41,543 nt of DNA, from positions 1-41,543 of the forward strand of contig CAIOXL010000160.1 of the NCBI GenBank assembly GCA_903862245.1, in the 5' to 3' direction. A program made the translations under genes and the position numbers. The stretch comes from an uncultured Geobacteraceae bacterium. Lineage in GTDB: Bacteria > Desulfobacterota > Desulfuromonadia > Geobacterales > Pseudopelobacteraceae. Under the pieces are notes generated by a model. It was not told the DNA's origin. It searched no databases and was given only the letters and a program-made list of their open reading frames with translations. Positions 1 to 41,543 of this stretch are shown here, piece by piece (position 1 is the first letter of the stretch; every line of letters starts with the position of its first letter).

Positions 1-1
1 A

Positions 2-424
2 GAAGAAGTAGATGGTAAATCAATAGCAACTGTTCTTACAGAACTCAGAGAATCTGGAATTGATGGTTACAAGGCAATTCTAGAATCAACAGAAGATGTC
101 GAAGAAGACGATGATGTCGAAGAGACAGAAGAAGTTGATGAGGATGAGGAAGATGCCGAGGAAGATGCCGAGGAAGACGATGAAGAGACAGAAGAAGTCG
201 AAGAAGGTTTTGATTTTAGTAAATTGAAAAAGAAAGGATCCAAAAAAGACGACGCTGAACCAGATGACGCTGATTCAGAAGCAGAAGGCGATACAGAGGA
301 TGACGCCGTGGAGATAGTTGGCGCTGATCAGCGTCCAATAACGGCCGAAATGATCTATGGGATAGGTGCCGGTTCCCCCCAGAAGCATAAGGCTGACCTG
401 CCCGGGAGAGAACGGAGTGCCTGA
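2..424 (+). CDS. C-terminal part of an acidic-repeat protein, open at the window start
   Basis: An open frame enters from the left edge and stops at 422-424. Residues 1-30 look like an ordinary folded segment. They are followed by a run of about 70 residues made almost only of Asp and Glu, with short repeats such as EEDAEEDAEED, then a Lys-rich patch and a second acidic patch. I do not recognise the protein; acidic tails of this kind occur on some DNA-binding and phage proteins, but that is only an analogy. Codon use (AGA, ATA, TCA, ACA) and about 39% GC over the first 240 bases differ sharply from everything to the right. From about position 305 the frame runs antisense through conserved rhomboid sequence, so the last ~38 residues are probably not native. 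Confidence 0.45.
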   Translation, partial: EEVDGKSIATVLTELRESGIDGYKAILESTEDVEEDDDVEETEEVDEDEEDAEEDAEEDDEETEEVEEGFDFSKLKKKGSKKDDAEPDDADSEAEGDTEDDAVEIVGADQRPITAEMIYGIGAGSPQKHKADLPGRERSA

Positions 425-643
425 ACCTCCGGTTCTGGTGTTGAACAGCAGTGACAGGGCAAAGAAGAGGATATTGGCCGAGATAAGCGCCGTAACCAGC
501 CAGTCGCCGGTCATGGTGCCTTTCGACCAGCGGATGAAGTGCCACCATGCGGCAGAGCGGGCCGTGCCGCACCACGAGCAGACCGACTCTTCACTCCCGA
601 CCAGGCGCCGGCAGCGCGGGCAGAGAACAGCCCGCTGCGTCAT
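275..643 (-). pseudogene. Rhomboid-family intramembrane protease, N-terminal part only, cut by the junction near 305
   Basis: The product opens with a zinc ribbon (CPRC at residues 9-12, CSWC at 21-24). A membrane segment around residues 48-68 follows, then a loop ending in YWTLISANYLHG, which matches the typical rhomboid segment before the second transmembrane helix. Immediately after that the sequence becomes non-conserved and stops. The helices with the catalytic Ser (GxSG) and His are missing; a full rhomboid would need at least another 130-150 residues. The start codon overlaps the stop of the upstream yccA-like gene (ATGA at 640-643), so the two genes are translationally coupled. Family membership is seen in the sequence. 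The loss could be a real rearrangement or an assembly chimera, because the left neighbour has foreign composition. Confidence 0.6.
290..312. other. Sequence junction between low-GC acidic-repeat DNA and the rhomboid gene
   Basis: Left of about 300 the plus strand reads as acidic-repeat coding sequence with low-GC codon use. Right of about 305 the minus strand reads as a conserved rhomboid. Both frames run a short way past the boundary by chance. No target-site duplication or terminal inverted repeat is visible to mark a transposition. A recombination scar, a foreign insertion end or a misassembly are all possible. Confidence 0.5.
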
Positions 644-1335
644 CGCCGGTTGCCGGTAAACCGTAACAGCATGAGAAACAGATTGATGAAATCCAGGTAC
701 AGAGTCAACGCCCCCAGAATGGCCGGCTTTCTCCCCTCCGTCCCCTGGGCGGCCAGTTCCTTGATCTTCCAGGTGTCATAGGCGGTCAATCCGGTGAAGA
801 CGATGACCCCGATTCCCGAAATTACCCACGAAGCGGCGCTGCTCGCCACAAAGATATTGACGATTGATGCGATCACCACACCGATCAGCCCCATGAACAG
901 AAAACTGCCCCATGATGTCAGGTCACGTTTCGTCATGTACCCGAAAACGCTCATGGCCCCGAACATGCCGGCGGTGGTGACAAAGGTGGAGGTGATTGAA
1001 CTGGACGTATAGACCAGAGCAACAACCGACAGAGTGACGCCGTTCAGTGCCGAATAGGCGATAAAAATAAGCGTTGCCGTCGATGCGCTCAGCCTGTTGA
1101 TCGCGCCCGACAGGGTAAAGACAAGAGCCAGCTCACCGAACATCAGCCCGTAAAATACCAGCCGGTTCCCCACAACAGCAGTAAACAGTGCCGGCGACGA
1201 GAGCGTCACCAGCGCCATAATGGCCGTTATGGCCAGCCCTGCTCCCATCCATGCGTACACCTGACGCACAAGGCTGTTCTGCCTCACGACAACCTGCTCC
1301 GCCGAACGGGTGAAACCTGAGTGCACTTCATTCAT
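640..1335 (-). CDS. Bax inhibitor-1 / YccA family membrane protein
   Basis: The 231-residue product has a short polar N-terminus and then about seven closely spaced hydrophobic helices, the usual length and layout of bacterial BI-1/YccA (UPF0005) proteins. Family signatures include the region around FTGLTAYDTWKIKEL near residues 180-194 and the final hydrophobic helix LYLDFINLFLMLLRF. Relatives are inner-membrane proteins; E. coli YccA modulates the FtsH protease and BsYetJ is a pH-dependent calcium leak channel, so membrane stress control is a reasonable guess but not shown here. A GGAGGG ribosome site lies just upstream of the ATG. The gene is 45 bp downstream of the phoR-like gene and overlaps the truncated rhomboid gene by 4 bp, so these probably form one operon. 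Confidence 0.9.
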   Translation of the reverse strand: MNEVHSGFTRSAEQVVVRQNSLVRQVYAWMGAGLAITAIMALVTLSSPALFTAVVGNRLVFYGLMFGELALVFTLSGAINRLSASTATLIFIAYSALNGVTLSVVALVYTSSSITSTFVTTAGMFGAMSVFGYMTKRDLTSWGSFLFMGLIGVVIASIVNIFVASSAASWVISGIGVIVFTGLTAYDTWKIKELAAQGTEGRKPAILGALTLYLDFINLFLMLLRFTGNRR

Positions 1336-1380
1336 ACTGACGCCCTCCTTATGATTGTGTGGCTGAACATATTTATCATG

Positions 1381-3138
1381 CTACCCCTTGCGCAGCGTAA
1401 AGGAAAACTCCGATCCCCTGCCCGGTTCGCTTGAGACGGAGACCGTACCGCCATGAAGCTGCACGATATGCTTCACAATGGCCAGACCGAGTCCGGTGCC
1501 CCCCTGTTCGCGGGTCCGGGCTTCATCCACCCGGTAGAAACGCTCGAAAATTCGCGGCAGATCCTTGAAGGGGATACCGATACCGGTATCTGTCACCGAC
1601 ACCCGGACGAACTCTCCCGCATCCTCCGACCGCAGACGGACGGACCCGTCGTCGGGGGTATACTTGAGGGCATTCTCCAGCAGGTTGAGCATGACCTGCT
1701 CAAGACGCCCCTGATCGGCCAGAACAGGCACCGCCGTCCCCACCGCCGTTTCATCGATAACGGCAATATTCTTCTGTACAGCACGCTCCTGCAGCAGGGC
1801 GCACGCCCTGGCAGCCACCCCCGCAAGGGCAAGCGGATGGAGGTCGATATGCACTTCTTTGGATTCAAGTTCCGACAACGCCAGAATATCGTTGATCAGG
1901 CTGGCGAGACGTTCCGCGTGGCTGGCGATAATTGCCACGAAACGGGCGGCGCGGATCGGGTCGGACTCCAGGGTACCGTCCAGCAGGGTTTCTGCATACC
2001 CCTTGATGACCGTCACCGGTGTCCGCAGTTCGTGGGACACATTGGCAACAAAATCCCTGCGCATGGTTTCCGCTCTCTTCAGGTCGCTGATATCATGGAA
2101 CACCGCCACCGTTCCCTGACGGATACCGTCTACCTTCAGCGGCACCCAGTGGGTGAAGAGGGTCACATCGTGCGGCTTGAGAGAAATCTCCCGCACCAGT
2201 TCCTCCACATCAGGCCGGCCAAGATCATTGAAAGCCGCCAGCAGGTCCGGGTGGCGGGAAATTTCCACCAGTTTTTTTCCTTCAATATCGCCGGTGATGG
2301 CAAAGAGCCGCCGGAAGGCGGGGTTGACCAGAGTTATGACACCATCGGGAGCGGTGACCATGACCCCTTCGCCCATACTGCACAAAATGGTGTCAAGGCG
2401 CTGTTTCTCCGATGACAGGCGCAGCACCTGATCCTCAATCCGCTCGGACATCTCATTCAGCACCGTGCCGAGCATGCCGATTTCATCCTTGGCAACCACC
2501 GGAATTCTGGTTTTGCTCTCGCCGTTGCCGATACGGGCGGCGGCGGCAGCCATATCACGCAGCGGGCGCGAGGTCAGGTTGGAGAGGATATAGCTGAAGA
2601 AAAGGGCAATCAGAATCGTTACCGCCGTGGCCCCGCCGACGATGCCGTGCAGGGTATCCCGGGCAGCCGCCAGATATTCCAGCGGCATGGCAAGGCGGAT
2701 AATGCCGCGAACATCCCCGTTGCCGTACGACATGGCGGAGTAGAGCATTGAGGTGCGCAGCGTATCCGAATAGCGCACGGCACTGCCGCTTCCGTTCCGG
2801 AGCGCTTCCCGCACCTCCGGGCGCTGCAGATGATTCTCCAGCTGAGCCACCCGCGCCTGCCCAACGTCCGAATCCCCCAGCACCGTGCCGTCCGGCGAGA
2901 TCAGCGTAACCCGGGCCCTGGTCGCCGCCCCGATCGCTTCGGCAAGCTGCTGCACTGTTTTGCCCTGCCGGTCGTTCATCACCAGCAGGCGGGCCAGCTG
3001 TATCTGACTGGACAGGTTGGCCTGACTCTCCGCGATCATCCCCTTGTACAGGGTGTGGTCGAAGTACAGGTAAAAACTTCCGGTGATCAGCAGCACCAGA
3101 AAAAGGTAGGAGAGCACCAGCTTGGTTCTGAATCCCAT
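1381..3138 (-). CDS. phoR: PhoR-like membrane sensor histidine kinase
   Basis: This 585-residue kinase has the PhoR-type plan used outside enterobacteria. There is a first membrane helix at about 7-28 and an extracytoplasmic sensor of about 130 residues. A second membrane helix lies at about 165-188, followed by HAMP (about 190-240), a PAS domain (about 250-350), HisKA with the H-box HELRTPVTVIKGYAETLLDG, and HATPase_c with N box LLENALKY, DTGIGIP and GTGLGLAIVKH. The receiver partner lies immediately upstream with a 3-bp gap. The role of such kinases is to sense phosphate limitation with the Pst transporter and PhoU, but no pst or phoU genes are visible here, so another envelope signal cannot be excluded. 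Confidence 0.85.
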   Translation of the reverse strand: MGFRTKLVLSYLFLVLLITGSFYLYFDHTLYKGMIAESQANLSSQIQLARLLVMNDRQGKTVQQLAEAIGAATRARVTLISPDGTVLGDSDVGQARVAQLENHLQRPEVREALRNGSGSAVRYSDTLRTSMLYSAMSYGNGDVRGIIRLAMPLEYLAAARDTLHGIVGGATAVTILIALFFSYILSNLTSRPLRDMAAAAARIGNGESKTRIPVVAKDEIGMLGTVLNEMSERIEDQVLRLSSEKQRLDTILCSMGEGVMVTAPDGVITLVNPAFRRLFAITGDIEGKKLVEISRHPDLLAAFNDLGRPDVEELVREISLKPHDVTLFTHWVPLKVDGIRQGTVAVFHDISDLKRAETMRRDFVANVSHELRTPVTVIKGYAETLLDGTLESDPIRAARFVAIIASHAERLASLINDILALSELESKEVHIDLHPLALAGVAARACALLQERAVQKNIAVIDETAVGTAVPVLADQGRLEQVMLNLLENALKYTPDDGSVRLRSEDAGEFVRVSVTDTGIGIPFKDLPRIFERFYRVDEARTREQGGTGLGLAIVKHIVQLHGGTVSVSSEPGRGSEFSFTLRKG

Positions 3139-3141
3139 CGG

Positions 3142-3825
3142 TTACACCTCGATTTTGTAGCCGAAACCGCGAACGGTTTTGATGATGTCGCCCGGCGCGC
3201 CCAGCTTGCCGCGCAGGCGGGTCACATGGGTATCAACGGTTCTGGTATCCCCGGCATTATTATAACTCCACACGTTCTGCAGCAGCTTTTCGCGACTGTG
3301 CACATACCCTTTTTTCTCCGCCAGATAGAGCAGCAGCTTGAACTCCGTGCTGGTCAGGTCGATCTCGCTGCCGGCACTCATAACCGTGTGACGCTGGGTG
3401 TCGATGACGATGTCTCCGATGGTGAAAAGCTCGGCAGCCGGCACCTCTGCTTCAGGCTCGAAACGCCTCAGGACCGCCTTGACCCGCAGAACCACCTCCC
3501 GCATGGAAAAGGGCTTGAGGATGTAATCGTCGGCTCCGACCTCAAACCCGACCACCCGGTCTATTTCATCCCCTTTGGCCGTGATCATGACCACCGGAAT
3601 GCGGGCGGTGCGCCGATCCTTCCGGAGCGCCTTGCAGACTTCGGTCCCCAGCAGCCCCGGCAGCATCAGATCCAGCAGAATCAGGTCGGGCGGCTCCGCA
3701 CCGGCCAGCTCCAGGGCGCGCTTGCCGTCATGAACAGCGGTGACGGCATACCCCTCTCTTTCAAGGTTGAACGCCAGCAGTTCCGCCAGATCTTTTTCAT
3801 CCTCCACGATCAGCACTTTCTTCAT
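3142..3825 (-). CDS. phoB: PhoB-like response regulator (OmpR family)
   Basis: The 227-residue product has an N-terminal receiver (phospho-acceptor Asp in LILLDLMLPG near residue 53, conserved Lys in LKPFSMREVV) and a C-terminal OmpR/PhoB winged helix ending in TVRGFGYKIEV. I start it at 3825 (MKKVLIVEDE) because a GGGAG ribosome site is spaced correctly there; an in-frame ATG 12 codons upstream adds only non-conserved residues. It is followed by the phoR-like kinase in an evident operon. A pair of heptamers spaced 11 bp in the upstream region resembles a PhoB-class operator, which suggests autoregulation. Assignment as PhoB proper is by family resemblance and partner gene; the regulon is not shown by the sequence. 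Confidence 0.85.
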   Translation of the reverse strand: MKKVLIVEDEKDLAELLAFNLEREGYAVTAVHDGKRALELAGAEPPDLILLDLMLPGLLGTEVCKALRKDRRTARIPVVMITAKGDEIDRVVGFEVGADDYILKPFSMREVVLRVKAVLRRFEPEAEVPAAELFTIGDIVIDTQRHTVMSAGSEIDLTSTEFKLLLYLAEKKGYVHSREKLLQNVWSYNNAGDTRTVDTHVTRLRGKLGAPGDIIKTVRGFGYKIEV

Positions 3826-3885
3826 GCCTTGCTCCCGTTCCTTCATCGCACTGCTGCTCACAGGTCAAAACCACCCCGCTGTTTA

Positions 3886-3914
3886 TATCATACTATTGTT
3901 ACAACAGTGTTGCA
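3886..3914 (-). promoter_or_regulatory. Pho-box-like direct repeat upstream of the phoB-like gene
   Basis: On the minus strand the sequence reads TGCAACA CTGT TGTAACA ATAG: two heptamers that differ at one base, set exactly 11 bp apart. This is the 7+4 layout bound by PhoB-class regulators, although the heptamer is not the enterobacterial CTGTCAT. A degenerate third copy may lie at 3886-3892. The site is about 70-90 bp upstream of the chosen start. Confidence 0.35.
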
Positions 3915-4031
3915 GTCATATAAAGTTTTTGTAGCAATCGTACGCGGGAGGGGGGCACCTGCCGAAATTCCTGGCTGATGAGTATAAACATCACGCAGTG
4001 AAATGCAAGCATCGGTGCAGAAATACGGGTG

Positions 4032-4060
4032 GTTCTTTTACCGGAATGATGTGGTACAAT
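4032..4060 (+). promoter_or_regulatory. Possible extended -10 promoter before the PAS kinase gene
   Basis: TGGTACAAT at 4052-4060 is a good extended -10 element (TGn plus TACAAT). The -35 region (TTCTTT at 4033-4038) is weak. It would start transcription about 165 bp before the kinase gene. The 3826-4233 gap holds no other feature I can support besides this and the Pho-box-like site. Confidence 0.3.
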
Positions 4061-4233
4061 CAGAGCATAGGCAGGATTGCACTGCTCCCTGATACACGCC
4101 AGCCCTTACCCCCGTAAATGTATGACGCCGCACGCCACTCCGCTTGTTCCGTTATCTCCAGCCCCGGGAGCAGGGGCGGAATGTGTACGAAAAATGCATA
4201 CCTGAAAAACCTGATTGGATCTGGAGGTTCACC

Positions 4234-6153
4234 ATGGGCAGTGGCAACGACGGCAGCCCGCCGTTAGAACACGTGATGCACCCCCCGGCAGAGCGGGAGA
4301 TGACTCTTGCACTGTCCCGGCCGGACTTTGTCAACCTGCTTGATTCAAGCAATGACCTTTTCTTCGTGCTGGACAAGGGGGGCAGGATCATCTACGTCAA
4401 CCAGCGGGCCTGCAGCCGCCTGGGATATGACGAGGCCGGGCTTCTCGGCCGTCCCTTTCTCTCCATCTATCCATCCGGTCGCCGCGCTGAAGCTGAGCGC
4501 ATCATAGCCACACGCCCCGCCAACTTCCACCACATGCTGTTCAATACCCGGAGCGGCATGGAAATCACGGTGGAAACCCGTGTCTTTCCAGGAGTGTGGA
4601 ATGGTGATGAGGCCCTGTTTTGCGTTATGAAGGATCTGTCCGTGACCACCAATATGGAGGAAAAATTTCTCTGGGTCTTTAACAACAGCCCGGTCCTTAT
4701 GGCGATTTCCTCCGTGGCCGATGATCGTTTTATTGAAGTCAACAATGCATTTCTGGAAACCCTGGGGTATACACACCCTGAGATTATCGGCAAGACTAGC
4801 ATCGAACTCGATATCATGGTTGATCCTCTTATCCAGGCCGAAATCATCAAGAGAGTGGAGGAGCAGGGCTACGCCCGCGGCGTCGAGACCACGGTACGCT
4901 GCAAGGACGGCAGCATCCGCTACGGGCTGTTTTCTGCTGATTGTATTATAGTGGAGAGCATGCCGTGCTGGCTGACCACCATGACCGACATCACAGTCCG
5001 CAAGCAGGCGGAGAAGATGCTGCAGAACAAGAGTCGGCGCCTGGCCGGTATTATTGAGGGGACCCGGGTCGGGACGTGGGAATGGAATGTGACAACCGGA
5101 GCAACCCTCTTTAATGAGCGCTGGGCGGAAATTATCGGCTACACCCTTGAAGAGCTTTCTCCGACCTCCATTGAAACCTGGATTGCACACACGCACCCGG
5201 ATGATCTTCAGACCAGCAACGAACTGCTGGGAAAACACTTCCGGGGCGAAACCGACTACTACGAGTGCGAAAGCCGGATGCGGCACAAAAACGGCAGCTG
5301 GGTCTGGGTCCTTGACCGGGGGCGGGTCGCCGACCGGACCGGGGACGGCAAACCGCTGCTGATACTGGGCACCCACCAGGACATCACCGAACGCAAACAG
5401 GCTGAATTGTATCTTCTGGACAACATGCAGCAGCTGCAGGAAACAAGAGACGGGCTGGTTCAGTTTGAAAAGGAGGCGGCGGTCGGACGCCTGGTGGTCG
5501 GCGTCGCCCACGAACTGCTCAATCCGGTCAGCATCATGTCATCGCGCCTGCAATTCATGGAGGACGAACAGCTGAACGATCAGGTCCGGGAGGGGGTGCG
5601 CATCTGTCGGGAGCAGCTGCAGAGGATCGTCAAGATCAGCCGGGAACTGAATCAGTTATCCGCAGTGCCGCCGAGAGCGTTGGTGAGCGGCAATCTGCAC
5701 CAGGTCATCACTTTGAGCCTCGCCATGTGCGAGCTCAAACTGCATGAGAATCAGGTCCGTGTCGTCTATCTCCCGCATCCGACGGTACTCTCCGTAAAAA
5801 TGGAGCGGGACAGCCTGTTAAAAGCAATGACCCATCTCATCCTCAACGCCTGCGACGCGTTGCTGGATGCAGAGAAAAAGCAGTTGTTCATCACCGTCCT
5901 CTCTCCCGTTGACACCGGCAAAGCTCCTTCTGTCCGGATACTGTTTGCCGACAGCGGACCCGGAATCGCCGACGCGGATCTGAGTAAACTTTTTGATCCG
6001 TTTTTTTCCACCAAGGATCCGAAAATGGGGACCGGACTCGGGCTGACCATCTGCAAAAACATTGTGGCGGCCCACAGGGGGACAATCCGCGCAGAGAGTA
6101 ATGACATGGGAGGAGCGACCTTCAGCATGGAACTGCCCCTTTCCGACGCATAA
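4234..6153 (+). CDS. Soluble PAS-PAS-PAS histidine kinase, likely partner of the gas vesicle sigma-54 regulator
   Basis: The 639-residue product has no membrane helix, so the sensor is cytoplasmic. Three PAS domains follow one another: about 25-135, about 145-265 and about 270-390. The third is of the PAS_3 type with a PAC tail ending HQDITERKQAE. After a short coil come HisKA (VGRLVVGVAHELLNPVSIM; the usual HEIxNP is HELLNP here) and HATPase_c (LNACDAL, FADSGPGIA, GTGLGLTIC). I start at 4234 because TGGAGG sits ideally before that ATG; an upstream in-frame ATG at 4144 has no such site and no conserved residues. The NtrC-type regulator follows 340 bp downstream in the same direction, the usual kinase-regulator arrangement. 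The signal is unknown; soluble PAS arrays often read redox, oxygen or ligands. Confidence 0.85.
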   Translation: MGSGNDGSPPLEHVMHPPAEREMTLALSRPDFVNLLDSSNDLFFVLDKGGRIIYVNQRACSRLGYDEAGLLGRPFLSIYPSGRRAEAERIIATRPANFHHMLFNTRSGMEITVETRVFPGVWNGDEALFCVMKDLSVTTNMEEKFLWVFNNSPVLMAISSVADDRFIEVNNAFLETLGYTHPEIIGKTSIELDIMVDPLIQAEIIKRVEEQGYARGVETTVRCKDGSIRYGLFSADCIIVESMPCWLTTMTDITVRKQAEKMLQNKSRRLAGIIEGTRVGTWEWNVTTGATLFNERWAEIIGYTLEELSPTSIETWIAHTHPDDLQTSNELLGKHFRGETDYYECESRMRHKNGSWVWVLDRGRVADRTGDGKPLLILGTHQDITERKQAELYLLDNMQQLQETRDGLVQFEKEAAVGRLVVGVAHELLNPVSIMSSRLQFMEDEQLNDQVREGVRICREQLQRIVKISRELNQLSAVPPRALVSGNLHQVITLSLAMCELKLHENQVRVVYLPHPTVLSVKMERDSLLKAMTHLILNACDALLDAEKKQLFITVLSPVDTGKAPSVRILFADSGPGIADADLSKLFDPFFSTKDPKMGTGLGLTICKNIVAAHRGTIRAESNDMGGATFSMELPLSDA

Positions 6154-6171
6154 CAAAAACGGTTTCCATCT

Positions 6172-6214
6172 CTTCTCCCTGAGGGAGAAGGTGGCCAAAG
6201 GCCGGTTGAGGGGG
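6172..6214. repeat. REP-like palindromic repeat
   Basis: A 19-base near-perfect palindrome (CTTCTCCCT G AGGGAGAAG) is followed at once by GTGGCC AAA GGCC and a GGTTGAGGGGG tail. This composition is typical of short extragenic palindromes scattered through many proteobacterial genomes. It stands 18 bases after the kinase stop and may act as an mRNA end or simply be a dispersed repeat. Only one copy is seen in this window. The rest of the 6154-6492 gap holds the operator described next and nothing else I can support. Confidence 0.5.
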
Positions 6215-6397
6215 AAGCGATGCTGACAATCAGGCACTTCTCCCGTACCCCACCCTTTAATGATACCGAGGGTATGATTCATGCACCGCTGACCATCGGT
6301 CGCGCGTCGCCCGCGAGCGCCGGTTTCTGTTGTACTGCTGTCATCCGCGCCGGCGGAGATGGAGCCGGCAGGTGTGTGTGGCACCGACTACCCATAT

Positions 6398-6430
6398 CTA
6401 TGGAAACTATTCCATAGAACCGATTCCATA
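6398..6430 (+). promoter_or_regulatory. Predicted binding site of the gas vesicle NtrC-type regulator, copy 1
   Basis: A perfect 8-4-8 inverted repeat, CTATGGAA N4 TTCCATAG (6398-6417), is followed by a further half site ATTCCATA at 6423-6430. The same compound arrangement, with identical spacing, recurs at 16946-16978 ahead of gvpA. It lies 63 bp before the regulator gene. No convincing sigma-54 promoter lies downstream of this copy, so it may mediate autoregulation. TGGCAC at 6379-6384 lacks a proper -12 element. Confidence 0.6.
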
Positions 6431-6492
6431 AACGTTGCCGCCACTTGCGGCAGGACAGACCGTACCACCAACCAAAATGAGGAAACATACCT

Positions 6493-7920
6493 ATGCCTGA
6501 GCGAACCGCATGTGTTTTGGTGGTTGATGATGAGGAGGAAATCCGGAAGATCCTGACCCAGCTTCTGGAAAAAGAGGGGTTGCGGGTTGTTACCGCCCCG
6601 GACGGCCTGCAGGCCATGCGGCAGATTTGCATGGAGGCTCCGGATCTCGTCCTGCTGGATGTGCGCATGCCGGGGCTTGGCGGTTTGGAAGTACTTAAAA
6701 AAATAAAGGCGATCGATGATGATCTGCCGGTGGTGCTCATCACGGCATACACCGACATCCGCCAGGCCGTTGAAGTGATGAAGGGGGGCGCCTATGATTA
6801 TATGGCCAAGCCGTTTGATAACAACGAGGTGGTCTGGCTTGTGCGCCGGGCGCTGGCGGAAGGGCTGTTAAAGAAAAAACTGAAAAACATGACCGACCAG
6901 TATCACGGGAACTTCAGCCTTGTGGAGAGCATGGGGCCAAGCGATGAAATTGCCCGGCTCGCCGGAGACGTCCACCGGGTGGCAAAGTCAGACCTGTCGG
7001 TGGTCATTACGGGGGAAACCGGATCAGGAAAGGAACTCGTCGCACGGGCCATTCACGGGGACAGCGCCAGAGCGGCGGCCCCTTTCATGGCGGTTGATTG
7101 CGGCGCCATCCCGGAAAACCTGCTGGAAAGTGAACTTTTCGGCCATGAAAAGGGCTCCTTCACCGGGGCTGACCGGCAGAAAATCGGCAAGTTCGAACTG
7201 GCCCACGGCGGCACACTTTTTATGGACGAAATCGGCAACATGTCCGCCGGCTCCCAGGCAAAGTTTCTCCGGGTGCTTCAGGACCGGAAACTCAACCGGG
7301 TGGGAGGAACCAAACCGGTGGATGTGGATATCCGCCTCATTGTGGCAACCAATGAGGATCTTCAGCTGATGTCGGAAAACGGTACCTTCCGGAAGGATTT
7401 CTACTACCGCCTGAGTGAATTCACCATTCAGGTCCCACCGCTCCGGAACCGCAAGGAAGATATACCGTACCTCGCCAAGCGCTTTCTCGATCTGGCCAAC
7501 ATTGAACTGAAAAAAATGATCACCGCCTTCACCGTTGAAGCGCTGGAGCTGCTGGTGGTCTACGACTGGCCCGGCAATGTGCGCCAGCTCCGCTCGGTCA
7601 TCCGGCGGGCGGCACTGGTGGCCGGCGACACCATCACCTCCGATGACCTCAGCATCAAACAGGCTGCCGCACCGGGCATTGCGTTTTCTCCGAAAGTGGA
7701 AGGAACGCCATGGAAAAACGCCACGCTGAGCGAGATAGTCAGCCAGAGCGTGCAGTTGGTGGAAAAAGAAGTGCTTACGGCGGTGCTCAAGTTTACCGGC
7801 GGCAACAAAGCCAGGGCAGCCAGACTGCTGCAGGTCGATTACAAGACCATGCATACCAAGGCAAAAAAATTCGGTATTCAGCAGATCGGAGGAGACAATG
7901 ACGACGAAACGCACAACTGA
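6493..7920 (+). CDS. NtrC-family sigma-54 response regulator, predicted activator of gas vesicle genes
   Basis: The 475-residue product has the three NtrC domains. The receiver covers about 1-120 (LLDVRMPG with the phospho-acceptor Asp; Lys in MAKPFD). The AAA+ sigma-54 interaction domain covers about 140-375 (Walker A GETGSGKELVAR, Walker B FMDEIGNM). A Fis-type helix-turn-helix lies at the C-terminus (NKARAARLLQVDYKTMHTKA). The loop that contacts sigma-54 reads GSFTGA instead of the commoner GAFTGA, a conservative change that occurs in active activators. The stop lies 23 bp inside the next gene, gvpH, so the two are coupled. Matching palindromic sites precede both this gene and gvpA, so I infer that it controls gas vesicle expression. 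From memory, NtrC-type regulators (GvrA/GvrC) also sit in the Serratia ATCC 39006 gas vesicle cluster. Confidence 0.85.
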   Translation: MPERTACVLVVDDEEEIRKILTQLLEKEGLRVVTAPDGLQAMRQICMEAPDLVLLDVRMPGLGGLEVLKKIKAIDDDLPVVLITAYTDIRQAVEVMKGGAYDYMAKPFDNNEVVWLVRRALAEGLLKKKLKNMTDQYHGNFSLVESMGPSDEIARLAGDVHRVAKSDLSVVITGETGSGKELVARAIHGDSARAAAPFMAVDCGAIPENLLESELFGHEKGSFTGADRQKIGKFELAHGGTLFMDEIGNMSAGSQAKFLRVLQDRKLNRVGGTKPVDVDIRLIVATNEDLQLMSENGTFRKDFYYRLSEFTIQVPPLRNRKEDIPYLAKRFLDLANIELKKMITAFTVEALELLVVYDWPGNVRQLRSVIRRAALVAGDTITSDDLSIKQAAAPGIAFSPKVEGTPWKNATLSEIVSQSVQLVEKEVLTAVLKFTGGNKARAARLLQVDYKTMHTKAKKFGIQQIGGDNDDETHN

Positions 7921-8578
7921 CGGAAAAAAAACGGACGATGATCAGAGCGATGGTGTGGCGGGAATATTCAGCACCCTGTCCGGATTCATCAATAATTTAG
8001 GCGGCCTGACCAGTTCGGCGGAGCGGCTTGCCAAACAGCAGGGGGAACGGAAAGAATCGCAGAATGAAAACAGCGGGGCCGAAAGCAAGCTCAGCCGCAT
8101 TCTCAGCGGCTTGACCGAAATTGCGGAAAAGCTCAACGAGGTTTCGGAAAAGGGTGAGACCGTTTCCAAAACCGGAGAATTCACCTTTCCCTCCAAAGAG
8201 GGGGGCACCAGGGGGGTGTACGGCTTCAGCCTGAAAACCGGCATCGGCGGCAAAGACGACCAGGTCCGGGTCGAACCGTTCGGCAATATCCGCAAAGACA
8301 GTAAAACCGGAGCCGTGGTAGTTCAGGAAATTCATGAGCCGCTCGTCGATCTGTTTGAAGACCAGGACGCCACCACCCTGATTGCGGAAATGCCCGGCGT
8401 CGGTGCCGACGATATCAAACTTGAAGTACAGGACGACGTGCTGACCGTATCGGCGGCAAAGGGTGAGAAGAAATACCGGAAGGAGATTCTGCTCAGCCAC
8501 ACCGTCACCCGGGAAAAAACCACCGTCACCTGCAACAACGGCATCGTCACCATCCGCTGCGAAAAGGCACGGCCATGA
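7898..8578 (+). CDS. gvpH: Gas vesicle protein GvpH, Hsp20/alpha-crystallin type
   Basis: The 226-residue product has a long polar N-terminal half rich in Lys, Glu, Ser and Gly, with no recognisable fold. The alpha-crystallin domain covers about residues 145-226; characteristic stretches are LIAEMPGVGADDIKLEV and GIVTIRCEK at the very end. The C-terminal IxI anchor of ordinary Hsp20 proteins is missing because the chain stops right after the last strand. In halophilic archaea GvpH is an Hsp20-like accessory protein that works with GvpI and influences gas vesicle assembly. The position between the regulator and a Cdc48-like ATPase, and the 4-bp overlap (ATGA) with that ATPase, support a holding role for aggregation-prone vesicle proteins. 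That role is inferred. Confidence 0.8.
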   Translation: MTTKRTTDGKKTDDDQSDGVAGIFSTLSGFINNLGGLTSSAERLAKQQGERKESQNENSGAESKLSRILSGLTEIAEKLNEVSEKGETVSKTGEFTFPSKEGGTRGVYGFSLKTGIGGKDDQVRVEPFGNIRKDSKTGAVVVQEIHEPLVDLFEDQDATTLIAEMPGVGADDIKLEVQDDVLTVSAAKGEKKYRKEILLSHTVTREKTTVTCNNGIVTIRCEKARP

Positions 8579-10710
8579 AAGAACCAGAAAAAACCGGCAT
8601 CAGGCTGAAAGTAAGCGAAGCACTGACCAAGGATGTGGGACGCGCCCTGGCCCGCATGGGACCGGAAGACCTGGAGCGCCTGCAGGCGGCGATCGGCGAT
8701 ACGGTGATGGTGGAGGGCAAGCGGAAAGCCATCTGCAAAGTCATGCCGGCCTATATGGAGATTCGCGGTCAGTCGCGGGTCCAGTTGGACGGCCTGACCC
8801 GTGAGAATGCCGGCGTCGGTCTGGACGAAACGGTGCAGATCAGCACCGTAAAATGCCGGCCGGCGGAGCGGATTGTCCTGACGCCGACCAATGTCACCCC
8901 GGCGGAACGTGATCTCAAGTACATCGGGAGCCTGCTGGACGGACTGGCGGTCCTGGAGGGGGCCAAGATTCAGGCGGCCCTGTTCGGCAGCCGCGCCGCC
9001 TTCTTCAAGGTGGCATCCGTATCACCCAAGGGGCCGGTCATCATCAACCCCGCCACGATCCTCGTCATCGGCAAACCACAGGGAGAAGAGGAAACGGGAC
9101 GAACCCTCGCCTATGAAGATATCGGCGGCTTGAAATCCCAGCTGCAGCGCATCCGGGAAATGATTGAACTGCCGCTGCGCTATCCGGAGGTTTTCGAACG
9201 GCTCGGCATCGATGCACCGAAGGGCGTCCTCCTCTACGGCCCCCCGGGATGCGGAAAAACCCTCATTGCCCGTGCCATCGCCCACGAAACCGAGGCCAAC
9301 TTCTTTTCCGTCAGCGGTCCGGAGATCATCCACAAGTTTTACGGCGAAAGCGAAGCGCACCTCCGGAAGATTTTTGAAGAAGCATCCCGCAAGGGGCCGA
9401 GCATCCTGTTCCTTGATGAGATTGACGCCATCGCCCCCCGCCGCGACAACGTGGTCGGCGATGTGGAAAAGCGGGTTGTGGCCCAGCTTCTTGCCCTCAT
9501 GGACGGCCTGAACAAACGACAGAACGTCATCGTCATCGCCGCCACCAACCTGCCGAACGCCCTTGACCCCGCCCTGCGGCGTCCGGGACGATTCGACCGC
9601 GAGATCGTCATTCCGATCCCGGACCGCTGCGGCCGCCTTGAAATACTTGAAATTCACAGCCGGGGGATGCCGTTGGCCGAAGATGTCCGGATGGAGCACC
9701 TGGCGGAGATCACCCACGGCTTCGTCGGAGCGGATCTGGAAGCGCTCTGCCGGGAAGCGGCCATGAGCTGTCTGCGCCAGATCATGGGTGAGATTGATTT
9801 CGGCCAGAGCGGGATTCCCTATGAAACCCTCGCCAAGCTGGAAATCCGCATGGACGACTTCCTCACCGCCCTGCGGGAAATTGAGCCGTCGGCCATCCGG
9901 GAAGTTTTTGTGGAATCACCGAACGTCCATTGGGAAGATGTGGGGGGACTCGCCTCACTGAAGGACCGCTTGATTGAAGCGGTGGAGTGGCCGCTCAAAT
10001 ATCCGCACCTCTTTGAAAAAGGGGGCGTCACACCGCCCAAGGGGATTCTGCTGGTCGGCCCGCCCGGCTGTGGCAAAACGATGCTGGCCAAGGCGATTGC
10101 CACGGAAAGCCATGTGAATTTCATCTCCGTCAAGGGACCGGCCCTCATGTCGAAATGGGTCGGCGATTCGGAAAAGGGGGTCCGTGAAATCTTTCACAAG
10201 GCGAAACAGGCGGCCCCCTGTATTATCTTTTTCGATGAGATCGACGCCCTGGTTCCGACCCGGAGTGCCGGTTCATCAGACTCCCATGTGTCCGAGCGGA
10301 TTTTGAGCCAGTTCCTGGCCGAATTCGACGGCATCGACGAACTCCGGGGAGTTCTTGTCCTGGGCGCGACCAATCGCCTGGACATGCTTGACGCAGCGGT
10401 CGTCAGACCGGGGCGTTTTGACGAAATCGTCCAGCTGACGGCACCGGACGAACAGGACCGGGAGGCCATTTTTGCCGTGCATCTCCGGAATAAGCCGGTC
10501 GCAAAAAAGGTGCAGGCCGCCGATCTGGCCCGGAAAGCCGATGGCTTCAGCGGAGCGGACATCGCCGCTGTCGTGCGCATGTCAGCCATGACTGCCGTGC
10601 GCCGCGCGGTCGCCGCCATGAAAAAAACCGGCGGGGAGGAACCGGCCATCCTCATCCAGTTGCAGGACATTGAGCAGGCCATCCTGGATGTGCGCGGGAG
10701 AATGGCGTGA
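8575..10710 (+). CDS. VAT/Cdc48-like double AAA+ ATPase embedded in the gas vesicle operon
   Basis: The 711-residue product has a Cdc48-type N-domain (about 1-185) and two AAA+ modules. D1 has Walker A GPPGCGKT near residue 222, Walker B ILFLDEIDAIAP and arginine fingers in LRRPGRFDREI. D2 has Walker A GPPGCGKT near 495, Walker B IIFFDEIDALVP and VVRPGRFDE. Both pore loops carry aromatic residues (KFYGESE and KWVGDSE). That is the pattern of archaeal VAT, whereas eukaryotic p97 D1 lacks the aromatic, so an active threading unfoldase is expected. The C-terminus has no HbYX proteasome-docking motif. The gene overlaps gvpH upstream and a gvpF/L gene downstream (GTGA), so it belongs to the gas vesicle operon. 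I infer that it remodels or dismantles Gvp complexes; general protein quality control is the alternative. Confidence 0.88.
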   Translation: MKEPEKTGIRLKVSEALTKDVGRALARMGPEDLERLQAAIGDTVMVEGKRKAICKVMPAYMEIRGQSRVQLDGLTRENAGVGLDETVQISTVKCRPAERIVLTPTNVTPAERDLKYIGSLLDGLAVLEGAKIQAALFGSRAAFFKVASVSPKGPVIINPATILVIGKPQGEEETGRTLAYEDIGGLKSQLQRIREMIELPLRYPEVFERLGIDAPKGVLLYGPPGCGKTLIARAIAHETEANFFSVSGPEIIHKFYGESEAHLRKIFEEASRKGPSILFLDEIDAIAPRRDNVVGDVEKRVVAQLLALMDGLNKRQNVIVIAATNLPNALDPALRRPGRFDREIVIPIPDRCGRLEILEIHSRGMPLAEDVRMEHLAEITHGFVGADLEALCREAAMSCLRQIMGEIDFGQSGIPYETLAKLEIRMDDFLTALREIEPSAIREVFVESPNVHWEDVGGLASLKDRLIEAVEWPLKYPHLFEKGGVTPPKGILLVGPPGCGKTMLAKAIATESHVNFISVKGPALMSKWVGDSEKGVREIFHKAKQAAPCIIFFDEIDALVPTRSAGSSDSHVSERILSQFLAEFDGIDELRGVLVLGATNRLDMLDAAVVRPGRFDEIVQLTAPDEQDREAIFAVHLRNKPVAKKVQAADLARKADGFSGADIAAVVRMSAMTAVRRAVAAMKKTGGEEPAILIQLQDIEQAILDVRGRMA

Positions 10711-11495
10711 CCCCGGGAGTCTACCTTTTTTGCCTGGCTCCCGCCTCGCCATCTCCGGAGATTGCCGGAGTCGGCATCGACGGGGAACATCCGCTTTTTG
10801 TCCAGGTGATCGGCGCGGTGGCGGCTGTTATGGCGACGGTTGATCTGGATGACTTCTCCGGCCCGGCAGCCCAGGCAAAAATCACCGATCTGGCGTGGGT
10901 GGCACCCCGGGCGCTCCGTCATGAAGAGGTCGTCCTGGCGGTCATGGCACGGGGACCGGTGCTGCCGGTCCGTTTCAACACAGTTTTTTCCTCCCTGGCG
11001 GCGGCGGTGGCACCACTGCAGCAGCGCCAGGAACTGCTGAGCGCATTTTTCAGGGAGACAGCCGACACCCAGGAATGGATTGTCAAGGCGTATGTCAACC
11101 TCCCCCAGGCCCGCGCCCGGCTGACGGCGGCCCGTCTGGAGGCGGAAAAAGAACAGCTGGCAGGACTCGCTCCCGGTAAACGGTATTTTTTCGAACAGAA
11201 AATAAAGGGGATCGTGGAGAAGGACACCTCGTCCTGGCTCAGGGGGGTCAGCGCGGAGCTTGAGGCACTTGCCCTCGGTGCATCTGCACAGTTTTCCCGA
11301 TGCCGGGTCCAGTCACGGGAGGTCACCGGACGGGAGGAGGAGATGTTTTTCCACGGCGCACTCCTGGTGGCGGAACGTTCTGTGGGGGAGTTGGAAGCGG
11401 CGGTGGCCGCGTGGAACCGGGAGCAGGAACCAGAGGGACTCCAGATGGAGCTTTCCGGCCCCTGGCCCCCGTATCACTTCGCCCCGGCGTTGTAG
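10707..11495 (+). CDS. Gas vesicle protein of the GvpF/GvpL family, copy 1
   Basis: The 262-residue product begins GVYLFCLAP and ends in the family-typical C-terminal segment ELSGPWPPYHFAPAL. In between lie the conserved HEEVVLAVMARGPVLPVRFNTVF region of GvpF/L and a charged helical stretch (about 95-165). GvpF/L proteins are two-domain accessory proteins that bind GvpA and are needed for nucleation and growth of the vesicle. The start is GTG, overlapping the stop of the AAA+ ATPase. This is the most divergent of three GvpF/L paralogues in the cluster. Sequence alone does not tell F from L, so I give no symbol. Confidence 0.85.
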   Translation: MTPGVYLFCLAPASPSPEIAGVGIDGEHPLFVQVIGAVAAVMATVDLDDFSGPAAQAKITDLAWVAPRALRHEEVVLAVMARGPVLPVRFNTVFSSLAAAVAPLQQRQELLSAFFRETADTQEWIVKAYVNLPQARARLTAARLEAEKEQLAGLAPGKRYFFEQKIKGIVEKDTSSWLRGVSAELEALALGASAQFSRCRVQSREVTGREEEMFFHGALLVAERSVGELEAAVAAWNREQEPEGLQMELSGPWPPYHFAPAL

Positions 11496-11505
11496 GAAAC
11501 CGATT

Positions 11506-12261
11506 ATGGCATATCTGTTATACGGCATTATAAGCGGGTCGGCAGGGCTGGAATGGCACGAGGCCCTGACCGGCATGAAAAACAGGCCGGTGCAGTTTGT
11601 TGCCGCCCATGGCCTCTGCGCCGCACTGTCCGAACTGGAGGTGGAAGTGGGTGCGCCGCCGGTTGCTGACCTGCTCGCCTATGCCCGGGCTGTGGAAGCG
11701 CTCCACCAGCACCAAACCGTCATCCCCATGAGGTACGGCTGTTACCTGAACGGGATTCCGGCGGTACAGGATCTGCTGAGGGAGAAACAGCGACAGTATG
11801 GGGCTCTCCTTGCGGAGCTGGAAGGGCGGGTTGAAATGGGGGTCAGGATTTCTCTCCCGGAAAACGGCTCCGGCGAAAACGTCCCCGACCCTCCGGTTGA
11901 CGCAACGTGTGACGGGCGCTCTTATCTTACGCTCCGGAAAGCCCACTACCGTACGCAGGAAGCCGTCACCCGGGATCGCCAGGCGTGCAGCGACCGCTAT
12001 GTACAGGCGTTTGCCGGGGTATCCGCTAGACAGCGCACCGAAACAGCCGTAAAAAACGGCGTCCTCACCCTCTCCCTCTATTTTCTGGTGGCCGGGGAGA
12101 ACGTCAGCCGCTTCCGGGAAATCTTCGGGGAGCTGACAACAGGGCGAACCGACACCGCCACGCTCACCGGCCCCTGGCCGCCATACAATTTTGTCACCGC
12201 CGACAGCGGTAAATTCGGGGAGTCGCTCTCCAGTCACCTCCACTCCGCTCTTTCGTTGTAA
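11506..12261 (+). CDS. Gas vesicle protein of the GvpF/GvpL family, copy 2
   Basis: The 251-residue product starts MAYLLYGII and contains the family segment HQTVIPMRYGCYL near residues 70-82. A charged middle includes YLTLRKAHYRTQ, and the C-terminal signature LTGPWPPYNFV is followed by an extra ~20-residue tail. The chosen ATG at 11506 lies 10 bp after the stop of the previous gvpF/L gene; the frame is open much further upstream, but that part is antisense-like noise inside the preceding gene. GvpF/L family members act as assembly factors that bind the shell protein GvpA. The gene ends the first gvp block; an inverted-repeat element and two kinase genes separate it from the gvpA block. Confidence 0.85.
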   Translation: MAYLLYGIISGSAGLEWHEALTGMKNRPVQFVAAHGLCAALSELEVEVGAPPVADLLAYARAVEALHQHQTVIPMRYGCYLNGIPAVQDLLREKQRQYGALLAELEGRVEMGVRISLPENGSGENVPDPPVDATCDGRSYLTLRKAHYRTQEAVTRDRQACSDRYVQAFAGVSARQRTETAVKNGVLTLSLYFLVAGENVSRFREIFGELTTGRTDTATLTGPWPPYNFVTADSGKFGESLSSHLHSALSL

Positions 12262-12296
12262 GGCGGCAGAGTGGACCTAATAACTGCCGTTCGAAT

Positions 12297-12434
12297 AACA
12301 CGGAGCAACGGAGCAACGGAGAATTCAACATCTAGTACATGAGAAACAGAATTCACCGATACGGTGAGCCTCAAACAGGCTGTTTCGAGAAGTTTATTCT
12401 TTGTTTTTTCTCCGTTGCTTCGTTGCTCCGTGTT
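12297..12434. repeat. 138-bp nested inverted-repeat (MITE-like) element
   Basis: Two 27-base arms (12297-12323 and 12408-12434) are inverted copies with a single mismatch; each contains tandem GGAGCAAC-type units. Inside lies a second inverted pair, GAAACAG (12343-12349) and CTGTTTC (12380-12386), enclosing two small hairpins (CACCG ATA CGGTG and AGCCT CAAAC AGGCT). No open reading frame or transposase is present. The element fills most of the 12262-12482 gap. It could be a non-autonomous mobile element or an extragenic palindrome that also works as an RNA end; no clear target duplication is visible. Confidence 0.65.
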
Positions 12435-12482
12435 TCAAATGCTTTTTCTAGGGTGGATACTCAGTGACGGCAAAGGATGCTG

Positions 12483-13979
12483 ATGAAAAATAAAACCGAA
12501 ATTGCAGCAGATCTGGAGCTTTCGGGACGCTACGAGCAGCTGTACTCCATGCTGCTGGATGCGATCCCCTCTTCAGTCCTCCTGATCGACCAGAACATGC
12601 GCATCGTTTCGGCCAATCGCAATTTTCTCGAAAAGGGGCTCCGAACGCTCTCAAACACCATCGGCTACAAACTGGAAGAGGTGTTCCCGACCATCATCCT
12701 TGACCAGATGGATATCACCAAGCGTATCCGGCAGGTCATCGAAAAGAACCAGCCCTCCAAGGGGGAGCGCATGACGTACCGCGCCCCCGGAGTGCCGATC
12801 CGGATTTATTACTACAGCATCCTCCCCTTCACTTGGCATGGCCGGGTTGAAGGGGCGGTCCTTCTCATGGATGACGTGACGGAGCAGGTGCGCCTGAGCG
12901 AAGAGGTGCAGCGGGTGGAGCGGCACCTGGCAAGCATCGTGGAGAGCGCCAGCGACCTTATTCTCTCCATGGACAAAAAGGGGATGATTTTGACGTGGAA
13001 CGCCGCTGCGGAACGAATTTCCGGCTACAGTGCGGCGGCGGTGCGGGATCGTTTTTTCACCGAATTCTGCATCGACGAAGACCGACAGGATATCCGGAAC
13101 ATTTTATCCCGCATCGACTCGAGCAGCTACGCCCAGACGGAAGAGTGCCCCCTGCGCACCAGTAAAGGGGCATCCATTCCGGTTTCCTGGGCTTTTTCCC
13201 CCATGAAGGACAGCAACAACCAGACGGCGGGGGTCGTGGCTGTCGGCAGGGATTTGACGGAAAAACGAAAGTTCGAGACGGAGCTGCACCAATCCCAGAA
13301 ATTTGCCGCCTTGGGAGTCATGGCGGGGGGAATCGCCCATGAGATCAGAAATCCTCTGGCCATCTGTTCATCCAGCGCCCAGTTTCTGCTGGAAGAGGAA
13401 GGCACGCCGGAATTTCGCCGTGAGTGTGCAGACAAAATTCACAAAGGGATCCAGAGGACCTCGCTCATCATCGAGAACCTCCTCAAATATTCCCACCCCT
13501 CGACCACAACCCGGAAGACCCTGGTCAACCTTGCCTCCCTGATCAGGGAAACCCAGACGCTGGTCGCCTACCACGCAAATATTCTCAAGATCGAAATCAC
13601 CGCCTCCTTCCCGCCCGAACCGGTCATGGTGACCGGGGTCGCCACACTGCTGCAGCAGGTGTTCATGAACCTCTTCCTGAACGCCATCAACGCCATGCCG
13701 AGTGGCGGACGCATGGGGATCAACGTGGAACGGGTTCACTCCGAGGTCAGGATTCAGGTTACGGACACCGGCTGCGGCATCTCCCCCCGGGAAATCGGGA
13801 AAGTGTTCGATCCGTTCTACACAACATCCATCGTGGGACAGGGGACCGGCCTCGGCCTGTCACTCTGCTATTCCATCGTCAAGCAGCATCAGGGCACCAT
13901 TACCGTGGAGAGCACGGAAGGACGGGGCAGCGTTTTTACACTGCTGCTGCCGGCCCGTTTCGGGGGGAGTGACGCGTGA
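12483..13979 (+). CDS. Soluble PAS-PAS histidine kinase A of the gas vesicle region
   Basis: The product is about 498 residues with no membrane helix. Two PAS domains (about 15-135 and 145-265) precede HisKA (LGVMAGGIAHEIRNPLAI) and HATPase_c (FLNAINAMP, DTGCGISP, GTGLGLSLCYSIV), an NtrB-like catalytic core. I prefer the ATG at 12483 because AAAGG is correctly spaced before it; an in-frame ATG two codons upstream is too close to that site. The catalytic half is nearly a duplicate of the kinase that follows, with long identical stretches such as SLIRETQTLVAYHAN. It overlaps the next kinase by 4 bp (GTGA). Possible partners are the lone receiver at 16543 and the sigma-54 regulator at 6493. Confidence 0.87.
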   Translation: MKNKTEIAADLELSGRYEQLYSMLLDAIPSSVLLIDQNMRIVSANRNFLEKGLRTLSNTIGYKLEEVFPTIILDQMDITKRIRQVIEKNQPSKGERMTYRAPGVPIRIYYYSILPFTWHGRVEGAVLLMDDVTEQVRLSEEVQRVERHLASIVESASDLILSMDKKGMILTWNAAAERISGYSAAAVRDRFFTEFCIDEDRQDIRNILSRIDSSSYAQTEECPLRTSKGASIPVSWAFSPMKDSNNQTAGVVAVGRDLTEKRKFETELHQSQKFAALGVMAGGIAHEIRNPLAICSSSAQFLLEEEGTPEFRRECADKIHKGIQRTSLIIENLLKYSHPSTTTRKTLVNLASLIRETQTLVAYHANILKIEITASFPPEPVMVTGVATLLQQVFMNLFLNAINAMPSGGRMGINVERVHSEVRIQVTDTGCGISPREIGKVFDPFYTTSIVGQGTGLGLSLCYSIVKQHQGTITVESTEGRGSVFTLLLPARFGGSDA

Positions 13980-16546
13980 GCCCCACCCCACCCGTCAAAG
14001 AGCCAAGGGGCGCCGGTACGCCCGCTTTTTTCCCGGTCATACCCACCTCATCCCGTAGCAGGTCTGCTGCATGGATCGTGCTGCTGACCGGCCTGATCAT
14101 TACCACCATGGTAACCCTCTACTTGAAAAAGAGTGTGGATAGTATGGCGGAGCAGGAATTTACCTTCGAGTGCGAAGAGCTGCAAAACAAAATCGAGGAG
14201 CGGCTTCATGACCAGGGGCGCGTTCTGATGAGCGGTGTGGCGCTGTTCAACGCTTCAGAAAAGGTCACCCGGGAAAAATGGCGCATTTTCACCACTTACC
14301 TGAAATTTGAAAAGCAGCTCCCCGGTATCCAGGGAGTTGGTTTTTCACTTCTGATCCCGCGTAGCGAGTTGCCCCGGCACGTTCAGGAGATCCGCGCTGA
14401 GGGGTTTCCCGAGTACGATGTTCGCCCGAAAGGGGAACGGGAAGTATATACCTCCATTATCTATCTGGAGCCGTTTTCCGGCCGCAATCTACGTGCCTTC
14501 AGTTATGACATGTTTTCGGAACCGACCCGCCGGGCAGCCATGGAAACAGCCCGGGATACAAACGCTGCCACGCTTTCCGGGAAAGTCGCCCTGGTTCAGG
14601 AAAACAGCGAGGATGTCCAGGCCGGCACCCTGATGTATATGCCGGTCTATCGTAAAGGGATGCCGGTCGAGACAATCACACAGCGCCGAGCCGCACTGTA
14701 TGGCTGGGTCTACAGCCCCCACCGCATGAAGGACCTGATGCGGGGCATACTCGGCGACCACTATCTGGAACGGAAATCACACCTTCTCATTCAGCTGTTC
14801 GACGGCGAGCAGGCCACACCCCAAAATTTTCTGTATGAGAGCCGTCCCCCGGATCAAAATTTCCTGGCAGCCACGCAGGCAATCCGAAAAATTCCGATTA
14901 ATTTCAACGGCACATACTGGACGTTGATCGTAACAGAAAGGGCCAACGGCTTCTTCTCCGGTGGGTATCTGCAGGTGTGGCTTGCCATGACCAGCGGTAT
15001 AGCTGTCACACTGCTGCTGCTCGCCCTGACGCTTACCCTGCTTAACACCCGTGACCGGTCACTCAGCATGGCAGAGGGCCTGACGGCGGACCTGAGCGAG
15101 AGCAAGGAAGATCTGCAGGAGGTACTGGAAAATTCACTGGATGCCCACTACAAACGGAATTTGCAAACCGGCACCTATGATTATTTCAGCCCGGTTTTCC
15201 AGCGTATTTCCGGGTATGATATGGATGTGGTAACCGGCTGGGATAATAAAAGTTTTTTTGAGTTGGTACACCCCGATGATCGGCAGGAGATCGAACGTGT
15301 GCTTGCCGAAGCCGTGTTCAGCGCCACCGGCACGGCGCATCAGATTGAATATCGTTTCAAGCACAAGGACGGCCGGTATCGGTGGTTCAAGGATCGCTTC
15401 TCCGTCATACAGCTCACGGCAGATCAACCCTTGACGCTTATCGGCGGCATGAGCGATATCAGCGAAAACAAGCAGATGGAGGATGCACTGCGGGAAACGG
15501 AAACCAGATATCGCGTGCTGTTCACCGGTGCTCCCTACGGCATACTCGTGAGTGACGAGCAGACAAAAGAATTCCAGTATGCAAACCCGGCACTCTGCGG
15601 GATGTTCGGGTACACCGAAAAGGAATTCACCGGGTTGAGCGTGACGGACATTCACCCGATCGAATCCCTGGACCGGGAACTGGCCATGCTGCAGGACGAA
15701 AAACAGCTGACACCCGACATCCCCTGCCTGCGCAAGGACGGCACCCAGTTCTACGCCAACATTGTCATCGTTGAGATGTTCATGAACGGCCACGCGTGCG
15801 ATGTCAGCTTTTACACCGACATCACCAAAAAAAGAAAAATCGAGGCCGAGCTGCACCACTCCCAGAAACTGGTCGCCCTCGGCGTCATGGCCGGCGGCGT
15901 CGCTCATGAAATCAGGAATCCCCTGGCCATCTGTTCATCCAGCGCCCAGTTTCTTATGGAAGATGACAGCTCCCCGGAGTTTCGCCACGAATGTGCCGAA
16001 AAGATTCATCTCGGTATCCAGCGGGCATCACTCATTATCGAAAATCTCCTCCGTTATTCCCATCCGTCCACAACAACCCGGAAAACCCGGGTGGACCTCG
16101 TATCACTGATCAGGGAAACCCAAACACTGGTCGCCTACCACGCCAACATCATCAAGATTGTAATCAGCTCCTCCTTTCCGGAAGGACCGGTTATGGTATC
16201 AGGGGTCGCCACACTGCTGCAGCAGGTGTTCATGAATCTGTTTCTGAACGCCATCACTGCCATGCCGGAGGGCGGACGTATGGGGATCACCGTGGAACAG
16301 CTGCATTCGGAAGTCCGGATTCAGGTGACCGACAGCGGCTGCGGAATTGCACGCCGGGAGATCGGCAAAATATTCGATCCGTTCTATACAACGTCAATTG
16401 TGGGACAGGGAACCGGCCTCGGTCTGTCGCTCTGCTATTCCATCGTCAAGCAGCATCAGGGAACCATTGCCGTTGAAAGCGCGGAAGGACGGGGCAGTGT
16501 CTTTACGATACTCCTGCCGGCCGGTTCTGGAGGGAGTGAAACATGA
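13976..16546 (+). CDS. Membrane CHASE-PAS-PAS histidine kinase B of the gas vesicle region
   Basis: The 856-residue product has a first membrane helix at about 28-47 and a CHASE extracytoplasmic sensor (about 75-290; typical motifs PGIQGVGFS and VREVYTS-like text around FPEYDVRP...SIIYLEPF). A second membrane helix lies near 330-352, followed by two PAS domains (about 380-500 and 505-620), HisKA (LGVMAGGVAHEIRNPLAI) and HATPase_c (GTGLGLSLCYSIV). CHASE domains bind small extracellular ligands. The catalytic part closely copies that of kinase A just upstream, so one catalytic module is attached to a cytoplasmic sensor and another to a periplasmic one. The start is GTG, overlapping the stop of kinase A; the stop overlaps the next receiver gene. 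Confidence 0.87.
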   Translation: MSPTPPVKEPRGAGTPAFFPVIPTSSRSRSAAWIVLLTGLIITTMVTLYLKKSVDSMAEQEFTFECEELQNKIEERLHDQGRVLMSGVALFNASEKVTREKWRIFTTYLKFEKQLPGIQGVGFSLLIPRSELPRHVQEIRAEGFPEYDVRPKGEREVYTSIIYLEPFSGRNLRAFSYDMFSEPTRRAAMETARDTNAATLSGKVALVQENSEDVQAGTLMYMPVYRKGMPVETITQRRAALYGWVYSPHRMKDLMRGILGDHYLERKSHLLIQLFDGEQATPQNFLYESRPPDQNFLAATQAIRKIPINFNGTYWTLIVTERANGFFSGGYLQVWLAMTSGIAVTLLLLALTLTLLNTRDRSLSMAEGLTADLSESKEDLQEVLENSLDAHYKRNLQTGTYDYFSPVFQRISGYDMDVVTGWDNKSFFELVHPDDRQEIERVLAEAVFSATGTAHQIEYRFKHKDGRYRWFKDRFSVIQLTADQPLTLIGGMSDISENKQMEDALRETETRYRVLFTGAPYGILVSDEQTKEFQYANPALCGMFGYTEKEFTGLSVTDIHPIESLDRELAMLQDEKQLTPDIPCLRKDGTQFYANIVIVEMFMNGHACDVSFYTDITKKRKIEAELHHSQKLVALGVMAGGVAHEIRNPLAICSSSAQFLMEDDSSPEFRHECAEKIHLGIQRASLIIENLLRYSHPSTTTRKTRVDLVSLIRETQTLVAYHANIIKIVISSSFPEGPVMVSGVATLLQQVFMNLFLNAITAMPEGGRMGITVEQLHSEVRIQVTDSGCGIARREIGKIFDPFYTTSIVGQGTGLGLSLCYSIVKQHQGTIAVESAEGRGSVFTILLPAGSGGSET

Positions 16547-16956
16547 AAGAAAAAAACGCCCCGATTCTCGTTGTGGATGATGAACCGGAAATGTGCTGGA
16601 TTCTTGAGAATATCATCCGTAAATCCGGCTTTACCTGCAAGACCGCCCTGAGTGCAGGGGCCGCCATCGCTCTGACAGAAAACAATACCTTCGGCATGGC
16701 CTTCTTTGACGCCAAGCTGCCCGACATTGACGGCCTCGAGCTGGCCCGGCAGTTCCGCAAAACAGATACCCGCCTCCCGATCGTCATCGTCTCCGGCTAT
16801 TTTTATCAGGACGACCAGACCATTGAGGGGGCGCTTGAATCAGGCCTGATCACCGCATTTGTCGCCAAACCGTTCAACCATGATGAGATCGTCACCGTCA
16901 TTACCCGCTACGCTTCCCGACAGGCAGGGAAAGAGCTCCTGCCAACTAGGGAATAA
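16543..16956 (+). CDS. Stand-alone receiver-domain protein
   Basis: The 137-residue product is a single receiver domain: acidic pocket LVVDDEPEM, expected phospho-acceptor Asp in MAFFDAKLPDIDG, the Ser of the switch region in IVIVSGYFY, and the conserved Lys in FVAKPFNHDE. It has no output domain. The insert around FYQDDQTIEGALESG is slightly longer than usual. The gene overlaps kinase B by 4 bp (ATGA) and its stop lies inside the predicted enhancer site for gvpA. It may be the acceptor of kinases A and B, either as a phosphate sink or as a protein-binding output onto gas vesicle control. Both roles are inferred from position. Confidence 0.85.
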   Translation: MKEKNAPILVVDDEPEMCWILENIIRKSGFTCKTALSAGAAIALTENNTFGMAFFDAKLPDIDGLELARQFRKTDTRLPIVIVSGYFYQDDQTIEGALESGLITAFVAKPFNHDEIVTVITRYASRQAGKELLPTRE

Positions 16957-16978
16957 CTTCCATAGATTCAATTCCATA
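16946..16978 (+). promoter_or_regulatory. Predicted enhancer (UAS) of gvpA, copy 2 of the compound site
   Basis: CTAGGGAA N4 TTCCATAG N5 ATTCCATA has the same three half-sites and spacing as the site at 6398-6430, with one mismatch in the first half-site. It starts inside the end of the receiver gene and lies about 105-125 bp upstream of the sigma-54 promoter of gvpA, a normal distance for an NtrC-type activator. Confidence 0.65.
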
Positions 16979-17070
16979 CATCCTCGCCAGAACGCATAAC
17001 GCTGCAGCCGGTTATTAATCTATTTGAGCAACTTCAGCCACATACTGCTTTTTGCAGACGCCATGACTGT

Positions 17071-17086
17071 TGGCATGTATTTCGCT
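17071..17086 (+). promoter_or_regulatory. Sigma-54 promoter of gvpA
   Basis: TTGGCAT GTATTT CGCT carries the GG (17072-17073) N10 GC (17084-17085) signature of a -24/-12 promoter. Transcription would start near 17097, leaving a ~63-base leader before gvpA. The enhancer-like compound site upstream supports the call. Confidence 0.65.
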
Positions 17087-17159
17087 ATTACTACCATAAG
17101 CGTGCATGCTGAAAATGTGCAGAACAAATGGGCTACATCAATTCAGGGAGGATACCGTC

Positions 17160-17378
17160 ATGGCAAAAGTACAGAAATCAACCGATTCTTCGAGCTTGGC
17201 AGAAGTTGTTGACAGGATCCTGGACAAAGGGATTGTGATTGACGCGTGGGTAAAGGTATCTCTGGTTGGCATTGAGCTGCTCTCCATCGAAGCACGTGTA
17301 GTTATTGCATCTGTTGAAACGTATCTGAAATACGCTGAAGCGATTGGCCTTACCGCCAGTGCCGCTGCTCCAGCCTGA
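17160..17378 (+). CDS. gvpA: Gas vesicle shell protein GvpA
   Basis: The 72-residue product is the major shell protein that packs into the ribs of the gas vesicle wall. The sequence is almost canonical: [20 protein letters not shown], then [20 protein letters not shown], then [16 protein letters not shown] and a short Ala/Pro tail. The ATG at 17160 follows AGGGAGG at the right spacing; an upstream in-frame ATG at 17106 lies in the leader and adds no conserved residues. It is the first gene after the predicted sigma-54 promoter. A GC-rich hairpin and T-run right after the stop may limit read-through, which would fit the far greater demand for GvpA than for the accessory proteins. Confidence 0.97.
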
Positions 17379-17406
17379 GTCTGGAATAGGATAAGGGACA
17401 CCTGTG

Positions 17407-17447
17407 GGGCGGGGGCTATCGGGCCGCCGCCTTGCACGGTTTTTTTT
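17407..17447 (+). terminator. Possible partial terminator (attenuator) after gvpA
   Basis: A GC-rich stem (GGCGG...CCGCC with an inner GGC/GCC extension, about 17408-17431) is followed 8 bases later by eight T residues at 17440-17447. The gap before the T-run makes it an imperfect terminator, which would allow abundant gvpA mRNA with some read-through to the next gene. Confidence 0.35.
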
Positions 17448-17475
17448 GCGTTCTGAGAGGGTGAGGGGGAGCGAC

Positions 17476-18285
17476 ATGGGCAATTTAACTGATGATATGA
17501 CACGGTTGCGCAGTGAAGTTAACGCATTACGGAGTGATCGCGGAACGTTGATGCAGGAGTTGGCGAAAAGCGCCCAGGAACTGGCTGCTACGGTTGCCGG
17601 TATGCAGGCCGATTTTGCCGACGCCCGCAGCGCCATGGCACAGCGCAGCGGCCGGGAGCGGCAGGCCTTTGTGGCGGCAGTGGCCGCAGAGGTGAATGTT
17701 CTGCTGAGCACCTTCTCTCAGAATCGCGCCGCCATGGCGAAAACCGGGAGTGCTGAGCGGGGAGCCTTTTGTGCAGAATTAAAAAAAGAGGTTCTGGACA
17801 TCCGCAAAGGTATGGCGGACGACATGCATGGAGCGCGGCGTGTCTGGCGCGGCCAAACCTTCAAGACGCCGGTGACCGTTCAGGTGAAGAAACGGACGGA
17901 GGGTGCCGTTGTGGTACCGCCACAGGCGGCAGTCGTGCCGGTCGCAAAAAAGCAGGCTGTGGCAAAAGCCGCCCCGGTACAGGTTGCAAAAGCAAAACCG
18001 GTTGCTCCGGTTAAGGCAGTTGCTCCGGTTAAAGCAGCCGCTCCGCTTAAAGCAGTTGCTCCGGTTAAAGCAGTTGCTCCGGTTAAAGCAGTTGCTCCGG
18101 CTAAAGCAGCCGCTCCGGTTACGGCAGCCGCTCCGGTTACGGCAATTGTTCCGCTTACGGCAGTTGTGCCAGATAAGCCGGTTGCACCGGTTGTCGCGGT
18201 TAAACCGGTTGTCCCGGTTGCAGCGCCAGCAACGCCAGCAGCACCGGCAAAACAGGCAAAAAAAGGGAAGCGGAGCGGCAAGTAG
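17476..18285 (+). CDS. GvpC-like protein with 33-residue repeats and a long Ala-Pro-Val-Lys tail
   Basis: The ATG at 17476 follows GAGGGGGA; the product is 269 residues. Residues about 15-110 are helical and repeat with an exact 33-residue period: the segments FADARSAMAQ...ERQAF and FSQNRAAMAK...ERGAF align without gaps, and a degenerate copy flanks them on each side. This is the repeat length of cyanobacterial GvpC, the outer-surface protein that stiffens the vesicle. Several positions match the cyanobacterial consensus as I remember it (Arg at 9, Ala at 11, 13 and 22, Phe at 23, Glu-Leu at 26-27). The remaining ~150 residues are low-complexity APVKAV-type repeats ending KKGKRSGK. Position directly after gvpA is that of gvpC in cyanobacteria. 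I am fairly confident of a surface or scaffold role but not of direct homology. Confidence 0.6.
   Translation: MGNLTDDMTRLRSEVNALRSDRGTLMQELAKSAQELAATVAGMQADFADARSAMAQRSGRERQAFVAAVAAEVNVLLSTFSQNRAAMAKTGSAERGAFCAELKKEVLDIRKGMADDMHGARRVWRGQTFKTPVTVQVKKRTEGAVVVPPQAAVVPVAKKQAVAKAAPVQVAKAKPVAPVKAVAPVKAAAPLKAVAPVKAVAPVKAVAPAKAAAPVTAAAPVTAIVPLTAVVPDKPVAPVVAVKPVVPVAAPATPAAPAKQAKKGKRSGK
18001..18180 (+). repeat. 18-bp coding minisatellite in the gvpC-like gene
   Basis: About ten head-to-tail 18-base units of the form GTTGCTCCGGTTAAAGCA encode the six-residue repeat VAPVKA. Units 2, 4 and 5 are identical; the others differ by a few bases. Because 18 is a multiple of three, gain or loss of units changes the tail length without breaking the frame. 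Confidence 0.85.
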
Positions 18286-18383
18286 GCTCCTGACTATGAC
18301 GCACCGACCCGGGAGCTGGTTCTGGAAAAGCAGGGCACCGGGCGTGGGTAAGAAACAATTAAAAGGAAGAAGAAGGGGAGCTC

Positions 18384-19382
18384 ATGAGTAAGAATTCCGT
18401 AAAAATCGTCAGCTCATCAACCGTGCGCGAACAGGTCGGGGAAGACAGTGTACACCCGGAGCCAAGCGACAGCTTTATCTCTTCTCCCCAGGTGGAGCAG
18501 GTCACGCAGCGGGCTTTGGCCTATCTGGTAGCCGGCTATCCGGTCCATTTTTCCGGCGTGGCTGGCACGGGAAAAACCACCATGGCCTTTCACCTGGCGT
18601 CTAAACTGGGACGGCCGGTCACCCTGGTTCACGGGGATGACGAATTCGGCAGTTCCGATCTGGTCGGCAAGGATTCGGGATACCGGAAAAGCAAACTGGT
18701 GGACAATTATATCCACTCGGTTCTGAAGACCGAAGAGGAGATGAAAAGCCTCTGGGTAGCCAACCGTTTGACCACCGCCTGCGAACGCGGCGAGATTCTT
18801 ATTTATGACGAGTTCAACAGATCCCGCCCGGAAGCCAACAACGCGCTGCTCAGTGTTCTTTCCGAAGGAATTTTGAACCTGCCGAACATGCGTCGTTCCG
18901 GTGAAGGGTACATGGCGGTGCATCCGGAATTCCGGGCGATCTTCACCTCCAACCCGGAGGAGTATGCCGGAACCCACAAAACCCAGGACGCACTGATGGA
19001 CCGCCTGATCACTATCCAGCTGGATCACTATGACCGGGATACGGAGATCATGATCGTTATGAAAAAATCCGGACTCACCCGGATGGATTCGGAACTGATC
19101 GTTGATATCGTACGGGAACTACGGAGCTTCGGAGTAAACAATAACCGTCCGACCATTCGTGCGGGTGTTGCCATCGCCAAGATCCTCGCTTCCCAGAAAC
19201 GGCGTGTCCAGGGAGATGATATCTTCTTCCAGATGATCTGCCGGGATGTCCTGTCAACGGACACCGCCAAGATCACCCGGGGCGGCCAGCCGGTCATGAC
19301 CCAGAAGGTGGAGGAAGTTATCCGTAAATACTGCGGCAGCGGGAAGCCGGCCAGGGAGAAAGCCAAAGAGGTCAGCCCATGA
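18384..19382 (+). CDS. gvpN: Gas vesicle AAA+ ATPase GvpN
   Basis: The 332-residue product is a MoxR-type AAA+ protein with Walker A GVAGTGKTT near residues 59-67, Walker B ILIYDEFNRSRPE near 140, sensor-1 type AIFTSNPEEYAGTHK, and an arginine-bearing MDRLITIQLDHYDRD segment. This arrangement is specific to GvpN. GvpN hydrolyses ATP and is needed for vesicles to grow to full width; it works near the GvpA/GvpC surface. The length is usual for the family, with a polar N-terminal extension of ~35 residues. A ribosome site (GGGGAG) precedes the ATG. The stop overlaps the next gene by 4 bp (ATGA). Confidence 0.95.
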   Translation: MSKNSVKIVSSSTVREQVGEDSVHPEPSDSFISSPQVEQVTQRALAYLVAGYPVHFSGVAGTGKTTMAFHLASKLGRPVTLVHGDDEFGSSDLVGKDSGYRKSKLVDNYIHSVLKTEEEMKSLWVANRLTTACERGEILIYDEFNRSRPEANNALLSVLSEGILNLPNMRRSGEGYMAVHPEFRAIFTSNPEEYAGTHKTQDALMDRLITIQLDHYDRDTEIMIVMKKSGLTRMDSELIVDIVRELRSFGVNNNRPTIRAGVAIAKILASQKRRVQGDDIFFQMICRDVLSTDTAKITRGGQPVMTQKVEEVIRKYCGSGKPAREKAKEVSP

Positions 19383-19699
19383 CAAAAAGAATCATGAGGG
19401 GTGTGCAGGATATCAAGACCCATTCCGGCCGGGCAGACGAGGGCGCAATTCCGTACAAAGCCTATATGAAGCTCAGCATTCTCGAAATGGAAAAGTTCCG
19501 CCGGGGTAAGGAAAAACAGAACGCGCTGGAAAAGATTGTTCAGATTGACCAGCGTTTCCGGGATATCGAAGCGGAGCGGCAGGAGATCATCGCCTCACTG
19601 GAAGCCCAGGGGATACGGGGCCAGCGCCTGCCGGACTATAACGATCCTTCCACGGTAGCCGCACCGCGCGCAACAGGTGCGTTCAAGTTCAAATACTGA
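19379..19699 (+). CDS. Small charged helical protein of unknown function in the gas vesicle operon
   Basis: The 106-residue product starts on an ATGA overlap with gvpN, so it is almost certainly translated with it. Residues about 28-80 are predicted by eye to form a long charged helix or coiled coil (MKLSILEMEKFRRGKEKQ and QRFRDIEAERQEIIASLEAQ). The C-terminal 25 residues are Pro/Gly-rich and end in FKFKY. It has no membrane segment and no cysteines. I do not recognise a named family. Coupling to gvpN suggests a vesicle-specific accessory role, for example an adaptor or regulator of GvpN, but this is inference only. Confidence 0.7.
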   Translation: MTKRIMRGVQDIKTHSGRADEGAIPYKAYMKLSILEMEKFRRGKEKQNALEKIVQIDQRFRDIEAERQEIIASLEAQGIRGQRLPDYNDPSTVAAPRATGAFKFKY

Positions 19700-19708
19700 G
19701 GTGCCGAT

Positions 19709-19936
19709 ATGCTGACCGTTCATGATTCACACCACATTGCAACACATCGCTGCGTAGCCGGCCACCGGGCCTGCCGGTCACTTACCGGTTTCCCCCTGGG
19801 TGCCGGTGAAGCGCGCCGCGTTACCCATGAAAGTATCGCCCTTGTGAACCGGCGCCTCCGCTTTGCCTGGCTGATCGCACAATGGAGACGGCACGAGAAC
19901 AGCGTAAAAAGCCGAAGAGCAGCGGTACGGGGCTGA
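19709..19936 (+). CDS. Hypothetical small basic protein, doubtful gene
   Basis: The 75-residue frame begins 9 bp after the previous stop with a GAGGTG site before its ATG. Codon choice in the middle (ALVNRRLRFAWLIAQWRRHE) looks like real coding. The product is rich in Arg and His and has no recognisable family or motif. It lies in the direction and line of the gvp operon. It may be a genuine small gene or chance; 19937-19996 holds only the ribosome site of the next gene. Confidence 0.4.
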   Translation: MLTVHDSHHIATHRCVAGHRACRSLTGFPLGAGEARRVTHESIALVNRRLRFAWLIAQWRRHENSVKSRRAAVRG

Positions 19937-19996
19937 ACCTCCCTGCGCCGCTCCTGATATTCGTATGCACGTCCAGATGAACGAGGAGGAATACCG

Positions 19997-20170
19997 ATGA
20001 AGATCAACTGTCTGTCCTGCGGCCACACCATTGACCTTGATGACGCCTACAGCGATTACGAAGGGCAGGTCAAGTGTTATACATGCAGCGCCCTGCTGGA
20101 GATAAAACTGGAAGACAGCTGCATCAAGGCTGTCAGATTCGTCAAGACGACACGTGGTGCGGCTGAATAG
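19997..20170 (+). CDS. 57-residue zinc-ribbon protein in the gas vesicle operon
   Basis: A short gene with a strong ribosome site (GAGGAGG six bases before the ATG). The product MKINCLSCGHTIDLDD... carries CLSC at residues 5-8 and CYTC at 27-30, a standard four-cysteine zinc ribbon with a ~18-residue spacing, followed by a small strand-rich end (ALLEIKLEDSCIKAVRFVK). This is the size of a stand-alone rubredoxin-like or zinc-ribbon module. It sits between the gvpN-linked genes and gvpF/L, all in one direction. No enzymatic residues are visible; a binding or scaffold role is likeliest. I know of no named Gvp protein with this structure. Confidence 0.75.
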   Translation: MKINCLSCGHTIDLDDAYSDYEGQVKCYTCSALLEIKLEDSCIKAVRFVKTTRGAAE

Positions 20171-20236
20171 CCTTGCAGCAGCGGGGTCTGTCGCAGACAT
20201 ACTTACCGAGCAGAACAGCATAAAGGGGACGGCACT

Positions 20237-20998
20237 ATGGACGGCAAGGAAATAAAAAACGGAAGAAAATATCTTTATGCCGTCATCCCGGCAACAGGGG
20301 AACAGGAGTACGGCAATATAGGCATCGACGGAGAGAATGTATATCTCATCACTGACAATCAGGTCGCCGCAGTGGTCAGTGATTACGGCGCGGGGAAAAT
20401 CCGCCCGGAACGGCGTCATATCGCAGCGCACCAGGCTGTTCTGAAACGCCTTATGGAGGACGAGACACCGCTGCCGATCACATTTGGTGTCATGGCCGAA
20501 GGGGCCAAAGAGATCAAACGGATCCTGTCGCTCAACCGTAAAACGTTTACCGAGCAACTGCACCGTGTTCATGGCAAAGTGGAGATGGGACTGCGTGTTG
20601 CGTGGGATGTGCCGAATATTTTTGAATATTTTGTCAATACACACGCAGATCTCCGGAGTGCCAGAGACCAGTTCATGGGTAACAGCCGGGTACCGAGCCA
20701 GGAAGACAAGATTGAGGTCGGGCGTCTATTTGACCGGGTTCTCCAGGAAGACCGGGAAGAGCATACCGACCGGGTGGAAACGATCCTGTCGCCCGCCTGT
20801 TTTGAAATCAAGCGGAACGTGCCCCGGACCGAACGGGACGTCATGAATCTGGCCTGCCTGGTCAGCCGGGATGCGGTAGACAAGGATTTTGAGGCGGCCA
20901 TATTCGAAGCGGCACGCGGTTTCGACAACAACTTTTCTTTCGATTTTAACGGACCATGGGCGCCGCACAATTTTGTGGACGTTGAGCTTCGTTTCTAA
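20237..20998 (+). CDS. gvpF: Gas vesicle protein of the GvpF/GvpL family, copy 3
   Basis: The 253-residue product is the most canonical of the three GvpF/L paralogues. It begins KYLYAVIPATGEQ and has the conserved HQAVLKRLMEDETPLPITFGVM segment (about 75-97). The HGKVEMGLRVAWD region follows at about 112-125, and the chain ends with FNGPWAPHNFVDVELRF. GvpF binds GvpA and is part of the minimal assembly set. The ATG follows AAAGGGGA. It lies next to gvpG, as in many bacterial gvp clusters, which is why I assign F rather than L; that choice is tentative. Confidence 0.88.
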   Translation: MDGKEIKNGRKYLYAVIPATGEQEYGNIGIDGENVYLITDNQVAAVVSDYGAGKIRPERRHIAAHQAVLKRLMEDETPLPITFGVMAEGAKEIKRILSLNRKTFTEQLHRVHGKVEMGLRVAWDVPNIFEYFVNTHADLRSARDQFMGNSRVPSQEDKIEVGRLFDRVLQEDREEHTDRVETILSPACFEIKRNVPRTERDVMNLACLVSRDAVDKDFEAAIFEAARGFDNNFSFDFNGPWAPHNFVDVELRF

Positions 20999-21049
20999 GT
21001 ATGTCCCCGACGCCATCCTTCGTCGCCACTGCCCTCGCGGAGAACAGTA

Positions 21050-21298
21050 ATGTTCCTGGTTGATGATATTCTCATGTCGCCTGCGCGCGGCCTTTACTGG
21101 GTTTTCAAGGAAATCTGCCGCGCGGCCGAGGAAGATCAGGCCGGCGAGGCCGACTCCATAACGACCAAACTCAGTGAGCTCTACATGATGCTGGAGACCG
21201 GGATGATGACGGAGGCGGAATTCGACGCCGAAGAAAAGATTCTGCTCGATCGCCTTGATGTAATCAGGGGCGATGCCGGAGATGATGAGGATGAGTAG
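21050..21298 (+). CDS. gvpG: Gas vesicle protein GvpG
   Basis: The 82-residue product matches GvpG: a hydrophobic N-terminus MFLVDDILMSPARGLYWVFK followed by EICRAAEEDQ, and a helical acidic half (LSELYMMLETGMMTEAEFDA) ending in an Asp/Glu tail. GvpG is a small accessory protein in the minimal set for assembly and is thought to work with GvpF/L. The gene lies between gvpF/L and the ArsA-like ATPase gene in the usual accessory block. The ribosome site is poor, which may mean low-level translation. Confidence 0.92.
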   Translation: MFLVDDILMSPARGLYWVFKEICRAAEEDQAGEADSITTKLSELYMMLETGMMTEAEFDAEEKILLDRLDVIRGDAGDDEDE

Positions 21299-21354
21299 GA
21301 AACCGGGCAGGTGACCGCTCCCCTCGACGGGATAGACATAACACGGGATATTGC

Positions 21355-23316
21355 ATGAAATCCTCCGGTACGACTCCTTTTTTCTTATCTGAAGCGGGCC
21401 TCCGGCTTTTGCTGTTCGGCGGCAAGGGGGGGGTGGGGAAAACCACCGCCTCGGCAGCTACCGCTCTGGAATGTGCCCGCCGCTATCCGGAGAGCACTCT
21501 GCTGCTCGTCTCAACCGACCCTGCCCACTCTCTTTTTGACAGCTTTGCCGGAGCCTCCATCCCGGAAAACATCCGGATTCTGGAGCTGGATTCCCGTGCC
21601 TGTCTCCACGCATTTCAGGAAAAAAACCGGCAGCGATTGAGCGAAATTGCTGCCCGGGGAACGTTTCTCGACGCAGACGATATCAACCGGTTTCTGGAAC
21701 TGTCCCTGCCGGGCATGGATGAACTCATGGCTTTTCTGGAGATCAGCCGCTGGGTCCGGGAACGGACCTATGACCGGATCATCATGGATACGGCCCCGAC
21801 GGGGCATACCCTCCGCCTCATGGAAATGCCGGACATGATCCGCAAGTGGCTGGAGGCGCTGGACACGCTCCTGGCCAAAAACAGGTACATGAAAAAACTT
21901 TTCCGGGGGAGTTACGAGCAGGACGACCTTGATGAGTTCATTGGGGATCTCGCACTCTCTGTCAAAGAGATGGAAACACTGCTTAAAGATCACCAACAGT
22001 GCCGGTTCGTTCCGGTCATGCTGGCGGAACCGTTGAGCGTTGAGGAAACGCGGGATCTGATCCGGGAATTGCGGCACCTCCGCATCGGTGTTGCAGACGT
22101 GGTCATCAACCGCCTCTACCCGGAGAGTCCCTGCCCGGTCTGCAGGAGTATTCATGACCGGCAGCAGGGTGAACTGGCCCGCCTCTTCACCGATCCCGGC
22201 TTCGCCCGCCTCAGGTTCTGGGGGGTACCGATGCATCCCGAGGAACTACGGGGACTTGAGTCACTGTGCACCTTCTGGGATGGACTGGAGGAAGTAACCG
22301 TCCCCTCCGGAGCGCCCCGGTCTCTCCTGCCGGCACAACCGGGACGCGTGGATGCCCCCGCTCCTCTGCCGGCACCTGACATGGCGCTGCTCGTATTCGC
22401 AGGCAAGGGAGGAGTCGGCAAAACGACCGTGGCGTGTGCCACGGCGCTGCATCTGGCCCGCACCTGCCCCGAAAAACGGATACTCCTGTTTTCAGCGGAT
22501 CCTGCACATTCCCTGGCCGACTGCCTTGACCTGCCGCTCGGCCCGCACCCGGTTCAGGTTGCCCCCGGTGTATGGGCCATGGAAATGAACGCAACCGCCG
22601 ACTTTGTGACCCTGAAGAATCTGTACCGGAAAGAGCTGGCGCAGTTTTTTTCCCAATTGATGCCGAATCTTGATCTGACCTTTGACCGTGAAGTCATGGA
22701 ACGGATCATGGATCTGTCCCCCCCCGGAATCGACGAGTTGATGGCCCTGACGGCGGTGATGGATATCATGACCATTGAGGGGTACGACCTGCTGGTTCTT
22801 GACGCGGCGCCGACCGGCCATCTGATCAGATTATTGGAATTGCCGAATATCATCGAAGAGTGGCTGAAGGTGTTTTTCAGTCTCTTCCTGAAGTACCGGA
22901 ACGTATTCCGGCTCCCCGGCGTTTCCGGTCGTCTGGTCCGGTTATCCAAAGATCTGAAACGCCTGCGGGCACTCCTGTGTGATCCGGCCCGCACCGCCCT
23001 CTACGCCGTCAGCATCCTTACGGAAATGTCTTTCGAGGAGACCAGGGATCTGGCAGCCGCCTGCAGTCGCCTGCACGTTCCGGTTGCCGGGCTGTTTCTG
23101 AATATGGCAACGCCGGACGGGACGGACCCGCTCTGCCGCTCGGTGTATAAACGGGAAACCGCCGTGCGGAGTAAATTCGACCGGGATTTTCCCGCCATCA
23201 ACCGGACGGTGGTGTATCGCCAGGGAGACCTCCGGGGAGAAAAACAACTCGCCTCTCTGGGACAGCTCCTGTTCCATCCGTTACACAGCGCTGCGGCGGG
23301 AAACCGGGCGGCGTGA
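21355..23316 (+). CDS. Fused tandem ArsA/Get3-type ATPase in the gas vesicle operon
   Basis: The 653-residue product is two ArsA/Get3 ATPase halves in one chain. Half 1 has P-loop GGKGGVGKTT (22-31), STDPAHSLFD and DTAPTGHTLRL. Half 2, after a Pro/Ala linker around 325-342, has GKGGVGKTT (350-358), SADPAHSLAD and DAAPTGHLIRL. Half 1 keeps a CPVC pair in SPCPVCRSIHDRQ, the position of the Get3 zinc cysteines, whereas half 2 has only one Cys in DPLCRSVYKRE. Get3 delivers hydrophobic tail-anchored proteins; ArsA powers arsenite export. No arsB, arsR or arsD is nearby, and gvpG and gvpS/J flank the gene, so I infer handling or targeting of hydrophobic Gvp subunits rather than arsenic resistance. 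Confidence 0.85.
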   Translation: MKSSGTTPFFLSEAGLRLLLFGGKGGVGKTTASAATALECARRYPESTLLLVSTDPAHSLFDSFAGASIPENIRILELDSRACLHAFQEKNRQRLSEIAARGTFLDADDINRFLELSLPGMDELMAFLEISRWVRERTYDRIIMDTAPTGHTLRLMEMPDMIRKWLEALDTLLAKNRYMKKLFRGSYEQDDLDEFIGDLALSVKEMETLLKDHQQCRFVPVMLAEPLSVEETRDLIRELRHLRIGVADVVINRLYPESPCPVCRSIHDRQQGELARLFTDPGFARLRFWGVPMHPEELRGLESLCTFWDGLEEVTVPSGAPRSLLPAQPGRVDAPAPLPAPDMALLVFAGKGGVGKTTVACATALHLARTCPEKRILLFSADPAHSLADCLDLPLGPHPVQVAPGVWAMEMNATADFVTLKNLYRKELAQFFSQLMPNLDLTFDREVMERIMDLSPPGIDELMALTAVMDIMTIEGYDLLVLDAAPTGHLIRLLELPNIIEEWLKVFFSLFLKYRNVFRLPGVSGRLVRLSKDLKRLRALLCDPARTALYAVSILTEMSFEETRDLAAACSRLHVPVAGLFLNMATPDGTDPLCRSVYKRETAVRSKFDRDFPAINRTVVYRQGDLRGEKQLASLGQLLFHPLHSAAAGNRAA

Positions 23317-23373
23317 AATGTTCAATCACAGTGGATACGGGGCAACCCGCATTAACGGAAAGTACGGTGCACC

Positions 23374-23565
23374 ATGCCCGATGAACTGAGTGAAAGTGAA
23401 CATATCAGCCTGTGCGAGGTTCTGGACCGGATTCTCAATAAAGGGGCCGTAATTGTCGGCGATGTCATGATTTCGGTGGCCGATATCGACCTCATCTACC
23501 TTGGCCTGCAGGTCATCCTGACTTCGGTGGAAACAGCACGGCGCGAGGAGGGCTTGATCAAATGA
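23374..23565 (+). CDS. GvpA-related minor protein (GvpS/GvpJ type)
   Basis: The 63-residue product is a GvpA paralogue: SLCEVLDRILNKGAVIVGDV then MISVADIDLIYLGLQVILTS then VETARREEGLIK. The GvpA helix-strand-strand-helix core is kept, but the shell motif [15 protein letters not shown] is replaced by VGDVMISVADIDLIY, which is the signature of the GvpJ/GvpM/GvpS group. These minor proteins are thought to form the tips or to nucleate assembly. The length is close to GvpS. It overlaps gvpK by 4 bp (ATGA), so the two are made together. Confidence 0.85.
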   Translation: MPDELSESEHISLCEVLDRILNKGAVIVGDVMISVADIDLIYLGLQVILTSVETARREEGLIK

Positions 23566-23936
23566 ACACAGAGAACGGTCCCGAAACATACCACCCGTCA
23601 GGATCCGTTGTGGAATCCCCGGACGCGGGCGACTTCGCAAAAATCATGGCGGCGCAAAGCGCTCTTTCCCCCGCCCGGCGTTTGAACCTCGATGCCAATA
23701 AGACGAAAAATGCGCTGGCCCAGCTTGTGCTGACGGTGGTGAAACTCCTTCATGAACTGCTGGAAAAACAGGCCATTCGCCGGATTGACGGGGGGGGACT
23801 TACGGATGAGGAAATAGAACGCCTCGGTTTCACGTTGATGCGGCAGTCCGAGGAAATCACCAAAATTGCCCACGAATTCGGCCTCGAAAGTGACGATCTG
23901 AATCTGGACCTGGGACCTTTGGGGAAATTGTTGTAG
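23562..23936 (+). CDS. gvpK: Gas vesicle protein GvpK
   Basis: The 124-residue product has a variable polar start followed by the GvpK core: RLNLDANKTKNALAQLVLTV, VKLLHELLEKQAIRRIDGG, LTDEEIERLGFTLMRQSEEI and a C-terminal DLNLDLGPLGKLL. GvpK belongs to the minimal set needed for assembly and is helical and soluble. Its start codon overlaps the stop of the gvpS/J-like gene. A 212-bp structured spacer separates it from the last gvp gene. Confidence 0.95.
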   Translation: MNTENGPETYHPSGSVVESPDAGDFAKIMAAQSALSPARRLNLDANKTKNALAQLVLTVVKLLHELLEKQAIRRIDGGGLTDEEIERLGFTLMRQSEEITKIAHEFGLESDDLNLDLGPLGKLL

Positions 23937-23957
23937 CAGCTCAGCCCACCCAGTTGC

Positions 23958-24127
23958 CATCCGGAAACTCCGGATGAGCGACTGTTGGTTTCCGTAGCGG
24001 AAAGCGGGGATTTTTTCTCCCGGCAAGGAAATCAAGGAATTGCACGGAAGCGTACTTCGGTACGCCGCACACGTAAGGCCGCAGATTGACGCCGCGAGGG
24101 GGAAAAAGCGCCCTTTCCGGACGGAAA
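23958..24127. other. Structured intergenic segment inside the gvp operon
   Basis: The 212-bp gap after gvpK contains four clear hairpins. CATCCGGA AAC TCCGGATG lies at 23958-23976. TTTCCG TAG CGGAAA lies at 23989-24003. A UUCG-capped perfect stem GCGTAC TTCG GTACGC lies at 24050-24065. TTTCCG GA CGGAAA lies at 24114-24127. The TTTCCG/CGGAAA pair occurs at both ends of a ~139-bp stretch. No coding signal is convincing on either strand. It could be a dispersed repeat element or an mRNA processing or stability region. Confidence 0.4.
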
Positions 24128-24148
24128 CTAGATAAACGGGAGAAAAAA

Positions 24149-24484
24149 ATGGCTATCCAACGCGGTACGCAACATTCTCTGGGAAGTACGAATCTGGCGG
24201 ACCTGCTCGAAAGAATTCTGGACAAAGGCATCGTTATCGCCGGCGATATACGCATCAATCTGGTGGATGTGGAACTGCTGACTATCCAGATCCGCCTTGT
24301 TATCTGTTCCGTCGACAAGGCAAAGGAGATGGGCATGGACTGGTGGGTCAACAACCCCTCCTTCTGCTCCGGCACAAAGAAACAGAATGCCCTGCCGGAT
24401 GTGATGGAGCGGCTTGAAGAACGTCTGGCCCGAATTGAGAGTTCCCTTGCCTCAGGGGTACCAGTCGGTAAACCGGCGAAGTAG
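24149..24484 (+). CDS. gvpJ: GvpJ-type minor gas vesicle protein
   Basis: The 111-residue product is a second GvpA paralogue. Its core reads [52 protein letters not shown], which is typical of GvpJ (the DKAKEMGMDWW end in particular). A ~45-residue hydrophilic C-terminal tail follows with a charged helix (MERLEERLARIESSL). GvpJ is an essential minor component, probably at the vesicle cap. The ATG follows GGGAG at suitable spacing; the frame is open upstream but non-conserved there. It is the last gene of the cluster, 119 bp before a bidirectional terminator. Confidence 0.92.
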   Translation: MAIQRGTQHSLGSTNLADLLERILDKGIVIAGDIRINLVDVELLTIQIRLVICSVDKAKEMGMDWWVNNPSFCSGTKKQNALPDVMERLEERLARIESSLASGVPVGKPAK

Positions 24485-24602
24485 CACGTGCACCTGGTGG
24501 GCATAATTTTTGTAGATCAAGCGCTACTACGCGCTGCGCTGCTGGTGAGTCCTCAGTCGTATCCGACTGTCCTGCATGTTTTGCACAACTCTTTTTATGA
24601 AT

Positions 24603-24642
24603 AAAAAAGCCACTCTCCAGTTTATTCCGGGAGCGGCTTTAT
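24603..24642. terminator. Bidirectional terminator between the gas vesicle operon and the glutaredoxin-like gene
   Basis: AAAAAAGCC...GGCTTTATT forms a 12-bp stem with one mismatch and one wobble pair around a ~9-base loop. There is an A-run on the left and T-residues on the right, so it can work in both directions. The 24485-24602 stretch before it holds nothing I can support. Confidence 0.7.
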
Positions 24643-24666
24643 TGATTGCGCGCTGTAACAACCTGA

Positions 24667-24990
24667 TCAGTGTTCGCTTTTCAGTATGTTTTCAAATCGT
24701 TCCCTGGAAAAGCCGTACATTTTTTTCGAGCCGATGACGAGAATCGGCACACCTCCGCCGCCGAGTTCTATATAGCGCCGGTTCGCGGCACTATCCTTTT
24801 CAATATCATACGCCGTAAAAGCGATTCCCCTGCTTTTCATATAGCTTTGTGCATCTCTGCAGTAGTGACACCAGTCAGTGACGTAAATTTCAACCGGCTG
24901 TACGGCCTTTGCCGGAGCAGTGGTGGCTGCAAAAGCGGGAGAAAAGGACAGCGCCAGCATCATAACAGCAGCAAGAACCTTACTAATCAC
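24667..24990 (-). CDS. Secreted glutaredoxin-like thiol protein
   Basis: The 107-residue product starts with a cleavable signal peptide (MISKVLAAVMMLALSFSPAFA). A single glutaredoxin-fold domain of about 80 residues follows, with active-site WCHYC, the cis-Pro in GGVPILVIGSK and the usual KMYGFSRERFENIL end. The location is therefore periplasmic or extracellular, unusual for glutaredoxins because glutathione is mainly cytoplasmic. It may act as a thiol oxidoreductase on exported proteins, for example in cytochrome maturation, but no partner gene is adjacent. It is preceded on the same strand by tRNA-Pro and ends at the shared terminator. Confidence 0.85.
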   Translation of the reverse strand: MISKVLAAVMMLALSFSPAFAATTAPAKAVQPVEIYVTDWCHYCRDAQSYMKSRGIAFTAYDIEKDSAANRRYIELGGGGVPILVIGSKKMYGFSRERFENILKSEH

Positions 24991-25071
24991 ACCAACCTCC
25001 TGTTAAACGTTTACTGTCTGGTATATTCAATAAAATATGGGGCTACGGTACGACCGTAACCCCTTGATTTA

Positions 25072-25148
25072 TGGTCGGGATGACAAGAATTGAACTTGCG
25101 ACCCCCTGCTCCCGAAGCAGGTGCGCTACCAGGCTGCGCTACATCCCG
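25072..25148 (-). tRNA. tRNA-Pro (CGG)
   Basis: On the minus strand 77 bases fold into a cloverleaf: acceptor CGGGATG/CATCCCG, anticodon stem CCTGC/GCAGG with loop TTCGGGA (anticodon CGG), T-loop TTCAATT, discriminator A and an encoded CCA end. Confidence 0.96.
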
Positions 25149-25158
25149 AAGAGTGCCT

Positions 25159-25187
25159 TTTCTAGCCCTTTCAGGGTGTTTTGTCAA
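25159..25187 (-). promoter_or_regulatory. Sigma-70 promoter of tRNA-Pro
   Basis: On the minus strand a perfect -35 TTGACA (25182-25187) stands 17 bp from the -10 TAGAAA (25159-25164). Transcription would start near 25152, just ahead of the tRNA. Confidence 0.65.
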
Positions 25188-25297
25188 GGGGAAAGAGGGG
25201 GTGGCTGGTGGCGAAAAAGCCGAAAACAGCGCTCCCCAAAATAACAGGGGCCGCATACGACAATGCACCGGCGCTAATTGGACCGATCACAAGAGCG

Positions 25298-26689
25298 TTA
25301 AGTAGTCTCACTGGTAAAGACAAACTTCCTGGTTTCGCCGGCAGCTATTTTGCCTTTGAAGTTAACAACGACGAAGTTATTGGCGATATGATATGCCGAA
25401 ACATTCGACACCTTTCCAGAGACCCTGGCTTTCTTGACCCGTTCCGGCAAAAATACAAAAACCGGCCTCAAATCACTGCCGCTCATCGGGGAAAAATCAA
25501 TGGTTTTTTTGAAAGTGACGGTCAGTTCCCAGCGGATTTTGTTGCCATCAACCGTCCTGTCCAGCTTGCTGCTCCAATGTTCTGCACTTTTAGCGGTAGA
25601 ATCAGGAACGGTTGCCATCCAGGCAGGATCTCCGTAGACGACGGTAGCATCCTTGTCATATTCCATATCCTTCAATTCGCCTGGCACCAACCGTTTATTC
25701 ATGGCCAGCATGAGCGACTGATTGGCGACAAACGCACTCTCGGCGACATTAAACAGGCCGCCACGATAAAAAAAGTTGTCCGCCATGCCCCATCCCATCA
25801 AGCCGTAATAGGTCTCTACAATATAGCCAAAGTACTGATTGGCCCCACCGGAATGGAGCCACGAAAGTGCGTATGAGGCATTCACGTTGTCAATTCTGGC
25901 CGTCAGGCAGTTTCCTACGCCCAGATATATTTTCGGATTGGTTGAGGTGACAGACGCCACGGACTCGCCATCCAACGAACCGGATAAACCGCCATTTTCA
26001 GCCACTATGTATGACGGCCCCTCGGGATAGTATAGTGACCAGATGTCGTTTTCGGCATGACCGCTCGTCCAGACACCATCGACGTTATTGCTGTTGATCA
26101 GCTTTACCATCGCCATCAAATGATCATTCGGGGCATCATTCCGGTTTTTCAGCTTCATGCCCTTATTCTTTTCCTGCCAGGCATGTTTTTTTTCGATAAA
26201 TTCCGAATAGGCGACCCCCTCCGGCAATGCATCAATGAACCTCAACATGCCGCCCAAGCCGAAATTGATCTTTGGCGGGGCATTGTCTTTGGCGATGCGC
26301 AGGGCGTCATCATGACTGTACCCGGTAACGATGCCCCACACGGCGGTTCCATAGGGCGCGTTCTCCAGCTTCCTGTTGAATCTGCCGGCCTGTATGACAA
26401 ATCCCGGCGACGCTTCCTGCGGCGTGCAGACAAAGGCAATGTAGTCAGGTGAAAACTTTGTCAACGGCCCGACAAGCTCGTCCAGAGTACCGTAGGTGAA
26501 GATTTTCGCAGTGGCATATTTCTTTGCCAATACGGTGGCAACTTCAGCCCACCTCGGATCAGCGGCGGTCTGCTTACTGATCACAATGGCATAATTGAAC
26601 GGCTCTCTGGTGACTGCCTGTGCGGTAGATGCAGAAAAAAAGCAGGTACATGCGGAGAAAACAGCCGCGATAACAAAAACATAGTTCAT
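25298..26689 (-). CDS. Exported caspase-fold protein resembling C25 (gingipain) peptidases
   Basis: I start at 26689 (MNYVFVIAAVFSACTCFFSA, a signal peptide) because AAAGGGG precedes it; the longer frame adds 25 non-conserved residues. The mature protein is about 440 residues. In the middle lie a His in WTSGHAEND (residue 211) and a Cys in LGVGNCLTARID (residue 261), each after a hydrophobic strand. This matches the His-Cys dyad spacing and strand context of gingipain/caspase-fold peptidases. The last ~90 residues look like an immunoglobulin-type beta domain, as in gingipains. It is transcribed after the metallo-beta-lactamase gene but separated from it by a terminator. Peptidase activity is inferred; a non-peptidase relative is possible. 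Confidence 0.55.
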   Translation of the reverse strand: MNYVFVIAAVFSACTCFFSASTAQAVTREPFNYAIVISKQTAADPRWAEVATVLAKKYATAKIFTYGTLDELVGPLTKFSPDYIAFVCTPQEASPGFVIQAGRFNRKLENAPYGTAVWGIVTGYSHDDALRIAKDNAPPKINFGLGGMLRFIDALPEGVAYSEFIEKKHAWQEKNKGMKLKNRNDAPNDHLMAMVKLINSNNVDGVWTSGHAENDIWSLYYPEGPSYIVAENGGLSGSLDGESVASVTSTNPKIYLGVGNCLTARIDNVNASYALSWLHSGGANQYFGYIVETYYGLMGWGMADNFFYRGGLFNVAESAFVANQSLMLAMNKRLVPGELKDMEYDKDATVVYGDPAWMATVPDSTAKSAEHWSSKLDRTVDGNKIRWELTVTFKKTIDFSPMSGSDLRPVFVFLPERVKKARVSGKVSNVSAYHIANNFVVVNFKGKIAAGETRKFVFTSETT

Positions 26690-26852
26690 CTGGGGCCCCT
26701 TTACAGTGTTCGTGAATGACGCCATGCCACAGAGTAATGGAACGCTGGTTTCGCATTTCCCCAAGGCCCTGTGTGAGTCAGCGGGTCAAGCAGTTCATGC
26801 GTTCCTCCCTCCAGTCAGGCCAAGAATACGACAGGCGCCCAGAGAAAGGAAC

Positions 26853-26893
26853 AAAAAAACCGGGTTCCCAGCAGGTAATCACTGGAAGCCCGG
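26853..26893 (-). terminator. Rho-independent terminator of the metallo-beta-lactamase-fold gene
   Basis: On the minus strand a 12-bp stem with one mismatch and one wobble pair (CCGGGCTTCCAG / CTGGGAACCCGG, loop of about 10) runs straight into seven T residues. It lies 37 bp after the stop of the gene at 26930. Confidence 0.8.
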
Positions 26894-26929
26894 CTGTTTC
26901 GGCCGGAGAACCCGCCGTCCACCGTGCGG

Positions 26930-28360
26930 CTATCTCGCGTTGTAAAGGTCCGGATCAATTACCAGCGCATTCGGGTCGAGCTGCGCTTCCGGAGCCTGGA
27001 CTTTTGTCGTTTTAGTTTCGTCTGAATATTTCCAATATTTTGGAGTAGCACAATCTTCGGCCGCAGGTACTGGAGCCTGCGGCCACGCATAGTCGGAAAC
27101 AACAGCCCGCCGCACCGTGGGTCCCTTCCTCTTCGATACGTTGACGACCACAAAGTCCGAAGCGACGGCGACGTCACCCTTTGGATACCATGTGCGGATA
27201 TCTTTCAGAGCAGCCTTGATCGTATCATCCGTGGCCTGGAAGTGCGTACCGACTGCCAGCCTTGGCGCTGTCCCCTGCTGGTCTATCTGATTCAGAATGT
27301 AGCCAAGGGCCTTTTGCGGCGTATGGGAACTGTCCTGAACAGCCTGCGCTCCATCTATGGATGCCTGCGTATCCGGCAAACCCAATTTTTTCACCCAGAC
27401 ATCCGCCGGCACAACCATCTCGTGAATCAGAACATCCACGCCGGATTTTGCCTGTTCAATCATGTACTGGTTCGGCTTGGTATCCCCGCTGTAGATCATT
27501 GACAGGCCGTTCCACTCCAGCTTGTAACTTACGGCCCCTTCCCTGCAGTGCACGGCCGGAAAATGGGTGATCTTCACCCCTTTACTCCGGTCATGGTAGG
27601 CGATGTTGTCGTGGTTGGCAAAGCCGTGCGAATCTTTTCCCGTATTCCGCCACGGCAACTCTTTCACCACAATATCGTAGGCATCCTTGCATCTACTCCC
27701 GGTTGTATCCCACGGTTTGGGCACATCGTAGCTATTAATGCTGGTGTACATGAAACTCTGGCTCTCAGTATGCCATATGCAAAATTTCTTGAGAGCTGCG
27801 CAAATATCGGCAGCTCCGTCCTCCAAAGGCTTTTTCCCGAGGGGGTATTTCCCGTCAGGATCTTTCCAGACAAATCCGGATCTCGCGGGTCCCCATACAT
27901 AAAGGGGCCAGACGCGGCCAAATGATTGGCCAAAAGCGTAGACGTACGGCAGATCGCCCATATGGTCAGAGTGATTATGGGCAAGAAAGATCTTGCTCAT
28001 TTTATCCAGGGTGGCTCCCAAGGCAAAATACTTGGGCGTCACCCCTGTCCCGCAATCAAACATAAAACATTCGCCGTTGCCCAACTCCACAAAGACGCTG
28101 ACGGCCGCCTGACTCAAACTGGGGATGCATGAGGTACCCATAAAAGATAGCCGCATTTCATCCGGGTCCAGAGTCTCTGATCCGGGGATGTACTGTTTCA
28201 ATGAGTCAAAATAGGAGTTTCTCTGGCTCGGGTCACCCCCGTGGTGGGTGTAATCCGATCCTGCAATGACCCTGCGCGGGGTGCCAAACCCCAAAGCCAA
28301 TCCGCCCGCCGCCAGACCGGATAGTTTCAACAGATCTCTTCGTGAAATTTTTGCTGTCAT
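26930..28360 (-). CDS. Tat-exported metallo-beta-lactamase-fold hydrolase
   Basis: The product is 476 residues from the ATG at 28360, which follows AAAGGAG; an upstream ATG adds 12 unneeded residues. The N-terminus is a twin-arginine signal (SRRDLLKLSGLAAGGLALGF). The fold's metal motif HNHSDHMGD is at 128-136. Further ligands are likely in FPAVHCREG, YSGDTKPN and GTHFQ, so this is a two-metal enzyme of the arylsulfatase/RNase Z-like branch. The substrate cannot be read from the sequence. It resembles, from memory, a family annotated after guanitoxin-biosynthesis GntH; no other such genes are here, so that name should not be taken as function. Export in folded state suggests cofactor loading in the cytoplasm. 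Confidence 0.8.
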   Translation of the reverse strand: MTAKISRRDLLKLSGLAAGGLALGFGTPRRVIAGSDYTHHGGDPSQRNSYFDSLKQYIPGSETLDPDEMRLSFMGTSCIPSLSQAAVSVFVELGNGECFMFDCGTGVTPKYFALGATLDKMSKIFLAHNHSDHMGDLPYVYAFGQSFGRVWPLYVWGPARSGFVWKDPDGKYPLGKKPLEDGAADICAALKKFCIWHTESQSFMYTSINSYDVPKPWDTTGSRCKDAYDIVVKELPWRNTGKDSHGFANHDNIAYHDRSKGVKITHFPAVHCREGAVSYKLEWNGLSMIYSGDTKPNQYMIEQAKSGVDVLIHEMVVPADVWVKKLGLPDTQASIDGAQAVQDSSHTPQKALGYILNQIDQQGTAPRLAVGTHFQATDDTIKAALKDIRTWYPKGDVAVASDFVVVNVSKRKGPTVRRAVVSDYAWPQAPVPAAEDCATPKYWKYSDETKTTKVQAPEAQLDPNALVIDPDLYNAR

Positions 28361-28493
28361 AACACACTCCTTTCCTTGTTTGGGTGAGACTGCCAACCGC
28401 TTGAACTACTCAAGCACGCCTGATAACATTCCTGTCGCCGGTACGCTGACAGGGCCGAACTTCCCATGTACCTCTTCACATTCCTGCAAACAC

Positions 28494-28537
28494 AAAAAAG
28501 CCGAGCGGCCAAAAGGATAACCTTCGGCAGCCCGGCC
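28494..28537 (-). terminator. Rho-independent terminator, minus strand
   Basis: On the minus strand GGCCGGGCTGCCGAAGG TTAT CCTTTTGGCC... forms a long stem with one bulge and one mismatch, followed by six T residues. It probably ends transcription from the Nim-like gene at 28684. The rest of 28361-28683 is non-coding and should hold the promoter of the metallo-beta-lactamase-fold gene, but I see no clear -35/-10 pair. Confidence 0.6.
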
Positions 28538-28683
28538 ATCTTCACAGTGAAGATCCGCAGCTTTCCGCCCCTTCCTCACGGAAGGTTTGGCATTGTCGGG
28601 CGATATGACGTGTGTACTGTTAGTCTATCGCCGTAGTGCAGCTTGTCAAATTCAAATATGCGTCAGATGGCAAAATATTCCTG

Positions 28684-29139
28684 CTACCCCTTCTTCTTGC
28701 CGGTCATACTATGAATTTCCACCTTGAAAACCGCAGTTTTGGCAACAGCCGCGTCGTCAAATTCATACCTGCCACCGGCATATTGATTCATGATTATCGC
28801 CAGAGCGGATTTTTTTTCATCGTTGTCATTGATCATGGCGGCCGTCCCGAAACCGATGACACTTTGATATTTCATCCCGTAGTCACAGGCCTTTTCTGCA
28901 ATGACCAGTTCATGCCCCACATCGAACTCAAAGCATACGTGCGGATTTTTCTGCAGGATTTCTATTTTTCTTCCTTCTCCGGCTGAATGAAAATACAGCA
29001 CCTTATCCCGATAACCGAAATTCATCGGGACGATATAGGGGCGATTCTCGTCAGATAGCGCCAGCCGGCATACTGATGCCTGCTGCAGTATGGCTTCAAT
29101 ACTTTTTAAATCAGATATTTCCCGATCCGACCTTCTCAT
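28684..29139 (-). CDS. NimA-like FMN-binding protein (pyridoxamine 5'-phosphate oxidase fold)
   Basis: The ~151-residue product has the split-barrel flavin fold: MRRSDREISD at the start, then VCRLALSDENRPYIVPMNFG, LYFHSAGEGRKIEILQKNPH and VCFEFDV. This is the pattern of 5-nitroimidazole reductase (Nim) family proteins, which are common in anaerobes and usually serve general FMN-dependent reduction. The start is either ATG at 29139, which I chose because the conserved sequence begins there, or GTG at 29148. It is divergent from nadA across a short spacer (29140-29304). No resistance phenotype can be claimed from sequence alone. Confidence 0.85.
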   Translation of the reverse strand: MRRSDREISDLKSIEAILQQASVCRLALSDENRPYIVPMNFGYRDKVLYFHSAGEGRKIEILQKNPHVCFEFDVGHELVIAEKACDYGMKYQSVIGFGTAAMINDNDEKKSALAIIMNQYAGGRYEFDDAAVAKTAVFKVEIHSMTGKKKG

Positions 29140-29304
29140 GATGGTCACGTGCTCCCACTCGTATTAAATACAGCTGGTTACGCTTCTGTCCTGCGCGACA
29201 GGCAGGCACCGTAAAACAAACGTGCTCTATCCCGAAGAGTTGTTTTTATATATTTTTTGTGGCACTCTCGTCAACAGCAAGAGCCAGTGCAAGGAGCTGC
29301 CAGA

Positions 29305-30219
29305 ATGAACGAAGCAATTAAACAGCAGATCAAAGATCTTCTCAAGAAGCACAACGCCGTGCTGCTCGCCCATAACTACATGCGTGATGAGGTGCAGGAG
29401 ATCGCCGACATCACGGGAGACTCTCTCGCCCTTTCCATCGAGGCTTCCCGAACCGATGCCGATGTCATCGTGTTCTGCGGGGTGCATTTCATGGCTGAGT
29501 CTGCGGCGATTCTCTCCCCCGGCAAGAAGGTTCTGCTCCCCCGCCCCGATGCCGGCTGCCCCATGGCTGACATGGTGACGGCGAACGAGTTGGAGCAGCT
29601 CCGGGCCAGGCATCCCGGCGTTCCGGTGGTAACCTACGTGAACTCATCGGCGGAGGTCAAAGCCCACTCCGATATCTGCTGCACCTCGGCCAATGCCCTC
29701 AAGGTTGTCCGGTCACTCCCGGAGGATGAGCTGATCTTCGTTCCTGACCGCAACCTGGGTCGCTGGATCGCCAAATTTGTCCCGGAGAAGAAGTTCATCT
29801 TCTGGGAAGGGTTCTGCCCGACTCACGAGCGGATGACCACGGCTGCGGTACTGCAGAAAAAAGCCGAACACCCGGATGCACTCTTTATCTGCCATCCCGA
29901 AAGCGCCCTGGAAGTTTCGGCTCTGGCCGACCATGTCTGTTCCACCAGCGGCATGTACGACTACTGCCGCACCAGCCCCGCAGCAAAGTTCATCGTCGGC
30001 ACAGAAGCCGGCATCCTCTACAAACTGCGGCTCGACAGCCCGGACAAAGAGTTTATTCTGGCCTCACCGGCCCTCTTCTGCCCCAACATGAAGCTGACCT
30101 CGCTGGAAGATGTGCTCCTTTCGCTCCAGACGCTGTCCCCGGTCATCACCGTTCCAGAAGATATCCGCCTCAAGGCGAGAGGTGCGCTGGACCGCATGCT
30201 GGCAGTACCCAGAGACTGA
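29305..30219 (+). CDS. nadA: Quinolinate synthase NadA
   Basis: The 304-residue product condenses iminoaspartate with dihydroxyacetone phosphate to quinolinate in NAD biosynthesis, using a 4Fe-4S cluster. Family motifs are all present: [68 protein letters not shown], and the C-terminal [10 protein letters not shown] and [12 protein letters not shown] region. Cysteines are available at the three expected ligand positions. I start at the ATG at 29305 with AAGGAG upstream; the longer frame adds 16 non-conserved residues. The stop overlaps the start of the next kinase gene (TGATG), which is surprising for a housekeeping gene and a signalling gene. Confidence 0.95.
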
Positions 30220-31967
30220 TGGCGCTCACCGGGAAAACAGGGCTCCCGTCATTACTGTTCCTTGTCTGGTGCCTTTTCACCCCTTTTACCGCTGCCGCAG
30301 TACAATCCCCCCCTCTGGTCGCCCCGGTCATCATCGTCGGCGGCGACCGCGACTACCCCCCCTATGAGTTCATCGGCAAGGACGGCAAACCAGCCGGCTA
30401 CAACGTCGATCTTACCCGCGCCATCGCCGAAGTCATGGGGATGAAGGTTGAAATCCGTCTGGGGGGGTGGTCGGAGATGCGCGAGGCCCTCCAGTCCGGC
30501 AGGGTTGACGTACTCCAGGGGATGTCCTACTCGGAGGAACGGGGCAGCGAAGTCGACTTTTCCCTGCCGCACACCGTCGTCAACCATGCCGTATTCGCCC
30601 GCCGTGATTCTCCGTACGTAAACTCTCTGGCCGAACTGGCAGGAAAATCCGTGGCGGTTCACCGGAGCGGAATCATGCACGATTATCTGGTGCGCACCGG
30701 CTTCACCGGCAGACTCAGCCTCACCGCCACCCCGGTCGATGCCCTGCGCCAACTCGCTGCGGGAAAAACCGACTTCGCCATCGTTGCCATTGTGCCGGGC
30801 ATGTACATCATTCGCGAACTTAAATTGACCAACCTGATGCCGGTTGTGCGTAATGTGGCCAGCCACCGCTACTGCTATGCCGTCGACAAGGGACATGCGG
30901 AACTGATCTCCCGCTTCAACGAGGGGCTGGCGATTCTCAAAAAAACCGGCCAGTATGAGCAGATCTACAACAAATGGCTCGGGGTCCTTGATCCGCCCGA
31001 GGTGTCGTGGCGACAGCTTGCCAAACACGGTGCTATCGTGATTACCCCTCTGGTGCTGCTGCTGGGCGGGTTTGCCCTCTGGTCCCGTACTCTGCACCGC
31101 CAGGTGGCACTCCGCACCGCCGATCTGACCCGGGAGATTGCGGAGCGGCGCCATGCCGAAGAAGAGTTGCGCCTCAACCAGCAGCAGCTGCTGCAGGCCG
31201 ACAAAATGGCCGCCCTGGGAGTGCTTGTCTCCGGCGTCGCCCACGAAATCAACAACCCGACCGGGCTTATCCTGCTGGAAGTACCGAATCTCAAGCGATA
31301 CAATACGGATGCATCGAAGGTTCTGGACCGCTACTATCGTGACAACGGTGAGTTCACCTGCGGAGGACTTCCCTATTCACGCATGCGGGAGGAGGTGCCC
31401 CGCAGCCTGGAAAAGATCATGGAATCGGGTAAACGCATCAAGCGGATCGTTGATGACCTGAAGGAGTTTGCCCGGGGAGGAGACAGTACCACCAGCGAAA
31501 CTGTTGACCTGAACGCCGTAACCCAGGCTTCCGTACGACTGGTTGAGCCGTCGCTCCGTAAAGCGGCCGCCCGCTTCAGCGCCACATACGACGAAGATCT
31601 GCCCAGGATTCGCGGCAACGCCCAGCGAATTGAGCAGGTGCTGGTCAACCTGATCCTGAACGCCTGTCAGGCCCTCCCGGAGAGCGGCGGGGGGATCGCG
31701 CTGACCACCGGTCATGACACAGTACGCGGAACGGTGATCTTCCGCCTTGTCGATGAAGGGAGCGGCATCCTGCCGGAGCACCTGGCGCGCCTCACCGACC
31801 CGTTTTTCACCACCAAGCGGGATCAGGGGGGGACCGGCCTCGGCCTGTCGGTATCGGCCGGGATCGTCAAGGAACATGGCGGGACGCTTGAGTTTGCATC
31901 CCCCCCGGACGGCGGCACCGCCGTAACCCTGACCCTGCCGGCATACAGAGAGGAGATCGCAGCGTGA
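30219..31967 (+). CDS. Histidine kinase with a periplasmic solute-binding sensor domain
   Basis: The 582-residue product has a signal peptide (about 1-28) and a family-3 periplasmic solute-binding domain (about 38-262; GDRDYPPYEF, GYNVDLTRAIAEVMGM, DVLQGMSYSEER). A single membrane helix lies at about 268-288 (IVITPLVLLLGGFALWS). A short coil leads to HisKA (MAALGVLVSGVAHEINNPTG) and HATPase_c (LILNACQALPE, GTGLGLSVSAGIV). The sensor probably binds a small organic acid or amino acid directly. With the next two genes (NtrC-type regulator, C4-dicarboxylate carrier) it forms a complete sensing-to-uptake circuit analogous to DctB/DctD, so the ligand may be succinate, fumarate or malate. The start overlaps nadA by 1 bp; the stop overlaps the regulator (GTGA). 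Confidence 0.88.
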   Translation: MALTGKTGLPSLLFLVWCLFTPFTAAAVQSPPLVAPVIIVGGDRDYPPYEFIGKDGKPAGYNVDLTRAIAEVMGMKVEIRLGGWSEMREALQSGRVDVLQGMSYSEERGSEVDFSLPHTVVNHAVFARRDSPYVNSLAELAGKSVAVHRSGIMHDYLVRTGFTGRLSLTATPVDALRQLAAGKTDFAIVAIVPGMYIIRELKLTNLMPVVRNVASHRYCYAVDKGHAELISRFNEGLAILKKTGQYEQIYNKWLGVLDPPEVSWRQLAKHGAIVITPLVLLLGGFALWSRTLHRQVALRTADLTREIAERRHAEEELRLNQQQLLQADKMAALGVLVSGVAHEINNPTGLILLEVPNLKRYNTDASKVLDRYYRDNGEFTCGGLPYSRMREEVPRSLEKIMESGKRIKRIVDDLKEFARGGDSTTSETVDLNAVTQASVRLVEPSLRKAAARFSATYDEDLPRIRGNAQRIEQVLVNLILNACQALPESGGGIALTTGHDTVRGTVIFRLVDEGSGILPEHLARLTDPFFTTKRDQGGTGLGLSVSAGIVKEHGGTLEFASPPDGGTAVTLTLPAYREEIAA

Positions 31968-33376
31968 ACGAAAGCGTCTATCCGAATTTTTCTATCCTTC
32001 TGGTTGATGATGAGCCGGACTGGCTCGGCTCCCTTTCCCTGACCCTGGAGTCCCGCGCCGCCATCACCAACATCCTCACCTGCAGCGACAGCCGCCAGGC
32101 CATGGCGATCCTTGATGAAGGCCAGGTCGGCCTGGTGCTGCTGGACCTGACCATGCCTCACCTGCCGGGCGAAAAGCTGCTTGAGCAGATTGCCGAACGG
32201 CATCCCGAAATATCCGTTATTGTCGTCAGCGGCCTCAACCAGCTGGAAACCGCCGTACGCTGCATGAAACTGGGCGCTTTCGACTACTGCATCAAGACTG
32301 ATGAAGAGGAGCGCATCGTAGGGGCGGTCCTCAGGGCGGTCCGCATGGTGGAAATGAAGCGCGGCTATCAGGAGATGTCCAGCCGCCTCGTTGCCCGGGA
32401 ACTTCATCACCCGGAGGTATTCGCCCCGATTGTCACGGCTGACCGTGCCATGCTGGATACCTTCTCCTATGTGGAAGCTGTGGCGAAAAGTCCGCAGCCG
32501 CTGCTGATCACCGGCGAAAGCGGGGTCGGCAAAGAGTTGATCGCCCGGGCCGCACACCTGTTAAGCGGCTGCAGGGGAAAACTGGTGACGGTAAATGTGG
32601 CCGGTCTGGACGACACGGTCTTTGCCGACACCCTCTTCGGCCACGTACGCGGTGCGTTTACCGGCGCCGAGCAGCTCCGGCGCGGTATGGTGGAGGAGGC
32701 GGCTGATGGGACCCTGTTTCTGGACGAGATCGGCGACCTGAGCATCCCCTCCCAGGTCAAACTTCTGCGGCTGCTTCAGGAGGGGGAATATTTCCCGCTC
32801 GGCAGCGACCTGCCCAAACGGCTCAAGGCGCGGGTCATTGTGGCAACCCACCAGAATCTGCCCGAGAAGGAACGGGATGGAGCGTTCCGGCGCGACCTTT
32901 ATTACCGGCTGCGTACCCATCAGGTACAGATTCCCCCCTTGAGGGAGCGGAAGCGGGATATCCCGCTCCTGCTGGAGCACTTTCTGGATGAGGCGGCACA
33001 AGCCCTCGGCAAGAAAAAACCGACCCCACCCAAGGGATTGGCCCAGTATCTGGCAACCTACTGTTTCCCTGGCAATGTGCGCGAACTGAAGGCCATGGTG
33101 TACGATGCCGTCAGCACCCACCGCGACCGGATGCTCTCCAGGGAAACCTTCATCAAGGCCGTTGAGAGCCGCCAGTCCGAATGTTCGGCGACTGGAGGTG
33201 ATGCATCCCGGCAGAACCCCTTCTCGGGCTTTGAGGAACTCCCCACCTTCAGCGATGCCGCTGCCTTTCTGGTGATGGAGGCAATGGACCGGGCCAGCGG
33301 CAACCAAACGCTGGCAGCGCGTCTGCTCGGCATATCCCAGCCGGCACTGTCCAAGCGGCTGAAGATGCGTCAGTAA
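31964..33376 (+). CDS. NtrC-family sigma-54 response regulator of the dicarboxylate circuit
   Basis: The 470-residue product has a receiver (LLVDDEPDWL; phospho-acceptor Asp in LVLLDLTMPHLPG) and an AAA+ domain (about 150-385). That domain has Walker A GESGVGKELIARAAH, the intact sigma-54 contact loop GAFTGAEQ and Walker B FLDEIGDL. A Fis-type helix-turn-helix lies at the very end (NQTLAARLLGISQPALSKRL). In the receiver the switch Lys lies in DYCIKTDEEER rather than the usual KPF, a small deviation. It is coupled to the solute-binding kinase by a GTGA overlap and is followed directly by three palindromes and a sigma-54 promoter for the carrier gene, so it is the predicted activator of that gene. 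Confidence 0.9.
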   Translation: MNESVYPNFSILLVDDEPDWLGSLSLTLESRAAITNILTCSDSRQAMAILDEGQVGLVLLDLTMPHLPGEKLLEQIAERHPEISVIVVSGLNQLETAVRCMKLGAFDYCIKTDEEERIVGAVLRAVRMVEMKRGYQEMSSRLVARELHHPEVFAPIVTADRAMLDTFSYVEAVAKSPQPLLITGESGVGKELIARAAHLLSGCRGKLVTVNVAGLDDTVFADTLFGHVRGAFTGAEQLRRGMVEEAADGTLFLDEIGDLSIPSQVKLLRLLQEGEYFPLGSDLPKRLKARVIVATHQNLPEKERDGAFRRDLYYRLRTHQVQIPPLRERKRDIPLLLEHFLDEAAQALGKKKPTPPKGLAQYLATYCFPGNVRELKAMVYDAVSTHRDRMLSRETFIKAVESRQSECSATGGDASRQNPFSGFEELPTFSDAAAFLVMEAMDRASGNQTLAARLLGISQPALSKRLKMRQ

Positions 33377-33392
33377 CCACAAAATAACTCCC

Positions 33393-33497
33393 ATAACCTC
33401 CGGCTATAGTCATAACCAGAGGTTATATCCCCACCTATCTCCTTGTAAACAAAGCTTTTTCCCGCACACCCCCGCTTTTCCCATAACCTCCGGTTAT
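33393..33497 (+). promoter_or_regulatory. Three palindromic operators upstream of the dicarboxylate carrier gene
   Basis: ATAACC N3 GGTTAT occurs perfectly at 33412-33426 and 33483-33497, and with one mismatch at 33393-33407. The first two are 19 bp apart (close to two helical turns); the third is 71 bp further on. They lie 80-180 bp upstream of the sigma-54 promoter and directly after the NtrC-type regulator gene, so they are the likely enhancer sites for that regulator. Confidence 0.75.
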
Positions 33498-33574
33498 GGG
33501 TGTTCTCCGCACAGCTTCCGGCAGCAACAAACTTTTCCGCTTTAATTTCAACCTGTTACAAAAATCATATCTTT

Positions 33575-33590
33575 TGGCACTCTCCATGCT
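33575..33590 (+). promoter_or_regulatory. Sigma-54 promoter of the dicarboxylate carrier gene
   Basis: TTGGCAC TCTCC ATGCT carries GG (33576-33577) N10 GC (33588-33589). The start would be near 33601, giving a ~60-base leader with a GGAGG ribosome site before the ATG at 33662. Confidence 0.7.
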
Positions 33591-33661
33591 CTGGATACAT
33601 GCAGTATCAGTGCGCTGCCGTAACGGCACCGCCAACCACTTTCCCCACTCTGGAGGTTGTC

Positions 33662-34990
33662 ATGCTCATGTTCTGGATCCAATTTGTACTCGTTCTCGGA
33701 GCCGTCCTTATCGGTATCCGCAGGGGCGGCGTTGCCCTCGGCCTGATCGGCGGTTTGGGCGTTTCGCTGCTGGTGCTCGGCTTCCGCAGCCCTCCTTCCG
33801 ACCCCCCGATCGCGGTCATGCTGATCATCCTGGCGGTGGTAACCGCTTCGGCAACATTGCAGGTGGCAGGTGGACTTGATTACCTGGTGCAGTTGACGGA
33901 AAAAATGCTGCGCGCCCATCCCAAGTACGTGACCATTCTGGCACCGCTTTCCACGTTCTTCCTCACGGTCTGCTGCGGCACCGGCCATGCCGTCTATGCA
34001 CTGCTTCCGGTTATTTCCGATGTAGCGCTGAAAACCGGAATCCGCCCCGAACGCCCCATGGCCATTTCCAGTGTAGCCTCGCAGATGGGCATTACCGCCA
34101 GTCCGGTTGCGGCGGCTGTAACGTTCTTCCTGGGATTTGCCGCAAAGGCCGGCTATCCGGTGACGCTGATCGACATTATCTCGGTCACCATGCCGGCCGG
34201 AATCATCGGTGTCCTGTCCGCTGCAGCCTGGAGCTTCAACCGCGGCAAGGATCTTGACAAGGATCAGGAATATCAGGAGCGGCTGAAAGATCCGGATTTC
34301 AAGAAAGCTCTGGATGCCGATGTCACCACCCTGAACAAAAAGATCTCCACCTCCGCCAAAATCTCGGTGGCACTGTTCTTTGCCGGTGTCGGTTCAATCA
34401 TCCTCCTGGCCAGCGTTCCGGAACTGCTGCCGCTGGCAGCCGACAAGAAGCCGGTGGCCATGACCACCGTCGTCCAGTTCGTTATGCTCGCCTTCGGCGC
34501 CTTCATCATGTTCTCCGCCAACGTCAAGGCCAAGGATATCGCCCACTCCAGCGTTTTTATCGCCGGGATGATTGCGGTCGTATCCATCTTCGGTATCGCC
34601 TGGATGAGTGATACGTTCATTACCGCCAACAAGAAATTCCTCATTGACAACATCGGCATCATGGTCAAAATTGCTCCCTGGACCTTTGCCATCGCCACAT
34701 TCTGTATCTCGGCATTCGTAAAGAGCCAGGCGGCCACGCTGGCCATAACGCTCCCTCTGGGACTGGCGCTCGGCCTGCCGGTCCCGCTACTCCTGGGCCT
34801 CATGCCGGCCAGCTACGCCTACTTCTTCTTTGCCTTTTATCCCAGCGACCTGGCGGCCATCAACATGGACCGTACCGGAACCACCCGCATTGGCAAGTAC
34901 CTGCTGAACCACAGCTTTATGGTTCCCGGCTTGATCGGCGTCAGCGTGTCAACGGTGGTGGCCTATATTATTTCAACCATGATTTTGTAG
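33662..34990 (+). CDS. DcuA/DcuB-type anaerobic C4-dicarboxylate carrier
   Basis: The 442-residue product is an integral membrane protein with about 10-12 hydrophobic helices. The start MLMFWIQFVLVLGAVLIGIRRGG, the segment VTASATLQVAGGLDYLVQL and the CCGTGHAVYALLPVI loop are typical of the Dcu family, which exchanges fumarate, malate or aspartate for succinate in anaerobes. I chose 33662 because GGAGG lies 5 bp before it and transcription is predicted to begin at ~33601; the frame is open further upstream but cannot be in the message. Expression is predicted to depend on sigma-54 and on the upstream kinase/regulator pair. DcuA and DcuB cannot be told apart from sequence alone. Confidence 0.88.
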   Translation: MLMFWIQFVLVLGAVLIGIRRGGVALGLIGGLGVSLLVLGFRSPPSDPPIAVMLIILAVVTASATLQVAGGLDYLVQLTEKMLRAHPKYVTILAPLSTFFLTVCCGTGHAVYALLPVISDVALKTGIRPERPMAISSVASQMGITASPVAAAVTFFLGFAAKAGYPVTLIDIISVTMPAGIIGVLSAAAWSFNRGKDLDKDQEYQERLKDPDFKKALDADVTTLNKKISTSAKISVALFFAGVGSIILLASVPELLPLAADKKPVAMTTVVQFVMLAFGAFIMFSANVKAKDIAHSSVFIAGMIAVVSIFGIAWMSDTFITANKKFLIDNIGIMVKIAPWTFAIATFCISAFVKSQAATLAITLPLGLALGLPVPLLLGLMPASYAYFFFAFYPSDLAAINMDRTGTTRIGKYLLNHSFMVPGLIGVSVSTVVAYIISTMIL

Positions 34991-35019
34991 GGTCATACGG
35001 CAGGAGCGCAGTACTTACT

Positions 35020-35044
35020 GGCCGCATCCGATTCGGGTGCGGCC
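35020..35044 (+). terminator. Hairpin after the dicarboxylate carrier gene
   Basis: GGCCGCATCCG ATT CGGGTGCGGCC is an 11-bp stem (one wobble) with a 3-base loop, 29 bp after the stop. Only two T residues follow directly, so it is a weak intrinsic terminator or an mRNA-stabilising hairpin. Confidence 0.45.
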
Positions 35045-35140
35045 TTGCGCTGTCCGGGAGTTTTGGCTATAGTGACGGCACGCCGGTTTTCCGGTTGTTA
35101 GATATTTCACCGCCCGCCCCGGGTTGCAGGGAACCGTCCA

Positions 35141-36010
35141 ATGCCCCATTTTCTTGATATCGCCATCGGCACCTTTGCCCTCCGTCCGTATGTGTTCGCT
35201 TTTTTCGGCGCGTTTCTGCTGGTATGCGTCCCGCACGTCGGGTGGAGGCGCTGTCTGACATTCACGCTGGCCGGCTACCTGATCGCCTTCGCTTCGGAGT
35301 GGCTCTCCATCAACACCGGGTTCCCCTATGGCTGGTACTACTACATCGACACCACCAGCAGCCGCGAACTGTGGGTGGCCGGGGTACCGTTCTTCGATTC
35401 GCTCTCCTACGTTTTCTTGGCATACTGCAGCTACGCAAGCGCACTGTTTATCCTCTCACCGCTCAAGGCGTGGCGCTGGAATCTCGTCACGCTGGAAACC
35501 CGGCGCATTCGCCGGTCATTCGCTGCGTTGCTGCTGGGGGCACTCCTGCAAACCATGCTCGATATCGTTATTGATCCGGTCGCGCTCCAGGGCAGCCGCT
35601 GGTTTCTCGGCCAGATCTACGGTTACCGGGAGCGCGGCATCCATTTCGGTGTGCCGCTCTCCAACTACGCCGGCTGGCTGCTGACCAGCCTGGTACTGAT
35701 TGCCGCATTTCAGCTGATTGACGCCCGACGCCTGAGCGACAAGGCGGCAGGGGCCACCGGCATCCCCTGCCATTCACTGTTCGGACCGCTATTGTATCTG
35801 TCAGTGCTGACCTTCAATATTGCCATGACCCTGGCCATCGGCGAGCGCTTCATGGCTCTCTGCAGCGCGCTCATGTTTATTCTGCCGGTTGTCATGACGG
35901 TGCTGCTGGCGTTTGGACGGGTGAACCGTTTTACGAAGGATCAGCTGGGAGACCACCTGCGGGACTACCCCTGGTCACCGGCGGGAAGTGTGTTAAAGGG
36001 GGGGAAATAG
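35141..36010 (+). CDS. Carotenoid biosynthesis membrane protein, CruF-like (DUF422)
   Basis: The 289-residue product is a membrane protein with about seven helices. Family-typical residues include SEWLSINTGFPYGWYYY near 52-68, VPFFDSLSYVFLAYCSYA near 82-99, the DIVIDPVALQG motif near 145-155 and GIHFGVPLSNYAGWL near 166-180. In this family CruF is a carotenoid 1',2'-hydratase and related proteins act on bacterioruberin precursors. No other carotenoid gene is in the window, so the substrate is unknown. The ATG at 35141 begins the conserved part. The 3' end overlaps the convergent nucleosidase gene by 18 bp. Confidence 0.8.
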   Translation: MPHFLDIAIGTFALRPYVFAFFGAFLLVCVPHVGWRRCLTFTLAGYLIAFASEWLSINTGFPYGWYYYIDTTSSRELWVAGVPFFDSLSYVFLAYCSYASALFILSPLKAWRWNLVTLETRRIRRSFAALLLGALLQTMLDIVIDPVALQGSRWFLGQIYGYRERGIHFGVPLSNYAGWLLTSLVLIAAFQLIDARRLSDKAAGATGIPCHSLFGPLLYLSVLTFNIAMTLAIGERFMALCSALMFILPVVMTVLLAFGRVNRFTKDQLGDHLRDYPWSPAGSVLKGGK

Positions 36011-36742
36011 GGCGGACAGGGCGGAAGTTATGCTCGCGGCCGCCCTGCGACTGCTGCGGGACAACCGGAGCAGCTGTGGTATGATATGCGGCTTCCGCAG
36101 GACGGTCAGCAGCACGTTAGCGAGGCGGATTCGACGCATCCCGGCATCGCAGAATTCGTCCAGTGAAAAGGTGAGTTCCTCGGCAGCGGTATCGCTGACG
36201 GCACGGATCGCCAGCAGCGGGATGCTTTTTGCAGCGGCGACGGCGGCAATAGCACCGCTCTCCATCTCCACCACCGGACAGGGGTACCGGCCGGAGAGAA
36301 ATTCGGCAAGAGCGTTTTTTGAGGTGATGGTCGAGGTACTGACAAACGTTCCCCCGTAAATTCGTCTCCCCTCCCCCGCCTGAGCAGCGACGAACGCCTG
36401 ACCGAGGGGAGAGAAGTTTGCCGGAAGTTCCTCACTTCCCCCCACGCTGACCAACACTATCTGCTGCGCCACAACCAGATCACCCGCCTGTAGTTCCGGT
36501 GCAATCCCGCCGCAGAATCCGGTTGAAATCAGCAGATCCGGCTGTCCGGCCCGGATGAGGGTCTCCGCTGCCGCAGCGGCATTGTCAAACCCCATGCCGG
36601 ACTCCATCAGGGTGACGTCATTACCGGCAGAGCGGAAACACCCGGAACGATACGTCCCAAGCCGTCCTGCAGCTGCGGTACCGAGACTTTTTGCCACGGC
36701 GTGAAATTCCTCCGGCATTGCTGTGATGATACCGATTTTCAT
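35993..36742 (-). CDS. Nucleoside phosphorylase-superfamily protein (MTA/SAH nucleosidase or HpnG-like)
   Basis: The 249-residue product starts MKIGIITAMPEEFHAV with GGAGGAG upstream (an ATG 12 codons earlier is not needed). Motifs of the superfamily are GMGFDNAAAAAETL, STGFCGGIAPELQAGDLVV, PVVEMESGAIAAVAAA with the catalytic-site Met-Glu, and AVSDTAAEE. The C-terminal Arg-rich segment (VLRKPHIIPQLLRLSRSSRR) resembles the hopanoid-associated phosphorylase HpnG, which removes adenine from adenosylhopane. MTA/SAH nucleosidase (MtnN) and futalosine hydrolase are the alternatives. No hopanoid gene is adjacent. It converges with the carotenoid gene; both are possible isoprenoid-pathway genes, which weakly favours HpnG. 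Confidence 0.7.
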   Translation of the reverse strand: MKIGIITAMPEEFHAVAKSLGTAAAGRLGTYRSGCFRSAGNDVTLMESGMGFDNAAAAAETLIRAGQPDLLISTGFCGGIAPELQAGDLVVAQQIVLVSVGGSEELPANFSPLGQAFVAAQAGEGRRIYGGTFVSTSTITSKNALAEFLSGRYPCPVVEMESGAIAAVAAAKSIPLLAIRAVSDTAAEELTFSLDEFCDAGMRRIRLANVLLTVLRKPHIIPQLLRLSRSSRRAAASITSALSALFPPL

Positions 36743-36808
36743 GACGTGTGACTCCTCCGGGGAATGTACAATCATCACCCGATCATTTCAAAGCATATTA
36801 TGTAATGC

Positions 36809-36837
36809 TGGACAAAAAGAAAATCATAGACTATATT
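36809..36837 (+). promoter_or_regulatory. Sigma-70 promoter of tRNA-Ser
   Basis: TGGACA at 36809-36814 and TATATT at 36832-36837 are separated by 17 bp. The predicted start (~36844) lies 10 bases ahead of the tRNA. Confidence 0.6.
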
Positions 36838-36853
36838 CCGCCTTCGTTTGTAC

Positions 36854-36944
36854 GGAGAGATGTCCGAGTGGTTGAAGGAGCACGCCTGGAAAGCGTGTGT
36901 ACGTTAATAGCGTACCGAGGGTTCGAATCCCTCTCTCTCCGCCA
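36854..36944 (+). tRNA. tRNA-Ser (GGA)
   Basis: A class II tRNA of 91 bases: acceptor GGAGAGA/TCTCTCC, anticodon stem CACGC/GCGTG with loop CTGGAAA (anticodon GGA), a long variable arm (GTGTACGTTAATAGCGTAC), T-loop TTCGAAT, discriminator G and encoded CCA. Confidence 0.97.
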
Positions 36945-37040
36945 GTATTTGTATTAATACGATGCCGCAATTGGGCGGTGCCTGGTTCTACCCGACCTGC
37001 TGTCATCCCAAGACCGACATCGTTTTTTGTTTGCAGGCGG

Positions 37041-37150
37041 ATATGATAGCCGGGCCTCGCGCAACGGCATGCCGTGAACTCCGCCAGGTCCGGAAGGAAG
37101 CAACGGCAGCGGCTTCTGCTGTGTGCCGCGGGTAAACCCGGCTATCATGT
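37041..37150 (+). ncRNA. ffs: Signal recognition particle RNA, small bacterial (4.5S) type
   Basis: A ~110-base hairpin closed by ATGATAGCCGGG and CCCGGCTATCAT. The conserved SRP tip is present: CCAGGTCCGGAAGGAAGCAA, followed by GGCAGCGG, which includes the GGAA tetraloop and the Ffh-binding internal loops. It binds Ffh and guides membrane-protein targeting. The place between tRNA-Ser and dnaX is the usual one in Geobacter. Confidence 0.95.
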
Positions 37151-37243
37151 GCGTCTGCAAGCTCCTTTCTCCTGCCACATTCCGCTGAACCAAATTCCGC
37201 CCCGTGCATTGAACGGAGAGTCGGGTAACCTGCGAGGTAACAC

Positions 37244-38932
37244 TTGTCCAACGGCACGTATTATGAAGTCCTGGCAAGGAAATACCGCCCCCAAAACTTT
37301 TCAGAACTGGCCGGACAGGAACATGTCAGCCGTACCCTGCAAAATGCCATTGATTCGGGACGGGTTGCCCATGCCTTTCTGTTTACCGGTGCCCGGGGGG
37401 TCGGTAAAACCAGTACCGCCCGCATCATGGCGAAAACCCTCAACTGCGAACGCGGGATCACCCACGAACCCTGCAACATCTGCCCGCAGTGCATTGAGAT
37501 AACCAAGGGCACCTCCACCGACGTTTTCGAGATTGACGGCGCTTCAAATAACGGCGTCGACGACGTTCGTGATCTGCGCGACAACATCAAGTACCTCCCT
37601 TCACACAGCCGCTACCGCATCATCATCATTGACGAAGTCCACATGCTCTCGACTAACGCATTCAATGCACTCCTGAAGACCCTGGAAGAGCCGCCGGAGC
37701 ATGTCAAATTCATTTTTGCCACAACCGAACCGCATAAACTTCCGGTAACCATCCTGTCACGCTGCCAGCGTTTCGACTTCAAACGGGTCACCCTGCCGAA
37801 AATCATCGCCCGGCTGCGTGAAATTGCCGGGAAAGAGTCCGTCACCATTTCCGATACCTCGCTGGCCCTGATTGCCCGAAAGGGGGACGGCAGCATGCGC
37901 GATTCCCTGACCGCTTTTGATCAGGTGCTGGCGTTCTGCGGCAACAGCGTCAGCGACGAGGACGTGGCTACCCTGCTCGGAGCCATTGACCGAAGGCTGC
38001 TGGCGGAAATTTCAGCGGCGGTCTTTGCGGGTGATACCCAGACCGTGCTGGCAGGGGTCAAACAGGTTGATCTGGTCGGCTACAACATGCGCCAGTTCTG
38101 TCAGGAACTGATTGAGCACTTCCGCAACCTGCTGGTAATCCGCTCCGTAAAAAAACCGGAAGAGATTCTTGATCTTACGGCAGCGGAGCTTGAGGAGCTG
38201 CACAAACAGTCGCTCCACATCAGCACACTGGACATTCAGCGCCGCCTGACGCTCTTCATAAAAGCGGAATCAGAAATGGCGTACGCCAGCTTCCCGCGCC
38301 TGATTGTGGAAATGGCACTTTTGAAAGCGGCTCTCCTTGCACCTCTGGTCCCGATACAGGAACTGATCGAAAAAATAAAATCGCTGGAAACAGCCGCCGT
38401 GCATACACCATCACTGCCATGGGAAGCCGCGAGGGGCACCTCTGCTCCGGCAGCACAACAGGGAGAGCCCCCGGCCTCATCGGCTCGCCCGTCGCACACC
38501 GCGCACACCACTGCTGCAGTGCCGGCTCAAACCGGGGGACACACGGACTGGGGCCGTTTTGTCGCCTTTGTCAATGACCAGGAACGCCTCATCGGATCGG
38601 TCCTTGAACATGGCAGCCCGGTCAAGCAGGAAACGGGGCTGATTGAAATCGGCTTTCCGGCCGGCAGCTACTACCTGACCGCCGCCCAGGAAGCGGAATT
38701 CATTGCTGACGTGCAAGTGCTGGCCCGTACCTTTACCGGTGTGGAGACTGTCATCAGGGTAAAGGCCATTGAAACCGGCTTTGCTGATGCCCCCCTGTCC
38801 CTTGCGGAAAAAAAAAAGAATGATGCCGAGCAACTTCAGGAAGAATTAAAACGGGAGGTCGAAAACCACCCGGTTGTCAAAGAGGCAGAACGCGTCTTTG
38901 GCAGCACCATTACCGACGTACGCCACTACTGA
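37244..38932 (+). CDS. dnaX: DNA polymerase III subunits gamma and tau
   Basis: The 562-residue product is the clamp-loader ATPase of the replicative polymerase. It starts SNGTYYEVLARKYRPQNFSE and has Walker A GARGVGKTSTAR near residue 47. The four-cysteine zinc module is CERGITHEPCNICPQC, Walker B is IIIDEVHMLS, and sensor-1/SRC is LSRCQRFDF. A Pro/Ala-rich linker (about 390-430) leads to a C-terminal tau-type domain. The start is TTG at 37244 with GAGG correctly spaced; no in-frame ATG fits the conserved N-terminus. No obvious A-run frameshift site is placed to make gamma; the AAAAAAAAAG run at 38810-38819 lies too close to the end. It is followed by ybaB and recR, the classic trio. Confidence 0.95.
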   Translation: MSNGTYYEVLARKYRPQNFSELAGQEHVSRTLQNAIDSGRVAHAFLFTGARGVGKTSTARIMAKTLNCERGITHEPCNICPQCIEITKGTSTDVFEIDGASNNGVDDVRDLRDNIKYLPSHSRYRIIIIDEVHMLSTNAFNALLKTLEEPPEHVKFIFATTEPHKLPVTILSRCQRFDFKRVTLPKIIARLREIAGKESVTISDTSLALIARKGDGSMRDSLTAFDQVLAFCGNSVSDEDVATLLGAIDRRLLAEISAAVFAGDTQTVLAGVKQVDLVGYNMRQFCQELIEHFRNLLVIRSVKKPEEILDLTAAELEELHKQSLHISTLDIQRRLTLFIKAESEMAYASFPRLIVEMALLKAALLAPLVPIQELIEKIKSLETAAVHTPSLPWEAARGTSAPAAQQGEPPASSARPSHTAHTTAAVPAQTGGHTDWGRFVAFVNDQERLIGSVLEHGSPVKQETGLIEIGFPAGSYYLTAAQEAEFIADVQVLARTFTGVETVIRVKAIETGFADAPLSLAEKKKNDAEQLQEELKREVENHPVVKEAERVFGSTITDVRHY

Positions 38933-38971
38933 TACCGCCGGAGCGGTATCGTTACTAACAAGGGGGAAAAA

Positions 38972-39286
38972 ATGTCAAAGGGATTGGCAAATATCATGAA
39001 ACAGGCCCAGATGATCCAGCAGAAGATGGCACGACTGCAGGAAGAGGCCAGCCTGAAAACCGCTGTGGCAACATCCGGTGGCGGAGCCGTAACAATTACG
39101 GTAAACGGCAAAAATGAAATAATTTCACTGGAAATAAAAAAAGAGGCCGTTGATCCGAACGATGTCGAAATGCTGCAGGACCTTGTAATAACAGCCGCAA
39201 ATGAGGCTTTAAAGAAAGTCCACGCCGAAATGGGTGACGAAATGTCCAAAATTACCGGCGGCATGAGCATACCCGGCCTTTTCTAG
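38972..39286 (+). CDS. ybaB: YbaB/EbfC nucleoid-associated protein
   Basis: The 104-residue product matches the family in length and features: SKGLANIMKQAQMIQQKMAR, then VTITVNGKNEIISLEIKKEA, PNDVEMLQDLVITAANEALK, and a Gly-rich end. It binds DNA as a dimer and is a small nucleoid protein, usually encoded between dnaX and recR. A GGGGG ribosome site precedes the ATG. A 249-bp gap with a promoter-like segment and a terminator separates it from recR, an unusually long spacer for this trio. Confidence 0.95.
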   Translation: MSKGLANIMKQAQMIQQKMARLQEEASLKTAVATSGGGAVTITVNGKNEIISLEIKKEAVDPNDVEMLQDLVITAANEALKKVHAEMGDEMSKITGGMSIPGLF

Positions 39287-39332
39287 CAATATCTAGTTAT
39301 TACAAGTACTTAGGTAGCGGGCCACACAACAT

Positions 39333-39375
39333 AAGTTTTAATTTGACTAAAAGTTTTAGTTCGACTAATAGTATC
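39333..39375 (+). promoter_or_regulatory. Promoter/operator region between ybaB and recR
   Basis: Two tandem 18-base copies of AAGTTTTA(A/G)TT(T/C)GACTAA lie at 39333-39350 and 39351-39368. Across their join runs the perfect palindrome ACTAAAA G TTTTAGT (39346-39360). TTGACT at 39344-39349 with TAATAG 17 bp downstream could be a sigma-70 promoter covered by the operator. It would drive recR and the oxidoreductase gene. Confidence 0.45.
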
Positions 39376-39431
39376 TTGTACACACACAGCTGTCTGGCTC
39401 TGACCCGTTGGAGATAGATCCTAGTATCAAT

Positions 39432-39489
39432 GCTCCTCCAAGGTTTTTGGTTATGGCCGAACCCGCCTGACGCGGAGGAGCTTCTTTTT
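39432..39489 (+). terminator. Intrinsic terminator in the recR leader
   Basis: GCTCCTCC (39432-39439) pairs with GGAGGAGC (39474-39481), followed by TTCTTTTT. The long loop (34 bases) contains further pairing. An upstream TTGGAG (39408-39413) could pair with CTCCAA (39436-39441) instead, which would break the terminator stem. Confidence 0.6.
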
Positions 39490-39535
39490 AACCTCGCTGT
39501 AATACTAAAAAATTGTTTTATTTGTCTCGGATTTT

Positions 39536-40129
39536 ATGTTAACAAAATCACTGTCATTGATGCGGTTGGTAGGTGAATTGAAGAAGTTACCGGGCATCGG
39601 GGAACGTACCGCTCTCCGCCTTGCATTTCATCTTCTTAAATCCCCCCGGAATCTCACCGCACTGTCAGAATCGCTCTGTGAGGTTCGGGACCGGGTTCGC
39701 CCGTGCTCGATCTGCTTTGCCATTACGGAGGATGACCCCTGCTCGCTCTGTTCCGGTAACCGGGATTCGAGCATTATCTGCGTAGTGGAAAACTCCCAGG
39801 ACCTGATGGCTCTGGAACGAAGCAACGCCTATCGGGGTACCTATCATGTCCTTGAGGGGGCCATTTCGCCCCTGTCCGGTATAGGGCCATCCAATTTGCG
39901 CATACCGGAGCTTCTGGAGCGCATGGGTGCCGGAGCGGTCCATGAGGTGGTAATCGCAACAAACTTCACCGTTGAGGGTGAAGCGACGGCGCTCTATCTG
40001 ACCAAAATGCTGAAGCCGACCGGTGTAAAAATCAGCCGACTGGCACACGGCATTCCGCTCGGGAGCGATATTGAGTTTGTAGACGCGGCCACGGTGCAAT
40101 GGGCATTGCAGGGACGCAACGAATTATAG
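39536..40129 (+). CDS. recR: Recombination mediator RecR
   Basis: The 197-residue product has the helix-hairpin-helix LKKLPGIGERTALRLAFHLL near the start and the C4 zinc finger CSICFAITEDDPCSLC near 58-73. The Toprim domain has VVENSQDLMALE near 83-94, and the Walker-B-like end is SRLAHGIPLGSDIEFVDAAT. With RecO and RecF it loads RecA at gapped DNA. The ATG at 39536 has no good ribosome site (upstream is AT-rich), so translation may be weak or the start slightly different. It is followed 38 bp later by the pyruvate:ferredoxin oxidoreductase gene. Confidence 0.96.
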   Translation: MLTKSLSLMRLVGELKKLPGIGERTALRLAFHLLKSPRNLTALSESLCEVRDRVRPCSICFAITEDDPCSLCSGNRDSSIICVVENSQDLMALERSNAYRGTYHVLEGAISPLSGIGPSNLRIPELLERMGAGAVHEVVIATNFTVEGEATALYLTKMLKPTGVKISRLAHGIPLGSDIEFVDAATVQWALQGRNEL

Positions 40130-40167
40130 TCAGCACATCTGTATATATCCCACAGAGGAGGAAGCAC

Positions 40168-41543
40168 ATGAGCAAGAAGATGGTAACCATCGACGGCAAC
40201 ACCGCCGCCGCCCACGTGGCTCACGCCACCAACGAAGTCATCGCCATTTACCCGATCACCCCGTCATCGGTTATGGGCGAGATTTCTGACGTAAAGAGTT
40301 CACTCGGCGAACGGAATATCTGGGGCAACGTGCCGACTGTGGCAGAGATGCAGTCCGAAGGCGGAGCTGCCGGTGCCGTCCATGGCGCACTGCAGGCAGG
40401 AGCGCTTACGACGACCTTTACCGCCAGCCAGGGTCTGCTGTTGATGATTCCGAACATGTTCAAAATCGCCGGCGAACTGACGTCGACGGTCTTTCATGTT
40501 TCGGCCCGCGCCATCGCCGCCCAGGCTCTCTCGATCTTCGGTGATCATTCGGATGTCATGTCCTGCCGCTCCACCGGCTGGGCCTTCCTCTGCTCCAACA
40601 ATGTTCAGGAGGTCATGGACTTTTCACTGATATCCCAATCCTCAACACTGCGCAGCCGTATCCCGTTCCTGCACTACTTCGACGGGTTCCGCACCTCCCA
40701 TGAAGTTCAGAAGGTTATTGAGCTTTCCTTTGACGAAATGCGCACCATGATCGACGACAAGCTCGTCGCCGCACACAAGGCCCGCGGCCTCTCCCCCGAC
40801 AAACCGGTCATGCGCGGCACCGCCCAGAACCCGGACGTATACTTCCAGGGTCGTGAGACGGTCAACCCCTACTACCCCGCCTGCGAGAAGATCGTTCAGG
40901 AAGAGATGGACAAGTTCGGCAAGATGACCGGCCGCAAGTACAAACTGGTTGATTACGTCGGTGCCAAAGATGCCGATCGGATTGTCGTTGTCATGGGTTC
41001 CGGTGCCGATGTTGTGCAGGACACCGTTGAAAATCTGGTCAGAATGGGTGAGAAGGTCGGCGTGGTCAAAATCCGCCTGTACCGTCCCTTCCCGCTGGAT
41101 GCCTTCATCAAGGCGCTGCCGAAAACTGTTAAAAAGATCGCCGTTCTGGACCGCACCAAGGAACCTGGCTCACTGGGCGAGCCGATTTACCTGGACGTAC
41201 GCACCGCCATCGGCGAAGCGATGGCCGAGGGGAAATTCAAGTTCAACGGCTACCCGGTCATCGTCGGCGGCCGCTACGGCCTCGGTTCAAAAGAATTCAA
41301 CCCGGCCATGGCAAAAGCTGTCCTTGACAACCTGAAGGCGGCAAAACCTAAGAACAAGTTCGTCGTCGGCATTGTGGAAGATGTCACCAACTGCAGCCTC
41401 CCGGTCGATTACTCCTTCAAAAACCCGATGCCCGGAATATACGAAGCGATGTTCTTCGGTCTCGGTTCTGACGGCACTGTTGGCGCCAACAAGAACTCCA
41501 TCAAGATCATCGGTGAAGAGACCAACAACAATTCTCAGGCCTA
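40168..41543 (+). CDS. nifJ: Pyruvate:ferredoxin oxidoreductase, single-chain type, N-terminal 458 residues
   Basis: The frame starts at 40168 (GAGGAGG before ATG) and is still open at the window end. The N-terminus MSKKMVTIDGNTAAAHVAHA with IYPITPSSVMGE, WGNVPTVAEMQSEGGAAGAV and TFTASQGLLLMIPNMFKIAG is the domain I pyrimidine-binding part. Residues ~265-410 form domain II (VVVMGSGADVVQDTV, VVKIRLYRPFPLDAFI, AVLDRTKEPGSLGEP). After that comes the start of the gamma-type domain (GEETNNNSQA). The full enzyme is ~1190 residues with thiamine diphosphate and 4Fe-4S clusters; it interconverts pyruvate and acetyl-CoA with ferredoxin and is central to acetate metabolism in Geobacter. Confidence 0.95.
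   Translation, partial: MSKKMVTIDGNTAAAHVAHATNEVIAIYPITPSSVMGEISDVKSSLGERNIWGNVPTVAEMQSEGGAAGAVHGALQAGALTTTFTASQGLLLMIPNMFKIAGELTSTVFHVSARAIAAQALSIFGDHSDVMSCRSTGWAFLCSNNVQEVMDFSLISQSSTLRSRIPFLHYFDGFRTSHEVQKVIELSFDEMRTMIDDKLVAAHKARGLSPDKPVMRGTAQNPDVYFQGRETVNPYYPACEKIVQEEMDKFGKMTGRKYKLVDYVGAKDADRIVVVMGSGADVVQDTVENLVRMGEKVGVVKIRLYRPFPLDAFIKALPKTVKKIAVLDRTKEPGSLGEPIYLDVRTAIGEAMAEGKFKFNGYPVIVGGRYGLGSKEFNPAMAKAVLDNLKAAKPKNKFVVGIVEDVTNCSLPVDYSFKNPMPGIYEAMFFGLGSDGTVGANKNSIKIIGEETNNNSQA

Follow-up and report, generated by a model that had tools for sequence, protein, structure and literature searches.

The window, that is, the whole stretch of 41,543 nucleotides that was analysed, carries at positions 6493-24484 what we read, from the genes alone, as a complete gas-vesicle locus of the Serratia type. 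Profile searches of the window proteins recovered the whole core set (gvpA, gvpF/L, gvpG, gvpK, gvpJ/M type and gvpN). The same gene order recurs in many genomes, indicating that the arrangement is not due to chance. All features lie on the forward strand unless stated otherwise. The locus begins with an NtrC-type sigma-54 activator with a receiver domain (6493..7920; Pfam Sigma54_activat 226 bits, Response_reg 112 bits), which occupies the slot of Serratia gvrA. It is followed by an Hsp20-type small heat-shock protein in the GvpH slot (7898..8578; PF00011 over cut-off, 47 residues; NF041800 126 bits, below its cut-off of 140) and by a two-ring Cdc48-type AAA+ ATPase with an N-domain in the gvpZ slot (8575..10710; TIGR01243 876 bits, over cut-off, together with motifs and a PDB match). 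Next come two GvpF/L family proteins (10707..11495, PF06386 157 bits; and 11506..12261, PF06386 137 bits, scored on the longer mechanical ORF 11260-12261, the ATG at 11506 being taken from the sequence). A PAS histidine kinase in the GvrB slot (12477..13979; HisKA, HATPase_c), a CHASE-PAS histidine kinase that is extra compared with most relatives (13976..16546; CHASE 214 bits) and a single receiver-domain protein in the GvrC slot (16543..16956; Response_reg 78 bits) complete this part. The CHASE kinase shares a 300-nt direct repeat of 79% identity with the preceding PAS kinase.

Upstream of gvpA, at a distance of 90 bp from its ATG, lies a sigma-54-like -24/-12 promoter element (17070..17086) that agrees with the consensus at 11/13 positions. 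GvpA, the main shell protein (17160..17378; NF006874 134 bits, over cut-off; ATG at 17160 from the sequence), precedes a GvpC-like protein in the slot between gvpA and gvpN (17476..18285; 33-residue period and 18-bp repeat), the AAA+ ATPase GvpN (18384..19382; TIGR02640 335 bits, over cut-off) and a GvpV-like protein with an invariant C-terminal Tyr in a 21-row alignment (19379..19699), which stands after gvpN as in Serratia. A 57-aa ORF with four invariant cysteines in a 15-row alignment, zinc-ribbon-like in appearance (19997..20170), is followed by a third GvpF/L family protein (20237..20998; PF06386 208 bits), GvpG (21050..21298; PF05120 48 bits, over cut-off) and, in the gvpW slot, a tandem, that is fused, Get3/ArsA-family ATPase with two P-loops (21355..23316; PF02374 375 bits in two stretches; TIGR00345 364 bits, over cut-off). 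The last three genes encode a GvpA-family minor protein of GvpM/GvpS type (23374..23565; PF00741 61 bits; its best NCBIfam model was GvpM, below the cut-off of that model), GvpK (23562..23936; PF05121 110 bits) and a second minor GvpA-family protein, of GvpJ type by position and with an uncertain start (24086..24484; PF00741 63 bits). A tRNA-Pro gene (25072..25148, reverse strand; ARAGORN) adjoins the cluster end and, from comparison with relatives that lack gvpA, is a possible insertion border of the cluster.

Every gene named in the original prediction was thus found, namely Hsp20, Cdc48, three GvpF/L, GvpA, GvpN, GvpG, the tandem ArsA and the GvpM, GvpK and GvpJ types, and the 4-bp overlaps described there were seen in six adjoining pairs (Hsp20/Cdc48, Cdc48/GvpF, kinase/kinase, kinase/receiver, GvpN/GvpV and GvpM/GvpK). 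The span additionally holds genes that had not been mentioned: the NtrC activator, the two kinases and the receiver, the GvpC-like and GvpV-like proteins and the 57-aa ORF.

The Cdc48-type protein is a predicted unfoldase. It has a CDC48_N domain and two AAA rings and passes the curated cut-off. Each ring has its Walker A/B motifs, arginine fingers and aromatic pore loops, and the best solved match of the protein was the VCP-like ATPase 5g4f/5g4g. The N-domain, the two rings and the aromatic pore loops are shared with archaeal VAT/Cdc48, VAT being an archaeal unfoldase of the Cdc48 kind. However, the window protein is bacterial, is encoded in a gvp operon and belongs to a host whose genome (92.65% complete) has no match to PF00227 (20S/HslV). 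It would thus be an unfoldase that works without a protease of the 20S/HslV family. Only one Cdc48 was found in the genome, at the gvp locus. Among 395 genomes of the phylum, Cdc48 was present in 28/36 gvpA-positive and 13/359 gvpA-negative genomes (p 6e-26), and in 23 of these 28 gvpA-positive genomes its contig also carried a gvp gene. Hsp20 was the gene directly before Cdc48 in 33/71 rows and ArsA in 8/71. In the 17 rows with an unlinked Cdc48, neither gene stood in this position, and the 600 bp around it on the same strand contained no ArsA, Hsp20 or gvp gene in any row. Chance or housekeeping neighbour status of Cdc48 was rejected on the rarity in gvpA-negative genomes and on these unlinked rows.

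Genomes under 11 phylum labels have a gvp-linked Cdc48, which in five cyanobacterial loci is about 615 aa long with a reduced N-domain. In trees from which rows shorter than 550 aa were excluded, most gvp-linked Cdc48s are grouped as a lineage of their own across phyla. In the first tree, L042, L047, L063 and L078 were labelled as gvp though their contigs have no core gvp gene, and L042 grouped with unlinked Cdc48s. L033 (genome G102) grouped with them too, yet its Cdc48 lies on a gvp contig. In the later tree those four labels were removed and five long rows were dropped, including two labelled gvp, L033 and L025 (the latter with a stretch in which no gvp gene was seen), both of which had contradicted one clade; once the five rows are omitted, the gvp-linked Cdc48s appear compatible with one clade.

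The second ATPase is a fused ArsA/Get3 protein, as had been predicted: besides the two PF02374 stretches and TIGR00345, a CxxC zinc motif of the Get3 type is found in its first half. Together with the P-loops these features resemble Get3/TRC40. However, two units are joined in one chain, the second CxxC is degenerate and ArsA-named chains score higher, the whole-chain PDB scores of ARSA1 (5zme) and ArsA (9nbl) being above that of Get3 (2woo). The first half matched many Get3 entries. As for the Get3/TRC40 partners, neither Get1/2 nor a membrane target is known for the window ATPase. In the 28 gvp-linked tandem rows, CxxC was present in both halves in 20, in one half in 2 and in none in 6. Cys113, Cys172 and Cys422 are the metalloid-binding residues of the arsenite-pump ArsA; these three cysteines, located in the alignment by reference to the Comamonas plasmid ArsA, were absent in 28/28 rows. 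The arsenical-pump NCBIfam models stayed below their cut-offs, and no arsB, acr3 or arsR family turned up in the scan of window proteins, which covered the main genes of the gvp locus. When 72,556 plasmid records were searched with ArsA, 2117 matched at 1e-6 and only a Nostoc gvp plasmid at 1e-30. An arsenic role for the tandem ATPase was rejected on the missing cysteines and on this restriction of the 1e-30 matches.

The plain ArsA family is common (177/395 genomes of the phylum), therefore only the gvp-type profile separates ArsA by gvp status. With this profile, built from gvp-linked rows and hence biased towards them, ArsA was detected in 21/36 gvpA-positive versus 1/359 gvpA-negative genomes (p 3e-24). 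The original prediction had tied both ATPases to gas-vesicle genes, and they were indeed not equally common away from gvp. The gvp ArsA units are placed by their sequences in a lineage of their own across phyla. Directly after ArsA stood a GvpA-family gene in 17/34 rows and Cdc48 in 8/34, and the only full ArsA found in the genome is that of the gvp locus.

The locus is probably switched on via sigma-54 and the NtrC-type activator, as suggested by the activator gene in the cluster and by the -24/-12 match of the putative promoter before gvpA. A scan of the whole window gave 11 sigma-54 matches versus 23 expected by chance, and a single match is not significant; the argument is therefore one of position and recurrence. 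In fact, 22/68 gvpA upstream stretches reached at least 10 of the 13 positions (1 of the 22 being a duplicate genome), and a similar site precedes the C187 copy and is present in many relatives. None was seen in the 16 cyanobacterial gvpA upstream stretches, nor in the clusters of family f12, L050 and L068.

An account of ArsA clusters 4 and 6 was published by Castillo and Saier in 2010. In the parts of it available (PMC2963123), these clusters comprise two-domain ArsA proteins of about 640 aa in gvp operons, several with hsp20, and the set includes Geobacter uraniireducens. The lack of the arsenite cysteines in ArsA homologues outside cluster 1 was already noted there, and it was proposed in general terms that ArsA energises a biogenic step. 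The word Cdc48 is absent from that paper. Three points are added here to what is described for those clusters: a CxxC of the Get3 type, a grouping confined to gvp, and forms with a single domain. Neither the Cdc48 lineage nor the Get3 reading was found in the literature searched (open-licence papers).

Among known systems, the locus is most usefully compared with Serratia sp. ATCC 39006, which has the order gvpA1CNVF1GWA2KXA3Y / gvrA gvpH Z F2 F3 gvrB gvrC. The shared slots stand in the same order, with an NtrC-type GvrA and a sigma-54 site before gvpA. However, the window locus forms a single block that starts with the regulatory genes; the extra CHASE kinase and the four-cysteine ORF belong to the window only, and no counterpart of Serratia gvpX and gvpY was named in it. 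From gene order only, we infer that Serratia GvpZ corresponds to Cdc48 and GvpW to ArsA; the function of gvpZ is described as unknown in the literature passages available. According to the available parts of PMC4982088 and PMC10344784, gvpH, gvpZ and gvpW (by order, the Hsp20, Cdc48 and ArsA slots) are natively dispensable, and vesicle shape and stability were unchanged in a gvpH mutant (PMC4982088). In E. coli, deletion of gvpH, gvpZ or gvpW lowered or abolished the ultrasound signal, as did removal of gvpC and gvpY (PMC10344784, as far as available); the effect is thus not special to the three slots, because gvpC and gvpY behave likewise. These deletions in a syntenic cluster, together with the 2010 account of ArsA and Hsp20 in gvp operons, mean that the earlier statement that no experimental description of this gene set working as one system was known has to be amended, as judged from the available parts of PMC2963123, PMC4982088 and PMC10344784.

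Dedicated protein-handling parts in the locus are supported by the co-occurrence, lineages and neighbours. The original prediction of a dedicated route for vesicle proteins holds to this extent; a single obligate route is not supported. The gvp-positive genomes comprised 17 with both ATPases, 11 with Cdc48 only, 5 with ArsA only and 3 with neither, so that the two varied independently (odds ratio 0.93, p 1) and one obligate route is unsupported. An obligate three-part machine was rejected as stated for the same reason. Furthermore, G300 has a gvp cluster in the same order that lacks Hsp20 and Cdc48, with ArsA present in the genome; together with the independence of the ATPases, this indicates that no part is indispensable. 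Both observations fit a reading in which Hsp20, the Get3-like and the Cdc48-like ATPase each act on a different Gvp protein or assembly step and share an operon with no common pathway. However, Hsp20, ArsA and Cdc48 are three neighbours in 5 loci, ArsA and Cdc48 are neighbours in 3 cyanobacterial loci, Hsp20 and ArsA are neighbours in further loci and ArsA adjoins an AAA ATPase on a Nostoc plasmid, and we regard such wholly separate factors as rather unlikely.

The Cdc48-like ring could also serve the collapse or turnover of finished vesicles, pulling GvpA or GvpC from the shell when buoyancy must fall. Such a role would suit the full unfoldase motifs of both rings and the tie of Cdc48 to the regulatory half, NtrC-Hsp20-Cdc48-GvpF-GvpF-kinase being the main arrangement. 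However, nothing in the sequence favours it, no PF00227-family partner protease was found in the genome, and the Serratia gvpZ slot (assigned by order, and seen in the available parts of the reports) is natively dispensable and needed for the full E. coli signal, which is a loss of yield and not an excess of vesicles; we consider this role improbable. Another reading takes Hsp20 and the ATPases for hitch-hikers in the operon whose role lies in general stress or arsenic, as the wide spread of the ArsA family and the listing of the gvp-adjoining ArsA Nodularia nsp15480 among arsenate-related genes might suggest; it is already disfavoured and very improbable, given that the lineages are gvp-type and not general, that no gvp-linked tandem row has the arsenite cysteines and that gvp-linked Cdc48 is spread over so many phylum labels.

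We are somewhat inclined to read the cluster as a Serratia-type locus with its own proteostasis parts for hydrophobic GvpA-family proteins. Gene identity, catalytic motifs, co-occurrence, neighbourhood and the Get3-type cysteines were obtained here; the families and the neighbours suggest which clients are served, in which sequence the steps run, and that subunits are recovered and not destroyed. GvpM and GvpJ, the minor and hydrophobic paralogues of GvpA, and perhaps GvpA too, would be held by Hsp20; haloarchaeal GvpH prevents aggregation of GvpM, according to the available part of PMC6107691. The tandem Get3-like ATPase, both halves of its chain standing in for the Get3 homodimer, would carry the two paralogues, and GvpA perhaps as well, to the assembly site in an ATP-dependent manner. 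GvpA would be chaperoned by GvpF/L and GvpG, and at the growing shell GvpN would drive insertion. Subunits that are misassembled or have aggregated would be threaded through the pores of the Cdc48-like ring and returned for another try.

It is still an unsolved problem how GvpA and its paralogues are kept soluble and inserted into the growing gas shell. The candidates proposed in a 2024 interaction study are GvpF/G and GvpN (PMC11445434, in the part available), and the vesicle-tied Cdc48 and Get3-like lineages offer two further testable handles. The ATPases could help to explain the lower signal in foreign hosts after removal of accessory genes, which is relevant to ultrasound reporter genes. 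They would also be a bacterial case of Cdc48 and Get3 relatives bound to one organelle. More tentatively, and with some doubt, a bacterial organelle-specific proteostasis may be envisaged, in which one lineage of Cdc48 and one of Get3, the latter fused separately, evolved and travel between phyla with the vesicle genes, and with Hsp20 hold, deliver and extract GvpA-family subunits, including in shell remodelling or dismantling, independently of ubiquitin or a proteasome.

Among plasmid-borne clusters, those of Spartinivicinus and Octadecabacter showed neither ATPase in an annotation whose gene table is incomplete. The GvpC-like protein, which matched neither Pfam nor NCBIfam at 0.01, consists of 33-residue repeats and a Lys/Ala/Val/Pro-rich tail coded by the 18-bp repeats. 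Repeats of this length (33RR) are named in PMC7204071, and of 17 GvpC-like homologues, 10 had their best lag at 33, the window protein among these 10. The GvpV-like profile gave weak matches (23-35 bits) in four cyanobacterial gvp clusters.

The window carries a complete gas-vesicle locus, entirely on the + strand. It opens with an NtrC-type sigma-54 activator (6493-7920), which is followed by Hsp20 (7898-8578), a Cdc48-type ATPase (8575-10710), two GvpF/L genes, two histidine kinases, a receiver protein and GvpA (17160-17378). A GvpC-like protein (17476-18285) stands between gvpA and gvpN, and after GvpN come a GvpV-like protein (19379-19699), a 57-aa four-cysteine ORF (19997-20170) between the GvpV and GvpF slots, a third GvpF/L, GvpG, a tandem (two-unit) ArsA/Get3 ATPase (21355-23316) and finally GvpM-type, GvpK and GvpJ-type genes, ending at 24484. 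The original prediction of a vesicle cluster packaged with chaperones and ATPases was therefore confirmed in its genes and in its 4-bp overlaps, found in six adjoining gene pairs, and the locus proved bigger, with the activator, kinases, receiver, GvpC-like, GvpV-like and four-cysteine genes in addition.

The locus is of Serratia type. In the part of the report seen, the order in Serratia 39006 is gvpA1 C N V F1 G W A2 K X A3 Y and gvrA gvpH Z F2 F3 gvrB gvrC (PMC9501494). The shared slots follow one another identically in the window, the gvrA-type block coming first and no genes being named for X and Y. Cdc48 is called gvpZ and ArsA gvpW by slot alone. Between the GvrB (kinase) and GvrC (receiver) slots lies an extra histidine kinase with a CHASE domain (13976-16546), which has a 300-nt repeat (79%) in common with the preceding kinase; relatives read with this gene order mostly have a single kinase there.

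Both ATPases were strongly enriched in gvpA-bearing genomes. Among 395 genomes of the phylum, 36 had gvpA, and Cdc48 (model match at E <= 1e-120) occurred in 41: 28 of 36 with gvpA versus 13 of 359 without it (Fisher p 6e-26). Of these 28, 23 had Cdc48 on a contig that also carried one or more gvp genes in the stretches read (the link in G006 being a 64-aa fragment where a contig ends); the other five were G035, G150, G198, G286 and G354, and the G150 Cdc48 groups with unlinked ones in the tree. No gvp genes were found beside Cdc48 in the stretches read from gvpA-less genomes (13 loci). Plain ArsA was widespread (177/395 at 1e-25), and the gvp-type profile, built from 17 gvp-linked proteins (E <= 1e-90), matched 22 of 395 genomes, namely 21/36 with gvpA and 1/359 without it. 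That lone genome (G137) is 82% complete, has an Hsp20-like gene adjoining ArsA and belongs to the same genus as a gvpA-bearing one. The source genome had no further Cdc48 above the cut-off and no further full-length ArsA match; three short PF02374 matches were present besides the window ArsA.

A Cdc48 tree was built from 68 proteins, each at least 550 aa; along it the gvp/non-gvp label switched 5 times versus 15.5 in shuffles (0/500 as low). A second tree omitted five long rows (two labelled gvp and opposed to one clade) and treated four uncertain rows as unlabelled; it gave 3 switches versus 12.8 (0/500 as low). Constraining the 45 gvp-linked rows together gave a likelihood above the free-search tree (p-AU 0.685), so a single origin of gas-vesicle Cdc48 fits the data without being proved by them. 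One Cdc48 on a gvp contig (locus L033) fell outside the gvp group; this second, divergent Cdc48-type gene (genome G102, contig C74, 1999-4182) stands behind gvpG, J, K and J type genes and groups with unlinked Cdc48s. For ArsA, the unit tree held 22 of 28 tandem gvp rows (the rest were cut or near-copies) and five single-domain gvp forms, together with six housekeeping loci out of ten retrieved (the remaining four yielded no unit), a single arsenic ArsA and a further three tandem proteins. The 49 gvp units formed one supported group, within which N halves and C halves were one group each (quick method, midpoint root), which suggests that the gvp tandem ArsA arose through its own fusion.

Neighbours were recurrent. 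Among 71 Cdc48 rows, the gene immediately preceding Cdc48 was Hsp20 in 33 and ArsA in 8; the 17 unlinked rows had neither. ArsA was directly preceded by GvpG (17/34 rows) or Hsp20 (9/34) and directly followed by a GvpA-family gene (17/34) or Cdc48 (8/34); in five loci (L052, L063, L116, L120 and L123) Hsp20, single-domain ArsA and Cdc48 were three neighbours.

Each of the two rings of the window Cdc48 carries Walker A and B motifs, arginine fingers and aromatic pore loops, and among solved structures the protein is closest to the VCP-like ATPase 5g4f. The source genome (92.65% complete) yielded no PF00227 protease. In five cyanobacterial Cdc48 forms roughly half the N-domain is missing. Of 28 gvp ArsA rows, 25 have two P-loops, and contig ends truncate the remaining three; 20 rows have CxxC in each half, 2 (the window among them) in a single half and 6 in neither. 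All 28 lacked the cysteines at positions 113, 172 and 422 of a plasmid arsenic ArsA, which we take to be metalloid-binding. Among whole-chain solved matches of the window ArsA, ARSA1- and ArsA-named chains rank above Get3, so the Get3 likeness is read from the CxxC cysteines and does not come from the overall score.

Dedicated protein-handling parts, as originally predicted, are thus well supported by co-occurrence and lineage, but a single machine is not. Of the 36 gvpA-bearing genomes, 17 had both ATPases; Cdc48 occurred alone in 11 and ArsA alone in 5, and 3 had neither (taking the ArsA of G201, cut by a contig end, as present), with no association between the two (p 1), and the G300 cluster (L068), in the usual order, is a natural absence of Hsp20 and Cdc48. 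The specific route, its clients and any disassembly are what we infer. In the parts of the reports seen, the Serratia genes required for vesicles exclude gvpH, gvpZ and gvpW (PMC4982088; the three are named in PMC10344784), and in E. coli the ultrasound signal was lowered or abolished when gvpC, H, W, Y or Z was deleted (PMC10344784).

A wider GvpN alignment scan, with one genome per species, gave at least 50 loci; among the 50 listed, Cdc48 was present in 25, ArsA in 15, at least one in 28 and neither in 22, many of these being short contigs. The Cdc48 loci among the matches listed were labelled Thermodesulfobacteriota, Acidobacteriota, Pseudomonadota, Actinomycetota, Planctomycetota, Chloroflexota, Nitrospinota, Saganbacteria, Bacillota, Lentisphaerota and Cyanobacteriota, labels that may err because most are metagenome bins. 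Neither ATPase was found in the stretches read from two Halobacillus and several cyanobacterial clusters. GvpN occurred in 25 plasmid records (16 Halobacterium), and five regions were read: a CDC48 family ATPase is named two genes past gvpH in Methylosinus C49, ArsA is followed by an AAA ATPase in Nostoc sphaeroides, Hsp20 and an AAA ATPase occur in Methylocella, and Octadecabacter and Spartinivicinus show neither ATPase in the gene table used for these plasmids, which is incomplete. In Nodularia spumigena, nsp15480, an ArsA listed among arsenate-related genes, is numbered directly after gvp genes nsp15380-15470 (PMC3610870) and, by position, may be a gvp ArsA.

The gas-vesicle locus itself is known; ArsA and hsp20 in gvp operons were described in 2010, the word Cdc48 being absent from that paper (PMC2963123). 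Among the papers that mention both gas vesicles and Cdc48, one gives Cdc48d as an unspecifically bound protein. The open-licence literature yielded no report on gas vesicles with Get3 and no account of gvpA and gas vesicles with AAA ATPase and Hsp20; because it alone was covered, the absence of an earlier report is not proved. We rate the Cdc48 and fused Get3 lineages as the new part, worth testing.

Serratia gvpA1 is controlled by GvrA and sigma-54, according to the portion seen of PMC4982088. Similarly, the window gvpA has a putative -24/-12 element 90 bp upstream of its ATG, and a sigma-54-like element also precedes the first gvpA of contig C187 in the source genome. At least 10 of 13 consensus positions were matched in 22 of 68 gvpA upstream stretches (one a duplicate genome), in 0 of 16 cyanobacterial ones and in no clusters of family f12; in the window scan alone the pattern was no more frequent than chance.

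The GvpC-like ORF had no curated profile match. Its mean self-similarity over 17 homologues peaked at lag 33 (best in 10/17), the repeat length named for GvpC in the part seen of PMC7204071 (33RR). At 17977-18210 a run of 18-bp repeats encodes a Lys-Ala-Val-Ala-Pro-Val type tail, seen by eye in none of the aligned homologues. The GvpV-like ORF occupies the gvpV slot, and its profile matches weakly (23-35 bits) in four Nostoc-type clusters; its C-terminal tyrosine, invariant in 21/21 aligned rows (27 matches in total), is perhaps a docking tail. The 57-aa ORF keeps its place and four invariant cysteines (16 matches in phylum loci, 15 aligned). A 75-aa ORF inside the cluster (19709-19936) had no family match and may not be a gene.

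On another contig of the source genome (L018, C187, about 860-1760) two further gvpA genes flank a short GvpC-like gene. Near the cluster end lies tRNA-Pro (25072-25148). The locus looks inserted there, and 24484-29257 looks like the insertion spot, since a gvpA-less genus mate joins tRNA-Pro directly to nadA and two left-flank window pieces map elsewhere in it, one about 100 kb off on the same contig, the other on a different contig. Sampled genomes assigned to the same genus (1), family (4), order (3) or class (8) all lacked gvpA, which fits horizontal gain. Two 488-aa minus-strand ORFs lie by the tRNA (26930-28396 and 25298-26764), one without a match and the other with a metallo-beta-lactamase-fold match.
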